A stretch of DNA of 52,771 nucleotides from Streptomonospora mangrovi (lineage in GTDB: Bacteria > Actinomycetota > Actinomycetes > Streptosporangiales > Streptosporangiaceae). Of the stretch, positions 1 to 52,771 are shown in pieces. Positions within the stretch are counted from its first letter, which is position 1. Each line of letters opens with the position of its first letter. The stretch is from contig NZ_JAJAQC010000045.1 in the NCBI RefSeq assembly GCF_027604915.1, positions 1-52,771 of the forward strand, read 5' to 3'. The translations under genes were made by a program, and so were the position numbers. The notes beneath the pieces were generated by a model. That model saw only the letters and a program-made list of their open reading frames with translations, was not told the origin of the DNA and ran no database searches.

Positions 1-8
1 TCCTGTGG

Positions 9-65
9 CGCGCGAAGGGCGGCCCTTCCCAGCCGAGTCGGCTGGGGAGGGCCGCCCTTCGCGCG
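9..65 (-). terminator. Long hairpin terminator after the ddl-like gene
   Basis: Positions 9-34 and 40-65 form a 26-bp stem broken only by one G-U wobble (27/47), around a 5-nt loop. On the minus strand it begins 8 nt after the stop codon of the ligase gene. It has no U-tract, as is common for actinobacterial terminators, so termination is inferred from position and stem strength. Confidence 0.8.
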
Positions 66-73
66 GGCGCCGG

Positions 74-1027
74 CTAGCGGCGGCGGTTGTAGGCGTTGAA
101 GGCGAGGTCGCGGCAGACGCGGGCGAAGTCCAGCTCGGCCGCCTCGACCGCCATCGGGAAGGTGGAGGTCTCGGTCATGCCGGGCGCGACGTTGACCTCC
201 AGGAACCGCACCGTGCCCGCGCCGTCGACGATGAGGTCGGTGCGGGAGTAGTCGCGCAGGCCCAGCGCCCGGTGGGCGGTCAGCGCGGCCTCGGCGGCGG
301 CGCGCGCGGCGGCCTCCGACAGCCGCGCCGGGCAGAAGAACTCGGTGCGCCCCGGGGTGTAGCGGGCGGTGTAGTCGTAGACGCCGCCGTCGGGCACGAT
401 CTCGACCGGCGGGAGGTCGAACGGGCCGTCGCCGAGGTCGAGCACGCCCACCGCGATCTCGGTGCCCTCCACACGCTCCTCGATCAGCGCGCGGTCGCCG
501 TAGGCAAAGCAGCTCACCAGCGCCGAGGACAGCGCCTCGGGGGTGTCCACGGCGGTGGCGCCGAAGGCCGACCCGCCCTGGTCGGGCTTGACGAAAAGCG
601 GCAGTCCCAGCGTGGCCACGATGCGCTCCAGCAGCGCGGGGGCGCCAAGGTCGTGAAAGGCCGACTTGGGCAGGACCACGCCGCGCGGCACCGCGATCCC
701 GCGCTCGGCCACCAGCGCCTTGGCCACGGGCTTGGCGAAGGCGGCCCGGCAGGCGGCGGGCGGGGCGCCCACGTAGGGCACCGCGCTCAGCTCCAGGACC
801 TCGGCGGTGGCGCCGTCCTCTCCGGAGGCACCGTGCAGCGCCGGGAACACCACCTGCGGGGGGTCGGCGGCCAGGGTGCCCAGAAGGGCGGAGTCGACGT
901 CGGCGATCTGCACCTCGACGTCGAGGCGGCGCAGGGACTCCGCGACGCGGCGCCCCGAGCGCACGCTGACCTCGTGCTCGGGCGACATCCCGCCCGCCAG
1001 TACGAGCACCCGGTCGAGATCGGCCAC
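74..1027 (-). CDS. ddl: D-alanine--D-alanine ligase family protein (ATP-grasp)
   Basis: Predicted 317-residue ATP-grasp ligase joining two D-alanines (or a related pair) with ATP for peptidoglycan precursors. The N-terminus has the Ddl signature around PEHEVSV. The middle carries FVKPDQGGSAFG, and the C-terminus carries FLEVNVAPGMT, where the metal-binding Glu and Asn of ATP-grasp enzymes sit. The length suits short DdlB-type enzymes. I chose GTG at 1027 because AGGAAGG lies 7 nt upstream; a longer start (GTG 1060) is possible. It follows an aminotransferase gene by 58 nt on the same strand and ends in a strong hairpin, so the two are probably one operon. Substrate specificity, and whether this is the main or an accessory Ddl, cannot be read here. 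Confidence 0.85.
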   Translation of the reverse strand: MADLDRVLVLAGGMSPEHEVSVRSGRRVAESLRRLDVEVQIADVDSALLGTLAADPPQVVFPALHGASGEDGATAEVLELSAVPYVGAPPAACRAAFAKPVAKALVAERGIAVPRGVVLPKSAFHDLGAPALLERIVATLGLPLFVKPDQGGSAFGATAVDTPEALSSALVSCFAYGDRALIEERVEGTEIAVGVLDLGDGPFDLPPVEIVPDGGVYDYTARYTPGRTEFFCPARLSEAAARAAAEAALTAHRALGLRDYSRTDLIVDGAGTVRFLEVNVAPGMTETSTFPMAVEAAELDFARVCRDLAFNAYNRRR

Positions 1028-1085
1028 GGTCCTGCCTTCCTGCTGCGCTGCTGCTGTCACGGGGACGCCCCCAGGTGGTGGGAGG

Positions 1086-2414
1086 TTAGGGGAGGTCGGG
1101 GAACGGGGAGTCGTCGCCCCGGGTGGCCGGGGCCGACGCACCGCCGAAGGTATCACGCAGGGCGGTCTCGCCCTCGATGACGCCGACCAGGCGCCGCACC
1201 CCCTCGCGGATCTGCTCGGGAGTGGGGTAGCAGAAGGACAGCCGCATGTTGCGGCGGCCTTCGTCGGAGGCGTAGAAGCCGGTGCCGGGGACGTAGGCCA
1301 CGCGGGCGTTGACCGCGCGCGGCAGCATGGCCTTGGCGTCCAGCCCCTCGGGCAGGGTGGCCCACACGAAGAACCCGCCCTCGGGCCGGGTCCAGGAGCT
1401 GCCGGCGGGCATCATCGCCTCAAGGGCGCCCAGCATGGCGTCGCGGCGCTCCCGGTACATCTCGTTGAAGTCCTTGATCCGCTCCCGCCAGGGGTGGGTG
1501 GCCAGGTAGCGGCGCACCACCATCTGGTTGAAGGCGGAGTGGCTGAGCATGGCCGACTCCGCGGCCAGCACCAGCTTGGCGCGCACCGCCGAGGGCGCCA
1601 GCGCCCAGCCGATGCGGAACCCCGGCGAGAGGGTCTTGGAGAACGAGCCGAGGTAGATCACCTGGTCGGGGGCCTCGGCGCGCAGCGGCGCGACGGGCTC
1701 GCCGCCGTAGCGCAGCAGGCCGTAGGGGTTGTCCTCCAGCACCAGCAGGCCGTGGCGGCGGCAGACCTCCAGCACGCGGCGGCGGCGCTCGGCGGTCAGG
1801 GTGACGCCGGCGGGGTTGTGGAAGTTGGGGATGGTGTAGAAGAACTTGGCGCGGCGGCCCTCGGCGGCCAGCCGGGTGAGGTGCTCCTCCAGGGCCTCGG
1901 GCAGCACGCCGTCGTCGTCCATGGCGACGTGGCGGATGTCGGCCTGGAAGGCGGCGAAGGTGTTGACGGCGGTGACGTAGGTGGGCGCCTCGCACAGCAC
2001 GACGTCGCCGGGGTCCACGAACACCCGGGTGACGAGGTCGAGCGCCTGCTGGGAGCCGACGGTGACGATGACGTCATCGGCCGCGGCCGAGATGCCCTCC
2101 TCGGCCATGACCTCGCAGATCCGCTCGCGCAGCACGGGGTCGCCCTGGGCGGAGCCGTACTGCAACGCGGTGCTGCCCTCCTCGGTGACCACGCGCTGGA
2201 CGATCTCGCCGAGTTCGCCCATGGGCAGGGCGCTGACGTTGGGCATGCCGCCGGCCAGCGAGACGACCTCGGGGCGCGAGGCGACGGCGAACAGGGCCCG
2301 GACCTCCGATGCCACCATGCCCTGGGCGCGGGCGGCGTAGGCGCCCACGTAGGGGTCGATGCGCGAGCCCTGCACTGAGGGCTGCCGGTGGGACTGCCGG
2401 GGATCCTGGGACAC
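1086..2414 (-). CDS. PLP-dependent class I/II aminotransferase (2-aminoadipate/LysN-like)
   Basis: 442-residue fold-type I aminotransferase. Visible are the LAGGMPN start of the domain, the substrate-loop region LQYGSAQGDP, the cofactor-contacting NPAG, and the Schiff-base lysine in YLGSFSKTLSPGFRIGW. There is no GntR-type DNA-binding domain, so it is not a MocR regulator. It most resembles the LysN/2-aminoadipate and multi-substrate aminotransferases, but the amino donor is unknown. GTG at 2414 is preceded by GGAGGTGG at a good distance. The reading frame stays open far upstream to about 2996, but that extension is Arg/Pro-rich and looks non-coding. It is probably co-transcribed with the ddl-like gene. 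Confidence 0.85.
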   Translation of the reverse strand: MSQDPRQSHRQPSVQGSRIDPYVGAYAARAQGMVASEVRALFAVASRPEVVSLAGGMPNVSALPMGELGEIVQRVVTEEGSTALQYGSAQGDPVLRERICEVMAEEGISAAADDVIVTVGSQQALDLVTRVFVDPGDVVLCEAPTYVTAVNTFAAFQADIRHVAMDDDGVLPEALEEHLTRLAAEGRRAKFFYTIPNFHNPAGVTLTAERRRRVLEVCRRHGLLVLEDNPYGLLRYGGEPVAPLRAEAPDQVIYLGSFSKTLSPGFRIGWALAPSAVRAKLVLAAESAMLSHSAFNQMVVRRYLATHPWRERIKDFNEMYRERRDAMLGALEAMMPAGSSWTRPEGGFFVWATLPEGLDAKAMLPRAVNARVAYVPGTGFYASDEGRRNMRLSFCYPTPEQIREGVRRLVGVIEGETALRDTFGGASAPATRGDDSPFPDLP

Positions 2415-2773
2415 GATCCACCTCCGCTGGCGTGGACGGTTGGGTTGTCGGCTGGTGGGACGCGGGCGGTCGGCCGGGGGTTGACCTCCGGCGGCCGGGG
2501 CGGCGTCCACCTGGTGCCTCGGTCGGCGCGCGGCGCGCGGCCGATCAGTCCCGGCCCAGTGTATGCCGAGGCGGCGCGCCGCCCGGCGGGCGGGCCGGGT
2601 GCCTGGGGACCGACTGCCCCGGCGGGGGCCGGAGCGGCGGCGCTTTGGGGTGTCTTGACCGAGTCCTTGGCGTTTTCGGCCGCACGGGCGGCGGCCGGGC
2701 CGCGAGGGGCCGGGCCGGGCTGGGCCGATGCGCGCTGGGCCGCGCCGGACCGGACCGGGTGCGGCCCGGCGGT

Positions 2774-2812
2774 ACCGCCGGCCCCACCGGGTTCCGGGGT
2801 GGGGCCGGCGGT
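2774..2812. terminator. Perfect 15-bp GC stem-loop
   Basis: The arms 2774-2788 and 2798-2812 are perfectly complementary around a 9-nt loop. It lies about 400 nt downstream of the GAF-regulator gene and about 360 nt upstream of the aminotransferase start. It could end a long transcript from the regulator gene or an unannotated RNA. There is no U-tract. Confidence 0.5.
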
Positions 2813-3020
2813 CCGCCGAGCGGGCGGCGGCCCGGGAAAGCTCCCCCACTCTCCCTCGGGCCGCCGCCGGGAAAGGCCCGCCGACGTAAACGGATCCCGC
2901 TACCCCCCTCAAGGCACGGGCACGGACGGGCCGGGGTCCTCTCCGGTGGGTCTCCGCGGGCGGCGCCGCGGCGATCACCGTCACCGCCGACTCCATCGCA
3001 TCCGGCCCACACCCGCAAAG

Positions 3021-3083
3021 GTTGCACCACGTTGCAGATTAGTGACTGTGCGTAGTGTTCACAGTCTAATATGCACATGTGCA
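3021..3083. promoter_or_regulatory. AT-richer island with nested inverted repeats
   Basis: This stands out from its GC-rich surroundings. It contains a direct repeat GTTGCA (3021 and 3031), an imperfect inverted repeat ATTAGTGACTGTG (3038-3050) against CACAGTCTAAT (3060-3070), and a perfect 12-bp palindrome TGCACATGTGCA (3072-3083). Such a cluster suggests binding by a dimeric regulator or a promoter for leftward transcription. The regulator is unknown. Confidence 0.45.
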
Positions 3084-3212
3084 CTCTTACCGTGTCAGGT
3101 CGCCCGCGCGGCGGCCGGGCACGGCCGCGCGGGCGGGGGCGGGAGGGCCGGTGCCGGGGTGGAGGCGCGGCGCGCGGGAGCGGAGAGCGAACGCGGGGCC
3201 GCCCGACCCCGG

Positions 3213-4538
3213 TCAGCGCGGCAGCCGCTGCGCGCCGTCCCCGACCGGCTCCTGTCCCCAGTCGGCGGCCCGGCGCACACGGCGGATCCCCGGCGCGGTG
3301 GAGCCGGGCAGCAGCTCGGCGGGGGTGGGCGGCGTGCGGACGCTCACCCGCAGCCCCTCGTGCAGCCGGTAGGGGCGCGACTCCACCACCCCGCCCAGGT
3401 GGCGGCGCAGCCGCGACATCTCGGCGCGCACGGTGACCAGCCGGTCGGCGTCGCCGAACAGGTCGGCGGCCAACTGGGCGGCGCTGCGGCCGTTGGGGCT
3501 GCGCGCCAGCAGGAACAGCAGCTCGCTGTGGCGCAGGCTGAGCCGGTGGGACCAGGTGCCGCTGGCGCCGCTGACGGTGACCTGGGGCGCGGTGCCGTCG
3601 GAGAGGTCGAGCAGCAGGTGGCTGGCGGGCGCGGACTCGCCGTCGTCGGGGCGCACCAGCCAGCCGCCGGGCAGCGGCTCGACGTGGCACTCCCCCACGC
3701 CCGGCAGCCACGCCACGCCCGCCTCCAGCGAGCGGGGCAGCAGCACCCGGCGCACCGGCTCCATGTGGGCGGCGGCGGCCGTCCAGCCGTCGTTGTCGAC
3801 CACCAGCGCGCGGCCGCGCATCCCGGCCAGCAGCGGGGCGGCCACCACGCGCAGCCGCTCCAGGTGGGCGTGGTGCCAGCCGCGCAGCATCGACTCGGCG
3901 TGCTGGGCCACGGCGTTGACCAGGGCCAGGGTGGCCGGGTGCACGGTCTCGGCCGGCCCGGTGACGTCCACGGCGCCGATGGGTCGGCCGTTGCGCGGGT
4001 CGTGCACGGGCGCGCAGGCGCAGGTGACCTGGTGCAGGCCGCGCACGTAGTGCTCGGCGGAGTAGACCTGGAGGGGCTGGCCCACCACCAGGGCGGTGCC
4101 GATGGCGTTGGTGCCGGCGAAGTCCTCGTTCCAGGCGGCGCCCTCGACCAGGCCGATGCTGTCGGCCAGGCGCCGCACCCGCGCCGGGCCGTCGCGCCAC
4201 AGGACGCGGGACTTCTCGTCGGTGATCACCATGACGTGGGCGGCGTCGTCGGCCACGGCGGTCAACGACTGGCGCAGCATGGGCAGCAACTCCACCAGCG
4301 GCGACTCCCGGCGGTGGCGCTGGATGTCCTCGCGGGCCAGCATGGGCAGGCGGCGCCCGGTCTCGGGGTCGACGCGGCGCACCCGCATGCGCGCCCAGGA
4401 GTCGGCGATGACGGGCCGGGGGCGGGCGGGCGGCGTGCGGCCGGCGAGCACCGCCTCGTGCACGCGCCGCAGCAACCGGGCGTACTCGCGCGGGTCGGTT
4501 CCCGCGGGCACCGCCGCGTCCAGGTGTGGATGGACCAT
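3213..4538 (-). CDS. GAF-domain transcriptional regulator (AcoR N-terminal type) with C-terminal winged helix
   Basis: 441 residues. The N-terminal half matches the sensory part of AcoR-like activators: a GAF domain with the segment WNEDFAGTNAIGTAL at about residues 136-150 and a CACAPVHDP stretch. The sigma-54 AAA+ module of true AcoR proteins is absent. Instead the C-terminus (about 325-415, LRHSELLFLLARSPNGRSAAQLAADLF...VRAEMSRLRRHLG) looks like a winged-helix DNA-binding domain. Many actinobacterial proteins with this layout sit next to aldehyde or alcohol dehydrogenase genes, but none is adjacent here. The SD before ATG 4538 is G-rich and close, so the start is only moderately sure. Confidence 0.75.
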   Translation of the reverse strand: MVHPHLDAAVPAGTDPREYARLLRRVHEAVLAGRTPPARPRPVIADSWARMRVRRVDPETGRRLPMLAREDIQRHRRESPLVELLPMLRQSLTAVADDAAHVMVITDEKSRVLWRDGPARVRRLADSIGLVEGAAWNEDFAGTNAIGTALVVGQPLQVYSAEHYVRGLHQVTCACAPVHDPRNGRPIGAVDVTGPAETVHPATLALVNAVAQHAESMLRGWHHAHLERLRVVAAPLLAGMRGRALVVDNDGWTAAAAHMEPVRRVLLPRSLEAGVAWLPGVGECHVEPLPGGWLVRPDDGESAPASHLLLDLSDGTAPQVTVSGASGTWSHRLSLRHSELLFLLARSPNGRSAAQLAADLFGDADRLVTVRAEMSRLRRHLGGVVESRPYRLHEGLRVSVRTPPTPAELLPGSTAPGIRRVRRAADWGQEPVGDGAQRLPR

Positions 4539-4975
4539 GGCTCCCCCCGCTGACCTGCTCGTTCAACGCCCATCTCATCCTTGTGCGCATGGCGGTCCGC
4601 GGCAACCGGAACCGGGGGGTAACAGCACTCGAACGGCGGGGACGGGAGTTGGCCGCCGAAAGCGCTGGCGATCCGCGGATTCGGCCAGGGATTCGTCTTC
4701 GCGAACGGGCTTTGCGCGGTATCGCCATCGGGGCCGCTTTTCGGGGTGAACCTGCACCGGTGTCCGGTCCCAGTCCCCACGGCCGGGCGCCTGACCGGCG
4801 GAAACGGGGGCTTGACCCATTCTTGGGGCGCGTCGGCCGTGGCGCTGCCGGACGCGCTGCGCGCGTCGGGCCATAGTGGCCCGGACGTGATGAGACCGAG
4901 GCGGTCGGGGGCGGCGCACGCCGCAGGGCGGAGCCGGTCGGGGGGATCGGCGGCGGCCGAGCGGTGGGAGCGGAG
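4539..4975. other. 437-bp divergent intergenic region without a supported gene
   Basis: It lies between the GAF regulator (leftward) and the lipoprotein gene (rightward), so both promoters should be here. Base composition is slightly less GC-rich near 4600-4720. I see no clear palindromic operator or conserved -35/-10 pair. The frames crossing it are not convincing as genes. Confidence 0.5.
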
Positions 4976-5509
4976 ATGCCCGGGACGGCGGGAGTGAGGG
5001 CGGCGGCGATGGCGGCAGCCAGGACGGCCACAAGGACGACGACCCGACTGGCGGCCGGGGCGCTGCTGCTGGCGGCCGGGGCGCTGCTGCTGGCGGCCGC
5101 GGCCTGCTCGGGTGCCGAGGCCGACCCCGGGGCCGAGACCCTGGCCAGGGCCACCGGCGAACTGTCGGCGGTGCTGCTGCGCCCCGAGGCCGAGGAGGCG
5201 TTCGAGCGCAAGGGCCACCCCATCGAGGGGCACCTGGAGTGCCGCAGCCTGCGCGGCGACGCGCCGGAGTTGGCCGCGGAGATGACGGTGGTGTGCGCGG
5301 GGCGCACCGAGGACGGCGAGCGGGCGCGCTTCGAGGGCCGCGTCGACCCCGCCGCGGTGACGGCCCAGCGCGCCGAGGCCGAGGGCCTGCCCGGCACCTA
5401 CACCGGCACCGTGGCCGAGCGGGAGGTCTTCCGGATGACCTGCTTCAACTGCGAGCCCAAGGAGTCCGGCGCCCGGGACCGCCCCCGCGCCGAGGACGAA
5501 CCCGAGTAG
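4976..5509 (+). CDS. Small secreted lipoprotein, hypothetical
   Basis: 177 residues. A basic start is followed by a hydrophobic core (about residues 25-43) and a lipobox-like LAAAAC with Cys44 as the likely lipidated residue. The mature part has two spaced cysteine-containing stretches (LECRSL, MTVVCAG) and a C-terminal TCFNC pair, and it may adopt a small beta-rich fold of the DUF4333 kind; this is only a resemblance. ATG 4976 has GGGAG 5 nt upstream; GTG 4964 and ATG 5009 are alternatives. The hydrophobic core is encoded by a perfect 21-bp tandem repeat (5051-5092). Function unknown. Confidence 0.65.
   Translation: MPGTAGVRAAAMAAARTATRTTTRLAAGALLLAAGALLLAAAACSGAEADPGAETLARATGELSAVLLRPEAEEAFERKGHPIEGHLECRSLRGDAPELAAEMTVVCAGRTEDGERARFEGRVDPAAVTAQRAEAEGLPGTYTGTVAEREVFRMTCFNCEPKESGARDRPRAEDEPE
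5051..5092 (+). repeat. Perfect 21-bp tandem duplication in a signal-peptide core
   Basis: Positions 5051-5071 and 5072-5092 are identical, followed by a partial third copy. Each unit encodes AAGALLL, so the duplication lengthens the hydrophobic core of the lipoprotein signal by one two-turn helix segment while keeping frame. Confidence 0.9.
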
Positions 5510-5585
5510 GCGCACGGGCGGGCGCGCACGGCCGAAGACGGCAACGCCCCCCACGGCCCGACAGCCCAAGGACCCCACAGGACGG

Positions 5586-5813
5586 CTAAGCCCGGGTCGG
5601 GTACTCCGGCGGCTCGTCGCCCTCCTCGCGCTTGTCGTAGGAGGCCGGGTCCGAGGGGGAGGGCTCGCGCTCGGCGGCTATCTCGGTGTCGGGGGCGGGC
5701 TCGGCGCCCTGGCCGGCCCGGCGGTCGGCCAGGGGGCGGTCGTCGTCGGCGGGTGCGCCTCGGGGGTCCTCGGGCTGGTCCGTGGGACCGTTGCCGTTGC
5801 CGTTGCTGGTCAC
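5586..5813 (-). CDS. Small acidic hydrophilic protein, hypothetical
   Basis: 75 residues, rich in Asp, Glu, Pro and Ser, with an N-terminal NGNGNG run and no hydrophobic segment, so it is probably disordered and cytoplasmic. GTG 5813 is preceded by GAGGAG at good spacing, the main reason for accepting it. It lies about 106 nt downstream of the ThDP enzyme gene on the same strand and could be its last operon member, although a modest hairpin intervenes. Family not recognised. Confidence 0.55.
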   Translation of the reverse strand: MTSNGNGNGPTDQPEDPRGAPADDDRPLADRRAGQGAEPAPDTEIAAEREPSPSDPASYDKREEGDEPPEYPTRA

Positions 5814-5845
5814 GATCGCTGCTCCTCGGTGAGGGCCGGCGCTGC

Positions 5846-5873
5846 CTGCCGGCCGTGGGGCGCCCGCCGGCAG
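5846..5873 (-). terminator. Weak hairpin between ThDP enzyme gene and small acidic gene
   Basis: CTGCCGGC (5846-5853) and GCCGGCAG (5866-5873) form an 8-bp stem with a 12-nt loop, about 50 nt after the stop of the ThDP enzyme gene. It may be a partial terminator; the stem is weaker than the others in this window. Confidence 0.35.
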
Positions 5874-5919
5874 CGGCGACGCCAGATTCCCGGCGCGCCG
5901 CGCGGACGGGCGGGGGCCG

Positions 5920-7716
5920 CTAGCGGTGCGGCGAGATGAACTCCTGGAGTTTGGTGCGCAGCCCCTTGGTCATGAGGGCGAACCCGTCGGGGTCGCCCGA
6001 GGCCAGGGCCTTGGCCATGTCGGTGAGCTGGCCGGTCTCCACATAGGGCGGGATGGGCGGGATGTCGGGGTCGCAGTGGACGTCGAGCACGAACGGGCCG
6101 TCGGCCGCCAGCGCGCGGTCCCAGGCCGGTCCCATCGCCTCGGGCTCGGTGACGGTCTCGGCGCCCAGCCCCAACGAGGCGGCGAACCCGGCGTAGGAGA
6201 CCTCGGGCAGGTCCTGGCTGTAGGGCGTGCGCGGCGAGCCGCCCATGGCGCGCAGCTCCCAGGTGACCTGGTTGAGGTCGTTGTTGTGCAGCACGCACAC
6301 CACCAGCCGGGGGTCGCTCCACTCGCCGGCGTAGCGCCGGGCGGTGATCAGCTCGGCCAGCCCGTTCATCTGCATGGCGCCGTCGCCCACCAGCGCGATG
6401 GCGGGCCGGTCGGGGTGGGCGAACTTCGCGCCGATGGCGTAGGGCACGCCGCAGCCCATGGTGGCCAGGGTGCCCGAGACCGAGCCGCGCATGCCGCTGG
6501 TGAACTTCAGGTGCCGGGCGTACCAGTTGGCGGCCGACCCGGAGTCGGCGGTGACGATGGCGTTCTCCGGCAGCCGCGAGGACAGCTCGTTGCAGATGAG
6601 CATGGGGTTGACCGGGTCGGCGGGCACGTGGGCCTGCTGGTCCATGGTGGTCCACCACTCGCGCACGGCGGTCTCGATGCGCCCGCGCCAGCGCTCGGGC
6701 ACGTCGTCGCCGCGCCGGTTGCGCAGGTGGTGCAGCAGCCGGCGCAGGGTCTCGGCGGCGTCGCCCACCAGGTTCACCTCGGTGGGGTAGCGCATGCCGA
6801 TCATGTGCGGGTCGATGTCGATCTGCACGGCCCGCCGGCCGAACGGCGGCAGGTACTGGCTGTAGGGCAGGCTGGAGCCGACGATGACCAGGGTGTCGCA
6901 GTCGCGCATCAGCTCCCAGGAGGGCCGGGTGCCCAGCAGGCCGATGGAGCCGGTGACGAACGGCTGCTCGTCGCCGATCACGTCCTTTCCCAGCAGCGCC
7001 TTGGCGATCCCGCCGCGCGTGGTCTCGGCCAGCTCGACCACCTCGTCCACCGCGCCGCGCGCGCCCTGGCCGATGAGGACGGCCACCTTGTCGCCGGCGT
7101 TGATGACCTCGGCGGCGCGCGCGATGTCCTCGTCGCGCGGGACCACCAGCGGCGCGCCCAGCCCCGGCGGACTGGAGGGCACCTGCTTGAAGGCGTGGCC
7201 GGGCGGGCTGTAGTCGGCCTCCTGGAGGTCGGCGGGGATGATGACGGCCGTGGGGCAGCGCTCGGCCAGGGCCGTGCGGATGGCGCGGTCGATGAGGTTG
7301 GGGAACTGCTCGGGCACCATCGCGGTCTGCACGAAGGCGCCGGCGACGTCCTTGAAGAGGGAGTGGAGGTCGACCTCCTGCTGGTAGCTGCCGCCCATGG
7401 CCGAGCGGTGGGTCTGGCCGACGATCGCCACGACGGGGACGTGGTCGAGCTTGGCGTCGTAGAGGCCGTTGAGCAGGTGGATGGCGCCGGGGCCGCTGGT
7501 CGCCAGGCACACCCCCAGGCGGCCGCTGAACTTGGCGTAGCCCACCGCCTCGAACGCCGACATCTCCTCGTGGCGGCTCTGCACGAAGTGCGGTCCCGGG
7601 GCCTTGCCCAGTTCGGCGATGATCCCGTTGATCCCGTCGCCGGGGTACCCGAACACGTGCTCCACGCCCCACTCGCGCAGGCGGCCCAGCAGGTGGTCGG
7701 CGACACTCTGGCTCAC
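5920..7716 (-). CDS. Thiamine-diphosphate enzyme of the pyruvate oxidase/acetolactate synthase family
   Basis: 598 residues with the three-domain ThDP architecture. The N-terminal PYR domain carries the catalytic Glu in SRHEEMSAFEA (about residue 50). The central domain binds FAD or a nucleotide in relatives. The C-terminal PP domain has the ThDP/Mg motif running from GDGAMQMNG to the paired NN in HNNDLNQ. The best family match is PoxB-like pyruvate dehydrogenase/oxidase, giving acetate and CO2 from pyruvate; other decarboxylases of this fold are possible. GTG 7716 has GGGGGA about 6 nt upstream; the longer frame to 7785 is probably leader. It lies downstream of a TetR gene but is separated from it by a strong hairpin, so it is likely transcribed separately. 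Confidence 0.88.
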   Translation of the reverse strand: MSQSVADHLLGRLREWGVEHVFGYPGDGINGIIAELGKAPGPHFVQSRHEEMSAFEAVGYAKFSGRLGVCLATSGPGAIHLLNGLYDAKLDHVPVVAIVGQTHRSAMGGSYQQEVDLHSLFKDVAGAFVQTAMVPEQFPNLIDRAIRTALAERCPTAVIIPADLQEADYSPPGHAFKQVPSSPPGLGAPLVVPRDEDIARAAEVINAGDKVAVLIGQGARGAVDEVVELAETTRGGIAKALLGKDVIGDEQPFVTGSIGLLGTRPSWELMRDCDTLVIVGSSLPYSQYLPPFGRRAVQIDIDPHMIGMRYPTEVNLVGDAAETLRRLLHHLRNRRGDDVPERWRGRIETAVREWWTTMDQQAHVPADPVNPMLICNELSSRLPENAIVTADSGSAANWYARHLKFTSGMRGSVSGTLATMGCGVPYAIGAKFAHPDRPAIALVGDGAMQMNGLAELITARRYAGEWSDPRLVVCVLHNNDLNQVTWELRAMGGSPRTPYSQDLPEVSYAGFAASLGLGAETVTEPEAMGPAWDRALAADGPFVLDVHCDPDIPPIPPYVETGQLTDMAKALASGDPDGFALMTKGLRTKLQEFISPHR

Positions 7717-7844
7717 AGGAGATCCCCCATCCGTCTCGCGGCCTTGCCTTCCTCTCGGGCGGCTGCCCGCGAGGCGGGGGGCCAAACCCGGGCGGCGAGG
7801 CGGCGGGGGTGCCCCGGTGGGGTGCGCGGGCGTGCGGCAGGCCC

Positions 7845-7889
7845 GGCGGCGCGGGCGTGTTCGCTGTGGGCGAACACGGCCGCGCCGCC
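7845..7889 (-). terminator. 20-bp hairpin terminator after the TetR gene
   Basis: 7845-7854 pairs with 7880-7889 and, after one mismatch (7855/7879), 7856-7864 pairs with 7870-7878, closing on a 5-nt loop. It sits about 30 nt after the TetR stop codon and about 130 nt before the ThDP enzyme start, so it probably insulates the two same-strand genes. Confidence 0.75.
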
Positions 7890-7921
7890 CCGTGATCGCC
7901 GCCCACTGACGGCCGGCGCGG

Positions 7922-8572
7922 CTAGCGGGCGGTGCCGGGGGCGGGGGCGGCGATGTCGCCGGTCTGGTAGCGCTCCACGCCCACCAGGGCGAGGTTGAGC
8001 ACGCGGTCCACCAGGGAGTCGGCGGTCTCGTCGGGGTTCTCCAGCAGCCAGTCGGTCAGGGCGTCGGCGGCGCCGATGGCGATGCGGGCCAGGATCTCGG
8101 CGTCGCGCTCGCCGACGATGCGCCCGCCCTCGGGCAGCGCGGTGCCGGCCACCACCATGCTGGTGATCTCGTCGACGACCCGGACGCGGGCGGTGTGGAC
8201 CTCCTGGGAGAAGGGCTCGCCCTGGGTGCGGGCCTGCTGGTAGAGCACCCGCCAGGCGTCGCGGTTGGCCGCCACGTAGCCGAAGAACTCCCGCAGCCCC
8301 GACCACAGCCCCAGTTCGGGGGGCTCGCCGCTGCGCAGGGCGGCGCGCACGGCCTCGACGGCGCGGTCGGCCTCGCGGTGGATGCAGGCGGTGAACAGCC
8401 GCTCCTTGGAGCCGAGGTAGATGTAGACCATCGGCTTGGAGACGCCCGCCGCCTCGGCGATCTCGTCGACGCTCGCCGAGTGGTAGCCGGAGCGCGAGAA
8501 GACCCGCACCGCGGCGTCGATCACCTGCTGCTCGCGGACCGCGCGCGGCAGCCGCTGCTGTTTGCTGGCCAC
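7922..8572 (-). CDS. TetR/AcrR-family transcriptional regulator
   Basis: 216 residues. The N-terminal 60 residues are a typical TetR helix-turn-helix (VFSRSGYHSASVDEIAEAAGVSKPMVYIYLGSKERLF), followed by a helical ligand-binding domain. GTG 8572 is used, with AGGG about 8 nt upstream. It is divergent from an alcohol dehydrogenase and acyl-CoA synthetase pair. The 209-bp gap between them holds a perfect 14-bp palindrome of the kind bound by TetR repressors, so this protein probably represses that operon and itself, with an alcohol-, acyl- or acyl-CoA-derived ligand as a guess. Confidence 0.9.
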   Translation of the reverse strand: MASKQQRLPRAVREQQVIDAAVRVFSRSGYHSASVDEIAEAAGVSKPMVYIYLGSKERLFTACIHREADRAVEAVRAALRSGEPPELGLWSGLREFFGYVAANRDAWRVLYQQARTQGEPFSQEVHTARVRVVDEITSMVVAGTALPEGGRIVGERDAEILARIAIGAADALTDWLLENPDETADSLVDRVLNLALVGVERYQTGDIAAPAPGTAR

Positions 8573-8713
8573 GCCCCGACCCTACCGACCGCCGGGGGGC
8601 CCGGCGACGCCGCCGGCCCAGGTGTGGCAGGCGTTCCCGGCAGGCGGGTCCCGGCAGGCGCTCCCGGCGCCGACGAGCGTTCCCGGCGGCCGCGGCCCAA
8701 CGCCCTCTGGTGA

Positions 8714-8727
8714 ACCGACCGGTCGGT
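8714..8727. promoter_or_regulatory. TetR-type operator palindrome ACCGACCGGTCGGT
   Basis: A perfect 14-bp palindrome in the 209-bp divergent region between the TetR gene and the alcohol dehydrogenase gene. It closely resembles operators of TetR regulators of fatty acid and steroid metabolism. It lies 55 nt before the dehydrogenase start, where it could cover the promoter. Confidence 0.75.
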
Positions 8728-8781
8728 CTTGTAGTGTCGCCACCACCTCGGAGTAATCCAGATCACTCGGGAGGGCCGCCC

Positions 8782-9873
8782 ATGAGCGACACCGTCAGCG
8801 CCGCCGTCTTCCCCGCGGTCGGCGAGCCGCCCCGCATCGAGCAGGTGGCCCTGCCGGACCCCGGTCCGGGCCAGGTGCGGGTGCGCCTGGCGGCGGCGGG
8901 CGTGTGCCACTCCGACCTCTCGCTGGCCAACGGCGTGCTGCCGCACCACTTCCCCGCCGTGCTGGGCCACGAGGGCGCCGGCACGGTCGAGGCCGTGGGC
9001 CCCGGGGTGGAGTCGGTGGCACCGGGCACCCCCGTGGTCCTCAACTGGTCGCCGCCCTGCCGCTCCTGCTGGTACTGCGCCAACGGCGAGCCGCACCTGT
9101 GCGAGCGCTCCCAGGACGCCGCCCAGCGCCCCTACGCCGAACTCGCCGACGGCACCCCGGTCTACCCCGGCCTGGGCACGGCCGCCTTCGCCGAGGCCAC
9201 GGTGGTGCCAGAGAACGGCGTGGTGGCGCTGCCCGAGTCGGTCGACCTGGGGACGGCCGCGCTGCTGGGCTGCGCCGTCCTGACCGGGTGGGGCGCGGTC
9301 GCCAACACCGCGGCGCTGCCGGCGGGGCGCTCGGCCGCCGTCATCGGGCTGGGCGGGGTGGGCCTGGCCGTGCTCCAGGCGGCCCGCCACGCCGGCGCCG
9401 ACCCCGTGATCGCCGTGGACGCCGCCCCCGGCAAGCGCGACCTCGCCCTGAGCCTGGGCGCCACGCACTTCCTGGCGGCCGGCGACGGCCTGGCCGGCGA
9501 GGTGCGCGCGCTCACCGGCGGGCGCGGGGTGGACCACGCCTTCGAGGTGGTCGGCGCCTCCGCCACCATCCGCGCGGCCTGGGACATCACCCGCCGGGGC
9601 GGGGAGGTCACCGTGGTGGGCGCGGGCGCCCTGGAGGACACGGTCGCCCTCAGCGCCCTGGAGGTCTTCTACACGGCGCGCACGCTGCGCGGCTGCTTCT
9701 ACGGCTCCTGCGACCCCCAGCGCGACATCCCCCTGCTGGCCGCGCACGCGGCGGCCGGCGACCTGGACCTCGCGGCCATGGTCACCGACGAGATCGCCCT
9801 GGACGAGGTGCCCGAGGCGTTCGCCCGCATGCGAGCGGGCCGCGGCGGGCGCTCCGTCGTGCGCTTCGGCTGA
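8782..9873 (+). CDS. Zinc-dependent alcohol dehydrogenase (MDR family)
   Basis: 363 residues. Catalytic zinc ligands are visible as Cys42 (GVCHSD) and His63 (LGHEGAG). The structural zinc site has four cysteines at about 93, 96, 99 and 107 (CRSCWYCANGEPHLC). The nucleotide-binding Rossmann motif is GLGGVGLA. It should oxidise an alcohol or reduce an aldehyde with NAD(H). ATG 8782 has GGGAGGG a good distance upstream; the frame extends to 8710 but that would cross the operator. It is followed 111 nt later by an acyl-CoA synthetase gene, and both probably answer to the divergent TetR. Together they suggest alcohol-to-acid-to-acyl-CoA catabolism; an aldehyde dehydrogenase would be needed from elsewhere. 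Confidence 0.9.
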   Translation: MSDTVSAAVFPAVGEPPRIEQVALPDPGPGQVRVRLAAAGVCHSDLSLANGVLPHHFPAVLGHEGAGTVEAVGPGVESVAPGTPVVLNWSPPCRSCWYCANGEPHLCERSQDAAQRPYAELADGTPVYPGLGTAAFAEATVVPENGVVALPESVDLGTAALLGCAVLTGWGAVANTAALPAGRSAAVIGLGGVGLAVLQAARHAGADPVIAVDAAPGKRDLALSLGATHFLAAGDGLAGEVRALTGGRGVDHAFEVVGASATIRAAWDITRRGGEVTVVGAGALEDTVALSALEVFYTARTLRGCFYGSCDPQRDIPLLAAHAAAGDLDLAAMVTDEIALDEVPEAFARMRAGRGGRSVVRFG

Positions 9874-9984
9874 ACCCGCCGGGTGCGGCGTCCCCCGCCC
9901 CGGCCGCCGCCCCCGGCCACGACCCCCGCCCCGCCCCACGGCGCACCGGCCCGGCGGTGCGCGAACGCCCCTGGGAGAGTGGAC

Positions 9985-11727
9985 ATGACCCAACCCGAGA
10001 TCGCCCGCCCGCTGCGCCCGCTCAGCGCCGTCACCGCCCGGCTGCTCATCTCCGGCGGCCCCTTCGAGATGGAGGTCGTCGACGTCAACGGCGTGGCGAC
10101 CCGGGTGTGGAAGCACGCCCTGCCCCACCTGCGCGCGGTGGTCGAGGACGCGCCGCGGCACGGCGACACCGCCGCGCTGGTCTACGGCGACGAGCGCCTG
10201 ACCTACACCGAATTCCACCGGCACGCGGCCACCATGGCGCGCCGGCTGGCCGAGGACTACGGGGTGGCCAAGGGCGACCGGGTCGCCATCGCCATGCGCA
10301 ACTACCCCGAGTGGGTGGTGGCGTTCTTCGCGACCGTGAGCCTGGGCGCGGTGGCGGTGCCGCTCAACTCCTGGTGGACCGGGCCGGAACTGGAGTTCGG
10401 GCTGGCCGACAGCGAGGCCCGGGTGCTGGTGGCCGACCGCGAGCGCATCGCCTCGCTGGCCGAGGCGCTGGAGCGGCTGGAGGTGTCGGTGGTGGCGGTG
10501 CGCACCGGCGACACCGCGCTTCCGGCGGGCGCGCGCACCTGGCAGGAGGTGCTGGGCGAGGTGGCGCCCGACGCCGCGCTGCCCCCGGCCGACCTGGCCG
10601 CCGACGAGCCCTGCGCGCTGTTCTACACCTCGGGCACCACCGGGCGGCCCAAGGGCGCGGTGGCCTCGCACCGCAACCTCGCCTCCAACCTGGTGGCCGG
10701 CACCTACTCCCGGTTCCGCTCGCTCATGCGGATGGGCCTGGAGATGCACGAGGTGCAGGCGTTCGTGGACGCGCTGCCGCCCTCGGTGGTGCTGTGCGCG
10801 CTGCCGCTGTTCCACGCCACCGGCGCGCAGACGGTCATGCTGCCCACCCTGGCCAACGGCGGCACCCTGCTGCTGATGTACCGGTGGGACGCCGAGGAGG
10901 CGCTGGGGCTGGTGGAGCGCGAGCGGGTGTCGGGGATCACCGCGGTGCCGGCGATGATCTCGCAGATGCTGGCCTCGCCCCGGCTGGCGGAGTTCGACCT
11001 CTCCAGCCTGCTGGTGCTGGGCTCGGGCGGCGCGCCGGCGGCGCCGGCGCTGGTCTCGCGCGCCCGCGCGGTGAGCGGCTTGCAGAACGCGCTGCTGGGG
11101 CAGGGCTACGGGCTGACCGAGTGCTCGGCCACCGCCACCGTCAACGGCGGCAGCGACTACCTGCTGCGGCCCGACAGCGCCGGGCTGCCGGTGGCCACCG
11201 TGGACGTCAAGATCGTGGACGCCGGGGAGACCGAACTGCCGCCGGGCGAGGTGGGCGAGGTGTGGATCCGGGGGCCGGGCGTGGTGCACGGGTACTGGAA
11301 GCGGCCCGACGCCACCGCCGCGACGTTCACCGACGGCTGGCTGCGCACCGGCGACCTGGGGCGGCTGGACGAGGAGGGCTTCCTCTACATCGTCGACCGC
11401 GCCACCGACATGATCATCCGCGGCGGGGAGAACGTCTACTGCGCCGAGGTGGAGGCCGCCATCCACGAGCACCCGGCCGTGGGCGAGGTGGCGGTGGTGG
11501 GGGTGCCCCACGAGGTCTACGGCGAGGAGGTCGGCGCGGTGGTGCGGCTGATCCCCGGCCACGAGCTGACCGAGGAGGAGCTGGTGGCCTACCTCAAGCC
11601 GCGCATCGCGCCGTTCAAGATCCCCGCCCACATCCGGATCACGGCCGAGGACCTGCCGCGCAACGCGGCGGGCAAGCTGCTCAAGCGCCAGGTCAAGCAG
11701 GCACACGGCTGGGCTCCGGCGCAGTAG
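9985..11727 (+). CDS. Acyl-CoA synthetase (class I adenylate-forming, FadD-like)
   Basis: 580 residues. The AMP-binding enzyme motifs are complete: the phosphate loop FYTSGTTGRPKG, the A5-type GYGLTECSA, the hinge-region TGDLGRLDEEGFLYIVDR, and the C-terminal lysine segment NAAGKLLKR. It should activate a carboxylic acid to its CoA thioester through an acyl-AMP. ATG 9985 follows GGGAG. It is the second gene of a likely operon with the upstream alcohol dehydrogenase, and a perfect hairpin follows it. The chain length or ring type of the substrate is not readable. Confidence 0.9.
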   Translation: MTQPEIARPLRPLSAVTARLLISGGPFEMEVVDVNGVATRVWKHALPHLRAVVEDAPRHGDTAALVYGDERLTYTEFHRHAATMARRLAEDYGVAKGDRVAIAMRNYPEWVVAFFATVSLGAVAVPLNSWWTGPELEFGLADSEARVLVADRERIASLAEALERLEVSVVAVRTGDTALPAGARTWQEVLGEVAPDAALPPADLAADEPCALFYTSGTTGRPKGAVASHRNLASNLVAGTYSRFRSLMRMGLEMHEVQAFVDALPPSVVLCALPLFHATGAQTVMLPTLANGGTLLLMYRWDAEEALGLVERERVSGITAVPAMISQMLASPRLAEFDLSSLLVLGSGGAPAAPALVSRARAVSGLQNALLGQGYGLTECSATATVNGGSDYLLRPDSAGLPVATVDVKIVDAGETELPPGEVGEVWIRGPGVVHGYWKRPDATAATFTDGWLRTGDLGRLDEEGFLYIVDRATDMIIRGGENVYCAEVEAAIHEHPAVGEVAVVGVPHEVYGEEVGAVVRLIPGHELTEEELVAYLKPRIAPFKIPAHIRITAEDLPRNAAGKLLKRQVKQAHGWAPAQ

Positions 11728-11790
11728 GGGTGGCGGCCGCGGCCAACCCGAGTAGCGGCGGACGGGGCGGCGGCCCGGTCGGGATACGCC

Positions 11791-11822
11791 GGACGCGGCG
11801 GGCCGGAATGCCCGCCGCGTCC
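11791..11822. terminator. Bidirectional 13-bp hairpin terminator
   Basis: GGACGCGGCGGGC (11791-11803) and its exact complement (11810-11822) surround a 6-nt loop. It lies between the convergent acyl-CoA synthetase gene and the ribbon-helix-helix gene and could serve both. Confidence 0.85.
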
Positions 11823-11824
11823 GC

Positions 11825-12103
11825 TCAGTCCTCCCCGTCGGCCGACGCGCCGTCGTCCGCCTCCGCATCCGGCGCCCGCTCACCCTCGGTGGCGTCCGCG
11901 CCCTCGGCGGGCCGCTTGCGCGGACGGCCCCGGCGCGGCATCGCGCCGGTGGTGCCCGGCAGGCGGCCGGCCTGGGAGAGCGCGCGGCGCAGCAGGAACT
12001 CGATCTGGGCGTTGGTGCTGCGCAGCTCGTCGCCGGCCCAGCGCGTCAAGGCGTCGTGGACCGCCGGGTCGAGCCGCAGCAGGATCTTCTTGCGCTCGGC
12101 CAC
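11825..12103 (-). CDS. Ribbon-helix-helix (Arc/CopG-like) DNA-binding protein
   Basis: 92 residues. The first 45 (KKILLRLDPAVHDALTRWAGDE...NAQIEFLLRRAL) fit an Arc-type ribbon-helix-helix dimerisation and DNA-binding fold: a short strand, then two helices. The rest is basic (RRGRPRKRP) then acidic and probably disordered. It starts 15 nt after the SPFH gene, so the two form an operon. Small RHH proteins usually autoregulate, which makes the palindrome at 13074-13085 its likely target. It could also bind as a nucleoid-type accessory through the AT-hook-like RGRPRK. Confidence 0.8.
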   Translation of the reverse strand: MAERKKILLRLDPAVHDALTRWAGDELRSTNAQIEFLLRRALSQAGRLPGTTGAMPRRGRPRKRPAEGADATEGERAPDAEADDGASADGED

Positions 12104-12118
12104 GAGTGGAGCCGCCCC

Positions 12119-13027
12119 CTACTGGTAGAGCGATCCGGCGTTGACGACCGGCGTCGCCGGACGGTCGGAGCACAGCACCACGAGCAGGTTGCTGACCATG
12201 GTGGCCCGGCGCTCCTCGTCAAGCTCGATGACCTCCTGCTCGGCCAGCCGCTGGAGCGCCGACTCCACCATGCCCACGGCGCCCTCCACGATCAGCCGGC
12301 GGGCGGCGACCACGGCGCCGGCCTGCTGGCGCTGGAGCATGGCCTGGGCGATCTCCTGGGCGTAGGCCAGGTGGGTGAACCGCGACTCCACGATGCGCAC
12401 ACCGGCGGACTGCACGCGCTCGGCGATCTCGGTGGAGAGCTGCTCGGTGATCTCCTCGGCGTTGTCGCGCAGCGACATCGCCTCCTCGGTGGGGGCGTCG
12501 TAGGGGTAGTTGTTGGCGATGTGGCGCACGGCCGCCTCGGTCTGGGTGGAGACGAACTGCACGAAGTCGTCCACCTCGAACATGGCCCGGGCGGTGTCCT
12601 CGACCTGCCAGACCACCACGGCGGCGATCTCGATGGGGCTGCCGCCGGCGTCGTTGACCTTGAGCACCGAGGTCTCGTGGTTGCGGATGCGGGTGGAGAC
12701 CACGCCGCGGGTGGTGAGCGGGTTGACCCAGCGCAGGCCGTCGGTGCGCACGGTGCCGACGTAGCGGCCGAGGAACTGGAGCACGCGGGCCTGGTTGGGC
12801 GAGACCACGGTGAGGCCGGCGGCCAGCAGCAGGGCGGCCAGGACCAGCACCGCGCCGAGGACCAGGAGCGGCACCGACAGCGGGGAGATCCCCACCACGG
12901 CGACCACGAGCCCGGCGGCGGCGACCAGCAGGCTGAGCCCGGCCATGGGGAGTCCGGCGGTGCCGAAGGCGGCGCGCTCGCGATAGGTGGGGGCGGGCAT
13001 CTGGACCGGGGCGGATTGGGCGTTCAT
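12119..13027 (-). CDS. SPFH/band-7 domain membrane protein
   Basis: 302 residues. Two hydrophobic segments lie at about residues 25-75, followed by the SPFH core ([32 protein letters not shown]...) and a long Ala/Glu/Arg helical region with [21 protein letters not shown] typical of flotillin/stomatin relatives. Proteins of this group oligomerise at membrane microdomains and can scaffold proteases or stress responses. ATG 13027 has GGAAGGA upstream; the frame to 13084 would run through the shared palindrome. It is divergent from two bacterial PH-domain proteins and in operon with an RHH protein; the module role is unknown. Confidence 0.88.
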
Positions 13028-13048
13028 ATGCGGTTGTTCCTTCCCTCT

Positions 13049-13085
13049 TGCGAAGATGTCTTCACCATAGCATAGTGATATCACT
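13049..13085 (+). promoter_or_regulatory. Divergent promoter region with palindrome AGTGATATCACT
   Basis: On the plus strand TTGCGA (13049-13054), a 17-nt spacer and CATAGT (13072-13077) make a plausible -35/-10 pair for the PH-domain operon. A perfect 12-bp palindrome (13074-13085) overlaps the -10 end. This fits repression by a dimeric protein, most simply the RHH protein encoded in the divergent operon. The region is markedly AT-richer than its surroundings. Confidence 0.6.
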
Positions 13086-13119
13086 TTTTAAGAGACGCCC
13101 GGCTTCGGAAGGACCCGCC

Positions 13120-13626
13120 ATGACCCTCACCCACCCCGCCGTCGCGCTGCGGCCGCCCCGCAACCGGGTCGAGCGCCGCGCCGTGGGCTGGTGGACCGCG
13201 CGTGCGCTGGCGGTGGCCGTGCCCGCGGCCGCCGCGCCCGCCGTCGCCGCCCTGTTCGTCCCCGACCCCTACCGCACCTGGCTGCTGCTGGCCGCCGCCG
13301 CGCTGAGCGTCGCCGGGCTCGCCGTCGCCGCCGTGATGCCGCTGTGGCGCTACCGCGTGCACCGCTGGGAGGTCACCGGCACCGCCGTCTACACCGCCTC
13401 GGGCTGGCTGTGGCAGGAGTGGCGCGTGGCCCCCATGTCGCGCATACAGACGGTGGACACCCAGCGCGGCCCGCTCCAGCGGCTGTTCGGGCTGGCGCAG
13501 ATCACCGTCACGACCGCCTCGGCGGCCGGGCCGGTGGTCATCGACGGCCTCGACGGCCGCCGCGCCGACGACATCGCCGCCGAGCTGACCGCGGCCACCG
13601 ACCGCACCGAGGGGGACGCCACATGA
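13120..13626 (+). CDS. Bacterial PH-domain membrane protein (YdbS-like)
   Basis: 168 residues: two membrane segments at about 25-75, then a bacterial pleckstrin-homology (bPH2/DUF304) domain (YRVHRWEVTGTAVYTASGWLWQEWRVAPMSRIQTVDTQRGPLQRLFGLAQITVTTAS). Its segments SRIQ.VD and GPLQR.FGLA are hallmarks of the YdbS family. ATG 13120 follows GGAAGGA. It overlaps the next gene by 4 nt (ATGA), so the two are translationally coupled. YdbS and YdbT homologues in Bacillus are membrane proteins linked to antimicrobial-peptide tolerance; whether that holds here is unknown. Confidence 0.88.
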   Translation: MTLTHPAVALRPPRNRVERRAVGWWTARALAVAVPAAAAPAVAALFVPDPYRTWLLLAAAALSVAGLAVAAVMPLWRYRVHRWEVTGTAVYTASGWLWQEWRVAPMSRIQTVDTQRGPLQRLFGLAQITVTTASAAGPVVIDGLDGRRADDIAAELTAATDRTEGDAT

Positions 13627-15299
13627 GCACCCACACCCGCGCCGCCGCCCCGCAGGGGTGGCGGCACCTGAGCCGCATCGGCCTGTGGGCCGGCTGCGCC
13701 GCGTTCGCCGCGCTGCTGCTGGGGCCGGGGGCCGTGGTCGCCGTGATCCTGGCCGTCGCCGGCGTGTTCTGGCCCTGGGGCGCGCTGGTGCTGGGCGGCG
13801 CCGCCCTGGTGGTGGCCCTGGGCGTCGGCGCCGACGCGCTGCGCGTGCACCGCACCCGCTACCTGGTCAGCGAGCAGCGCCTGGAGATCCGCAGCGGGAT
13901 CCTGGTGCTGGCGCACCGCTCCATCCCCCGCGAGCGCATCCGCAGCGTGGACGTCGCCGTGCCGGTCTGGCTGCGGCCCTTCAGCGTCTGCAAGGTCACC
14001 GTGGGCACCGGGCAGGGCGCCAAGGCCGAGGAGATCGCCCTGGAGTACGTGGCCCGGGCCGAGGGGGAGCGGCTGCGCCGCGAACTGCTGCTGCGCGCCA
14101 CGGCTCCGGCGTCTGCGGCGGCGGCATCGGAGGCGCCGGGAGGGGCGGAGGGCGCCGGGGCGGACGCGGCGGCGGGCACCGAGCTGGCGCGGCTGCGCCC
14201 GCGCTGGTTCGCCTACGCGCCGCTGGGCGCGGCCGTGCCCGCGCTGGGGCTGGGCGTGATCGGCGGCGCCTACAACGTCCTGAGCTGGTTCGGTGAGCAG
14301 CGCGCCGGGCGGGTGGCGGTGGCCGTGTTCGAGTACGCCGTGGCCAACCCCGTGGTGGTGGTGCCCGGCGCCGTGGCCGTCGTGCTGGTCACCGGCGCGG
14401 TGTCGGCGTCCGCCGCGCAGATCGAGGCGTGGTGGGGCTACCGGCTGGTGCGCGAGCCCGACGGCACGCTGCTGGTGCGGCGCGGCCTGGTCACCGCCAC
14501 GTCGCTGTCGGTGGAGGAGCGCCGGCTGCGCGGGGTGGAGCTGCGCGAACCCGCGCCGATGCGCTGGGTCGGCGGCGCCCGCGTCAAGGCGGTGGCCACC
14601 GGGCTGGGCGCGGATTCGGCGCAGAAGGGCGGCGCCCAGCGCAGCGGCCTGTCGCCGGACATGCCGCGCGAGCGGGCGCTGCGGCTCACCGCAGACGTGC
14701 TGCGCGAGCCCGCCACCCCGGTCGCCGCGCCGCTGCGCGCCCACCCCCGGGCGGCGCTGTGGCTGCGGCTGCGGCGGGCGGCGTGGGCCGCCCTCGCCCT
14801 GGGGGCGCTGGCGGCCCTGGGCGCGGCCGGGGCGGCGGCGCTGCCCTGGGGCTGGGTGCCCGAACTCCCGTGGGCGGTGGCCGGGGCCGCCACGGCCGGG
14901 GTGGCCGCCCCGGTGCTGGCGGTATGGGCCGTGGGCGCCTACCGGGGGCTGGGCCACGCCCTCACGCCGGGCTACCTGGTGGTGCGCCGGGGCGCGGTGC
15001 TGCGCGGCACGGTCGCACTGCGGCGCGACGGCGTGATCGGCTGGCGGATCAGGCGCTCGCCGTTCCAGCGGCGCCTGGGCCTGGCCACCGTGGGCGCCAC
15101 CACGGCCGCCGGGTCGGGGCTGTACGCGGTCCTCGACGCCGAGGAGGCGGTGGGGCTGGGTGTGGCGGCCGAGGCGGTGCCCGGCCTGCTCGACCCCTTC
15201 CTCGCCGAGCCGCCGCACACGGCGCGGCCGGACGCCGGGCGGGCGGGCGGCGAACCGGCGCGGCCGGCGCCGGTGGGAGCACCGCGGCCCGGCCGGTGA
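13623..15299 (+). CDS. Large bacterial PH-domain membrane protein (YdbT-like)
   Basis: 558 residues with three bPH2/DUF304 repeats separated by paired membrane segments: the first PH unit at about 80-155 (RTRYLVSEQRLEIRSGILV...IPRERIRSVD), the second at about 270-350, the third near the C-terminus (LTPGYLVVRRGAVLRGTVALRRDGVIGWRIRRSPFQRRLGLATV). This is the usual layout of YdbT, the partner of YdbS. Its ATG overlaps the upstream stop by 4 nt. The linker at about 160-185 is Ala/Gly-rich and low-complexity. It ends before a hairpin. It likely forms a membrane complex with the YdbS-like protein. Confidence 0.87.
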   Translation: MSTHTRAAAPQGWRHLSRIGLWAGCAAFAALLLGPGAVVAVILAVAGVFWPWGALVLGGAALVVALGVGADALRVHRTRYLVSEQRLEIRSGILVLAHRSIPRERIRSVDVAVPVWLRPFSVCKVTVGTGQGAKAEEIALEYVARAEGERLRRELLLRATAPASAAAASEAPGGAEGAGADAAAGTELARLRPRWFAYAPLGAAVPALGLGVIGGAYNVLSWFGEQRAGRVAVAVFEYAVANPVVVVPGAVAVVLVTGAVSASAAQIEAWWGYRLVREPDGTLLVRRGLVTATSLSVEERRLRGVELREPAPMRWVGGARVKAVATGLGADSAQKGGAQRSGLSPDMPRERALRLTADVLREPATPVAAPLRAHPRAALWLRLRRAAWAALALGALAALGAAGAAALPWGWVPELPWAVAGAATAGVAAPVLAVWAVGAYRGLGHALTPGYLVVRRGAVLRGTVALRRDGVIGWRIRRSPFQRRLGLATVGATTAAGSGLYAVLDAEEAVGLGVAAEAVPGLLDPFLAEPPHTARPDAGRAGGEPARPAPVGAPRPGR

Positions 15300-15361
15300 A
15301 CCCGGCGGATGGCCACGGCCGCGCGTGCGGCCGGCGGGCGCGGGCGCGCCCGCACCGGGCG

Positions 15362-15394
15362 GCGGGGGCGCGGATGGACGGGCCGCGCCCCCGC
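15362..15394. terminator. 12-bp GC hairpin terminator
   Basis: GCGGGGGCGCGG (15362-15373) pairs exactly with 15383-15394 around a 9-nt loop. It lies between the convergent PH-domain gene and the STAS gene. Confidence 0.75.
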
Positions 15395-15464
15395 TCCCAC
15401 GCCCGGCCCGGGGGGCGGCCGGAGGCCGCGGCAGCCCCGAAGTGGCCCTATGGGGTGCGGCTGT

Positions 15465-15872
15465 TCAGTTGGGGGCGGCCGTGTGGCCGGCGAGCGGGAG
15501 TTCGCGCAGCGGCAGCGTCTCGAAGGAGGCGGCCAGGCCCAGCACCTCCAGCGTGCGGGCGACGGCGTGGGCGGGCTCGCCCAGCAGCAGCCGGACGCCG
15601 CGCTCGGCGAGCCGGCGCCGGGCCGACACCAGCGCGCGCACTCCGCTGGCGTCGAAGAACTCCACGCGGGAGAGGTCGGCCACGACGGCGGCGGCGCGCC
15701 GGGGGCCGGAGCCGGCCCCCACCAGCCGGGCGTGCATGTCGTCGGCGGTGGCGATGTCGATCTCGCCCACGACCGCGACGACCGCGACCTGCTCGTCCGC
15801 GTGTAGCCGACCGTCTCGTGCTGGCACCACCGCGCCGCCTCTCGCTCGCTCAATGTCCGGTTGTTCGGACAC
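15465..15872 (-). CDS. STAS-domain protein (anti-sigma factor antagonist-like)
   Basis: 135 residues, mostly one STAS domain. It has the strand VAVVAVVGEIDIATAD and the conserved phosphorylation loop VEFFDASGVRALVSARRRL, where the Ser after DA aligns with the serine phosphorylated in SpoIIAA/RsbV. It probably binds an anti-sigma kinase in a partner-switching pathway; no kinase or sigma factor is adjacent. The start is uncertain: GTG 15872 has GGGGGGAG directly against it, too close for a normal SD, and the double GTG about 45 nt further in is an alternative. Confidence 0.8.
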   Translation of the reverse strand: MSEQPDIERARGGAVVPARDGRLHADEQVAVVAVVGEIDIATADDMHARLVGAGSGPRRAAAVVADLSRVEFFDASGVRALVSARRRLAERGVRLLLGEPAHAVARTLEVLGLAASFETLPLRELPLAGHTAAPN

Positions 15873-16008
15873 CTCCCCCCGGAGGATGATCGTATCGGGC
15901 GGAGGCGCCTCGTGACCGCGTGTCAGAGGTCCTGTCGTGGGACCGGTTCCCGCCCGGCGGCGGGGCCGGCCGAAGCACCGCAGGTGGGGGCGCGCCCGCG
16001 CGCCGGGG

Positions 16009-16872
16009 TCAGCCCAGCACCACCGGAAGAAGGATCAGGGAGTTGACCGCCGTGTGCACGGCCAGCACACCCCACACACTGCGGTGGCGCGACCACAGGT
16101 AGCCCAGCAGGATCCCCAGGCCGCCGTGCCACACCGCGATCGTGGCGAGAGCCTGCCAGGTGGGAGTCTCCACCAGGCGGGACAGGTGCATCGCGGCGAA
16201 CAGCAGCGCCGTCGGCAGGATCGCGCCCCAGCGGCCGAGCAGCGCCTCCAGCCGGGTCTGGAGCAGTAGCCGGTAGAACACCTCCTCGGTGACGCTGGCG
16301 GTGAGGAAGGTGAGGGCCATCGCGAGGATGAGGTAGGCGCGGTCCAGCCCGGCGTAGGCGGAGACGTCGGAACTCCCGGCCAGCGGGCTGTAGTAGAGCA
16401 GGTAGGCCCAGCACACCACGGCGGGCACCGGTGCGAGCAGCCGCCACCGGGCGGGCACCTCGGCGCGGGCGCGCCGCAGGGGCGAGGGGGACCGCCACAG
16501 CAGCAGCACGAGGGCCGCGCCGCCCAGGAGCAGCGCCACCTTGGCCGCGCCGTAGAAGGCGGTGTCGCGCAGGGCGACCAGGGCGAGGACGACCGCGACG
16601 GCGACGGCCGTCAGGCCCAGCGCCTGGCGCGTCAGGGCGGGGCGCTCCTCGGCGGGCCAGGGGGCGGGTGCGGGCAGGCGGGGCGGCACCAGGCGGATCA
16701 GCAGCAGCCCGGCCGCCAGGGAGGAGGCGACGGCCAGGAGCGGGGTGGTGTCGGCCTCGGCGTCGGTCGAGAGCCGCAGGTCGGTGTGCCCGGTCGCGAC
16801 CAGCGCGCCCAGGGCGAGCGCCACGGCGGCGAGGCAGCAGCCGACGATGAGGGGGGTGGTGCGGATTTGCAT
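16009..16872 (-). CDS. CPBP-family intramembrane metalloprotease (Abi/CAAX-like)
   Basis: 287 residues with about eight hydrophobic segments. The CPBP active-site motifs are present: EEVFYR (Glu196, Glu197, Arg201), MHLSR with His229, and HTAVN with His273 and Asn277. Members cleave prenylated or membrane substrates, act as bacteriocin-immunity proteins or as scaffolds. ATG 16872 has no good SD, so the start is provisional. The same frame continues open to 19431, but that is an artefact opposite real plus-strand genes. It is divergent from the Gfo/Idh gene at 17263; no functional link is visible. Confidence 0.85.
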   Translation of the reverse strand: MQIRTTPLIVGCCLAAVALALGALVATGHTDLRLSTDAEADTTPLLAVASSLAAGLLLIRLVPPRLPAPAPWPAEERPALTRQALGLTAVAVAVVLALVALRDTAFYGAAKVALLLGGAALVLLLWRSPSPLRRARAEVPARWRLLAPVPAVVCWAYLLYYSPLAGSSDVSAYAGLDRAYLILAMALTFLTASVTEEVFYRLLLQTRLEALLGRWGAILPTALLFAAMHLSRLVETPTWQALATIAVWHGGLGILLGYLWSRHRSVWGVLAVHTAVNSLILLPVVLG

Positions 16873-17088
16873 CGCGCCAGCATGGCGGCGGAGGCGGCGG
16901 CGCGCATCGTCCGTGCGGGCGAGGTGTGCTCGTCCTTTCGGGTCATGGCCGCTCGGCGGGCGGGCGGACATGCGGAGGGCGGGCGCGGCACCGCCCGCCG
17001 GCTCCCCGCTCCCGGGGTCAGGCCGGTCGGCCACCGCCATCGAACCGCTCCCCCGTTCCTTCCCCCGGTGCGGCGGCGCTCGCGGCCG

Positions 17089-17118
17089 TTGACACGTGCG
17101 GCGGCGGCTGCCTACATT
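17089..17118 (+). promoter_or_regulatory. Housekeeping-type promoter of the Gfo/Idh-DUF6807 pair
   Basis: TTGACA (17089-17094) and TACATT (17113-17118) with an 18-nt spacer. The -10 hexamer is followed 4 nt later by a LacI-type operator. The AT-richer patch CTACATTATC stands out locally. Confidence 0.65.
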
Positions 17119-17122
17119 ATCT

Positions 17123-17138
17123 CGGCAAGCGCTTTCCA
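17123..17138. promoter_or_regulatory. LacI-family operator site A (CGGCAAGCGCTTTCCA)
   Basis: Near-palindrome centred on AAGCGCTT, just downstream of the -10 element, where a bound repressor would block initiation. It matches sites B-E in this window, and the LacI-family consensus of CcpA-like regulators. Confidence 0.8.
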
Positions 17139-17262
17139 AGGCGGGGGCGGAGTCGACGGCACTGCCCTCGGCCCGGCACCCCACCGGCGGACCGCTCCCC
17201 CGCGCCGCCGCCCCGCCGGTGCGCCCGCCCCGACCGGTACCGACGCGCACAAGGCAGGCCCC

Positions 17263-18417
17263 ATGAGCCAGACCCCCGTTCCGGTCGTCCTCGTCGGCGC
17301 GCACGGCCACGGCCGCTCCCACCTGCGCAACCTGCGCGCCCTCGCTGAGGAGGGGCTGGTGCGGCTGGCGGGCGTGTGCGACCTCGTGCCGCTGCCCGAC
17401 GCCGACCTGGCGGGCTTCGGCCCCGTCGCCCAGGACGGCGACCTGGCCGCGCTCATCGCCCGCACGGGCGCGCGGGTGACGATCCTGTGCACCCCCATCC
17501 ACACCCACCTGCCGCTGGCGCGCACCGCGCTGGCGGCGGGCTCGCACCTGCTGCTGGAGAAGCCGCCGACGGCCACCGCGACCGAGTTCGCGGCGCTGCG
17601 CGCGGCGGTGGCCGACTCCGGGCTGGCCTGCCAGGTCGGGTTCCAGAGCCTGGGGTCGGCGGCGGTCCCGGCCGTGCGCGCGCTGATCGCCGAGGGCGCG
17701 ATCGGCGCGGTGCGCGGGATCGGCGGCGCGGGCACCTGGATCCGCACCTCGGCCTACTACGCGCGGGCCGCGTGGGCGGGGCGGCGGGTGCTGGCCGGGC
17801 ACGACGTGGTCGACGGCGCGCTGACCAACCCCTTCGCCCACGCGGTGGCCACGGCGCTGGCGGTGGCGGGCGCCCAGGAGGCGGTCGGCGACGCGATTGA
17901 ACTGGAACTCTTCCACGCCCACCCGATCGAGAGCGACGACACCTCGTGCGTGCGGGTGCGCGCGCCCGACGGCACGCCCATCAGCGTGGCGGTGACGCTG
18001 TGCGCGCGCACGCACCGGCCGCCGCACCTGGTGGTGCACGGCGCCGCCGGGCGGATCACGCTGTACTACACGCTGGACGAGGTGCGCCTGGAGCGGCCCG
18101 GCGAGCCGCCGCGGACGATCGTGTACGGGCGCACCGACCTGCTGCGCAACCTGGTGGAGCACGTGGAGGGCGGCGCACCGCTGCTGGTGCCGCCCGAGGC
18201 GACGGCGGGGTTCACGGCCGTGCTCGACGCGGTCCGCCGCGCGCCCGACCCGCTGCCGGTCCCCGAGGAGTTCCAGGAGGTCACCGAGGAGGCGGACGGC
18301 ACGCACCGGGTGGTGGCCGGGGTGGACGACCTGGTGGCGCTGAGCGCGGAGCGGGTGGCGCTGTTCTCGGAACTGGGCGCGCCGTGGGCGGCGCTGGCCC
18401 AGCCCGGCCGCGCCTGA
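17263..18417 (+). CDS. Gfo/Idh/MocA-family oxidoreductase (first copy)
   Basis: 384 residues. The N-terminal Rossmann domain starts VVLVGAHGHGRSH (residues 9-20, an unusual variant of GxGxxG). EKP at 99-101 carries the family's catalytic Lys, and the C-terminal alpha/beta domain follows from about 125. These enzymes oxidise or reduce sugars, inositols or their derivatives with NAD(P). ATG 17263 has an AGG-type SD. It has its own promoter and LacI-type operator, and is followed 81 nt later by a DUF6807/PmoA-like gene, a pairing seen in sugar-catabolic clusters of actinomycetes (from memory). Substrate unknown. Confidence 0.85.
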   Translation: MSQTPVPVVLVGAHGHGRSHLRNLRALAEEGLVRLAGVCDLVPLPDADLAGFGPVAQDGDLAALIARTGARVTILCTPIHTHLPLARTALAAGSHLLLEKPPTATATEFAALRAAVADSGLACQVGFQSLGSAAVPAVRALIAEGAIGAVRGIGGAGTWIRTSAYYARAAWAGRRVLAGHDVVDGALTNPFAHAVATALAVAGAQEAVGDAIELELFHAHPIESDDTSCVRVRAPDGTPISVAVTLCARTHRPPHLVVHGAAGRITLYYTLDEVRLERPGEPPRTIVYGRTDLLRNLVEHVEGGAPLLVPPEATAGFTAVLDAVRRAPDPLPVPEEFQEVTEEADGTHRVVAGVDDLVALSAERVALFSELGAPWAALAQPGRA

Positions 18418-18498
18418 GCGCGCGGGTTGACGCGGGGCGCGGGGACTGCGCGGGGGCGGGCGGCAGCGGATTCGGCGGCTCGTCAAGGAGGCGGAGCG

Positions 18499-19497
18499 GT
18501 GACGGAAGGGAGCGGCCGGATGGCCGAGGAGGCAGCCGAGGCGGCAGCGGCGCGGACGAGCCGGGCGGCGCGGCCGGAGGGCACGGTGCCCGGGGGCGGC
18601 GGGAAGCCGGAGGAGACCCGGGGGGCGGCGGACGCGGAGGCCGTGGAGCTGCGCTGCCGCGGTGTCGCCGTGGCGTCGTGGCGCGCGGGCGCCGACGTGC
18701 CGCCGGACCTGTCGCCGCGCCCCTACCTGCACCCGGTGCGCACGCTGGGCGGGACGGTCGTCACCGAGGTCTACCCCGCCGACCACCCGCACCACCTGGG
18801 GGTGGGGGTGGCGGTGCCCGACATCGACGGCACGAGCTTCTGGGGCGGCACCACGTTCGTCCGCGACCGGGGGCCGGTGCTGCTGGACAACCACGGCCGC
18901 CAGGAGCACCGCGCGTGGACGCGGGCCGGGGAGTCGCGGCGGACCGAACGCGTCGCGTGGCTGAACCGAACCGGTGCGGAGTTGTGCGAGGAGGTCCGGG
19001 AGACCGCCGCCGTGGACCTCGACGCGCGGGCGTGGGCGCTGTGCCTGCGCAGCCGCCTGCGCAACACGTCGGGCCGCGAGCTTGAGGTCAACAGCCCCGC
19101 GACCAAGGGCCGCCCGGGAGCGGGCTACGGCGGCTACTTCTGGCGGGCGCCGAAGGAGGCGGAGCCGCCCCGCTGCCTCGGCCCGGAGCAGGAGGGCGAG
19201 ACCGCCCTGCACGGCTCCCGGTCGCCGTGGCTGGCCCTGTTCGGCGGCTCGTCGCCGGACACCCGCTGGACGCTGGTGTTCGCGGCCGTGGGCCCGGAGC
19301 GCGACCCGTGGTTCCTGCGCGCCCGGGAGTACCCCGGCGTGGGGGCGGCACTGGTCTGGGACACCCCGCTGAGGTTCGCGCAGGACGCGGAGATCGACCG
19401 CCACGTGGTCACCGTGGTGGCCGACGGCCACCTGTCGCCCTCCGAAGAGATCCCCGTTCTTGTCGCCAGAGCAGAAGCCGCAGCGGCTGCCGACTGA
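18499..19497 (+). CDS. DUF6807/PmoA-like protein
   Basis: 332 residues. After a long low-complexity N-terminus (to about residue 50) comes the recognised family core: RPYLHPVRTLGG, then DHPHHLGVGVAV with paired histidines, then FWGGTTF. Members are often called PmoA for a historical reason unrelated to methane oxidation and occur in sugar-degradation clusters. No catalytic role is established; a carbohydrate-binding beta-sandwich is plausible. GTG 18499 follows a perfect AAGGAGG 7 nt upstream, which decides the start. Likely co-transcribed with the Gfo/Idh gene and so in the LacI-type regulon. Confidence 0.8.
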   Translation: MTEGSGRMAEEAAEAAAARTSRAARPEGTVPGGGGKPEETRGAADAEAVELRCRGVAVASWRAGADVPPDLSPRPYLHPVRTLGGTVVTEVYPADHPHHLGVGVAVPDIDGTSFWGGTTFVRDRGPVLLDNHGRQEHRAWTRAGESRRTERVAWLNRTGAELCEEVRETAAVDLDARAWALCLRSRLRNTSGRELEVNSPATKGRPGAGYGGYFWRAPKEAEPPRCLGPEQEGETALHGSRSPWLALFGGSSPDTRWTLVFAAVGPERDPWFLRAREYPGVGAALVWDTPLRFAQDAEIDRHVVTVVADGHLSPSEEIPVLVARAEAAAAAD

Positions 19498-19509
19498 CGG
19501 CCGCCCGGT

Positions 19510-19815
19510 TCACCTGCCGAAGACGTCGGTGGCATCCTCGGCGGTCGCCGCCCGAACGAGCCAGACACGCAACCGGTCAAGATCCTCACACGAGAGCACG
19601 ACTTCGCGCTGCCGCTCGCTGACCTCGATCCCCCGAGCCCGCAGGACCTCAAGCACAGCCCGAGACTGGGCTTGCACTCGACCCTCCTCAAGCCCTTTCT
19701 CGCGCCCCTCCTCAAGCCCTTCCTCCCGGCCTTCCTCCCGGCCGATTCCGACGTACTTCTTGGCGAAGTCACTCTGCCACTCGTATTCCATGGTCTTCAT
19801 GAGATCCCCCGGCAC
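19510..19815 (-). CDS. Orphan duplicate of the C-terminal tail of the adjacent Rpn-like protein
   Basis: 101 residues from GTG 19815, or 96 from ATG 19800, which has GGGGGAT upstream. It repeats the last third of the neighbouring protein: MKTMEYEWQSDFAKKYVGIG, a GREEGREEGLEEGREKGLEEG-type coiled coil and RAVLEVLRARGIEVSERQR. The nuclease-like N-terminal part is absent. It has one fewer REEG unit and a diverged C-terminus (ATDVFGR instead of AHEVFAD). It arose by tandem duplication and begins 6 nt past the stop of the parent gene. It could be a non-functional remnant or an inhibitor able to pair with the parent coiled coil. Confidence 0.6.
   Translation of the reverse strand: MPGDLMKTMEYEWQSDFAKKYVGIGREEGREEGLEEGREKGLEEGRVQAQSRAVLEVLRARGIEVSERQREVVLSCEDLDRLRVWLVRAATAEDATDVFGR
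19518..19806. repeat. Tandem duplication, copy 1 (truncated gene)
   Basis: Nearly identical to 19829-20130. The offset is 312 bp at the left end and 324 bp at the right because copy 1 lacks one 12-bp unit (tcccggccttcc) in the REEG coiled-coil region. Homology fades at the left end, where the two C-termini differ, and ends abruptly on the right at the codons for EDLMKT/GDLMKT. Confidence 0.9.
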
Positions 19816-19821
19816 TTCCGG

Positions 19822-20748
19822 TCAATCGGCGAAGACCTCATGCGCGTCAGCGGCGGTCGCCGCCCGAACGAGCCAGACACGCAACCGGTCAAGATCGTCG
19901 CACGAAAGCACGGCATCGCGCTGCCGCTCGCTGACCTCGATCCCCCGAGCCCGCAGGACCTCAAGCACAGCCCGAGACTGGGCTTGCACTCGACCCTCCT
20001 CAAGCCCTTTCTCGCGCCCCTCCTCAAGCCCTTCCTCCCGGCCTTCCTCCCGGCCTTCCTCCCGGCCGATTCCGACGTACTTCTTGGCGAAGTCACTCTG
20101 CCACTCGTATTCCATGGTCTTCATGAGATCCTCCCAGTAGCGCCGCGCCTCCGCGTCGAGCTTCGCGACGACGTAGTCATAGTAGAACGCACGCCTGTCC
20201 TCGGGCGATGCATCCAGCGCGGCCTGGAGGCAGTCCAGGACCTTGCGGTTGTCCTGGTGCGCGGGCGCCGCCAGTACGGCGAGTTCGGGCACCTCTCGGG
20301 CGCGCTCGACATCGTCGATGACGGGAACGTTGTCGGGGCTCATAACCGCAGGCCGTAGAACCATGCCGCCCGCTTCGACCTCGATCGGGCCGGCTGCCCA
20401 GTCGGCGGTCTGCTTGGTGGGGCACACCACGAGCAGCCGCACCGGGCAGCGCAGCCTCTCGCGCACTTGGGCGACGTACAAAGGCCACGTATAGGGCTTG
20501 TCATCGTCTTGGCGCAACTGGATCTCGGTGATGACGGCGAGCTTCTTTACATTCTTCTTGCCGTAAAGGACCGTCACTTTGTCCGCTTTATGAGCTTTAA
20601 GGGAGATAGTCGTGAGATCGGTGCACCCGAGTTCCGCATGGTCGTACTCGGGCACCTCCATCCCGCACACCTCGCGAAGGATGGTCGGCACCACGTCCGG
20701 CGCCCATTGCAGGAACAGCACCTGCAATTCGTGTTCTTTTCCGGGCAT
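19822..20748 (-). CDS. Rpn/PD-(D/E)XK nuclease-like protein with REEG coiled-coil tail
   Basis: 308 residues. The N-terminal domain (about 1-150) begins MPGKEHELQVLFLQWAPDVVP and has a strand VLYGKKNVKKLAVITEIQLRQD whose EIQ fits the ExQ of Rpn/transposase_31-type nucleases. The C-terminal part has YYDYVVAKLDAEARRYWEDLMKTMEYEW and then repeated GREEG units, typical of this family. Related proteins promote recombination or are mobile-element passengers. ATG 20748 fits the family N-terminus although its SD is weak; the frame stays open to 20841. The 5' half (about 20480-20800) is less GC-rich than its neighbours, which suggests recent transfer. Nuclease activity is inferred. Confidence 0.7.
   Translation of the reverse strand: MPGKEHELQVLFLQWAPDVVPTILREVCGMEVPEYDHAELGCTDLTTISLKAHKADKVTVLYGKKNVKKLAVITEIQLRQDDDKPYTWPLYVAQVRERLRCPVRLLVVCPTKQTADWAAGPIEVEAGGMVLRPAVMSPDNVPVIDDVERAREVPELAVLAAPAHQDNRKVLDCLQAALDASPEDRRAFYYDYVVAKLDAEARRYWEDLMKTMEYEWQSDFAKKYVGIGREEGREEGREEGLEEGREKGLEEGRVQAQSRAVLEVLRARGIEVSERQRDAVLSCDDLDRLRVWLVRAATAADAHEVFAD
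19829..20130. repeat. Tandem duplication, copy 2 (within the full-length gene)
   Basis: The 3' third of the Rpn-like gene, duplicated as copy 1 at 19518-19806. It carries one more 12-bp REEG-encoding unit than copy 1. Confidence 0.9.
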
Positions 20749-20973
20749 GGCGTGGAGATTACCGAGACGGCGGCAACAGCCGGTAATCGACACCGAAGTC
20801 GCGGCATACGTTACCGCCGTTGCGGATATCCGGAAGGACAAAGCCTACCGCCAAAACGGCATCCGTTCCGGCAAAGAGGACGGCTTTTCGGAACCTTGAA
20901 GACACCCTCACCGCACCGGCCCGCCCCCGCTCCCCCGCCGTTGACCCGCCGCCGACGTCCGTGCCATCCTGGT

Positions 20974-20989
20974 TGGTAAGCGCTTTCCA
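20974..20989. promoter_or_regulatory. LacI-family operator site B (TGGTAAGCGCTTTCCA)
   Basis: The closest match to the ideal palindrome in this window (one arm mismatch). It lies 43 nt before the SDR gene and just downstream of a TTGACC (20941-20946), 18-nt spacer, CATCCT (20965-20970) promoter, the same layout as site A. Confidence 0.85.
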
Positions 20990-21031
20990 TTTCGCTGACG
21001 CCGATCGCGGCTGGAACAGGGGACGATCGCC

Positions 21032-21991
21032 ATGCGCATCCTCGTCACCGGCGGGGCGGGCAGACTGGGCCGCAGTGTGGTCGCCGTGCTCGCCGCTCGC
21101 GGGCATGACGTGGCCTCCGCCGACCTCGTGCCCGCCGCCGCGCCCGCCGCCGCCTCAGCCCGTGCCTCCGCCCCCGCTTCCGCGTCCGGCGCCGCACAGG
21201 CGGACGGCGTCACCCACATCACCGCCGACCTGCTGGACGACACCGCGCGCGGCGACCTCTTCGCGCAGGTGCGGCCCGAGGCCGTGGTCCACCTCGCCGG
21301 GATCGCCGTGCCCTTCGCGCGGCCCGACACCGAGATCCTGGCCGTCAACACCCGGCTGGCCTGGGCCGTCCTGTCCTCCGCCGTCGAGCACGGCGCGCGG
21401 TCGGCCGTGGCCGCCTCCAGTCCCACCGTGTTCGGCTACGGCACCCCCGACTGGCGGCCCCGCTACCTGCCGCTGGACGAGGACCACCCGCGCGCGCCCC
21501 GCCACTCCTACGGGCTGAGCAAGCTGATCATCGAGGAGACCGCGCGCACCCTCTCCCGTGCCAGGGCCGCCGGCTGCACGCTCACCAGCGTCCGCCCCGG
21601 CTACGTCATCGCGCCCGAGGAATGGGCGGGCGCGCCCACCCAGCAGGGACACACGGTCGCCGAGCGGCTGCGCGACCCCGAACTGTCGGCGGTCGCGCTG
21701 TTCAACTACGTCGACGCGCGCGACGCGGCCGAACTGTTCGCGCTGCTGTGCGAGCGGTCCGGTGCGGCGACCGGCGGCGAGGTCTTCCACGCCGTCGCCG
21801 AGGACGCCCTCGCGCTCGCCCCGCTGGCCGAACTGCTGCCGCGCTTCCACCCGGGCACCGCGCCGCACGCCGCCGCGCTCACCGGCCGCCAGGGCGCCTT
21901 CTCCTCCAGGGCGGCGGCCGAGCGGCTGGGCTGGCGGCCCGCCCGCACCTGGCGCACCGAACTGCGCGGCCCCGTGCCCGAGGCGCCCTGA
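21032..21991 (+). CDS. NAD-dependent epimerase/dehydratase (extended SDR), uronate-dehydrogenase-like
   Basis: 319 residues. NAD-binding MRILVTGGAGRLGRSVVAVL at the start, HLAG near residue 88, and catalytic YGLSK (Tyr-x-x-x-Lys) with a preceding Ser in AASSPTVFG. Extended SDRs of this size include sugar epimerases and uronate dehydrogenase, which turns uronates into aldarolactones; I favour the latter because it shares a LacI-type operator with KdgD and sugar-acid dehydratase genes. Residues 35-65 are an Ala-rich insertion between the cofactor-binding strand and the rest. ATG 21032 has GGGGA upstream. Epimerase function is the main alternative. Confidence 0.8.
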   Translation: MRILVTGGAGRLGRSVVAVLAARGHDVASADLVPAAAPAAASARASAPASASGAAQADGVTHITADLLDDTARGDLFAQVRPEAVVHLAGIAVPFARPDTEILAVNTRLAWAVLSSAVEHGARSAVAASSPTVFGYGTPDWRPRYLPLDEDHPRAPRHSYGLSKLIIEETARTLSRARAAGCTLTSVRPGYVIAPEEWAGAPTQQGHTVAERLRDPELSAVALFNYVDARDAAELFALLCERSGAATGGEVFHAVAEDALALAPLAELLPRFHPGTAPHAAALTGRQGAFSSRAAAERLGWRPARTWRTELRGPVPEAP

Positions 21992-22208
21992 CCCCGCGCC
22001 CCCGGGGCCGCGCGCCCTTCCGCCGACGTCCGCCCCCTCCCGCCGACGCCGCCCCTCCCTCGGCGCCGCCCTCCCGCCGACCTCCGGCCCCACCGGGCCG
22101 CCAGGTCGGCGGGCCTCCGCCCGAACCCCCGGCCGGGGATCGGCCCTGCGTGTCGGGGTTCACGGGCGCCCGTCGGCGGTCTCGGCTGGTCGCCGCCGAC
22201 GCGCGCGG

Positions 22209-22237
22209 CCTATGATCGAACGGCGGAAAGAGTTTTC
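22209..22237 (+). promoter_or_regulatory. lacI promoter -10 and operator site C (CGGAAAGAGTTTTCCA)
   Basis: TATGAT (22209-22214) is a near-consensus -10 element. Eight nt later the 16-bp site 22222-22237 keeps both GGAAA and TTTCC arms of the LacI palindrome but has AG-T at the centre instead of CGC. It lies 24 nt before the regulator start, so it likely serves autoregulation, perhaps with weaker binding. Confidence 0.65.
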
Positions 22238-22260
22238 CACCAGGGGCGAAAGGTCAGGCT

Positions 22261-23295
22261 GTGGGCAGCGGATACGTGACATTGGAACAGGTCGCCCGGC
22301 ACGCCGGCGTCTCCCTGGCCACCGCCTCGCGCGTGCTCAACGGCAGCACCCGCCAGGTCGGCCGCACACTGCGCGACCGGGTCACCGCCAGCGCGCACGA
22401 GCTGGGCTACCTCGCCAACGCCTCGGCGCAGACCCTGGCCCGCAACACCAGCTCCCTGGTCGGGCTGATCGTGCACGACATCGCCGACCCCTACTTCTCC
22501 AGCATCGCCTCGGGCGTGACCCGCGCGGCCGAGGACGAGGGCCTTGTCGTGGTCCTGGGCACGACCGGCCGCACGCCCCAGCGCGAACTGGAACTGCTGT
22601 CGACGCTGCGCTCCCACCGCGCCCGCGCGGTGGTGCTGGCCGGCAGCCGCACCGTCGAGGAGGAGACCACGCGCCGCCTCGCCGACGAGATCGCCACGTT
22701 CACCGGGCGCGGCGGCCGGATCGCGTGCGTGTCCCAGGAGGGGCTGCCCGCCGACACGGTCGTCCCCGACAACCGCAACGGCGCCGCCGAACTCGCCCGG
22801 CACCTGATCGGCCTGGGCCACCGGCGCTTCGCGCTGCTGGCCGGCCCCACCAACCTGCGCACCGCGCGCGACCGACTCGACGGCTTCCACGCCGCGCTGT
22901 CGGCCGCCGGCATCGAACTGGACCCGCGCAACGTGGTGCACGGCGCCTTCACCCGCGACGGCGGCTACGAGTCCACCCGCCGCCTGCTGGCCGCCGGCAC
23001 CGACGCCACCTGCCTGTTCGCCGTCAACGACGTCATGGCCACCGGCGCCATGGCCGCGCTGCGCGACGCCGGCCTGCACGTGCCGCGCGACCTGTCGGTG
23101 GCCGGGTTCGACGACATCCCCACCCTGCGCGACCTCACCCCCGGCCTGACCACCGTGCGCCTGCCCCTGGAGTGGATGGGTGAGGAGGCCGCCCGCCTCG
23201 CCCTGAGTGAGGACGCCGCCGAGGAGCCCCAGACGGTGTCGGTGTCGGGCGAGGTCGTGGTCCGCGAAAGCACCGCCGCCCCCACCGCCGGCTAG
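22261..23295 (+). CDS. LacI-family transcriptional regulator
   Basis: 344 residues. The N-terminal helix-turn-helix is VTLEQVARHAGVSLATASRVLNG; the recognition helix SLATASRVLN is close to that of CcpA (SMATVSRVVN), in line with the TGGAAAGCGCTTTCCA-like sites found. A hinge (ASAQTLARNTSSLVGLIV) leads to a periplasmic-binding-like sensor domain ending in GFDDIPTLRDLTPGLTTVRLP. GTG 22261 has AAAGG upstream. A diverged operator lies before its own gene and better copies before the Gfo/Idh, SDR and KdgD operons, so it is the likely local repressor, released by a sugar or sugar acid. Confidence 0.92.
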   Translation: MGSGYVTLEQVARHAGVSLATASRVLNGSTRQVGRTLRDRVTASAHELGYLANASAQTLARNTSSLVGLIVHDIADPYFSSIASGVTRAAEDEGLVVVLGTTGRTPQRELELLSTLRSHRARAVVLAGSRTVEEETTRRLADEIATFTGRGGRIACVSQEGLPADTVVPDNRNGAAELARHLIGLGHRRFALLAGPTNLRTARDRLDGFHAALSAAGIELDPRNVVHGAFTRDGGYESTRRLLAAGTDATCLFAVNDVMATGAMAALRDAGLHVPRDLSVAGFDDIPTLRDLTPGLTTVRLPLEWMGEEAARLALSEDAAEEPQTVSVSGEVVVRESTAAPTAG

Positions 23296-23347
23296 CACCG
23301 CGCGGTCGCCCTCGGCGGACACCGGCCGGGGGCGGCCCTGAGGTGGG

Positions 23348-24187
23348 TCAGTCCCCGTCGGGCAGGGGGCGGGTGGCGGGGCCGGTGTAGGTGGCGAGGA
23401 CCTGGCGCGGCAGGGGGCCCTTGATGCGGGACCGGCCGCGGCTCTCCTCCCAGGCGTGGGCGAGGATGCCCACCGAGCGGGACAGGACGAACAGGCCGCG
23501 GGCGAGTTCGGGGGCGAAGCCCAGGGAGGCGTACACCACCGCGGTGGCGCCGTCGATGTTCATCGGGACCGGGCGGGTCCGCCGCTGCGCCAACGCCTCC
23601 TCCAGGGCCAGCGCGGACTCCAGGGGGCCGGGGTCCACGGCGCCGGCCCGCACCCCCTCGGACACCATGGCCAGCAGCGGGTCGCGGCGGGGGTCGCGGG
23701 GGTGGAAGCGGTGGCCGAACCCCGGCACGTAGGCGCCCCGCTCCCGGTACTCGGCGACGACGGAGCGGGCGACGTCGCCGGTGTCCTCGCCGGCCGCGCG
23801 CCGCTCGCCCATCCGCTCCAGCAGGGCCAGGCACTGCTGCCCGGCGCCGCCGTGGACGTCGCCCAGGAGGTTGACCCCGGTGGCGACCGCGCTGTTGAGG
23901 CCGACCCCGCAGGTGGCCGCCATCCGGGCGGCGGCGATGGAGGGCGCCTGGGGGCCGTGGTCGACCCCGGCCACCAGCGCGGCCTCCAGCATCCGGGCCT
24001 GGGCCGGCTCGGGCAGGTCCCCGCGCAGCAGGAGCCACACCACCTCGACGAAGCCGAGCCGCCCGATGACGTCCTGCACCGGGTACCCGCGCAGGTCGAT
24101 CTCGCCGGGGGCGATCCGGGTGACGGCGGTGGCCCACCAGGCGCCGATCTCCTCGTGGGTCATGGTCGCGGCGTCCGGGGCGCTCAT
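23348..24187 (-). CDS. Citryl-CoA lyase / short citrate-synthase-like protein
   Basis: 279 residues, shorter than citrate synthase (about 370-430) but with its catalytic triad: His112 in VHGGAGQQ, His159 in PGFGHRFHPRDPR and Asp212 in MNIDGATAVVYASLGF. Short proteins of this type are annotated as citryl-CoA lyase (citryl-CoA to oxaloacetate and acetyl-CoA). ATG 24187 overlaps the stop of the CoA-transferase gene (ATGA), and that gene overlaps iclR, so all three are coupled. With the divergent TctABC importer this suggests catabolism of citrate or an analogue. Condensing (synthase) activity on another acyl-CoA is the alternative. Confidence 0.8.
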   Translation of the reverse strand: MSAPDAATMTHEEIGAWWATAVTRIAPGEIDLRGYPVQDVIGRLGFVEVVWLLLRGDLPEPAQARMLEAALVAGVDHGPQAPSIAAARMAATCGVGLNSAVATGVNLLGDVHGGAGQQCLALLERMGERRAAGEDTGDVARSVVAEYRERGAYVPGFGHRFHPRDPRRDPLLAMVSEGVRAGAVDPGPLESALALEEALAQRRTRPVPMNIDGATAVVYASLGFAPELARGLFVLSRSVGILAHAWEESRGRSRIKGPLPRQVLATYTGPATRPLPDGD

Positions 24188-25410
24188 ATCGCTCCCGCCT
24201 CTCTGAGCTGGTCGATGTCGGCGGGACCGTATCCGGCCTCGCGGAGGATCTCGTCGGTGTGCTCCCCCAGCAGCGGCGGGGGCTGGCCGGGGCCCAGGGC
24301 GTCGCCGTCGACGTGCACGCCGCTGCCCAGCACGCGCAGGCTGCGGCCCTCCTCGCCGGGGAAGGGCAGCGTGTGCAGCAGGCCCCGGTGGGCGATGTGG
24401 TCCAGGTCCAGGGCCTCGCGGACGCTGAGCACGCGCGCGGCCGGCACGCCCGCCGCCGACAGCGCGGCCTCCCACTCCGCGGCGGGCCGCCGGGCCAGGT
24501 GCTCCTCCAGCGCCTCGCGCAGCGCCTCGCGGTGGGCCTTGCGGTCCTCGCGGGCGGCGAAGCGCGGGTCCGCGGCGAGCCCGGGCGCCCCGACCACCGC
24601 GCACAGCGTCTCGAACTGCTCCTGCTTGTTGGCGGCGATGTTGAGCGCGCCGTCGGCGGTGCGGAAGGTGCCCGAGGGCGCGGCGGTGGCGTTCTCGTTG
24701 CCGATGCGCCGGGGCTCGACCCCGGCGGAGAGGTAGTTGGAGGCGCCCCACCCCATGGCGGTGATGGCGGTCTCGAGCATGGAGACGTCCAGGTAGGCGC
24801 CTTCGCCGCTGCGTTCGCGCCGGACCAGGGCGCTGGACACCGCGAAGGCCGCCGCCAGGCCGCCCAGGACGTCGGCGATGGGGAAGCCGGCGCGCAGGGG
24901 GCCGGTGTCGGCCGTGCCGGTGGCGTCCATCATGCCCGACAGCCCCTGCACGATCTGGTCGTAGGCGGGCCGGTCGCTGAGCGGTCCGTCGGCGCCGAAC
25001 CCGGAGACGGCGCAGTAGACCAGGCCGGGGTTGGCCGCGCGCAGCGCGTCCCACCCGAAGCCCAGGCGCTCCATGACACCGGGTCGGAAGTTCTCCAGCA
25101 GCACGTCGGCCCGCGCGACCAGGCGCCGCATGACCTCCCGGCCCCGGTCGGACTTCAGGTTCAGCGACAGCGAGCGCTTGCCGCTGTTCTGGGCCAGGAA
25201 GGAGGCGCCCATCCCCCGGGCGTTCAGCTCCGCCGAGGCGCCCAGCTGCCGCGCGAGGTCGCCGGATCCGGGGACCTCGACCTTGACCACGTCGGCGCCC
25301 ATGAGCCCGAGCTGGTAGCCGGCGTAGGGCCCGGCCAGGACGTTGGTGAGGTCCAGGACGCGCACGCCGGCCAGCGGCCGCCGGTCGGGCGCGGGCGCGC
25401 CGGTGCTCAC
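24184..25410 (-). CDS. Class III CoA-transferase (CaiB/BaiF family)
   Basis: 408 residues. Family features include LAGVRVLDLTNVLAGPYAGYQLGLMGADVVKVE at the N-terminus, NSGKRSLSLNLK, LLENFRPGVMERLG and RPAYDQIVQGLSGMM, in which Asp151 is the likely catalytic aspartate forming the acyl anhydride. It moves CoA between carboxylic acids without ATP. GTG 25410 overlaps the iclR stop by 4 nt. Next to a citryl-CoA-lyase-like gene and a tricarboxylate importer, the acceptor is probably citrate or a related hydroxy-acid, with succinyl-CoA or acetyl-CoA as possible donor; this is inference. Confidence 0.87.
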   Translation of the reverse strand: MSTGAPAPDRRPLAGVRVLDLTNVLAGPYAGYQLGLMGADVVKVEVPGSGDLARQLGASAELNARGMGASFLAQNSGKRSLSLNLKSDRGREVMRRLVARADVLLENFRPGVMERLGFGWDALRAANPGLVYCAVSGFGADGPLSDRPAYDQIVQGLSGMMDATGTADTGPLRAGFPIADVLGGLAAAFAVSSALVRRERSGEGAYLDVSMLETAITAMGWGASNYLSAGVEPRRIGNENATAAPSGTFRTADGALNIAANKQEQFETLCAVVGAPGLAADPRFAAREDRKAHREALREALEEHLARRPAAEWEAALSAAGVPAARVLSVREALDLDHIAHRGLLHTLPFPGEEGRSLRVLGSGVHVDGDALGPGQPPPLLGEHTDEILREAGYGPADIDQLREAGAI

Positions 25411-26201
25411 CGGTCCCCCCTCGGGCCGGTGCCCGCGGCGCCCGCGCCGGGGTCGAAGCCGATCTCGCTGACGCGGCGGGCCGCCTCGACGACGGCGGCG
25501 GCGAACCCGCGGACGGCGGCGTCGGTGAAGCGGGCGGTGGGGCCGCCCACGGCCAGGGCCGCCACGGGCGCCGCGCCGCCGTCGGGCCGGCGCACCGGCG
25601 CGGCGACGCCGGAGACGCCGTGCTCGCGCTCGCCGTGGCTGACGGCGAACCCGCGCTCCCGGGCCTCGGCGACCTCGGCCCGCAGCCGGTCGGCGTACCG
25701 GGGCCCCTGGGGCGAGGCGGCGGCCACGCGCTCCAGGACGGACTCGGGCGCGCCCTGGAGCAGGACCTTGCTGGCCGCCCCGCCCCACAGCACCATCTCG
25801 TCGCCGGGGTTGACGATGTGCCGCAGGCGCAGCGGCCCCTCCTCCTGGGCCACGCACACGCGTACGGCGTCGACCCGGACGTAGAGGTTGACGGTCTCGG
25901 AGGTCTGGACGGTGAGGTCGCGCATCACGGCGCGCACGGGTTCGGGCACCTGCCACAGGGCGTGGGCCAGGCGCGCCCACCGCAGCAGGCCGGGTCCCGC
26001 GCCGACGCGGCCGTCGGAGCCGCTCCACAGCAGGCCGCGCTGCTCCAGGGTGGCGACCAGGCGCAGGACGGTGGTCTTGGCCAGGCCGGTCAGCTCCACG
26101 AGTTCGCGCGTGGAGTAGCGCTGGTTGCGCTCGTCGTAGAGGTCGAGCAGGTCGAGCGCGCGCACCACGCTCCTGACGCCCCCATCGGTATCCGCGCCCA
26201 T
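25407..26201 (-). CDS. IclR-family transcriptional regulator
   Basis: 264 residues. The N-terminal winged helix (VRSVVRALDLLDLYDERNQRYSTRELVELTGLAKTTVLRLVATLEQRGLL) precedes the IclR effector domain (about 95-250). ATG 26201 is chosen for GGAGG 7 nt upstream; the frame extends to 26255 but would read through a perfect inverted repeat. It heads an overlapping operon with the CoA-transferase and lyase genes and is divergent from tctCBA, the classic position for an IclR regulator of organic-acid uptake. The effector is likely a tricarboxylate or its CoA product. Confidence 0.9.
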   Translation of the reverse strand: MGADTDGGVRSVVRALDLLDLYDERNQRYSTRELVELTGLAKTTVLRLVATLEQRGLLWSGSDGRVGAGPGLLRWARLAHALWQVPEPVRAVMRDLTVQTSETVNLYVRVDAVRVCVAQEEGPLRLRHIVNPGDEMVLWGGAASKVLLQGAPESVLERVAAASPQGPRYADRLRAEVAEARERGFAVSHGEREHGVSGVAAPVRRPDGGAAPVAALAVGGPTARFTDAAVRGFAAAVVEAARRVSEIGFDPGAGAAGTGPRGDR

Positions 26202-26217
26202 CACCCTTCCTCCCATG

Positions 26218-26234
26218 GGTCCACCAGGTGGACC
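26218..26234. promoter_or_regulatory. Perfect inverted repeat, likely IclR operator
   Basis: GGTCCACC-A-GGTGGACC, 8-bp arms around one base, immediately upstream of the iclR SD on the minus strand. A looser pair CCTTTTGG (26233-26240) and CCAAAAGG (26272-26279) lies beside it. Position suits autoregulation and control of the divergent tct promoter. Confidence 0.65.
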
Positions 26235-26408
26235 TTTTGGACTGTTAGACGGCATGGAGTGGCCACGGTACCCAAAAGGCGGCCGGACCGCCAGAGGGCC
26301 GCCGCGCGGCCCCGCGCGCCCGCCCCGGCGGCGGCGCAGGGCGCTGACCAGCGCGGGTGCGAGGCGCGTCCGGTGACCGTCTTGTTAACAGGAGATGTCG
26401 TCCGCCCA

Positions 26409-26438
26409 TTGACACGGCACCACGTGATCTGGATCATT
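26409..26438 (+). promoter_or_regulatory. Likely promoter of tctCBA
   Basis: TTGACA (26409-26414), an 18-nt spacer and ATCATT (26433-26438), about 60 nt before the tctC start. A TGTTAACA palindrome lies about 20 nt upstream of the -35 element and may be an activator site. Confidence 0.5.
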
Positions 26439-26499
26439 CTCGGAACCGATCCGTGGCCCCGCTGGTCCGCCTGGTGGTCCAAGGGTGAGAGGGAGGACG

Positions 26500-27492
26500 A
26501 TGGACAAGCAGCGCGTCCTGCGCGCGGCGGGTGCCGTGGGCGCGGCGCTCGTCGTGGCGGCGGGTGTGGCGAACGCCGCGCTCTCGCAGACCGACGGGTC
26601 CGAGGCCCGCGCCCGCATCGACATCGTGGTGCCCGCCGACCCCGGCGGCGGGTGGGACCTGGTCGCCCGCGAGGCCCAGAACGCCATGCGCGTCAACGGG
26701 ATCGTCGCCAACACCCAGGTGGTCAACCTGCCCGGCGCCGGGGGCACCATCGGCCTGGCCCAGACGGTCCGCCGCGAGGGCAGCGCCACCACCCTGATGA
26801 CCACCGGGACGGTGATGATCGGCGGCATCATCGTCAACGACTCCGCCCAGACACTGGAGGACGTGGTGCCCATCGCGCGCGTCGCCGACGACTACGAGGT
26901 CTTCGTCGTCCGCGACGACTCCCCGCTGCGCGACATGGACGACCTGGTCGACGCCTGGCGCACCGACCCCGGCTCGGTGGCGGTGGGCGGGGGCTCCCTG
27001 GGGGGCACCGACCACTTGCTGGCCGGCCTGGCGGCCAAGGACCAGGGCGTCGACCCCGCCGAGGTCAACTACATCCCCTTCGCCGGGGGCGCGCAGGCGC
27101 TGACCTCGCTGCTGTCGGGCAGCATCGACGTCGGCGTCTCCGGCTACAACGAGTTCAGCGACCAGGTCGAGGCCGGTGAGCTGCGGGTGCTGGGCGTCTC
27201 CGCGCACGAGCGCGTGGAGGGCCTCAAGGAGCACCCCACCCTCCCCGAGCAGGGCGTGGACGCCGTCCTGCCCAACTGGCGGGGGTTCATGGCGCCGCCC
27301 GGCATCACCGAGGCCGAGCGCGCCGAGCTGACGGCCATCGTGGAGGAGATGGTCGCCTCGCCCGAGTGGCGGGACACCCTCGAACGCAACCGGTGGGACG
27401 ACACCTTCCAGACCGGCCCCGAGTTCGAGGCGTTCCTCCAGGAAGAGATCGCCCGCATCACCGACGTCACCGAGGACCTGGACCTGTCATGA
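26500..27492 (+). CDS. tctC: Tripartite tricarboxylate transporter substrate-binding protein
   Basis: 330 residues of the TctC/BugT-type solute receptor family: IDIVVPADPGGGWDLVAR near the mature start, NLPGAGGTIGLAQ, VGGGSLGGTDHLLAGLAA and FAGGAQALTSLLSGSIDVGVS. It delivers a carboxylate to TctAB. The N-terminus has a basic start and hydrophobic core ending GVANA-AL, a normal signal-peptidase-like site; no lipobox cysteine is present, unusual for a Gram-positive binding protein, which needs an anchor. ATG 26500 has GGGAGG. The next gene overlaps by 4 nt. Divergent from the IclR operon. Confidence 0.9.
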   Translation: MDKQRVLRAAGAVGAALVVAAGVANAALSQTDGSEARARIDIVVPADPGGGWDLVAREAQNAMRVNGIVANTQVVNLPGAGGTIGLAQTVRREGSATTLMTTGTVMIGGIIVNDSAQTLEDVVPIARVADDYEVFVVRDDSPLRDMDDLVDAWRTDPGSVAVGGGSLGGTDHLLAGLAAKDQGVDPAEVNYIPFAGGAQALTSLLSGSIDVGVSGYNEFSDQVEAGELRVLGVSAHERVEGLKEHPTLPEQGVDAVLPNWRGFMAPPGITEAERAELTAIVEEMVASPEWRDTLERNRWDDTFQTGPEFEAFLQEEIARITDVTEDLDLS

Positions 27493-28118
27493 ACCCCACG
27501 AGCGAGTCCCCGCCCGCCGCTCCCCCCTCCGCCGCGACCGCCCCTCCTGCCGCCCGCCCGTCGTGGTGGCGGGGCCGCAGCGAGGTGTTCGTGGGGCTGC
27601 TGGTCATCGGCGTCGCCGTCGTCATGGCCGTCCAGACCGCCGGGATGCACGTGCCCGACACCTCCACCGGCCCCGGACCCCAGCTCTTCCCGTGGCTGGT
27701 GTCGGGCCTGATGCTGGTGCTGGGCGCGGCGCTGGTCGTGCAGGTCGTGCGCACGCCGGCCGCCGACCCCGACGCCGACTCCGGTCCCCGCCCCGGTGGC
27801 GCCGGCGCCGATGCCGCTGACGCCGACGGAGGCGCGGCGGGCGCGGCCGGCCGCGCCGGGCGGCGGGCGCCGCAGACCGACTGGCGCACGGTCGCCACCG
27901 TCCTGGGCTCGGTCGCGGCGTTCGCGCTGCTCCTGCACCCGCTGGGGTGGCTGCTGTCGGGCGCCCTGCTGTTCTTCGGGGTGGCCTGGGCGTTCGGGGG
28001 CCGGCGGCCGCTGTACGAGGCGGCGGTGGCCCTGGTCTACTCCTCCGTCGTCCAGCTCGCCTTCGTCGGCGGGCTGGGCCTGAACCTGCCCTCCGGGATC
28101 CTGGGAGGGATTCTCTGA
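27489..28118 (+). CDS. tctB: Tripartite tricarboxylate transporter small membrane subunit
   Basis: 209 residues with four predicted membrane segments (about 33-55, 70-88, 135-160 and 180-200), as in the TctB family. A Pro/Ala-rich N-terminus and an Ala/Asp/Gly-rich central loop (about 90-125) are low-complexity. It overlaps tctC by 4 nt and is followed 1 nt later by tctA, which confirms its role despite the weak sequence signature typical of TctB. Confidence 0.85.
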   Translation: MNPTSESPPAAPPSAATAPPAARPSWWRGRSEVFVGLLVIGVAVVMAVQTAGMHVPDTSTGPGPQLFPWLVSGLMLVLGAALVVQVVRTPAADPDADSGPRPGGAGADAADADGGAAGAAGRAGRRAPQTDWRTVATVLGSVAAFALLLHPLGWLLSGALLFFGVAWAFGGRRPLYEAAVALVYSSVVQLAFVGGLGLNLPSGILGGIL

Positions 28119-28119
28119 C

Positions 28120-29673
28120 ATGGAGACCATCGCGCTCCTGGGCGGCGGGTTCGCCGCCGCCCTGACCCCGGAGAACCTGCTGTGGGCGTTCGTCGGCGTG
28201 GTGCTGGGCACCGCGGTGGGCGTGCTGCCCGGTCTGGGGTCGGCCATGGCGGTGGCGCTGCTGCTGCCGGTGACCTTCCGCCTCGACCCCACCGGCGCGT
28301 TCATCATGTTCAGCGCCGTCTACTACGGCGGTCTCTTCGGCGACTCCACCGCCTCCATCCTGATGAACACGCCGGGCAACAGCTCGGCCATCGCCACCGC
28401 CATCGAGGGCCATCGGATGGCCCTGCGCGGCCGGGCGCCCCAGGCGCTGGCCACCGCGGCGATCGGCGCGTTCATCGGCGCGGTCGTCTCCACGACCGTG
28501 GTGGCGTTCTTCTCCGACACCATCATCGCCATCGCACTGAGTTTCGGGCCCGCCGAATACCTGGCCCTGGCGGTCTTCGCGTTCGTGGCGACGTCGGCGG
28601 TCGTGGCCCAGTCCATGGTGCGCGGGCTGATCGCGCTGTCGATCGGGCTGGCCGTGTCCATGGTCGGCATCGACGCCCAGAGCGGCGCGGCGCGCTTCAC
28701 CCTGGGCATCCCGTCGCTGTTCGAGGGCATCGACATCGTCACGGTGACCGTGAGCCTGCTGGCCCTGGGCGAGGTCCTCCACGTCGCGTCGCGCTTCCAC
28801 CGCCAGGACGCCCACGAGCAACTGGTGTCGGCGCGGGGCACGCCCTGGCTCTCCCTCGGCGAGCTGCGCCGCACGGTCCCGGCGTGGCTGCGCGGTCTGG
28901 GTTTCGGTCTGCCCTTCGGCGCCATCCCCGCCGGCGGCTCGGAGATCCCCACCTTCCTGGCCTACGGCACCGAGCGCCGGCTGGCGGGGCTGCGCGCGCG
29001 GCGCGGCGGGCGCCCCGACGAGTTCGGCGAGGGCGCCATCGAGGGGGTGGCCGCACCCGAGACGGCCGCCAGCGCCACGGCCGGGACCGCCATGGGCGCC
29101 CTGCTCGGGCTGGGGCTGCCGACCTCGGCCACCGCCGCGATCATGCTCGCCGCGTTCCAGCAGTACGGCATGCAGCCCGGCCCGCTGCTCTTCGAGCGCA
29201 ACGCCGACCTGGTGTGGGCGCTGCTGGCGAGCCTGTTCGTGGGCAGCGTGCTGCTGCTGGTCCTCAACCTGCCGTTCGCGCCGCTGTGGGCCAGGCTGCT
29301 GCTCATCCCCAAGCGCTACCTGTACGCGGGCATCACCGGGTTCGCCGTGCTCGGGGTCTACGCCTCCTCCCACTCCGTCACCGACCTGTGGCTGCTCATC
29401 GTGCTGGGGATGCTGGGCTTCATGATGCGCCGGTACGCGATCCCGGTGGCGCCGGTGCTCATCGCCGTGATCCTGGGCCCCCTGGCGGAGAGCGAACTGC
29501 GCCGGGCGCTGGCGATCGGGCAGGGGGACGTCGGCGTGCTGGTCGCCGGACCCATCACGGTGGGCATCTACACCGTCATCGCGGCCGCCGTCGCCGTCGT
29601 CGCGATCGCCCGCGTGCGGGCGCGCCGCCGCGCCGCCGCCGAGGCGGGCGCGGAGGCGGTGCCCGCGCCCTAG
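28120..29673 (+). CDS. tctA: Tripartite tricarboxylate transporter large membrane subunit
   Basis: 517 residues, about 12 membrane segments. The family signature lies near the start: [24 protein letters not shown], then [31 protein letters not shown] second conserved region is [20 protein letters not shown] and the repeated-half [18 protein letters not shown]. It is the ion-coupled permease for a tri- or dicarboxylate, working with TctB and TctC. ATG 28120 has GGGAGGG about 10 nt upstream. Two tandem hairpins follow it. Confidence 0.93.
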
Positions 29674-29682
29674 GGCAGGGAG

Positions 29683-29729
29683 GCCCCGGCCGCGCGGGGG
29701 CAGGGGGTGCCTTCGGCCGCGGCCGGGGC
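29683..29729 (+). terminator. Hairpin 10 nt after tctA
   Basis: GCCCCGGCCGCG (29683-29694) pairs exactly with 29718-29729; the loop of 23 nt is long. It is the first of two tandem hairpins after the tct operon. Confidence 0.6.
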
Positions 29730-29765
29730 GCCCCCGCCGCGCGCGGGAAGGCAGGACGAGCGGTC

Positions 29766-29802
29766 ACCGGCCGTGCGGGAAGCCGCTCCCCGCACGGCCG
29801 GT
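29766..29802 (+). terminator. Second tct terminator, 14-bp stem
   Basis: ACCGGCCGTGCGGG (29766-29779) pairs exactly with 29789-29802 around a 9-nt loop, followed by a TCGGTTGCGGTTT stretch. It is a stronger candidate for the true end of the tct transcript. Confidence 0.75.
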
Positions 29803-29895
29803 CGGTTGCGGTTTCCGCAAGCGGGCGTGCCGGACCGGCGTCCGGCGGGCGAGACTGGCGGCGACCAGGACGGTCCTGGACGAAGGAGGCCGACC

Positions 29896-30393
29896 GTGCC
29901 CACCGCCGCCCGCCGCGCCCGCGGCGACACCCCGCCGCCCCGCACCGCCGGCGGGGAGGCCGAGACCCTGCGCGGGTTCCTCGACTACCTTCGAACCTCG
30001 ATCGCCGCCAAGGTCGAAGGCGCGCCCGAGCCCCAGGTCCGCACGGCCGCCGTGCCCTCGGGCACCAACCTGCTCGGCCTGCTCAACCACCTCGCCCACG
30101 TGGAGCGCGCCACGTTCCTCGGCGAGGAGGTCGCCGACTGGCAGGCCACCTTCCGGGCGGCGCCCGACGACGGCGCGGCCGACGTCCTCGCCCGCTACCG
30201 CGACGCCGTCGAGCGCGCGAACCGGGTCCTGGACGGGTGCGCCGACCTCGGCGCGCCGCTGCCCCGCCCGCGCCCGGGGCGGCCCGCCCCCAGCGTGCGC
30301 TGGGCGCTGGTGCACCTGATCGAGGAGACCGGCCGCCACGCGGGCCACGCCGACATCATCCGCGAACTCATCGACGGCGCCACCGGCCGCTGA
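29896..30393 (+). CDS. DinB/DUF664-like four-helix protein
   Basis: 165 residues. After about 20 disordered residues comes a DinB-type helical bundle: EAETLRGFLDYLRTSIAAKVEG, TNLLGLLNHLAHVERATFLGEEV and WALVHLIEETGRHAGHADIIRELIDG. The histidines in NHLAHVE and ETGRHAGH match the metal-binding His positions of this superfamily (mycothiol-dependent enzymes and relatives). It may be a thiol S-transferase or metal-dependent hydrolase; no substrate is suggested. GTG 29896 follows AAGGAGG 6 nt upstream. It is convergent with the LysR gene. Confidence 0.82.
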   Translation: MPTAARRARGDTPPPRTAGGEAETLRGFLDYLRTSIAAKVEGAPEPQVRTAAVPSGTNLLGLLNHLAHVERATFLGEEVADWQATFRAAPDDGAADVLARYRDAVERANRVLDGCADLGAPLPRPRPGRPAPSVRWALVHLIEETGRHAGHADIIRELIDGATGR

Positions 30394-30403
30394 GCGGCGG
30401 CCG

Positions 30404-31267
30404 TCAGGGCGCGGCGTCGGCGAACTGGTCCAGGAAGGCGCGCGCGGCGGGCGCGCACTCCTTGGTCGAGGGAACGGCCAGCCCCAGCGACCGCGTCGTC
30501 CTCGGCGTCAGGGGCCGCGTCACCACCGGGCCGAGGTCGGCGGGCAGCCCGAGCGCGGGGACGATGCTGACGCCCAGCCCGGCCGCCACCATCTCCAAAA
30601 TGGCGGCGGGGCTGCCGGCCTCGTAGGCGATGTCCAACTCCACCCCGGCCGCGCGCGAGGCGTCCATGATCAGCGGGCGGCAGCCCGCCGTGGTCAGGAT
30701 GAAGGGCTGCCCGGCCAGGTCGGCGACGCGCACGGCGGTACGGCCGGTGAGGGGGTGGCCCTCGGGCAGCACCGCCACCATGTCGTGGGTGCTCAGGTGC
30801 AGGGTGTGCAGGCCGGGTGCGGGCAGGGTGACCACGCCGATCTCGGCGGCACCGCGGCGCAGCCAGTCGCGGATGTCGTCGTCGACGCCCTCGAAGAGTC
30901 GCACCTGCACCTGGGGGAAGCGGTCGGTGAAGGCGCGCAGCGGCTGGGCGATGAGGGTTCCGGTGGCGCTGGGCAGGCTGGCCAGTCGCAGCATGCCGGT
31001 GACCTGCCCGGCGGCGGCCGCGACGTCGGCGCGGATCAGGTCGAAGTTGCGCAGCGTCTCGCGGGCGCGGGCGAGCGCGCGCCGACCGGCCTCGGTGAGC
31101 GCGACGCCGTCGCGGTGGCGGACCAGCAGCGGCGCGCCGAGTTCGCGCTCCAGCCCGGTGACGGCGCGGCTGACGGCGGGCTGGGACATGCCGATGTGCT
31201 CGGCCGCAGCGGTGAACCCGCCGTGCTCGGCGACCGCGACCAGGACCCGGAGCTGCGTCAGCGTCAT
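30404..31267 (-). CDS. LysR-family transcriptional regulator
   Basis: 287 residues. N-terminal winged helix-turn-helix MTLTQLRVLVAVAEHGGFTAAAEHIGMSQPAVSRAVTGLERELG, then the two-lobed effector domain (about 90-287). It is divergent from an alpha/beta hydrolase gene with only 58 nt between the starts, the usual arrangement for a LysR activator and its target. The gap contains an ATACC-N6-GGTAT dyad suited to LysR binding. Only 10 nt separate its stop from the convergent DinB-like gene. Confidence 0.92.
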   Translation of the reverse strand: MTLTQLRVLVAVAEHGGFTAAAEHIGMSQPAVSRAVTGLERELGAPLLVRHRDGVALTEAGRRALARARETLRNFDLIRADVAAAAGQVTGMLRLASLPSATGTLIAQPLRAFTDRFPQVQVRLFEGVDDDIRDWLRRGAAEIGVVTLPAPGLHTLHLSTHDMVAVLPEGHPLTGRTAVRVADLAGQPFILTTAGCRPLIMDASRAAGVELDIAYEAGSPAAILEMVAAGLGVSIVPALGLPADLGPVVTRPLTPRTTRSLGLAVPSTKECAPAARAFLDQFADAAP

Positions 31268-31273
31268 AGCGGC

Positions 31274-31289
31274 ATACCATAACGGGTAT
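31274..31289. promoter_or_regulatory. LysR-type dyad ATACC-N6-GGTAT
   Basis: A T-A dyad in the 58-nt divergent gap between the LysR gene and the hydrolase gene. A looser inverted pair CATAAC / GTTATG (31278-31283, 31318-31323) flanks it, so the whole gap may be one regulator-binding region. Confidence 0.55.
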
Positions 31290-31325
31290 TTGACGCGGGC
31301 CGGATCAGAACCCGATGGTTATGCC

Positions 31326-32153
31326 ATGGCTGAGCGATTGACGATCGAGGTGGACGGCCGCCGGGCGAGTTATCTGGCGGCGGGCGAGCGCGGCCCCCTG
31401 GTGCTGCTGCTGCACGGGACCTACTGGAGCCGGGTGTGGCTGCCGGTGCTCGACGGCCTCGCCGCGGCCGGGCTCCGCCCGGTGGCGGTGGACCTGCCCG
31501 GCCTGGGCCGCTCCGAGGGCGAACTGACCCCGGAGACGGCGACGGTGCCCGCGCTGGCGGCGTGGACGGCGCGGTTCGCGGCGGCGCTGGGCGCACGGGG
31601 GCCGGTCGGGGTGGCCGGGCACGACATCGGCGGCGCGGTCGCCCAGCACCTGCTGGTCGGCGGGGAACTGGCGGTGGACCGGTTGGCGCTGGTCAACTCG
31701 GTGACCTACGACTCCTGGCCGGTGCCCGGGGTGGCCCGCTACCGGGACCCGGCCGTGGTGGCGGCGACCGCACCGGCCGACCTCCTCGCCGCCCGCCGCA
31801 CGGCGGTCACGACGGCCCTGGCCCGCCCGGCCGCCGAGGCCGAGATCGCGGACTACCTCGACCCCTGGCACGACCCGCGCGTGTGCCGCTCCTGGATGGC
31901 CCTGGCCGCCGCCGCCGACAGCCGCTACACGCGGGACTCGGTGCCCGCCCTGCGCGCCGACGGCACGCCCAAGCTGCTGGTCTGGGGCGAGGACGACACC
32001 TTCCAGGAGGTCGCCCACGCAGAGCGCTTCGCCGCCGAGATGCCGAACACCACGCTGGTGCGGGTGCCGCGAGCCGGCCACATCCCGATGGAGAACGCCC
32101 CGGAGACGGTGACGCGCGCGTTGGCGGACTTCTTTCTCGGCCTCGGCGGCTGA
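31326..32153 (+). CDS. Alpha/beta-fold hydrolase with Asp nucleophile
   Basis: 275 residues. LLLHGTYWSRVW gives the oxyanion-hole region, GHDIGGAVAQH is the nucleophile elbow with Asp in place of Ser, VWGEDD carries the likely acid, and VPRAGHIPMENAP the catalytic His. An Asp nucleophile places it with epoxide hydrolases and haloalkane dehalogenases rather than esterases. The cap domain (about 140-200) is Ala/Arg-rich. ATG 31326 has no strong SD. Probably activated by the divergent LysR protein. The substrate is unknown. Confidence 0.85.
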   Translation: MAERLTIEVDGRRASYLAAGERGPLVLLLHGTYWSRVWLPVLDGLAAAGLRPVAVDLPGLGRSEGELTPETATVPALAAWTARFAAALGARGPVGVAGHDIGGAVAQHLLVGGELAVDRLALVNSVTYDSWPVPGVARYRDPAVVAATAPADLLAARRTAVTTALARPAAEAEIADYLDPWHDPRVCRSWMALAAAADSRYTRDSVPALRADGTPKLLVWGEDDTFQEVAHAERFAAEMPNTTLVRVPRAGHIPMENAPETVTRALADFFLGLGG

Positions 32154-32322
32154 GGCCGCGAGGCTGACGGAGGATCGGCAACCACAAGGTGAGACAGCCC
32201 GGGCGCACGCCACCCACTCCGACCGTTTCAACGGTCCACGAGACAGGCCCGAGCACGGAAACGGCGAACGGTAGAGTCACCTCGTCGCCGGCTCCCCCGT
32301 TCCTCCGCGATCCGCGCCCGTC

Positions 32323-33420
32323 CTATCCGGCCGCCGAGTCGGCCTCCCGGAAGCGCAGGCCGTGGCCGGGACCGGTGCTCGCCTCGGCCCAGCCGCCGGT
32401 GATCCGCACGCCGCTGGGGGCGGCCAGGGCGCCCAGGGCCGCGAAGGACGCGCGGTCGATGTCCTCGACCATCTCCGCGCGCGGTACGCACAGCGCCAAC
32501 TGGGCCGACAGCTCCGGCAGGAGGTGGGGCGCCACCGGCACGCCGCGGTGGGCGGCCAGCTCGGCGATCCGCAGGAACGGGGTGATGCCCCCGACCCGCA
32601 CCGCGTTGGGCTGGGCGATGTCGCACACCCCCGCCGCCAGCGCCGCCTCGAACGCGCGGACCGTGCGCAGGTTCTCCCCGATCGCGAAGGGCACCGCGGT
32701 GCGGCGGCGCAGCTCCACGTGGGCGGCCAGGTCCTCGGCCGGCAGCGGCTCCTCGACCCAGTACGGCTCGAAGCGCTCCAGCGCCCGCAGCGCCCGCACG
32801 GCCGCCGGCAGGTCCCAGCGCTGGTTGGCGTCCAGCATCAGGCGCCGTCCCGGCCCCAGCACCCGGCGCACCTGGGCCACCCGCTCGACGTCGCGCTCCA
32901 GGTCGGCGGAGCCGACCTTGACCTTGACCGCGCGGTGCCCGGCCGCCAGCCAGCCGCGCACCTGCTCCAGCAGGTCGGGCAGGTCGTAGTCGAGGTTGAC
33001 CCCGCTGCCGTAGGCGGCCACGCGGCTCCGCCGGGCGCCGATCAGCCCGACCAGGCCGCGCTCCGCCCGGCGGGCCGCCAGGTCCCACAGCGCGATGTCG
33101 ACCGCCGCCACCGCCATCGCGGCCAGCCCGCCCGAGCCCGCGTCGGCCAGGTGCGCGGTCAGGTCGGCCCAGCGCGGCCCCGGGTCCGGCGGCCGCCCCA
33201 CCAGCGCGGCCGGGCAGTCCTCCTCCAGCAGCGCGCGCACCGCGCCCACGCCCACGCGCGGCGTCCACGCGAACCCGGTGCCCTCGGCGCCCGAGGCGGT
33301 GGTGAGGCGGGTGATGACGAGGTGGTTGTGGGTGACCCCGCCGTCCCAGGCGCGGTGCAGCGGCAGCTCCAGCGTCCGGACGGCCAGGCCGGCGACGGTG
33401 TCGTGCGCGGCGGTGCCCAC
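32323..33420 (-). CDS. Enolase-superfamily sugar-acid dehydratase (mandelate racemase subgroup)
   Basis: 365 residues. The catalytic set of the mandelate racemase subgroup can be read: K-x-K at 166/168 (AVKVKVG), metal ligands Asp197 (MLDANQ), Glu in VEEP (about 223-224) and Glu249 (IGEN), and the Asp267-His299 dyad (CDIAQPN, APHLLP). Such enzymes dehydrate sugar acids to 2-keto-3-deoxy acids. GTG 33420 has GAGGG close upstream. It follows kdgD with an 8-nt gap and is last in the operon. Glucarate or galactarate is a good guess because of kdgD, but other aldonates are possible. Confidence 0.85.
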   Translation of the reverse strand: MGTAAHDTVAGLAVRTLELPLHRAWDGGVTHNHLVITRLTTASGAEGTGFAWTPRVGVGAVRALLEEDCPAALVGRPPDPGPRWADLTAHLADAGSGGLAAMAVAAVDIALWDLAARRAERGLVGLIGARRSRVAAYGSGVNLDYDLPDLLEQVRGWLAAGHRAVKVKVGSADLERDVERVAQVRRVLGPGRRLMLDANQRWDLPAAVRALRALERFEPYWVEEPLPAEDLAAHVELRRRTAVPFAIGENLRTVRAFEAALAAGVCDIAQPNAVRVGGITPFLRIAELAAHRGVPVAPHLLPELSAQLALCVPRAEMVEDIDRASFAALGALAAPSGVRITGGWAEASTGPGHGLRFREADSAAG

Positions 33421-33427
33421 GCGGCCC

Positions 33428-34333
33428 TCACCCCTCCTTGACCGCGGCCAGGCCGGCGTCGATGATCGCGGCCAGCCGGGCGGTCTCCTCGTCGGTGGGG
33501 TCGGTGAAGGGCGGGCGCACCCCGCCCACCGCGGCTCCGCGCAGCCGGGCGCCCGCCTTGACCAGCGCCACGGCGTAGCCGGGGGCGCGGTCGCGCAGCG
33601 CCGCCAGCGGGCGGTAGAACACCTCCAGCAGGGTCTCGGCGAGCGGGTCGCCCGCGTGGAAGGCGCGGTAGAAGGCGGTGGCGACCTCGGGGGCGAAGGC
33701 GAACGCCGCCGAGGAGTACAGCGGCACCCCGATGGCGCTGTAGGCGGGCACCGACACCTCGGCGGTGGGCAGCCCGTTGAAGAAGGTGAACCCGGGGCCC
33801 TCGGCGCGGCGCACGGCGGCCACCACGCGCGCCATGCGGTCCACATCGCCCAGTCCGTCCTTGATGCCCACCACGCCGGGCAGCGCGGCGACCTCGGCGG
33901 CGGTCTCGGGGGTGAGGGCCAGCGACCCCCGCTGGTAGACGATCGCGGGGATGGGCACGGCCGAGGTGACCGCGCGGACGTAGTCGGCCAGGCCGCGCTG
34001 GGTGCCGCCCACCAGGTAGGGCGGCAGCAGCAGGATGGCGTCGGCGCCCAGGTCGCGGGCCGCGGCGGCCTGCTCCACCGCGGTGCCCAGGCTGCCTCCG
34101 GCCCCGGCCACCACCGGCACCCGCCCGCCGGTGACGGCCACGGCCGCGCGCACCACGCGCGCGTGCTCGGCGCTGGACAGGGCGTGGGCCTCGCCGGTGC
34201 CGCAGGCGGCGAAGACCCCGCCGGGGCGGTGGTCGAGCCCGGCGGCGATGTGGTGCTCCAGCGCGGCCTCGTCCAGGGCGCCGGTGCGGTCGAACGGCGT
34301 GACCGGGAAGAACAGGATTCCGTCGAAGTCCAT
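33428..34333 (-). CDS. kdgD: 5-dehydro-4-deoxyglucarate dehydratase-like (DHDPS family)
   Basis: 301 residues, TIM barrel of the dihydrodipicolinate synthase superfamily. The opening GILFFPVTPFDRTGALDEAALEHHI and FAACGTGEAHALS are characteristic of KdgD rather than DapA. The Schiff-base lysine is Lys158 in VVGIKDG and the partner tyrosine Tyr133 in IVYQRG. KdgD dehydrates and decarboxylates 5-dehydro-4-deoxyglucarate to 2-oxoglutarate semialdehyde. ATG 34333 has GGAGGAA about 10 nt upstream. A strong hairpin lies between this gene and the isomerase gene upstream, so kdgD and the dehydratase may be expressed at a different level. Confidence 0.85.
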   Translation of the reverse strand: MDFDGILFFPVTPFDRTGALDEAALEHHIAAGLDHRPGGVFAACGTGEAHALSSAEHARVVRAAVAVTGGRVPVVAGAGGSLGTAVEQAAAARDLGADAILLLPPYLVGGTQRGLADYVRAVTSAVPIPAIVYQRGSLALTPETAAEVAALPGVVGIKDGLGDVDRMARVVAAVRRAEGPGFTFFNGLPTAEVSVPAYSAIGVPLYSSAAFAFAPEVATAFYRAFHAGDPLAETLLEVFYRPLAALRDRAPGYAVALVKAGARLRGAAVGGVRPPFTDPTDEETARLAAIIDAGLAAVKEG

Positions 34334-34464
34334 GGGGTGGGGTTTCCTCCGGTAGCGGTGGCCCGGCGCGGCCGGGGCCGGCGTGGACACGGGGTGGACG
34401 CCCGCCCCGCACCCGCGCGCGGCGGGGCCGGGAGAGCGGGGGCGGGGCGGACGGGGTGGTGCCG

Positions 34465-34497
34465 CGTGCGGTGGGGGCCGGGGCGCCCCACCGCACG
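34465..34497 (-). terminator. 12-bp hairpin inside the sugar-acid operon
   Basis: CGTGCGGTGGGG (34465-34476) pairs exactly with 34486-34497 around a 9-nt loop, 11 nt after the isomerase stop on the minus strand and 132 nt before kdgD. It could be a partial terminator or an mRNA-stabilising element setting different amounts of upstream and downstream genes. Confidence 0.6.
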
Positions 34498-34507
34498 GGG
34501 TCGGGGG

Positions 34508-35458
34508 TCAGGCGAGGTATTCCACGTGGCGCCGGGCCAGCGTGGCGAGCACGGCGTCGGGGTCGGCCGACCACACGTCGGCGTTGAAGATCTCCACCTC
34601 CACGTCGCCGGTGTAGCCCGCGGCCAGCACCGAGTCGTGCAGGCCGGCGACGTCGGCGTGGCCGTCGCCGACCATGCCGCGGCCCAGCAGGGCGTCGGCG
34701 GGCAGCGGCAGGATCCAGTCGCAGGCCTGGAAGGAGGCGATGCGGGCGCCGGCCCGGGCGATGGCGGCGTGCACCTGGGGGTCCCACCACACGTGGTAGG
34801 CGTCGACCACCACCCCGACCTGGCCCACGGGGAACCGCTCGGCGATGTCCACCGCCTGGCCGAGGGTGGACAGCACCGCCCGGTCGGCGCAGAACATCGG
34901 GTGCAGCGCCTCCAGCGCCAGGCACACGCCGCGCTCGGCGGCGTAGGGCGCCAGTTCGGCGATGCCCTCGACCACGCGCTCGCGGGCGCCGGCGAGGTCG
35001 CGGTCGCCCTCGGGCAGCCCGCCCACCACCATCACCAGGCAGGGCGCGCCCAGTTCGGCGGCCTCGTCCAGGGCGCGCCGGTTGTCGTCCAGGGCCGCGG
35101 CGCGGTCGGGTCCGGTGAGGAACCCGCCCCGGCAGTAGGAGGACACCCGCAGGCCCGCGTCGCGGACCAGCCGGGCGGCGGCGGCCGTCCCGGACTCGGC
35201 CACCGGCCCCCGCCACAGGCCGATGGCGGGGATCCCGGCGCGCGCGCAGCCCGCCACGGCCTCGGCCACACCCCACTGGCGGACGGTGATCTGGTTGAGG
35301 GACAGCCGGGCCAGGCGGGGGTCGCCGGGCCGGGGGGTGGGCACCCGCGCGGGCGCCATGGAGGGCACGTCCAGCGGACCGGTGGCGGCCTGGGCGCGGG
35401 CGGTCGCGGGGCGCGGCGGCGTGGCGGCGCCGGCGGGCATCGCGGGTTCGCCGGTCAC
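34508..35458 (-). CDS. Sugar phosphate isomerase/epimerase-like TIM-barrel protein (AP endonuclease 2 family)
   Basis: 316 residues. After about 50 low-complexity residues the xylose-isomerase-like barrel begins (LARLSLNQITVRQWGVAEAVAGCARAGIPAIGLW). Metal-site segments include ALEALHPMF, VVVDAYHVWWDP and VEVEIFNADVW, whose Glu, Asp and His residues match the family. Members isomerise or epimerise sugars, keto-sugars or inositol derivatives. GTG 35458 overlaps the stop of the DUF993 gene (GTGA); a later ATG (about 35440) is possible. Central gene of the LacI-controlled operon; substrate unknown. Confidence 0.85.
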   Translation of the reverse strand: MTGEPAMPAGAATPPRPATARAQAATGPLDVPSMAPARVPTPRPGDPRLARLSLNQITVRQWGVAEAVAGCARAGIPAIGLWRGPVAESGTAAAARLVRDAGLRVSSYCRGGFLTGPDRAAALDDNRRALDEAAELGAPCLVMVVGGLPEGDRDLAGARERVVEGIAELAPYAAERGVCLALEALHPMFCADRAVLSTLGQAVDIAERFPVGQVGVVVDAYHVWWDPQVHAAIARAGARIASFQACDWILPLPADALLGRGMVGDGHADVAGLHDSVLAAGYTGDVEVEIFNADVWSADPDAVLATLARRHVEYLA

Positions 35459-36624
35459 GGGGCCACCCCCACCACCTCCAGCAGGCGGCGCATGCGCCGC
35501 ACGGCGGTGTCGGGGTCGGTGAGCACCCCGGCGGCGTCGGCCAGCCGCAGGGTCTCGGCCAGGTGCACCACGTCGCGGGCGCCGTGCAGGCCGCCGACCA
35601 TGGTGAACCCGCGCTGGTAGCCGTTGAGCCAGGCCAGGAACGCGATCCCGGTCTTGTAGTGGTAGGTGGGGGCGGCGAATACGTGCCGGGCCAGCGGCAC
35701 GGTGGGGTCCATCAGGGCGCGGTAGCGTCCGGTGTCGCCGTCGTCCAGCGCGCGCAGCGCGGCGGCGGCGGCCGGCGCGATGGCGGCGAAGATCCCCAGT
35801 AGGGCGTCGGAGTGGCCCTGGTCGTCGCCGAGGATGAGGTCGGGGTAGTTGAAGTCGTCGCCGGTGTAGAGCCGCACCCCGGCGGGCAGCCGGCGGCGCA
35901 GGCGCACCTCCAGGTCGGCGTCCAGCAGCGACACCTTGATCCCGGCGACCCGGTCGGCGTGGGCCGCGATCAGCTCGGCGACCGTGCCGATGGCGTCGGC
36001 GGGGTCGGCGTGGCCCCAGTAGCCGGCCAGCGCGGGGTCGAAGGCGGCGCCCAGCCAGTGCAGCACGACGGGGCCGCGCACCTGCTCCAGGAGGCGGCCG
36101 TAGACCTTGGCGTAGTCCTCGGGGCCGCGCGCGGCGGCGGCGAGGTGCCGGCTGGCCATCAGCACGGGCACCGCGCCGGAGGCCTCGACGGTCTCCAGTT
36201 GCTCGGTATACGCCGTGATAACGCTTTCCAGAGTGGCGGGCGCGTCCGCCGGCAGGTGGTCGGTGCCCGCCCCGCACACCAGCGCGGCGCCGCGCGCGGC
36301 GGCCTCGGCGCCGGAGCGGCGGATCAGTTCGGCGGTGGCCGGCCAGTCCAGGCCCATGCCGCGCTGGGCGGTGTCCATGGCGTCGGCGACGCCCAGGCCC
36401 TGGTCCCACAGGTGGTGGCGGAAGGCCAGCGTGGCCTCCCAGTCCAGGCGGGCGGGCGCGCCGATGGCGTTGCCCCCCAGCGGGTCGGCCACGACGTGGG
36501 CGGCGGCGTAGGCGGTGCGCGAGCGCGGCGGCGCGGCCGGGGCGGGCGCCGGCGCGGGGGCGGGGCGGGGGGTGAACGCGGTGAAGCCGCCGCCGGGTGC
36601 GGGCAGGCGCAGGGCGTCGCTCAT
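35455..36624 (-). CDS. DUF993 family protein (DHDPS-like aldolase fold)
   Basis: 389 residues. Segments typical of DUF993 include NAIGAPARLDWEATLAFRHHLWDQGLGVADAMDTAQRGMGLDW, VITAYTEQLETVEASG, VVLHWLGAAFDPALAGYWG and VAGIKVSLLDADLEVRLRR, where the Lys in GIKVS is a candidate Schiff-base lysine in a dihydrodipicolinate-synthase-like barrel. No reaction is established for this family to my knowledge; a lyase or aldolase step on a sugar-derived keto acid is likely. It overlaps both neighbours by 4 nt. A partial LacI-type site lies inside the coding region (36215-36230). Confidence 0.82.
   Translation of the reverse strand: MSDALRLPAPGGGFTAFTPRPAPAPAPAPAAPPRSRTAYAAAHVVADPLGGNAIGAPARLDWEATLAFRHHLWDQGLGVADAMDTAQRGMGLDWPATAELIRRSGAEAAARGAALVCGAGTDHLPADAPATLESVITAYTEQLETVEASGAVPVLMASRHLAAAARGPEDYAKVYGRLLEQVRGPVVLHWLGAAFDPALAGYWGHADPADAIGTVAELIAAHADRVAGIKVSLLDADLEVRLRRRLPAGVRLYTGDDFNYPDLILGDDQGHSDALLGIFAAIAPAAAAALRALDDGDTGRYRALMDPTVPLARHVFAAPTYHYKTGIAFLAWLNGYQRGFTMVGGLHGARDVVHLAETLRLADAAGVLTDPDTAVRRMRRLLEVVGVAP
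36215..36230. promoter_or_regulatory. Weak intragenic LacI-like site F (GTGATAACGCTTTCCA)
   Basis: One arm (CGCTTTCCA) is perfect, the other has four mismatches. It lies within the DUF993 coding region and sits in a locally AT-richer patch (GTATACGCCGTGATAACG). It may be an auxiliary operator or chance. Confidence 0.3.
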
Positions 36625-37778
36625 CGCAGCTCCACCTCCTCAAGTTCCACCCGGTGGCCCGAGAGCGCCGAGCGCAGCCCGGCCTCGGCCAGTTGCAGGC
36701 CGCGCGCGCCCGAGAGCAGGTCGTAGGGGAACTCCTCGCCGGCGCAGACGTGGGCGATGAACCGCTCCCACTGGGCGCGGAAGCCGTTGACGAAGGTGGT
36801 GTTGTCGGGCACCGGCTCCCAGTGGTCGCGGTAGCCGCCGGGGTCGGCGGGGGCGTCGGGGTCCCACACCGCCCGGGGCGTGGTGACCCGGTGCTGCACG
36901 CGGCACTCGCGCAGGCCGGCCACCGCGCTGCCCTCTGTGCCGTCGACCTGGAACTCCACCAGTTCGCCGCGGTCCACCCGCACGCACCAGGAGGAGTTGA
37001 TCTGGGCGATCGCTCCGCCCTCCAGTTCGAAGACGGCGTAGGCGGCGTCCTCGGCGGTGGCGGCGTAGGGGCGGCCCTCCTCGTCCCAGCGGCGCGGGAT
37101 GTGGGTGGCGGTGCGCGCGGTCACCGCGCGCACGGGCGCGAACAGGCGCTCCAGGATGTAGTGCCAGTGGGGGAACATGTCCAGGACGATCCCGCCGCCG
37201 TCCTCGCTGCGGTAGTTCCAACTCGGGCGCTGGGCCTCCTGCCAGCCGCCCTCGAACACCCAGTAGCCGAACTCGCCGCGCACCGAGAGCACGCGGCCGA
37301 AGAACCCGCTCTCCACCAGGCGGCGCAGCTTGAGCAGTCCCGGCAGGAACAGCTTGTCCTGGACGACGCCGTTGCACACCCCGGCGTCGCGGGCGAGCTT
37401 GGCCAGTTCCAGGGCGGCGCTCAGCGTGCCGGCGGTGGGCTTCTCGGTGTAGACGTGCTTGCCGGCGGCGATGGCGGCGCGCACGGCGTCCTCGCGGACG
37501 GAGGTGATCTGGGCGTCGAAGTAGACCTCGATCGCCGGGTCGGAGAGAACGGTGTCGAGATCGGTGCTCCAGCGCTCCACGCCGTGGCGCTCGGCGATGG
37601 CGCGCAGCTTGTCGGGCGAGCGCCCCACGAGGACGGGCTCGGGCACCACGCGCGAGCCGTCGGGCAGCACGACCCCTCCGGCGTTCCTGATGGCCAGCAC
37701 CGACCTCGTCAAATGCTGGCGGTAGCCCATGCGGCCGGTGACGCCGTTCATGGCGACGGCCAGCACCCGGTCTTGCAT
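36621..37778 (-). CDS. Gfo/Idh/MocA-family oxidoreductase (second copy)
   Basis: 385 residues, first gene of the five-gene operon. The Rossmann start is VLAVAMNGVTGRMGYRQHL, an unusual form in which NGVTGRMG replaces GxGxxG. EKP occurs at 112-114 (HVYTEKPTAG) and a likely catalytic region DMFPHWHYILERLF follows. It probably oxidises a sugar or sugar acid with NAD(P). ATG 37778 has AGGA 7 nt upstream. The LacI-type site D (37805-37820) lies 26 nt upstream and site E 199 bp further. It is only distantly similar to the Gfo/Idh protein at 17263, so the two probably act on different intermediates. Confidence 0.87.
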   Translation of the reverse strand: MQDRVLAVAMNGVTGRMGYRQHLTRSVLAIRNAGGVVLPDGSRVVPEPVLVGRSPDKLRAIAERHGVERWSTDLDTVLSDPAIEVYFDAQITSVREDAVRAAIAAGKHVYTEKPTAGTLSAALELAKLARDAGVCNGVVQDKLFLPGLLKLRRLVESGFFGRVLSVRGEFGYWVFEGGWQEAQRPSWNYRSEDGGGIVLDMFPHWHYILERLFAPVRAVTARTATHIPRRWDEEGRPYAATAEDAAYAVFELEGGAIAQINSSWCVRVDRGELVEFQVDGTEGSAVAGLRECRVQHRVTTPRAVWDPDAPADPGGYRDHWEPVPDNTTFVNGFRAQWERFIAHVCAGEEFPYDLLSGARGLQLAEAGLRSALSGHRVELEEVELR

Positions 37779-37804
37779 ACGTCGTCCTATCACTCGGCAC
37801 CAGA

Positions 37805-37820
37805 AAGAAAGCGCTTTCCA
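37805..37820. promoter_or_regulatory. LacI-family operator site D (AAGAAAGCGCTTTCCA)
   Basis: On the minus strand it reads TGGAAAGCGCTTTCTT and begins 26 nt before the first operon gene. The bases just upstream in the direction of transcription include TAAAGT, a possible -10, so the layout repeats that of sites A to C. Confidence 0.85.
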
Positions 37821-38003
37821 AGGTACTTTAACGTCCTTTCCGCCGCCAGAGAGGGGTTCGCCCCGTTTCTCCGGTCGGCGTCGGCCGCCGGGGGCCGACC
37901 GGCTCGCGCACGGCGCCCGTCTTCCCTGGCCGGATCGGGCACGCGGGCGCTCCGGCGCCCGCCGCCGGGGCCGCTCGCCGCCGCCCAGACCGCTCCCCCG
38001 AAA

Positions 38004-38019
38004 CAGAAAGCGCTTACCG
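38004..38019. promoter_or_regulatory. LacI-family operator site E (CAGAAAGCGCTTACCG)
   Basis: Central AAAGCGCTT is intact, with mismatches toward the ends. Its centre is 199 bp from that of site D, close to 19 helical turns, so a tetrameric or bridged repressor could loop the DNA between them. Confidence 0.7.
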
Positions 38020-38062
38020 ACACGGGCCGCACGCCCGCCGCATCCCGCCCGCCCGCGCCGGA

Positions 38063-38084
38063 AGGGCGGGATCCGGCCCGCCCT
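38063..38084 (-). terminator. 8-bp hairpin after the Rv3235-like gene
   Basis: AGGGCGGG (38063-38070) pairs exactly with CCCGCCCT (38077-38084) around a 6-nt loop, 22 nt after the stop codon on the minus strand. It would prevent read-through into the sugar-acid operon. Confidence 0.6.
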
Positions 38085-38106
38085 CCGCCACCCGCTCCTA
38101 CCGCTC

Positions 38107-38550
38107 CTACCGGCCGCCCCGCCGCTGCCGCCGGGGGCCGCAGACGTCGGTCTCCAGGTGGGTGCACAGCCAGGCGTGCTCGGCATAGGTGATGCGCAGC
38201 GCCAGCGCCCGGCAGCGGCTGCCGCAGTCGATCACCGCGGTGACCTCGGCGACGTCGGAGCCGGGGGCGGTGAGCACCGCCCGCCGCAGGCGCGGCCGGC
38301 GCGCGCAGGCATAGGCCCCGGCCCGGCGCTCCAGCAGCTCATAGGCCCGCCGCGACAGCAGCGGGCGCACCTGGCCCGCCGGGCGGTCACCCGCCAGGAC
38401 CTCGGCCACCACTTGGGCGAAGGCGGTGAGGTGCCGGGCGCTGCGGGTGCGGGGGTAGGGCGCGCCGCCGGGCCGGGCGGGCGCCGGCGCGCGGCGGGGG
38501 CGGCCCTGCGCCCCAGGGCACAGGGCGGCGGTGAGCTGGTGAGCGGCCAA
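38107..38550 (-). CDS. Rv3235-like actinobacterial protein
   Basis: 147 residues from TTG 38550. Family features are AFAQVVAEVLAGDRPAGQVRPLLSRRAYELLERR, then a strand pattern VAEVTAVIDCGSRCRALALRITYAEHAWLCTHLETD. These small proteins are widespread in Actinobacteria and usually lie near secA; function unknown. TTG is preferred because AAAGGGAG lies 4-5 nt upstream; a GTG at 38598 has its SD too close. The N-terminal 45 residues are Ala/Pro/Arg-rich. It is divergent from the GDPD gene. Confidence 0.7.
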   Translation of the reverse strand: MAAHQLTAALCPGAQGRPRRAPAPARPGGAPYPRTRSARHLTAFAQVVAEVLAGDRPAGQVRPLLSRRAYELLERRAGAYACARRPRLRRAVLTAPGSDVAEVTAVIDCGSRCRALALRITYAEHAWLCTHLETDVCGPRRQRRGGR

Positions 38551-38732
38551 GGGACTCCCTTTCCGGTGGGTGCGGGCGCCCGTACCGGCGCCCGTCACTC
38601 CTCCCAGAGCCGCGGGCGGCCCCGCGCTGCCACCTGGAATTCCGGCTTTCCCGCCCGCGCCCGGTGCGCCGCCGGCCGCCCGCCGGCGGTGCCCGCCCGC
38701 CTCCCCCGGTGCCCCGGCCGCCCGCGAGCGGG

Positions 38733-38738
38733 CATACT
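38733..38738 (+). promoter_or_regulatory. -10 element CATACT for a probably leaderless GDPD transcript
   Basis: CATACT ends 6 nt before the GTG start codon and there is no Shine-Dalgarno sequence between them. A start site at or next to the GTG would give a leaderless mRNA, common in actinomycetes. Confidence 0.5.
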
Positions 38739-38744
38739 GCTGCT

Positions 38745-39611
38745 GTGACTGACGGGTACCTGGACTCCCCCACGCCCATCGCCCTGGCGCACCGGGGCGG
38801 CTGGCGCACCGGCCCCTCCGGCGAGGTCAGCACCGAACTGGAGAACACCGCCGCCGCGTTCCAGCACGCCGTCGACCTCGGGTACCGCTACCTGGAGACC
38901 GACGCCCACACCACCCGCGACGGCACCCTGCTGGCGTTCCACGACCCCACCCTGGACCGCGCCACCGACCGCCGGGGCCGCATCGCCGACCTCCCCTACG
39001 CCGAGGTCGCCCGCGCCCGGGTCGGCGGCAGCGAGCCGATCCCGCTGCTGGCCGACCTGCTCGGCTCCTGGCCGCATGTGCGCTTCAACATCGACCTCAA
39101 GGCCGACGACACCGTCGAGCCGCTGGTGGAGGTCCTGCGCCGCACCAACGCCTGGGACCGGGTGTGCGTGGGCTCCTTCAACCAGCGCCGACTGGACCGC
39201 GCCCGCCGCGCCTTCGGCCGGCCGGTGGCCACCAGTTGCGGCCCCCTCGACGTCGCCCGGCTGCGCGCGGGCTCCCTGGCGCCGCCGCTGCGCGCGCTGG
39301 TGCGGCGCGGCCCCCTGTGCGCGCAGATCCCGCTGCACCACCGCGGGTTCCCGCTGGTCACCCGCGACCTCATCGCCACCGCGCACCGGCTCGGCATGCA
39401 GGTGCACGTGTGGACCATCAACGACACCGCCGTGATGGGCCGCCTGCTCGACGCCGGGGTGGACGGGATCGTCAGCGACAACATCGACGGCCTGCGCCGC
39501 GTCCTGCGCGACCGCGGCGCCTGGCCGGGCGCCGAGGCGGGCGGCGGCTGGCACAATACCTCCCGCGGCACCCCTGCCGACGCCTCCCCGAACGGCTCGG
39601 CCGCCCCCTGA
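38745..39611 (+). CDS. Glycerophosphodiester phosphodiesterase
   Basis: 288 residues, GDPD TIM barrel. Motifs: AHRGG with the first catalytic His, ENTAAAFQHAVDLGYRYLETDAHTTRDGTLLAFHDPTLDR containing the metal-binding Glu/Asp and second His, and the C-terminal VWTINDTAVMGRLLDAGVDGIVSDN. It cleaves glycerophosphodiesters to glycerol-3-phosphate and an alcohol. No signal peptide is seen, so it is probably cytoplasmic. The GTG start is inferred from homology and a -10 element only 6 nt upstream. A UMF1-type transporter follows 67 nt later. Confidence 0.92.
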   Translation: MTDGYLDSPTPIALAHRGGWRTGPSGEVSTELENTAAAFQHAVDLGYRYLETDAHTTRDGTLLAFHDPTLDRATDRRGRIADLPYAEVARARVGGSEPIPLLADLLGSWPHVRFNIDLKADDTVEPLVEVLRRTNAWDRVCVGSFNQRRLDRARRAFGRPVATSCGPLDVARLRAGSLAPPLRALVRRGPLCAQIPLHHRGFPLVTRDLIATAHRLGMQVHVWTINDTAVMGRLLDAGVDGIVSDNIDGLRRVLRDRGAWPGAEAGGGWHNTSRGTPADASPNGSAAP

Positions 39612-39678
39612 CCCCCCGGCGCTGCGCCGCGCCCGGACAGGGCGGCCCGCCCCGGCCCGCGCAAGGATGAGGACCACC

Positions 39679-41097
39679 ATGCCGACCCTTCCCCCGGCGC
39701 GGCCCGCCGGCGGCGCCCCCGACGCCGGCCCCGGCCCCGACGCCGAACTGCGCCGCGAACGCCGCGCCTGGTACGTCTACGACTGGGCCAACTCGGTCTT
39801 CTTCACCTCGATCATCTCGGTGTTCCTCGGCCCCTACCTGACCTCGCTGGCCGAGGCGGGCGCCGGCCCCGACGGCCGCATCAGCGTGCTGGGCTGGGCG
39901 ATGGACCCCACCGCGCTCTACCCCTACGCCACCTCGCTGTCGGTGCTGCTGCAACTCCTGCTGCTGCCGGCGGTGGGCGCGCTGGCCGACTACACCGGCC
40001 GCAAGCGCGAGATGCTGGGGATCCTGGCCTACATCGGCGCGTTCGCCACGATGGGCCTGTACTTCGTCGCCGGCACCGGTTACCTGCTGGGCGCAGCCCT
40101 GTTCGTGGTGGCCAACCTGGCGGTGGGCGCCTCGGTGGTGGTCTACAACTCCTTCCTGCCCGACCTGGCCACCGCCGACGAGCGCGACGCGGTGTCCTCA
40201 CGCGGCTGGGCCACCGGCTACCTCGGCGGCGCGCTGCTGCTCACCGTGCAACTGGTGCTCTACCTCTTCCACGACTCCTTCGGGCTGGAGGAGGGCCACG
40301 CCGTGCGGATCTGCATGGCCTCGGCGGGCATCTGGTGGGCGGTGTTCACCGTGGTGCCGCTGACCCGGTTGCGCAACCGGCGCGGCGGCGCCGCCGCGGG
40401 TGCCGCGGCCGGCGGCGCGGCGCCGGGCCGGGCCACCGGCGCCCGCGCGGTCCTGGCCAGCTTCGGCCAGCTCGCCCGCACCGTGCGCAGCCTGCGCGCC
40501 TACCCCCGCACGCTGCTGTTCCTGGTCGCCTACATCCTGTTCAACGACGGCATCCAGACGGTGATCGGGTTCTCGGCGACCTTCGCCGACCAGGCCCTCG
40601 GCCTGGGCCAGGAGGTCCAGATCGGCGCGATCCTCATGGTGCAGTTCGTGGCGTTCGGCGGCGCGCTGCTACTGGGCGCGATCGGCCGCCGCGCGGGGGC
40701 CAAGCGGACCATCCTGGGCAGCCTGGTGGTGTGGATCGCGGTGGTGGCGGTGGCGCCGGTGCTCCAGGCGGGGTCGGCGGTGCAGTTCTTCGTCCTGGCG
40801 TTCGCCATCGCCATCGTGCTGGGCGGCACCCAGGCGCTGTCGCGCTCGCTGTTCTCCCACCTGATCCCGCCCGGCAAGGAGGCCGAGTACTTCGGCCTCT
40901 ACGAGATCAGCGACAAGGGGTCGGCGTTCCTGGGCTCCCTGGCGATCGGGGTGGCCCTGGACGCCACCGGCGGCGACTACCGGCTGGCGATCCTGTCGCT
41001 GGTGGTGTTCTTCGTTGCGGGCGCGGCCCTGCTGGCGGCAGTGGACATCCCGCGCGCCATCCGCGAAGCAGGCAACCGGGCGCCCGCCCACGTGTAG
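39679..41097 (+). CDS. UMF1-family MFS transporter
   Basis: 472 residues with about 12 membrane segments. The N-terminal RRAWYVYDWANSVFFTSIISVFLGPYLTSLA is characteristic of the UMF1 (Atg22-like) family, and LADYTGRKREMLGILAY matches the MFS loop between helices 2 and 3. Bacterial substrates are poorly known; amino-acid or drug export has been suggested for relatives. ATG 39679 has AGGA 5 nt upstream; ATG 39667 is an alternative. A very strong hairpin follows. Confidence 0.88.
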   Translation: MPTLPPARPAGGAPDAGPGPDAELRRERRAWYVYDWANSVFFTSIISVFLGPYLTSLAEAGAGPDGRISVLGWAMDPTALYPYATSLSVLLQLLLLPAVGALADYTGRKREMLGILAYIGAFATMGLYFVAGTGYLLGAALFVVANLAVGASVVVYNSFLPDLATADERDAVSSRGWATGYLGGALLLTVQLVLYLFHDSFGLEEGHAVRICMASAGIWWAVFTVVPLTRLRNRRGGAAAGAAAGGAAPGRATGARAVLASFGQLARTVRSLRAYPRTLLFLVAYILFNDGIQTVIGFSATFADQALGLGQEVQIGAILMVQFVAFGGALLLGAIGRRAGAKRTILGSLVVWIAVVAVAPVLQAGSAVQFFVLAFAIAIVLGGTQALSRSLFSHLIPPGKEAEYFGLYEISDKGSAFLGSLAIGVALDATGGDYRLAILSLVVFFVAGAALLAAVDIPRAIREAGNRAPAHV

Positions 41098-41106
41098 GGC
41101 CGCCGG

Positions 41107-41141
41107 GCCGCCGGGCGGGGCGCGCTGCCCCGCCCGGCGGC
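41107..41141. terminator. 14-bp bidirectional hairpin terminator
   Basis: GCCGCCGGGCGGGG (41107-41120) pairs exactly with 41128-41141 around a 7-nt loop, between the convergent UMF1 and S37 peptidase genes. Confidence 0.85.
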
Positions 41142-41184
41142 GCCGCGCGGACGCGGCGCTCGGTGCGGTCGGTGCGGTCGGGGG

Positions 41185-42624
41185 CTAGACGAACCCGCGC
41201 TCGGGCAGGCGGCGCTGCTCCTCGGCGTCGTCCAGGCCGGGCACCCAGCCGCCGGAGCGCGGCTGCGCCTCGTCGGCCACGCCCGCCCACCGGCGCAGCG
41301 CCTCGGTGGCGGCGGCGCGGTCGGCGGCCTCCAGCGCCGCGATGGTGGCGCCGTGGTTGGCCTCGGGGGCGACGAACCGCATGGTCTCGCGGCGGGTGCT
41401 GTCGGGCACCCGGAAGGGCTCGGCGCCCCACGGGTCCCACTCGCCGTCCACGAACATCATCTCCTCGGAGCGGGTGCGCACCCACCGGTCGATGTCGGGC
41501 ATGGCCCGGCGGTCGAACCGCGCGTCGTCGAGGTCGTCGGTGAGGTAGGTGCGCGCCTGGAACAGGCCCGGGTAGCGCAGCAGGCCGCGGAGGTGGTCGG
41601 TGGGCACGCTGGGCGTGCCCAGTTGCGTGGCCGCCTGGTAGTAGTACGGGGTGTAGGGGATGGTGCCCTGGTCGGTGTAGAAGGAGAACCCGGCGATCTC
41701 GTCGAGGAACGCCGCGATCTCGGAGGTGGGGGCGTCGGCCGCGGGCACCTCGGCGCACGCCTGCGGCTGGGGCTGGTACTGCCAGAAAGCCCAGGGGGTG
41801 TCCAGCACCAGCATCTCGAACGCCCGGTCGGCGCTGCCGATGGTCTGGTCGAAGGTCCAGCCGTTCTCTTGCGCCAGGGCGGTGTAGTGGTCGACCAGTT
41901 CGCCGCGCCGCTCCAGGGCGGTGCGCTGCACCGCCTCCAGGTCCGCCTGGCAGGAGCCGTCCTCGCCCACGGTCTCGAAGAACTCCAGGTAGGCGCGATC
42001 GCGGTCGTCGTGGACGTCGTTGGGCGCGACGTAGGCGATGGTGCCGTCGAGGTCGCCGGGGTAGAAGCGGCGGTGGTAGACCGAGGTCATGCCGCCCTTG
42101 GAGGCGCCGGTGGAGACCCACTCCTCGGTGTAGACGTCGTTGAGCGCCGCGATGAGGCGGTGGTGGTCGGCGGCGGCCTGGCGGATGTCGAGGTCGTCCC
42201 AGTCGGCGGGCTCGGGCCGGGAGGGCTCGAAGAACCGCTGCTCGGTGGAGATCTGGTTGCCGTCGATGAGCCGCGTGGGCTCGGCCCGGAAGGGGCGGGT
42301 GTTGACGTCGTAGCCGCTGGTGTGCAGGACGGTGGGCCGGTCGAAGCCGCGGTGCAGCAGGGTCAGCCGCTGCTCGAAGGTCTGGCCGCGCGGGCGGTCG
42401 TGGTCGGCGGGCTGGGTGTAGCCCAGGACGAAGTAGCGGAAGCCGGGCTCGGTCTCGACCTCGTCGATGACGCGCAGGCCGGGCACGTCCTCCAGCCGGT
42501 CGACGATGTCGGGGGCGGGGTCGGCGCTCACCGGAGCGCCGCTCAGGAGCAGGCTCGCGGTGGTGAGCAGCGCGACGGCGGTGGCGCGCGCCGGCGCCGC
42601 GGAACGCGGAGTGCGGGGGGTCAC
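41185..42624 (-). CDS. Secreted family S37 peptidase (tripeptidyl aminopeptidase-like)
   Basis: 479 residues. A signal peptide (basic start, hydrophobic core about 16-28, cleavage near VSA-DP) precedes a domain closely resembling the PS-10/SM-TAP tripeptidyl aminopeptidase of Streptomyces mobaraensis: VLHTSGYDVNTRPFRAEPT, LIDGNQISTEQRFFEPSRP, then WVSTGASKGGMTSVYHRRF, in which Ser175 is the nucleophile, and EANHGATI with the likely His. It would remove tripeptides from extracellular peptides. GTG 42624 has a perfect AAGGAGG 8 nt upstream. Divergent from the DDN reductase. Confidence 0.88.
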   Translation of the reverse strand: MTPRTPRSAAPARATAVALLTTASLLLSGAPVSADPAPDIVDRLEDVPGLRVIDEVETEPGFRYFVLGYTQPADHDRPRGQTFEQRLTLLHRGFDRPTVLHTSGYDVNTRPFRAEPTRLIDGNQISTEQRFFEPSRPEPADWDDLDIRQAAADHHRLIAALNDVYTEEWVSTGASKGGMTSVYHRRFYPGDLDGTIAYVAPNDVHDDRDRAYLEFFETVGEDGSCQADLEAVQRTALERRGELVDHYTALAQENGWTFDQTIGSADRAFEMLVLDTPWAFWQYQPQPQACAEVPAADAPTSEIAAFLDEIAGFSFYTDQGTIPYTPYYYQAATQLGTPSVPTDHLRGLLRYPGLFQARTYLTDDLDDARFDRRAMPDIDRWVRTRSEEMMFVDGEWDPWGAEPFRVPDSTRRETMRFVAPEANHGATIAALEAADRAAATEALRRWAGVADEAQPRSGGWVPGLDDAEEQRRLPERGFV

Positions 42625-42825
42625 CCGTTCAACCTCCTTGGGGGATCGGATAGCGCCCGGCGGCGGTGGCCGCGGGTGGTCGGTTGCCGACTGAACGATG
42701 ATTGAGGGCGGCCTGCCCCGAGCCAAGGACGCCGCCGCGCACCGCCGGCGCGCCCCGGCGCGGCCGAGGGTCCCGCGCGTTCGGGTGAGTCGCCGCGCGG
42801 CGGGTAGACGCACGGGGGCGCCTCC

Positions 42826-42845
42826 GGGTAACACGTGGGTAACAC
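42826..42845. repeat. Direct repeat GGGTAACAC, 11-bp period
   Basis: Two copies of GGGTAACAC at 42826-42834 and 42837-42845, about one helical turn apart on the same face. This spacing suits a regulator binding as a direct-repeat dimer upstream of one of the divergent genes. Confidence 0.6.
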
Positions 42846-42864
42846 CGCGTTGTGGTCCGCCCCA

Positions 42865-42900
42865 GGAAGTCACCGGGGGCGTGGAAATCACCGGGGGCGT
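42865..42900. repeat. Two 18-bp tandem repeats
   Basis: Positions 42865-42882 and 42883-42900 agree at 17 of 18 bases (GGAAGTCACCGGGGGCGT and GGAAATCACCGGGGGCGT). They lie 60-95 nt before the reductase start and may be regulatory or a recent slip duplication. Confidence 0.75.
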
Positions 42901-42959
42901 TTCCGCGTTTTCCGCCCTTGGCGGCGAAAAACACCGTGATCGTCGGAAAGGGAGAAACC

Positions 42960-43373
42960 GTGCTGTACGGCAAGGAGCACGTCGAGCGCTACGTGGCCAC
43001 CAACGGCGAGGAGGGCCACGACTGGCAGGGCACCACCACCCTCATCCTCACCACCGTCGGCCGCAAGTCCGGCCAGCGGCGCAGCACCCCGCTGATCTAC
43101 CGCACCGACGGCGACGCGTTCGTCGTGGTGGCGTCCAAGGGCGGCGACCCCGACCACCCGCTGTGGTACAAGAACCTGCTGGCCAACCCCGAGGCCGAGA
43201 TCCAGGTCAAGGCCGACCGCTACCGGGTGCGGGCGCGCACGGCCGACGAGGAGGAGAAGGCGCGGCTGTGGCCGCGCATGGCGGCCACCTGGCCGCAGTA
43301 CGACGAGTACCAGACCAAGACCGAGCGCTCCATCCCCGTGGTGGTGCTGGACCCGGTCGAGAAACTGGCCTGA
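42960..43373 (+). CDS. F420-dependent (DDN-type) nitroreductase/quinone reductase family protein
   Basis: 137 residues, split-barrel fold of the deazaflavin-dependent reductase group: TLILTTVGRKSGQRRSTPLIYR, DAFVVVASKGGDPDHPLWYKNLLANPEAEIQV and RARTADEEEKARLWPRM are typical. It probably uses reduced F420 to reduce quinones or nitro compounds and protect against oxidative stress. GTG 42960 has GGGAG 6 nt upstream; earlier in-frame starts at 42936 and 42852 are possible. Confidence 0.88.
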   Translation: MLYGKEHVERYVATNGEEGHDWQGTTTLILTTVGRKSGQRRSTPLIYRTDGDAFVVVASKGGDPDHPLWYKNLLANPEAEIQVKADRYRVRARTADEEEKARLWPRMAATWPQYDEYQTKTERSIPVVVLDPVEKLA

Positions 43374-43678
43374 GCCGGCGGGCGGCGCGCGTGCGCGAAC
43401 ACGCGAGTGCGTGCGCGGGCGCGCCGCCGCCACTCCCCGCGGCGGTCGGGCGGACGGCCGGGGTGCCCGGTGGCCACCCGGTCGCCGGGAACGGATCCGA
43501 GCGCGCACGGAGCGGCGCGCGGCAGCCGCCGACCTGCATGGACTACCGTGCGGCACAACCCGGTCACAACGGACCGAACATTATCGCACGGTTGGAGAAC
43601 CGGCGGGCGGGGAATCTTGACACGGACCGCCGTGTTAGACCCATGAAGACCGCAAGAGCGCCTGGAGGCACGTAAACG
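43374..43678. other. 305-bp gap holding the rbpA promoter
   Basis: It is rich in GCGCG repeats at its left end. The sigma-R-type promoter (43611-43636) is listed separately. No gene or strong hairpin was seen. Confidence 0.5.
43611..43636 (+). promoter_or_regulatory. Sigma-R-type promoter GGAAT-N18-GTT for rbpA
   Basis: GGAAT (43611-43615), exactly 18 nt, then GTT (43634-43636), the established consensus of the thiol-oxidative-stress sigma factor SigR of Streptomyces. In S. coelicolor rbpA is a known sigma-R target. A TTGACA at 43617-43622 lacks a fitting -10 partner. Confidence 0.75.
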
Positions 43679-44062
43679 ATGGCCGAGCGAGCACTTCGCG
43701 GTACGCGACTCGGGGCGACCAGCTACGAGAACGACCGCAACACCGACCTGGCCCCGCGCCAAGAGGTCACCTACGACTGCCCTCGGGGTCATCGCTTCTC
43801 CGTCACCTTCGCCACCGAGGCCGAGATCCCGACCAGCTGGGAGTGCCGCTTCTGCGGCGACACCGCCCTGATGGTCGACGGTCAGCAGCCGCAGGAGAAG
43901 AAGGCGAAGCCCGCGCGGACGCACTGGGACATGCTGCTGGAGCGCCGCAGCATGGAGGACCTCGAAGAGGTCCTGGCCGAGCGGCTGGAGCTGCTCCGCG
44001 CGCGCCGCAAGGAGGAGCAGGAGCACCTCCGCGCCATGACCGAGCAGCGGCGCAGCGCCTAG
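43679..44062 (+). CDS. rbpA: RNA polymerase-binding protein RbpA
   Basis: 127 residues, an essential or near-essential actinobacterial partner of RNA polymerase that stabilises principal-sigma open complexes and can affect rifampicin tolerance. The N-terminal MAERALRGTRLGATSYE..DR, the zinc-binding set Cys34, His38, Cys56, Cys59 (DCPRGH, ECRFCG), the basic linker and the sigma-interacting C-terminal helices RTHWDMLLERRSMEDLEEVLAERLELLR are all present. ATG 43679 has GGAGG about 10 nt upstream. It has its own sigma-R-type promoter and a terminator shared with the convergent NTPase gene. Confidence 0.97.
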   Translation: MAERALRGTRLGATSYENDRNTDLAPRQEVTYDCPRGHRFSVTFATEAEIPTSWECRFCGDTALMVDGQQPQEKKAKPARTHWDMLLERRSMEDLEEVLAERLELLRARRKEEQEHLRAMTEQRRSA

Positions 44063-44100
44063 CGCCCACCGCGCGCGACCATAGCGCGAACACCAGCACC

Positions 44101-44133
44101 AAGGGGCGGCGGCCATCGGGCCTCCCGCCCCTT
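44101..44133. terminator. Hairpin between rbpA and the STAND NTPase gene
   Basis: AAGGGGCGG (44101-44109) pairs exactly with CCGCCCCTT (44125-44133). The right arm overlaps the stop codon of the convergent NTPase gene, so it mainly serves rbpA. Confidence 0.7.
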
Positions 44134-46534
44134 AGTCATGCCGGGATACCTCTCCAAGCCAGCCCGCAACCTCCGCCCTCCTGGCCGCCGCCTCGACGTC
44201 GGCGAAGTGGGACAGCCGCCTCTGCGCGTCCTCCAGAACCGGGCGCGCATCCGCGTGGCGGCGCGCTTGGAGGAGCAGCCTGCCGTACTCGGCCTGCGCG
44301 AACGCGGCCCGCCGTTCGGCCCCTGACCTGAAATGGATCTCCAGCACCCTTTCGTAGAGGGTTGCGGCCTCATCGACGGCATGCTGCCGCTTCCGGACCT
44401 CCGCCGCCCCCTGGAGCGCTTCGGCCTCGCGAACGGTGTCGCCGGTTGTGTGGTGGGCCGCGGCCGAACGGTGGTAGGCGTCCAGGGCGTCGTCCAGATC
44501 GCCTCGGTCGACGTGAAGGCGCCCGAGTTCCATCGACGCATAGGCGATCCGCATCTCGTTGCCGAGTTCGTACGCCAGCTCCAGCGCCGTGGTGAGCCGG
44601 GCGAGCGCGCCGTCCAGGTCACCTCGGGCGCGAGCCGTCCACGCGAGGGTGACCATGGCCGAGAAGCCGCTCATCCGGTTGCCCGTCCGTTGGTGGAGGG
44701 CCGCCGCGCCACTCGCCGCCTGTTCCGCCTCCTCAACGGAGCCGGCCTCGAACAGGGCGTCCGCGAGATTCCCCAGAGCGATCCCCTGCCATCGCTCGTC
44801 TCCGAGGTCACGGAAGAGTTCGAGCGCGCGTCGAAAGTTCGATCGTGCGTCCGCGAATTGGCGCTCCCTCAGGTCCACAAGGCCGAGGGAGTTGTAGGAC
44901 GATCCCTGCCCGAAGAGGTCGCCGGTGCTCTGGCGGATCTCCAGTGCCCGGCGGTGGTGCTCCCGTCCCGTGTCCGTCCGATGGCACTGGACGTAGGCCA
45001 TGCCCAGGCTCTCGAAAAGATCGGCGACGGCGGACTCCGGTCCGTGGTCCCGAGCCGCGTCGAGGCCGATGGCCGCCGTCGCGATCCACTCGCCGACCGG
45101 TCCGTGGAACGCGTGGATGCGCCGGAGGACCAGCGGCAACTGCCAGGCGATCTCGTGGAAGCCGTCGGCAGCCGCCCTCTTCACGGCGGCGGTCAGGTTC
45201 GCACACTCGTCCTCGTACCAGCGCACAGCGTCGTCATGGCCGGCGAACGCGCGTGCCGGCCCTCCGGTGAGCGAGGGCCAGGCCGGCTCCGGAAACTGCG
45301 CGTCGATCAGCGACGCCGCCGCGTGCGCGGAGCGCAGGTACCAGAGCAGGAGCCGGTGGAGGATCCGTGCGCGGTCCGCGGCCGTGTCCTGGCGCTGGGA
45401 GAGTTCGGCGGCGTAGGCGCGCAGCAAGTCGTGATGTTCGAAGCGTTCCGCGCCTGTCTGCTCAAGAAGGTGTGCTCCGGTCAGGACGTCGAGGAGCCGC
45501 CTCGCGGTCGCGACGGGCCGGTTCGCCGCCGCGGCCGCCGCCTGCGCGGTAAAGTCGGTGCCCGGCAGCACTCCCAGCACCCGGAAGAGGCGGGCCGCCT
45601 CCTGCGGGAGTGCTCTGTAGGACCACGCGAACACCGAGCCGATCGTGTCCTGCTCGTCGTCCATGGCGAGGACCTCCCAGCGCCCTGACTCGTCCTGGAG
45701 TTCCTGGATGAGTTCGCTCAGCGGCGTGTGCGGTCGCGTCACGGCCCGCTCCGCTGCGATCTTCAATGCGAGGGGGAGCCGCGCGCACAGGCGCGCGAGA
45801 AGGGCGAGTTCGGAGGTGGGGTCCTCCCCCCGCTGTCCGGTGGTGACCTTTCGCAGCAGCGCTACCGACTCGGCGGGCGACAGGGTCCGCAGTGAGACGC
45901 GGTGCGCGCCGTCGCGGGTGACCAGCCCGGACAACCGGTTGCGGCTGGTGACCACCACCGCGCACTCCGCCGCACCGGCCAGCAGCGGACGGACCTGGGC
46001 CGCGGAGGAAGCGTTGTCGAGCACGATCAGGAACCTGCCCTCGGCGAGCAGCGACCGGTACAGTCCTGACCGCTCGTCGGGATCGACCGGAACCGCGTCC
46101 GGCACCGTACCGAGCGCTTTCAGGAACCGGTCCAGAACCTGTTCCGCGGTGACCGCGGAGCGGGTGTCGAAGCCCCGCAGGTTCGCGTACAACTGCCCGT
46201 CCGGAAACCGATCCTTGATCCGGTGCGCCCAATGGGCCGCGAGCGCGGTTTTCCCCACTCCGGCGGTGCCGACGATGACAAACGTCCCGGCCCCGCGGCG
46301 GCTCAGCAGTTCGTCAAGGCGGCGGAATTCGTCCGAGCGGTTGACGAAGTCGGGAATGTCGCCCGGCAGTTGGCGCGGGACCGGGAGACGCGGCCCGTCG
46401 CGGCCGCCATGGAAGTGAATCCCTCCCCGAACCGCGCCGGCCTGCACCGCCTGGCCGCTGACAGCCGCCATGCGCGAATGGACGGCGCGAGGCGGTGTTC
46501 CCCGGCCGGCCTCATACGGTGCGTCATTCGCCAT
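44132..46534 (-). CDS. STAND NTPase with NB-ARC domain and tetratricopeptide repeats
   Basis: 800 residues. A basic 60-residue N-terminus precedes an NB-ARC ATPase: Walker A GTAGVGKT (about 89-96), Walker B FLIVLDNA (about 168-175), VVVTSRNRLSGL (sensor-like, about 193-203), and the RLPLAL motif. From about 470 to 790 come tetratricopeptide-type helical repeats. It lacks the SARP DNA-binding domain of AfsR. STAND NTPases oligomerise on sensing a signal and act in regulation, immunity or cell death. ATG 46534 overlaps the upstream DUF6879-like gene by 11 nt without its own SD, so translation is probably coupled; Met22 is another start. Confidence 0.88.
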   Translation of the reverse strand: MANDAPYEAGRGTPPRAVHSRMAAVSGQAVQAGAVRGGIHFHGGRDGPRLPVPRQLPGDIPDFVNRSDEFRRLDELLSRRGAGTFVIVGTAGVGKTALAAHWAHRIKDRFPDGQLYANLRGFDTRSAVTAEQVLDRFLKALGTVPDAVPVDPDERSGLYRSLLAEGRFLIVLDNASSAAQVRPLLAGAAECAVVVTSRNRLSGLVTRDGAHRVSLRTLSPAESVALLRKVTTGQRGEDPTSELALLARLCARLPLALKIAAERAVTRPHTPLSELIQELQDESGRWEVLAMDDEQDTIGSVFAWSYRALPQEAARLFRVLGVLPGTDFTAQAAAAAANRPVATARRLLDVLTGAHLLEQTGAERFEHHDLLRAYAAELSQRQDTAADRARILHRLLLWYLRSAHAAASLIDAQFPEPAWPSLTGGPARAFAGHDDAVRWYEDECANLTAAVKRAAADGFHEIAWQLPLVLRRIHAFHGPVGEWIATAAIGLDAARDHGPESAVADLFESLGMAYVQCHRTDTGREHHRRALEIRQSTGDLFGQGSSYNSLGLVDLRERQFADARSNFRRALELFRDLGDERWQGIALGNLADALFEAGSVEEAEQAASGAAALHQRTGNRMSGFSAMVTLAWTARARGDLDGALARLTTALELAYELGNEMRIAYASMELGRLHVDRGDLDDALDAYHRSAAAHHTTGDTVREAEALQGAAEVRKRQHAVDEAATLYERVLEIHFRSGAERRAAFAQAEYGRLLLQARRHADARPVLEDAQRRLSHFADVEAAARRAEVAGWLGEVSRHD

Positions 46535-47135
46535 GGGGCGGTGGGAGCGCCGCCACGTGGCGGTCGAAGTACTCGGGGAGCGGGACAGCCGCACTGTGCA
46601 TCCGGACGACCTCGTCGCGGCAAGCGGCGATTAACTCGGCGTCCGCATACAACTCCGCACCACACAGGACTCCCGAATCCGTATAGCGGATCTTGTACAT
46701 GACGGAGTCGCCGATGACGAGGATTTCGGGCAGTTGGTGTTCACGTTCGAAGGGGGCGACCAGTTCACCGCCGCCGACCCTGATGTCCTCGCCATGCCGG
46801 TGGCGGATACGGAGGGAGTGGAACTCCCACTGGAGGTAGGGGGTGAGCGGCTGCTCGGCGATCCGCAGGCGGTGCACCCGGATCCCGGAGTCGGCAAGGG
46901 CGACCAGTTCGTTGCGAACGGACGGGCCGGCATCGTCCAGAGTGCGCAGCGCATCGTCCCACTCCCCCGCCGCGAACGCCGACCAACTCTCGCTCTCGGG
47001 CTGCTGAAAATGCTGGCGCCGCTCCAGTTTCCAGATATCGCCGGATTCGAGGCGTGAAAGGCGCTTTTCGAAGTCGGCCAGGTACGCCTCCAAGCCCAGG
47101 TGGCGGCCCCGGGCGAACGCCATTCGCTCAAGCAT
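46524..47135 (-). CDS. DUF6879-like protein
   Basis: 203 residues. The pattern YLADFEKRLSRLESGDIWKLERRQHF, then VRNELVALADSGIRVHRLRIAEQPLTPYLQWEFHSLRIRHRHGEDIRV and YTDSGVLCGAELY fits the DUF6879 family common in filamentous actinomycetes, usually next to small proteins of the kind found just upstream. Function unknown; it resembles a small signalling or binding fold. ATG 47135 overlaps the stop of the upstream gene by 8 nt; Met5 is the alternative. Middle gene of a three-gene overlapping cassette ending with the STAND NTPase. Confidence 0.8.
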   Translation of the reverse strand: MLERMAFARGRHLGLEAYLADFEKRLSRLESGDIWKLERRQHFQQPESESWSAFAAGEWDDALRTLDDAGPSVRNELVALADSGIRVHRLRIAEQPLTPYLQWEFHSLRIRHRHGEDIRVGGGELVAPFEREHQLPEILVIGDSVMYKIRYTDSGVLCGAELYADAELIAACRDEVVRMHSAAVPLPEYFDRHVAALPPPHGE

Positions 47136-47397
47136 CGGGGATATCGGTTTTGGCGGCGATCAGAACATTGCGCGGGATGACGACCACGCGCTCGTCGCCG
47201 TCGACCTTGAGTTCACCCGGACGGCCCTCGGCGTACACGGAGGTGAGATCGCGGCCGATGACGGCGATGTCCCCGTTCTCCAGTTCCCAGATGTCAGGGC
47301 AGCCGCTGATTTTGTCGGTGTTCCCCAATTCGCCGGGCGACTTCCCCAGGCGCCGTTTCAACCTCGCGGATTCGTCGGCTTCCCAGGGACGAGGCAT
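47128..47397 (-). CDS. Small conserved actinomycete protein, partner of DUF6879
   Basis: 89 residues from ATG 47397, with AGGAG 8 nt upstream. The core is GKTSP-like (GKSPGELGNTDKISGCPDIWELENGDIAVIGRDLTSVYAEG) followed by DERVVVIPRNVLIAAKTDIPDA. The strand pattern suggests a small beta-rich protein. Genes like this often precede DUF6879 genes in Streptomyces (from memory). It has a likely -10 TACGAT on the minus strand (47428-47433). First gene of the three-gene cassette; function unknown. Confidence 0.75.
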   Translation of the reverse strand: MPRPWEADESARLKRRLGKSPGELGNTDKISGCPDIWELENGDIAVIGRDLTSVYAEGRPGELKVDGDERVVVIPRNVLIAAKTDIPDA

Positions 47398-47712
47398 TTT
47401 CCGTACTCCTACGACTCGAGGACACTTATCGTAGCATGGCGCAACCCGCCGCCCCAGGTCCTTTGCGCCGGGGCGTTGCACCGCCTTCTGCCCGGCGCAG
47501 AACCGAATAACAAGGTTCACGTGCGCACCACACGGACGCATTCCGGCGCGGCCGCACGACGTCCGCTTTCGCATGCCCGCCTTGGACCCGACCACCGACG
47601 GCCGCCCGTCAACGGTGCCGGTCCTGGCAGGCCCCCGCGCCGGAGTCGGCGGCGCCGCGCCGACGCGCAGACCGGGTGCCGACGGGACACACGCCCCGCA
47701 CGGCGCAGAGGG
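47398..47712. other. 315-bp gap upstream of the STAND cassette
   Basis: It holds the cassette promoter (a -10-like TACGAT at 47428-47433 on the minus strand, without a clear -35). Apart from that I see neither a gene nor a strong hairpin. Confidence 0.5.
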
Positions 47713-48534
47713 CTACTCCGCGGCCGGGGATTCGAGGGGGTCGGCGCCGAACGGGTCCAGGGTGCGGCCGACGAGGTCGGCAACCGAGTCCAGTACGCGG
47801 GTGGGGCGGTAGGGGAACAGTTCGGCGGTGTCGCGGTCGGAGATCCCCGACAGCACCAGCAGCGTCTGCAAACCCGCCTCCAGGCCCGAGCGCACGTCGG
47901 TGTCCATGCGGTCGCCGATCATCAGCGTGCTCTCGGAGTGGGCGCCCAGGGCGTTGAGCGCCGAGCGCATCATCAGCGGGTTGGGCTTGCCGACGTAGTA
48001 GGGCGCGCGGCCGGTGGCGCGCTCGATCAGCGCGGCCACGGCGCCGGTGGCGGGCAGCGAGCCCTCGCGGCTGGGGCCCTTCTCGTCGGGGTTGGTCGCG
48101 ATGAACTTGGCGCCGCTCTCCACCAGCCGGATGGCGCGGGTGATCGCCTCGAAGCTGTAGGTGCGGGTCTCGCCCAGCACCACGTAGTCGGGATCGCGGT
48201 CGGTGAGCACGTAGCCGATGCTGTGCAGCGCGGTGGTCAGCCCCGACTCCCCCACCACGTAGGCCGACCCGCCGGGCCGCTGCTGGTCCAGGAAGCGGGC
48301 GGTGGCCAGCGCGGAGGTCCAGATGGACTCCTCGGGAATGTCCAGGCCGGAGCGCTTGAGCCGGGCGCGCAGGTCGCGCGGCGTGTAGATGGAGTTGTTG
48401 GTCAGCACCATGAAACCGATGCCGTTCTCCACCAGCTCCGAGACGAACACGTCAGCGCCGGGGATGATGTGCTCCTCGCGCACCAGGACGCCGTCCATGT
48501 CCATGAGGTAGTTCCACGTGGCTGTTTTGTTCAC
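47713..48534 (-). CDS. HAD-IIA family hydrolase (NagD-like phosphatase)
   Basis: 273 residues. HAD motifs: nucleophile and acid Asp in MDMDGVLV (motif I), LTNN (motif II), the capping C2-type domain in between, KPNP (motif III) and IGDRMDTDV (motif IV). NagD-like enzymes dephosphorylate small phosphorylated metabolites such as nucleotides or sugar phosphates. GTG 48534 is the best family match, but it has no SD and may be leaderless; ATG 48555 is an alternative. Downstream of FxsA on the same strand, 80 nt away. Confidence 0.88.
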
Positions 48535-48614
48535 GGGAATACCGTATCGGCACATCTGCCCCACGGCACGGTGCGGGCGGCGCGGGGCGGCTCAGGCGGC
48601 GGGCTTCCGGCGCC

Positions 48615-49133
48615 TCAGGCGGTGGTGCCGCCGGGCTGGTCGGGGGTGCCGTCCTCCACGATGCGGCCCCGGATGACGCGGCCGCCGCTGGGGGCGCGCG
48701 GCTCGCCCCGGGGGCCGGGGACCACACCGCCCTGGGCGACGAACTCGGCCTCGGCGGAGTCGCGCAGGCGCCGGATGCGGCGCTCGGCCCAGGCGGTGAA
48801 CGCCCAGCGCAGCGCGGGCCGGGTGAAGGGCAGGGCGAGCAGGGCGCCCAGCGCGCCGGTGACGAAGCCGGGGATGATCAGCAGGATGCCGCCGACCAGC
48901 AGCATGAGGGTGTCCAGCAGGCTGCCCTTGGGCGGCTGTCCGGTGCGCATGGCGCGGTCGGCCTCGCGGAAGGTGGTGGTGCCGGCGCGGCGCAGCACGA
49001 GCACGCCGGCGGTGCTCAGCGCGAACAGCGCGGCGATGGTCCAGGCGACACCGATCTGCTGGCCGACCAGGATCATCAGCCAGATCTCCAGGAAGGGCAG
49101 CGCCATCAGTGCGATGACGATCAGCAGCGGCAT
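48615..49133 (-). CDS. fxsA: FxsA-family membrane protein
   Basis: 172 residues. Membrane segments at about 5-20, 25-45 and 72-95, with LPFLEIWLMILVGQQIGVAWTIAALFALSTAGVLVLRRAG and GGILLIIPGFVTGALGALLALPFTR, the FxsA family pattern. FxsA is known in E. coli from overcoming phage T7 exclusion by F; its native role is unclear. The C-terminus (about 115-172) is polar and rich in Gly/Arg. The ATG at 49133 and 49142 are both possible; the first has GAGG at better spacing. Downstream of lnt. Confidence 0.9.
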   Translation of the reverse strand: MPLLIVIALMALPFLEIWLMILVGQQIGVAWTIAALFALSTAGVLVLRRAGTTTFREADRAMRTGQPPKGSLLDTLMLLVGGILLIIPGFVTGALGALLALPFTRPALRWAFTAWAERRIRRLRDSAEAEFVAQGGVVPGPRGEPRAPSGGRVIRGRIVEDGTPDQPGGTTA

Positions 49134-49247
49134 GGGCACCATCCTCGATCGGTTCCGCTCACCTGTGGGCACAACGCCCCGGCACCGGGGATCGTTCCCC
49201 CGCCCGTTCCCATCGCCGTCCCCGGCGGACCGTCCCCCGGCCCGCTT

Positions 49248-49283
49248 GACTGACCCGCCTCCCGCGACTGACCCGCCTCCCGG
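49248..49283. repeat. Two 18-bp tandem repeats between lnt and fxsA
   Basis: 49248-49265 and 49266-49283 agree at 17 of 18 bases (GACTGACCCGCCTCCCGC and GACTGACCCGCCTCCCGG). They lie just downstream of the lnt stop on the minus strand. No known function. Confidence 0.75.
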
Positions 49284-49288
49284 CCCGC

Positions 49289-50911
49289 TCAGCCGCCGGC
49301 GCCCGCCCGGGCACCGGCCCGCTCCCGCCGCCCCCGCCACACGGCGGCGGCGAGGGCGCCCAGCGCCAGCAGGCTCAGCGCGGCCTCGGGCAGCGCGCCC
49401 AGCCGGGTGGCGGGGGTCAGCCCGCTCATGGCCGGCAGCTCGGCCACATGGCGGGCGGGCTCGGCCTCGGGCGAACTGTAGGCGACCGCGCCGTCGGCGG
49501 TCACCACCGCGCTGATGCCGCTGGTGGCGGCGACCACGGCGGGGCGGCCGTGCTCGACGGCGCGCAGCCGGGTGATGGCCAACTGCTGCTGGGTCTGCCC
49601 GGTGAAGTTGTAGTTGGCGTTGTTGGTGGGCACCGCGATGATCTGGCCGCCCGCCGCCACCGACTCGCGCACCGGCAGGTCGAAGGCGATGTCGAAGCAG
49701 ATGGCGGTGGCCACGGTGGTGCCGCCCAGGCGCAGCGCGCCGGGCTCGTCGCCGGGCACGGCGTCGCTGCCGATCTGCTCCAGGCGCTCCACGAACCGCG
49801 TGAAGAAGTCGCGGTAGGGGATGTACTCGCCGAAGGGCACCAGGTAGCGCTTGGTGTAGTGGTCGCCCGGGCCGTCCTCGGGGTCCCACACCACGCTGCG
49901 GATCTCGCGCTGGGAGCCGTCGGGGCTGTAGCGGGCGGTGCCGAACAGCAGCGGGGCGCCGATGTCGCGGGCGGCGTCGTCGACCAGTTCGGCGGCGGCG
50001 GGGTCGGCGTAGAGGTCGATGTCGCTGGCGTTCTCGGGCAGCACCACCAGGTCGGGCCGGGGCACCCGGCCGGCCTCGACGTCGTCGGCGAGCAGGTGCA
50101 CCTGCTCGACGTGGTTGCGCAGCACCCGCATGCGCTCACCCAGGACGCTCATCTGCCCCACGGCGGGCACGTCGCCCTGGATGAGGACGACGGTGGCGGT
50201 GTGGTCCACGGCCGGGGCGGTCAGCGGCGGCCAGGCCAGGCCGGCGGCGGCCACGGCCAGCGCCCCGCCCACCGCGGCGGCGGCGCCGGGCAGCCCGGCC
50301 CGGCGGGCGCGGGCGGCGCGCAGCGCCGCCCACAGCAGCAGGCCGCCCGCCAGGGCGACGGCGAAGGTGACCAGCGCCGAGGACCCCAGCGCGGCATAAC
50401 CGGTGAAGGGGGTGTCGGGCTGGGCGTAGGCGAGCTTGCCCCAGGCGAACCCGCCGAGGGGGAACCGGGCGCGGACGGCCTCCTGGAGCACCCACACGGC
50501 GGCGGTCCACACCGGCCAGCCGGGCAGCCGCATCACCAGGGCCAGGCCCATGGCCATGGGCGCGTAGTACACCGCCAGGGCGGCGGCGATGACCAGCCAG
50601 ACGTCGACGCCGAAGACGTCCTGCCAGTGCAGGAGGGGGACCATCAGCGCGGCACCGCTGAGCAGGCCCAGCCAGGCGGCGCGGCGCACGCGGGTCTTGC
50701 GTACGGCCAGCGCCAGCAGGGCCGCGCTCAGCGGGCCGAGCCACCACAGCCCGTAGGGCTCCAGTGCGAGCAGTTGGCACAGTCCGGCGGCGACCGCGGC
50801 GGCGGCCCGCCAGAGCGCGCCCAGGCGCCCGCGCCGTGAGGGGGTGCCGACCGCCGAGGGTGGGGCGGTGCGCGTGTCCTCATTCGCCTGCTGGGCGTCT
50901 TCGGCGACCAC
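49289..50911 (-). CDS. lnt: Apolipoprotein N-acyltransferase
   Basis: 540 residues from GTG 50911. N-terminal membrane segments (about six, residues 30-210) precede a nitrilase-like domain with the triad Glu in VVLPENASD, Lys in HYTKRYLVPFGEYIP and Cys in AICFDIAF; the E in PFGEYIP also matches the family. It adds the third fatty acyl chain to lipoproteins at the outer face of the membrane. The start is uncertain: the frame is open to GTG 50962, and neither has a convincing SD. Precedes fxsA on the same strand with tandem 18-bp repeats between. Confidence 0.88.
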   Translation of the reverse strand: MVAEDAQQANEDTRTAPPSAVGTPSRRGRLGALWRAAAAVAAGLCQLLALEPYGLWWLGPLSAALLALAVRKTRVRRAAWLGLLSGAALMVPLLHWQDVFGVDVWLVIAAALAVYYAPMAMGLALVMRLPGWPVWTAAVWVLQEAVRARFPLGGFAWGKLAYAQPDTPFTGYAALGSSALVTFAVALAGGLLLWAALRAARARRAGLPGAAAAVGGALAVAAAGLAWPPLTAPAVDHTATVVLIQGDVPAVGQMSVLGERMRVLRNHVEQVHLLADDVEAGRVPRPDLVVLPENASDIDLYADPAAAELVDDAARDIGAPLLFGTARYSPDGSQREIRSVVWDPEDGPGDHYTKRYLVPFGEYIPYRDFFTRFVERLEQIGSDAVPGDEPGALRLGGTTVATAICFDIAFDLPVRESVAAGGQIIAVPTNNANYNFTGQTQQQLAITRLRAVEHGRPAVVAATSGISAVVTADGAVAYSSPEAEPARHVAELPAMSGLTPATRLGALPEAALSLLALGALAAAVWRGRRERAGARAGAGG

Positions 50912-50962
50912 GCCTGGCTCGCTTTCTGCTGATGGGGGGACGCGGAAAAGGCCCGAAAACAC

Positions 50963-51530
50963 CCTTCGGACCGGATCCGTCTCGTCGGCGGCGAGCGCGG
51001 AGACCGTTGTCTACTGGATGTTCGGGCCTTCTCCGGGTCCAACCCCCCGCCCGGTCGCGGAACCCCGGTCCTTGCCGCGCCTCCGACCGCACCTGGTGCG
51101 TGGTGCGACGTCCGGCGAGCCAACAACCGGACCGCTCGACCGGTCCGTCCAGTGCTGGACTGGTCTGTAGATTACCCAGACTCCCGGTCGTGCGCCGCAA
51201 CCCCCGGCCGACGTGTCGGCGCGGGGAAACCCCCGCTCAGGCGGGCGCGGGCACAGCGGAGCGACCGGTGCCGGATATCCGCCGCCAGGCTAACGCACCC
51301 ACCCCGGCCACGCCAGTCGGCCCCCGCGCCGCCGCGGCGGGGCCGGCGCCCGCGCGAGCGCGCCGTCTCGCCATGCGGACGGTATCGGATCGAAACAGCG
51401 CGAACTATCGACAGAACGGCACCGCTGGTGTTCGATATGGACAGCGGATCGATACGAAACGATCAGCCCAGCGGAAATCAGCTCGCTTCCGGGCCGCGGA
51501 GCGGGCCACGGACACGGGAGCTGTTGCCCC
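50963..51530. other. Divergent intergenic region of lnt and msiK (about 570 bp)
   Basis: It is the longest divergent gap in the window. Near 51128-51160 it has nested inverted repeats; near 51370-51460 an AT-richer stretch with related words GGATCGAAAC, GATCGATACG and ACGAAACGATC. Both suggest regulatory binding for msiK. No convincing coding region. Confidence 0.5.
51128..51160. promoter_or_regulatory. Nested inverted repeats upstream of msiK
   Basis: CGGACCG-N6-CGGTCCG (51128-51134 and 51141-51147) is directly followed by GTCCAG-TG-CTGGAC (51147-51160). A further half-like ACTGGTCT follows at 51159. This could bind a sugar-responsive regulator, but lies about 370 nt from the msiK start. 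Confidence 0.4.
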
Positions 51531-52742
<1,212 letters not shown>

Positions 52743-52753
52743 CCGGTCGCGGC

Positions 52754-52771
52754 GGCCCCGCGCGCGGGGCC
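52754..52771 (+). terminator. GC palindrome after msiK, cut by the window end
   Basis: An 18-nt perfect palindrome GGCCCCGCGCGCGGGGCC, 12 nt after the msiK stop codon, is probably part of a terminator; the window ends within it. Confidence 0.5.

Follow-up and report, generated by a model that had tools for sequence, protein, structure and literature searches.

The 52.8-kb stretch of DNA analysed here (the window), from a soil-type actinobacterium, carries a gene for a LacI-family protein and, on both sides of a citrate-type module, several genes that appear to be related to sugar-acid metabolism. An earlier note proposed that this protein represses all of these genes through a shared operator, which raises the questions of whether such a regulon exists, how far it extends, and what its members might accomplish for the cell. 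On the basis of the sequence comparisons described below, we consider it quite likely that the LacI protein serves as the local repressor of a regulon for pectin utilisation. The relevant features are collected in Table 1.

Table 1. Operators, promoter and genes of the proposed regulon in the window.
Feature	Position	Strand	Remarks
Promoter-like TTGACA-18-TACATT	17089..17118	+	Upstream of GfoA; consensus scan
Operator CGGCAAGCGCTTTCCA	17123..17138		GfoA-DUF6807 set; directly 3' of conserved -10-like box
GfoA, Gfo/Idh/MocA-family oxidoreductase	17263..18417	+	PF01408, PF22725
DUF6807 protein	18499..19497	+	PF14100; predicted beta-sandwich
Operator TGGTAAGCGCTTTCCA	20974..20989		Ahead of SDR gene
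SDR, NAD-dependent epimerase/dehydratase family	21032..21991	+	PF01370
Degenerate operator CGGAAAGAGTTTTCCA	22224..22239		Ahead of lacI; possible autoregulation
LacI-family regulator, recognition helix GVSLATASRVLNG	22261..23295	+	PF00356, PF13377 above cut-off
ENO, enolase superfamily (mandelate racemase type)	32323..33420	-	
DHDPS-family protein (KdgD-like)	33428..34333	-	NF002958 384.2 bits, cut-off 278
TIM, xylose-isomerase-like TIM barrel	34508..35440	-	PF01261
DUF993 protein	35455..36624	-	PF06187 600.9 bits
GfoB, Gfo/Idh/MocA-family oxidoreductase	36621..37778	-	First gene of operon
Proximal operator of GfoB operon, TGGAAAGCGCTTTCTT on minus strand	37805..37820		
Distal operator of GfoB operon, CGGTAAGCGCTTTCTG on minus strand	38004..38019		199 bp upstream of proximal one

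All five operator sites on which the proposal was built are present. Four include an exact AAGCGCTT core (at 17127, 20978, 37809 and 38008), and the fifth, which begins at 22224 and not at 22222 as first given, is a degenerate version that matches 11 of the 14 informative positions, as does the other weak site at 38004. The gene neighbours originally named for them (Gfo/Idh plus DUF6807, an NAD-epimerase-like SDR, lacI and a five-gene operon) are also correct; as 37805 and 38004 are both located upstream of the five-gene operon, there are four gene sets for five sites. When at least 11 of 14 positions and at least six of eight core positions are required to match, these sites are the sole matches in the window. 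Approximately 0.16 copies of the AAGCGCTT core are expected in 21 kb under a Poisson model, and shuffled sequence yields a mean of 0.24 and a maximum of 2, versus the four that were found. Across the 6.36-Mb genome, the core occurs 47 times, compared with 42 for a reversed control. Thus, the core alone is unremarkable genome-wide, whereas four copies in 21 kb are remarkable.

Extending the core with its flanks (TGGNAAGCGCTTNCCA) and allowing up to two mismatches gives 25 sites in the genome versus eight for the reversed control. Of these, 12 precede genes treated in this account, one follows closely on a pectate lyase gene, and the remaining 12 compare with the eight in the control. With at most one mismatch there are five matches, all at genes of the regulon set. 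Site thresholds varied between analyses (11/14 in some, 12/14 in others), and the gene calls made in our scripts were crude (GC-frame or longest ORF).

The earlier note placed each site at a promoter. This holds for 17123, and a block similar to the GfoA promoter is present in six genomes aligned by eye. At 20974, 22224, 37805 and 38004, however, the consensus scan found no promoter, and there are only -10-like blocks, judged by eye, that are kept between genomes. In six genomes, the spacing between the two GfoB sites is 199, 197, 156, 155, 156 and 156 bp, values that form two groups differing by about 42 bp (four helical turns) and thereby hint at phase keeping. We do not claim DNA looping between them, as the other paired sites (24, 67-68, 81, 102, 137, 203, 226, 228 and 359 bp) share no common phase.

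Both the GfoA and the GfoB operators recur in all five congeners examined, and hence in 6/6 genomes of the genus, with the GfoA site of one genome (G005) located 461 bp upstream of its gene. The distal GfoB site is likewise found in 6/6, and the SDR site in all four genus genomes that have an SDR gene in the cluster. Only the degenerate site ahead of lacI is less constant, reaching threshold in 4/6, falling below it in G002 and being doubtful in G005. Among 23 loci of the Nocardiopsis group, which were hand-picked by title and include one Glycomyces fuscus, one Thermobifida fusca and one Streptomonospora, the GfoB site is present in 22 of 22 usable loci, versus 0/23, 0/21 and 1/22 for TIM, ENO and DUF993 genes. 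Outside this group, the site is present in 29/53 loci. Counting against the proposal, one-mismatch sites occur in two genomes without DUF993 (G015, G016), and none was found in two with DUF993 (G012, G021). A Prauserella gene that has a site encodes ThuA-GSDH-CBM6; its reading as ThuA-DUF1080 is ruled out.

The protein encoded at 22261 has both a LacI helix-turn-helix and an effector domain that resembles periplasmic binding proteins. Its TASRV recognition helix is found in only one of the 16 LacI proteins of its own genome, and in 18/18 homologues compared (the window's included), using a helix pattern that itself required TASRV and that all 18 loci matched. In a wider set of 44 LacI-like ORFs from crude gene calls, 25 had no recognisable recognition helix, and TASRV was present in each of the remaining 19. 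The predicted co-occurrence of lacI with the gene set was borne out: a homologue scoring at least 241 bits, a cut-off picked after the list was inspected, is present in 20/20 genomes with DUF993 and in 0/6 without it. The window LacI is therefore a credible regulator, being the only TASRV protein of its genome and tracking DUF993. A point against this assignment is the presence of a further LacI gene some 7 kb away from the C109:67026 site.

A citrate-type module (citrate synthase-like protein, CoA transferase, IclR, TctCBA) occupies approximately 23.3-30.4 kb of the window, and its description as lodged between regulon genes is apt. In four of five congeners, the regulon set is contiguous and citrate-type genes were not found in the fetched cluster. 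Given that no site of at least 11/14 was found inside the module either, we leave it out of the regulon. The C85 pectate lyase is likewise followed by a TctCBA set, and several other loci have TctA genes near the GfoB-DUF993-TIM triad. Control by this LacI protein of genes on either side of the module, as originally suggested, is supported by the conservation of the sites in relatives and by its helix, which no other LacI protein of the genome shares, and the proposal thus withstands the refuting conditions set in the earlier note; the protein would presumably bind the sites and repress the genes.

The motif search suggested in the earlier note recovered sites at the same genes in relatives, and also at pectate lyase and transporter genes. 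Each of the three PF00544 pectate lyase genes in the genome has the operator no more than 1.2 kb upstream, as do 22 of the 26 such genes in eight genomes, leaving four without a site. The background expectation is 0.019 sites per gene, or about 0.5 for 26 genes, although this rate derives from seven hand-counted off-target matches and the PF00544 genes are not independent. Paired sites at pectate lyase genes keep their spacing, at 24 bp in three genomes and 67-68 bp in five. Elsewhere in the genome, the operator also precedes a second DUF6807 gene and two ABC transporter operons, one of the sugar type (C28) and one of the oligopeptide type (C30), for which paired sites are kept in G001 and G002. 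In two other genera, a C28-type transporter and GfoC, again with paired sites, directly adjoin GfoA-DUF6807-lacI (identities of 80-82% for the permeases, 68-69% for GfoC and 60-65% for the binding protein), which ties the remote C28 operon to the window LacI. Thus, the regulon appears wider than the window set, and the operators at pectate lyases and transporters make it look like a pectin regulon. Site conservation, regulon membership and the regulator assignment are all supported by comparison.

For the operation of this regulon, we infer the following scheme, including the act of repression, the nature of the inducer, the role of pectin as physiological substrate, the cargo of the importers and every enzyme step. 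Without inducer, LacI would occupy its palindromes at transcription starts and block the genes. A pectin-derived sugar acid, probably (oligo)galacturonate or one of its catabolites, would release it. Secreted pectate lyases would then cut pectin, the two ABC importers would take up the fragments, and the Gfo/Idh and DUF6807 proteins, along with the GfoB-DUF993-TIM operon, would break them down in the cytoplasm. An optional branch of SDR and ENO, often with the KdgD-like protein, would act on oxidised uronates.

Individual proteins offer clues of unequal value. The Gfo/Idh proteins belong to their superfamily and lie far from the equivalog cut-offs for levoglucosan and glycoside 3-dehydrogenases; a close solved relative of GfoB (3oqb) is labelled ‘oxidoreductase’. 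The solved relative of DUF993 (4dnh) is labelled uncharacterised, and DHDPS matches appear at E values of 0.026-0.045. TIM has close solved relatives in 7vpf, 3qc0 and 3ju2. The DUF6807 model (pLDDT 82.9) faintly resembles galactose mutarotase-like and lyase/GH2 beta-sandwich domains (Foldseek query TM of at most 0.37 among the matches listed), a weak fold search that serves as a hint only.

The oxidative uronate pathway comprises Udh, a galactarate or glucarate dehydratase, and KdgD. The window resembles it in that a KdgD-like protein sits beside an enolase-family protein and that the SDR co-occurs with the enolase-family gene. The uronate route suggested earlier is supported in part only. 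The KdgD-like protein scores above the cut-off of the NCBIfam subfamily of 5-dehydro-4-deoxyglucarate dehydratases, has as its nearest solved chain 4ur7 (keto-deoxy-D-galactarate dehydratase), and is probably a 5-keto-4-deoxyglucarate dehydratase, even though it falls below the equivalog TIGR03249 (290.6 vs 373.95). ENO fails all equivalog cut-offs and is probably a sugar-acid dehydratase or cycloisomerase, and the SDR also passes none and has two PDB matches at E ≤ 1e-12, neither of which is named uronate dehydrogenase, such that this function might only loosely be suggested for it. Treating SDR, ENO and the KdgD-like gene as one unit holds in six genus genomes and fails generally. Among the 16 loci of the Nocardiopsis group in which SDR and ENO are both visible, only 10 contain the KdgD-like gene, which is missing next to the SDR-ENO pair in L149 and L154, for example. 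SDR and ENO therefore go together, with the KdgD-like gene less tightly bound or located elsewhere.

Several other explanations bear on these data. Chance palindromes in a GC-rich genome might have linked the genes at remote sites, and the near-parity of the core with its reversed control would agree with this. However, pectate lyase genes with sites far exceed expectation, even if they are not independent, and their paired-site spacing is conserved; we consider this account extremely unlikely. A chance origin of the sites in general is likewise rejected on the shuffles, the 22/26 pectate lyase genes and the 22/22 GfoB loci. It is improbable, though less so, that the sites belong to some other LacI-family or CcpA-like protein and the window LacI controls only itself and its neighbours. 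Cores of the AAGCGCTT type are frequent among LacI-family operators, and in G002 a different LacI protein adjoins TGGCAATCGCTTGCCA, showing that operators this similar can accompany more than one regulator. Against this stand the singular TASRV helix, the joint occurrence of regulator, triad and site in different genera, and the finding that no pectate lyase, C28 or C30 site has a LacI gene closer than 30 kb.

A closer contender, to which we give slightly less than even chances, is that the signal for the regulator is a general keto-sugar or sugar-acid intermediate produced by GfoB-DUF993-TIM, with pectin genes recruited in the Nocardiopsis group and other substrates elsewhere. In ten other genera, the LacI homologue and the triad are within about 5 kb of each other (in G022, TIM is out of view at a contig end), and the fetched stretches contain nothing related to the three pectate lyases. 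Moreover, the triad adjoins many transporter types across 80 loci, and GfoB sites extend beyond the Nocardiopsis group. In four other genera, the operon found close to the LacI homologue encodes a permease and a copper amine oxidase and carries a site, with no pectin genes nearby, which argues that pectin is not the ancestral theme and that the inducer may be more general. Nevertheless, this explanation is compatible with a local pectin regulon and differs only in the inducer.

KdgR, ExuR, UxaR and UxuR act on Uxa/Uxu/Kdu-type genes, unlike the pectin regulon proposed here, which holds Gfo/Idh, DUF993, TIM-barrel and DUF6807 genes. These four are LacI-family regulators of galacturonate and glucuronate catabolism, a family that the window regulator shares (PMC4052901); the terms ‘pectin’ and ‘Nocardiopsis’ are not in the main text of that paper. 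Our search of the open literature, with most subscription papers outside it, found no mention of DUF993, a passing mention of DUF6807, no prior description under S. meliloti locus tags or pectin/LacI combinations, and no described function for the core Gfo/Idh, DUF993, TIM-barrel and DUF6807 enzymes. Levoglucosan is reportedly degraded in B. smithii by an oxidation-elimination-hydration-reduction type of pathway. GlycDH/AtOGE of A. tumefaciens form such a pathway for glycosides, with Gfo/Idh-type oxidoreductases paired with sugar phosphate isomerase/epimerase-type TIM barrels as in the window; section 7 of the paper on it names neither DUF993 nor DUF6807 (PMC10628242). The substrate here would differ in being a uronide.

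Pectin fragments are usually processed by GH88/GH105, PL22 and GH28 enzymes. We found GH88/GH105 and PL22 in 0/12 genomes each and GH28 in 0/8, and therefore the Gfo/Idh, DUF993, TIM and DUF6807 proteins may fill this gap. The notion that pectate products lack any known route is ruled out by the KduI of this genome (above its NCBIfam cut-off), which is encoded beside a KduD-like gene (TIGR01832, 325.8 vs 338.85, just below) and an IclR-type regulator; G003 has a KduI-family match. No operator was found in the 14 kb read at the KduI locus of this genome, and thus part of pectin catabolism appears to lie outside the regulon. As a speculative and rather unlikely proposal, the Gfo/Idh and DUF6807 proteins and GfoB-DUF993-TIM might together constitute a route, not described so far, that takes the place of GH88/GH105 and oligogalacturonide lyase, wherein an oxidoreductase would generate a keto-uronide, DUF6807 or TIM would eliminate the glycosidic link, and DUF993 would perform an aldolase-type split. 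If true, this route would assign functions to DUF6807 and DUF993.

These genomes therefore pose the question of how pectate lyase products are handled where the usual processing enzymes were not found. Apparent co-regulation makes enzymes with no assigned function testable candidates for a pectin-digesting route, and the idea can be tested in Thermobifida fusca (L142), which has the five-gene operon with its operator. The regulon would give a physiological context, pectin use, to DUF993 and DUF6807, which have no described role in the literature searched, and to Gfo/Idh and TIM-barrel proteins, which are widespread and have solved relatives with generic names.

An earlier note had assigned five 16-bp LacI-type operators in the window to the LacI protein encoded there. 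Four exact AAGCGCTT cores are present at the places it gave, with a shuffle expectation of 0.24; the fifth site exists, but it is degenerate (CGGAAAGAGTTTTCCA) and starts at 22224 rather than 22222. The window (GC 75%) is an entire contig of a 6.36-Mb genome, and the proteins nearest to its DUF993 come from Nocardiopsis, Streptomonospora and Thermobifida records.

Genes and putative operators of the set, with neighbouring features, in the window
Feature	Position	Strand
Operators with an exact core (site start)	17123, 20974, 37805, 38004	
Operator, degenerate	22224	
GfoA (Gfo/Idh/MocA-family oxidoreductase)	17263-18417	plus
DUF6807	18499-19497	plus
Uncharacterised gene, between DUF6807 and SDR	19516-20748	minus
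SDR	21032-21991	plus
LacI	22261-23295	plus
Insert: citrate synthase-like, CoA transferase family III, IclR, TctCBA genes	23348-29673	
GfoB, DUF993, TIM barrel, KdgD-like, enolase-family (ENO) genes	37778 down to 32323	minus

A search of relatives recovered sites at GfoA, GfoB and SDR in five congeners (G001-G005). With the window genome (G000) included, the GfoA site is found in six of six genus genomes (461 bp upstream in G005), as are the GfoB site and a second one 155-199 bp further upstream; the SDR site is present in all four that have SDR in the cluster, and the lacI site reaches the threshold in 4/6. When aligned by eye, the operator lies a few bases after conserved -10-like elements across the genus, the elements being TTGACA and TA(C/A/G)ATT at GfoA (TTAAATT in G004) and GTTAAAGTAC at GfoB. 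Such placement is as expected of a repressor that would cover the transcription start. The GfoA promoter was the only one detected by a promoter consensus scan.

GfoA and GfoB-DUF993-TIM (the last a xylose-isomerase-like TIM barrel) are retained in all six genomes. The set is indeed interrupted by a lodged citrate module in the window and in G003, the only two of the six with this insert, and is contiguous in G001, G002, G004 and G005, where no citrate-type genes were found in the fetched cluster. No LacI operator was found within the window's insert. The uncharacterised gene, whose C-terminal part is partly duplicated directly downstream (89% identity over 101 residues), also occurs in G003; the clusters fetched for the remaining congeners showed no such gene.

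When the window genome was searched with TGGNAAGCGCTTNCCA, allowing at most two mismatches, 25 places matched (control, 8), 12 of them upstream of genes of this set. The window supplies three of the 12; its two weak sites need more than two mismatches. On contig C28, two matches separate an ABC operon of sugar type from GfoC, a divergently oriented Gfo/Idh gene; C30 has two at an ABC operon of oligopeptide type, whose last gene is a second DUF6807 and which is preceded by a further Gfo/Idh gene, GfoD. Pectate lyase genes account for one match on C37, two on C109 and one on C85, and the match at C109:67026 lies upstream of the gene for a protein whose beta-helix Pfam match falls below the cut-off; both this protein and its site are kept in G002. 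One further match closely follows the C37 pectate lyase gene, and for six of the other 12 (C16 twice, C30:4499, C46, C57 and C67) no such gene was found in the surroundings read. At C85 (L073 7944-12400) the operator-bearing pectate lyase is followed by TctCBA genes, a hint that a pectin product may enter the cell through this tripartite tricarboxylate transporter. At L147 3886, an operator lies between two genes assigned by eye, one GH42-like and the other related to the C109 beta-helix-like protein, an arrangement suggesting that the putative regulon may take in pectin side chains.

Eight genomes together have 26 PF00544 (pectate lyase) genes, three of them in the window genome. For 22 of the 26, a site scoring 11/14 or better lies no more than 1.2 kb upstream of the domain. 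The 26 are non-independent: orthologues are counted across genomes, and some G004 genes near contig ends are nearly identical copies. The background expectation is 0.019 per gene, from a hand count of seven off-target matches in 440 kb of cluster sequence. Three of the four genes lacking a site belong to G004, one with full upstream DNA and two truncated by contig ends that leave 395 and 9 bp; the fourth, in G001, is the second of two PF00544 domains in one long open frame.

Eighty added loci, fetched by DUF993 alone and possibly including some of the same species as the genomes above, played no part in setting the motif; we assigned 23 to a Nocardiopsis group. The GfoB site is present in 22/22 Nocardiopsis-group loci with enough upstream DNA and in 29/53 others, and the corresponding counts are 0/23 and 0/46 for TIM, 1/22 and 2/55 for DUF993, 4/16 and 14/24 for LacI, 2/12 and 4/5 for GfoA, 0/14 and 0/2 for SDR, and 27/208 and 24/675 for unassigned genes, with the GfoC/transporter promoter accounting for many of the 27. 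SDR, DUF6807, GfoA and often GfoC share one direction in Nocardiopsis loci, and therefore they probably depend on a common promoter located further upstream; the separate GfoA and SDR sites of the window are a trait of its genus.

The SDR, ENO and KdgD-like genes look like an optional branch of the set: they are all present in G000, G002, G003 and G004, and all missing from the fetched 37-38 kb of G001 and G005, where a site persists at the SDR-site position with short SDR-like remnants adjoining. SDR and ENO are both visible in 16 Nocardiopsis-group loci, of which ten have the KdgD-like gene within the locus and six do not; loci L149 and L154 also lack it. This linkage is looser outside the genus than within.

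As to which regulator would act at these sites, only one of the 16 LacI proteins of the window genome, the window's own, carries TASRV in its recognition helix, a motif shared by 18/18 homologues compared (the window's included) and 19/19 further ones with a readable helix. DUF993 occurs in 20 of 26 genomes. The anticipated co-occurrence of lacI with genes of this set was borne out for DUF993, with a LacI match of at least 241 bits in 20/20 DUF993-positive and 0/6 DUF993-negative genomes (at most 183 bits in the five negatives with bits listed; weaker by E-value in G019); Fisher's test gives ~4e-6, with kinship ignored and the cut-off set after viewing the list. LacI homologue and GfoB-DUF993-TIM are neighbours, no more than about 5 kb apart, in ten other genera (TIM out of view in G022), and eight of these have a site between or before them; G006 and G022 have a site at another operon only, at the threshold used. 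In two further genera (G011, G013) LacI instead adjoins GfoA-DUF6807, GfoC and a C28-type transporter, and for this reason we tie the remote C28 operon to the window LacI. The other genera have few one-mismatch sites, from 0 to 7 per genome; such sites are present in DUF993-negative G015 and G016 and absent from DUF993-positive G012 and G021. At L243 4948-10937 (G002:C100), a different LacI protein, with apparent TRAP transporter genes, stands beside TGGCAATCGCTTGCCA, a near-identical operator seemingly paired with another regulator.

A site also precedes a permease and amine oxidase operon in G006, G007, G018 and G022, as called by sequence and position with the family confirmed in G022 only, and we therefore consider that the regulator serves something else outside the Nocardiopsis group. 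Operators near or before permease and amine oxidase-like operons beside the LacI homologue were observed at L231 1342-4960, L228 243-5120, L229 3522-7377 and L230 10167-14774, in four genera other than the window's, with no obvious pectin link. A shared intermediate, rather than a pectin fragment, may act as inducer.

LacI-family uronate regulators are already known (PMC4052901); the window LacI shares their family, with an unusual enzyme set in its putative regulon. No description of a window-type LacI group with such enzymes was found in the open literature searched, and the window LacI and its relatives look like a distinct group.

Close solved relatives of GfoB, DUF993 and TIM carry generic names (3oqb, 4dnh, 3ju2, 3qc0, 7vpf). 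The sequence link of DUF993 to DHDPS is weak (E 0.026), and from it we would guess at a Schiff-base aldolase or dehydratase. The predicted DUF6807 structure is mostly beta, weakly like galactose mutarotase-like and lyase beta-sandwich domains, and its His, Glu and Arg residues, invariant across 14 sequences, would suit an enzyme. KduI-family proteins gave no match in G001, G002, G004 and G005. The window genome has KduI and KduD-like genes adjoining an IclR-type regulator, plus a lactate-type permease (L237 6789-9434, C72), and the 14 kb read there showed no LacI site; this is probably a separate unsaturated-galacturonate unit lacking the LacI operator. Neither GH88/GH105 nor PL22 was found in 12 genomes, nor GH28 above its cut-off in eight, and the conversion of unsaturated oligogalacturonide to monomer is here without a known enzyme among these families. 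We therefore infer that the uncharacterised enzymes of the putative regulon are candidates for this step.
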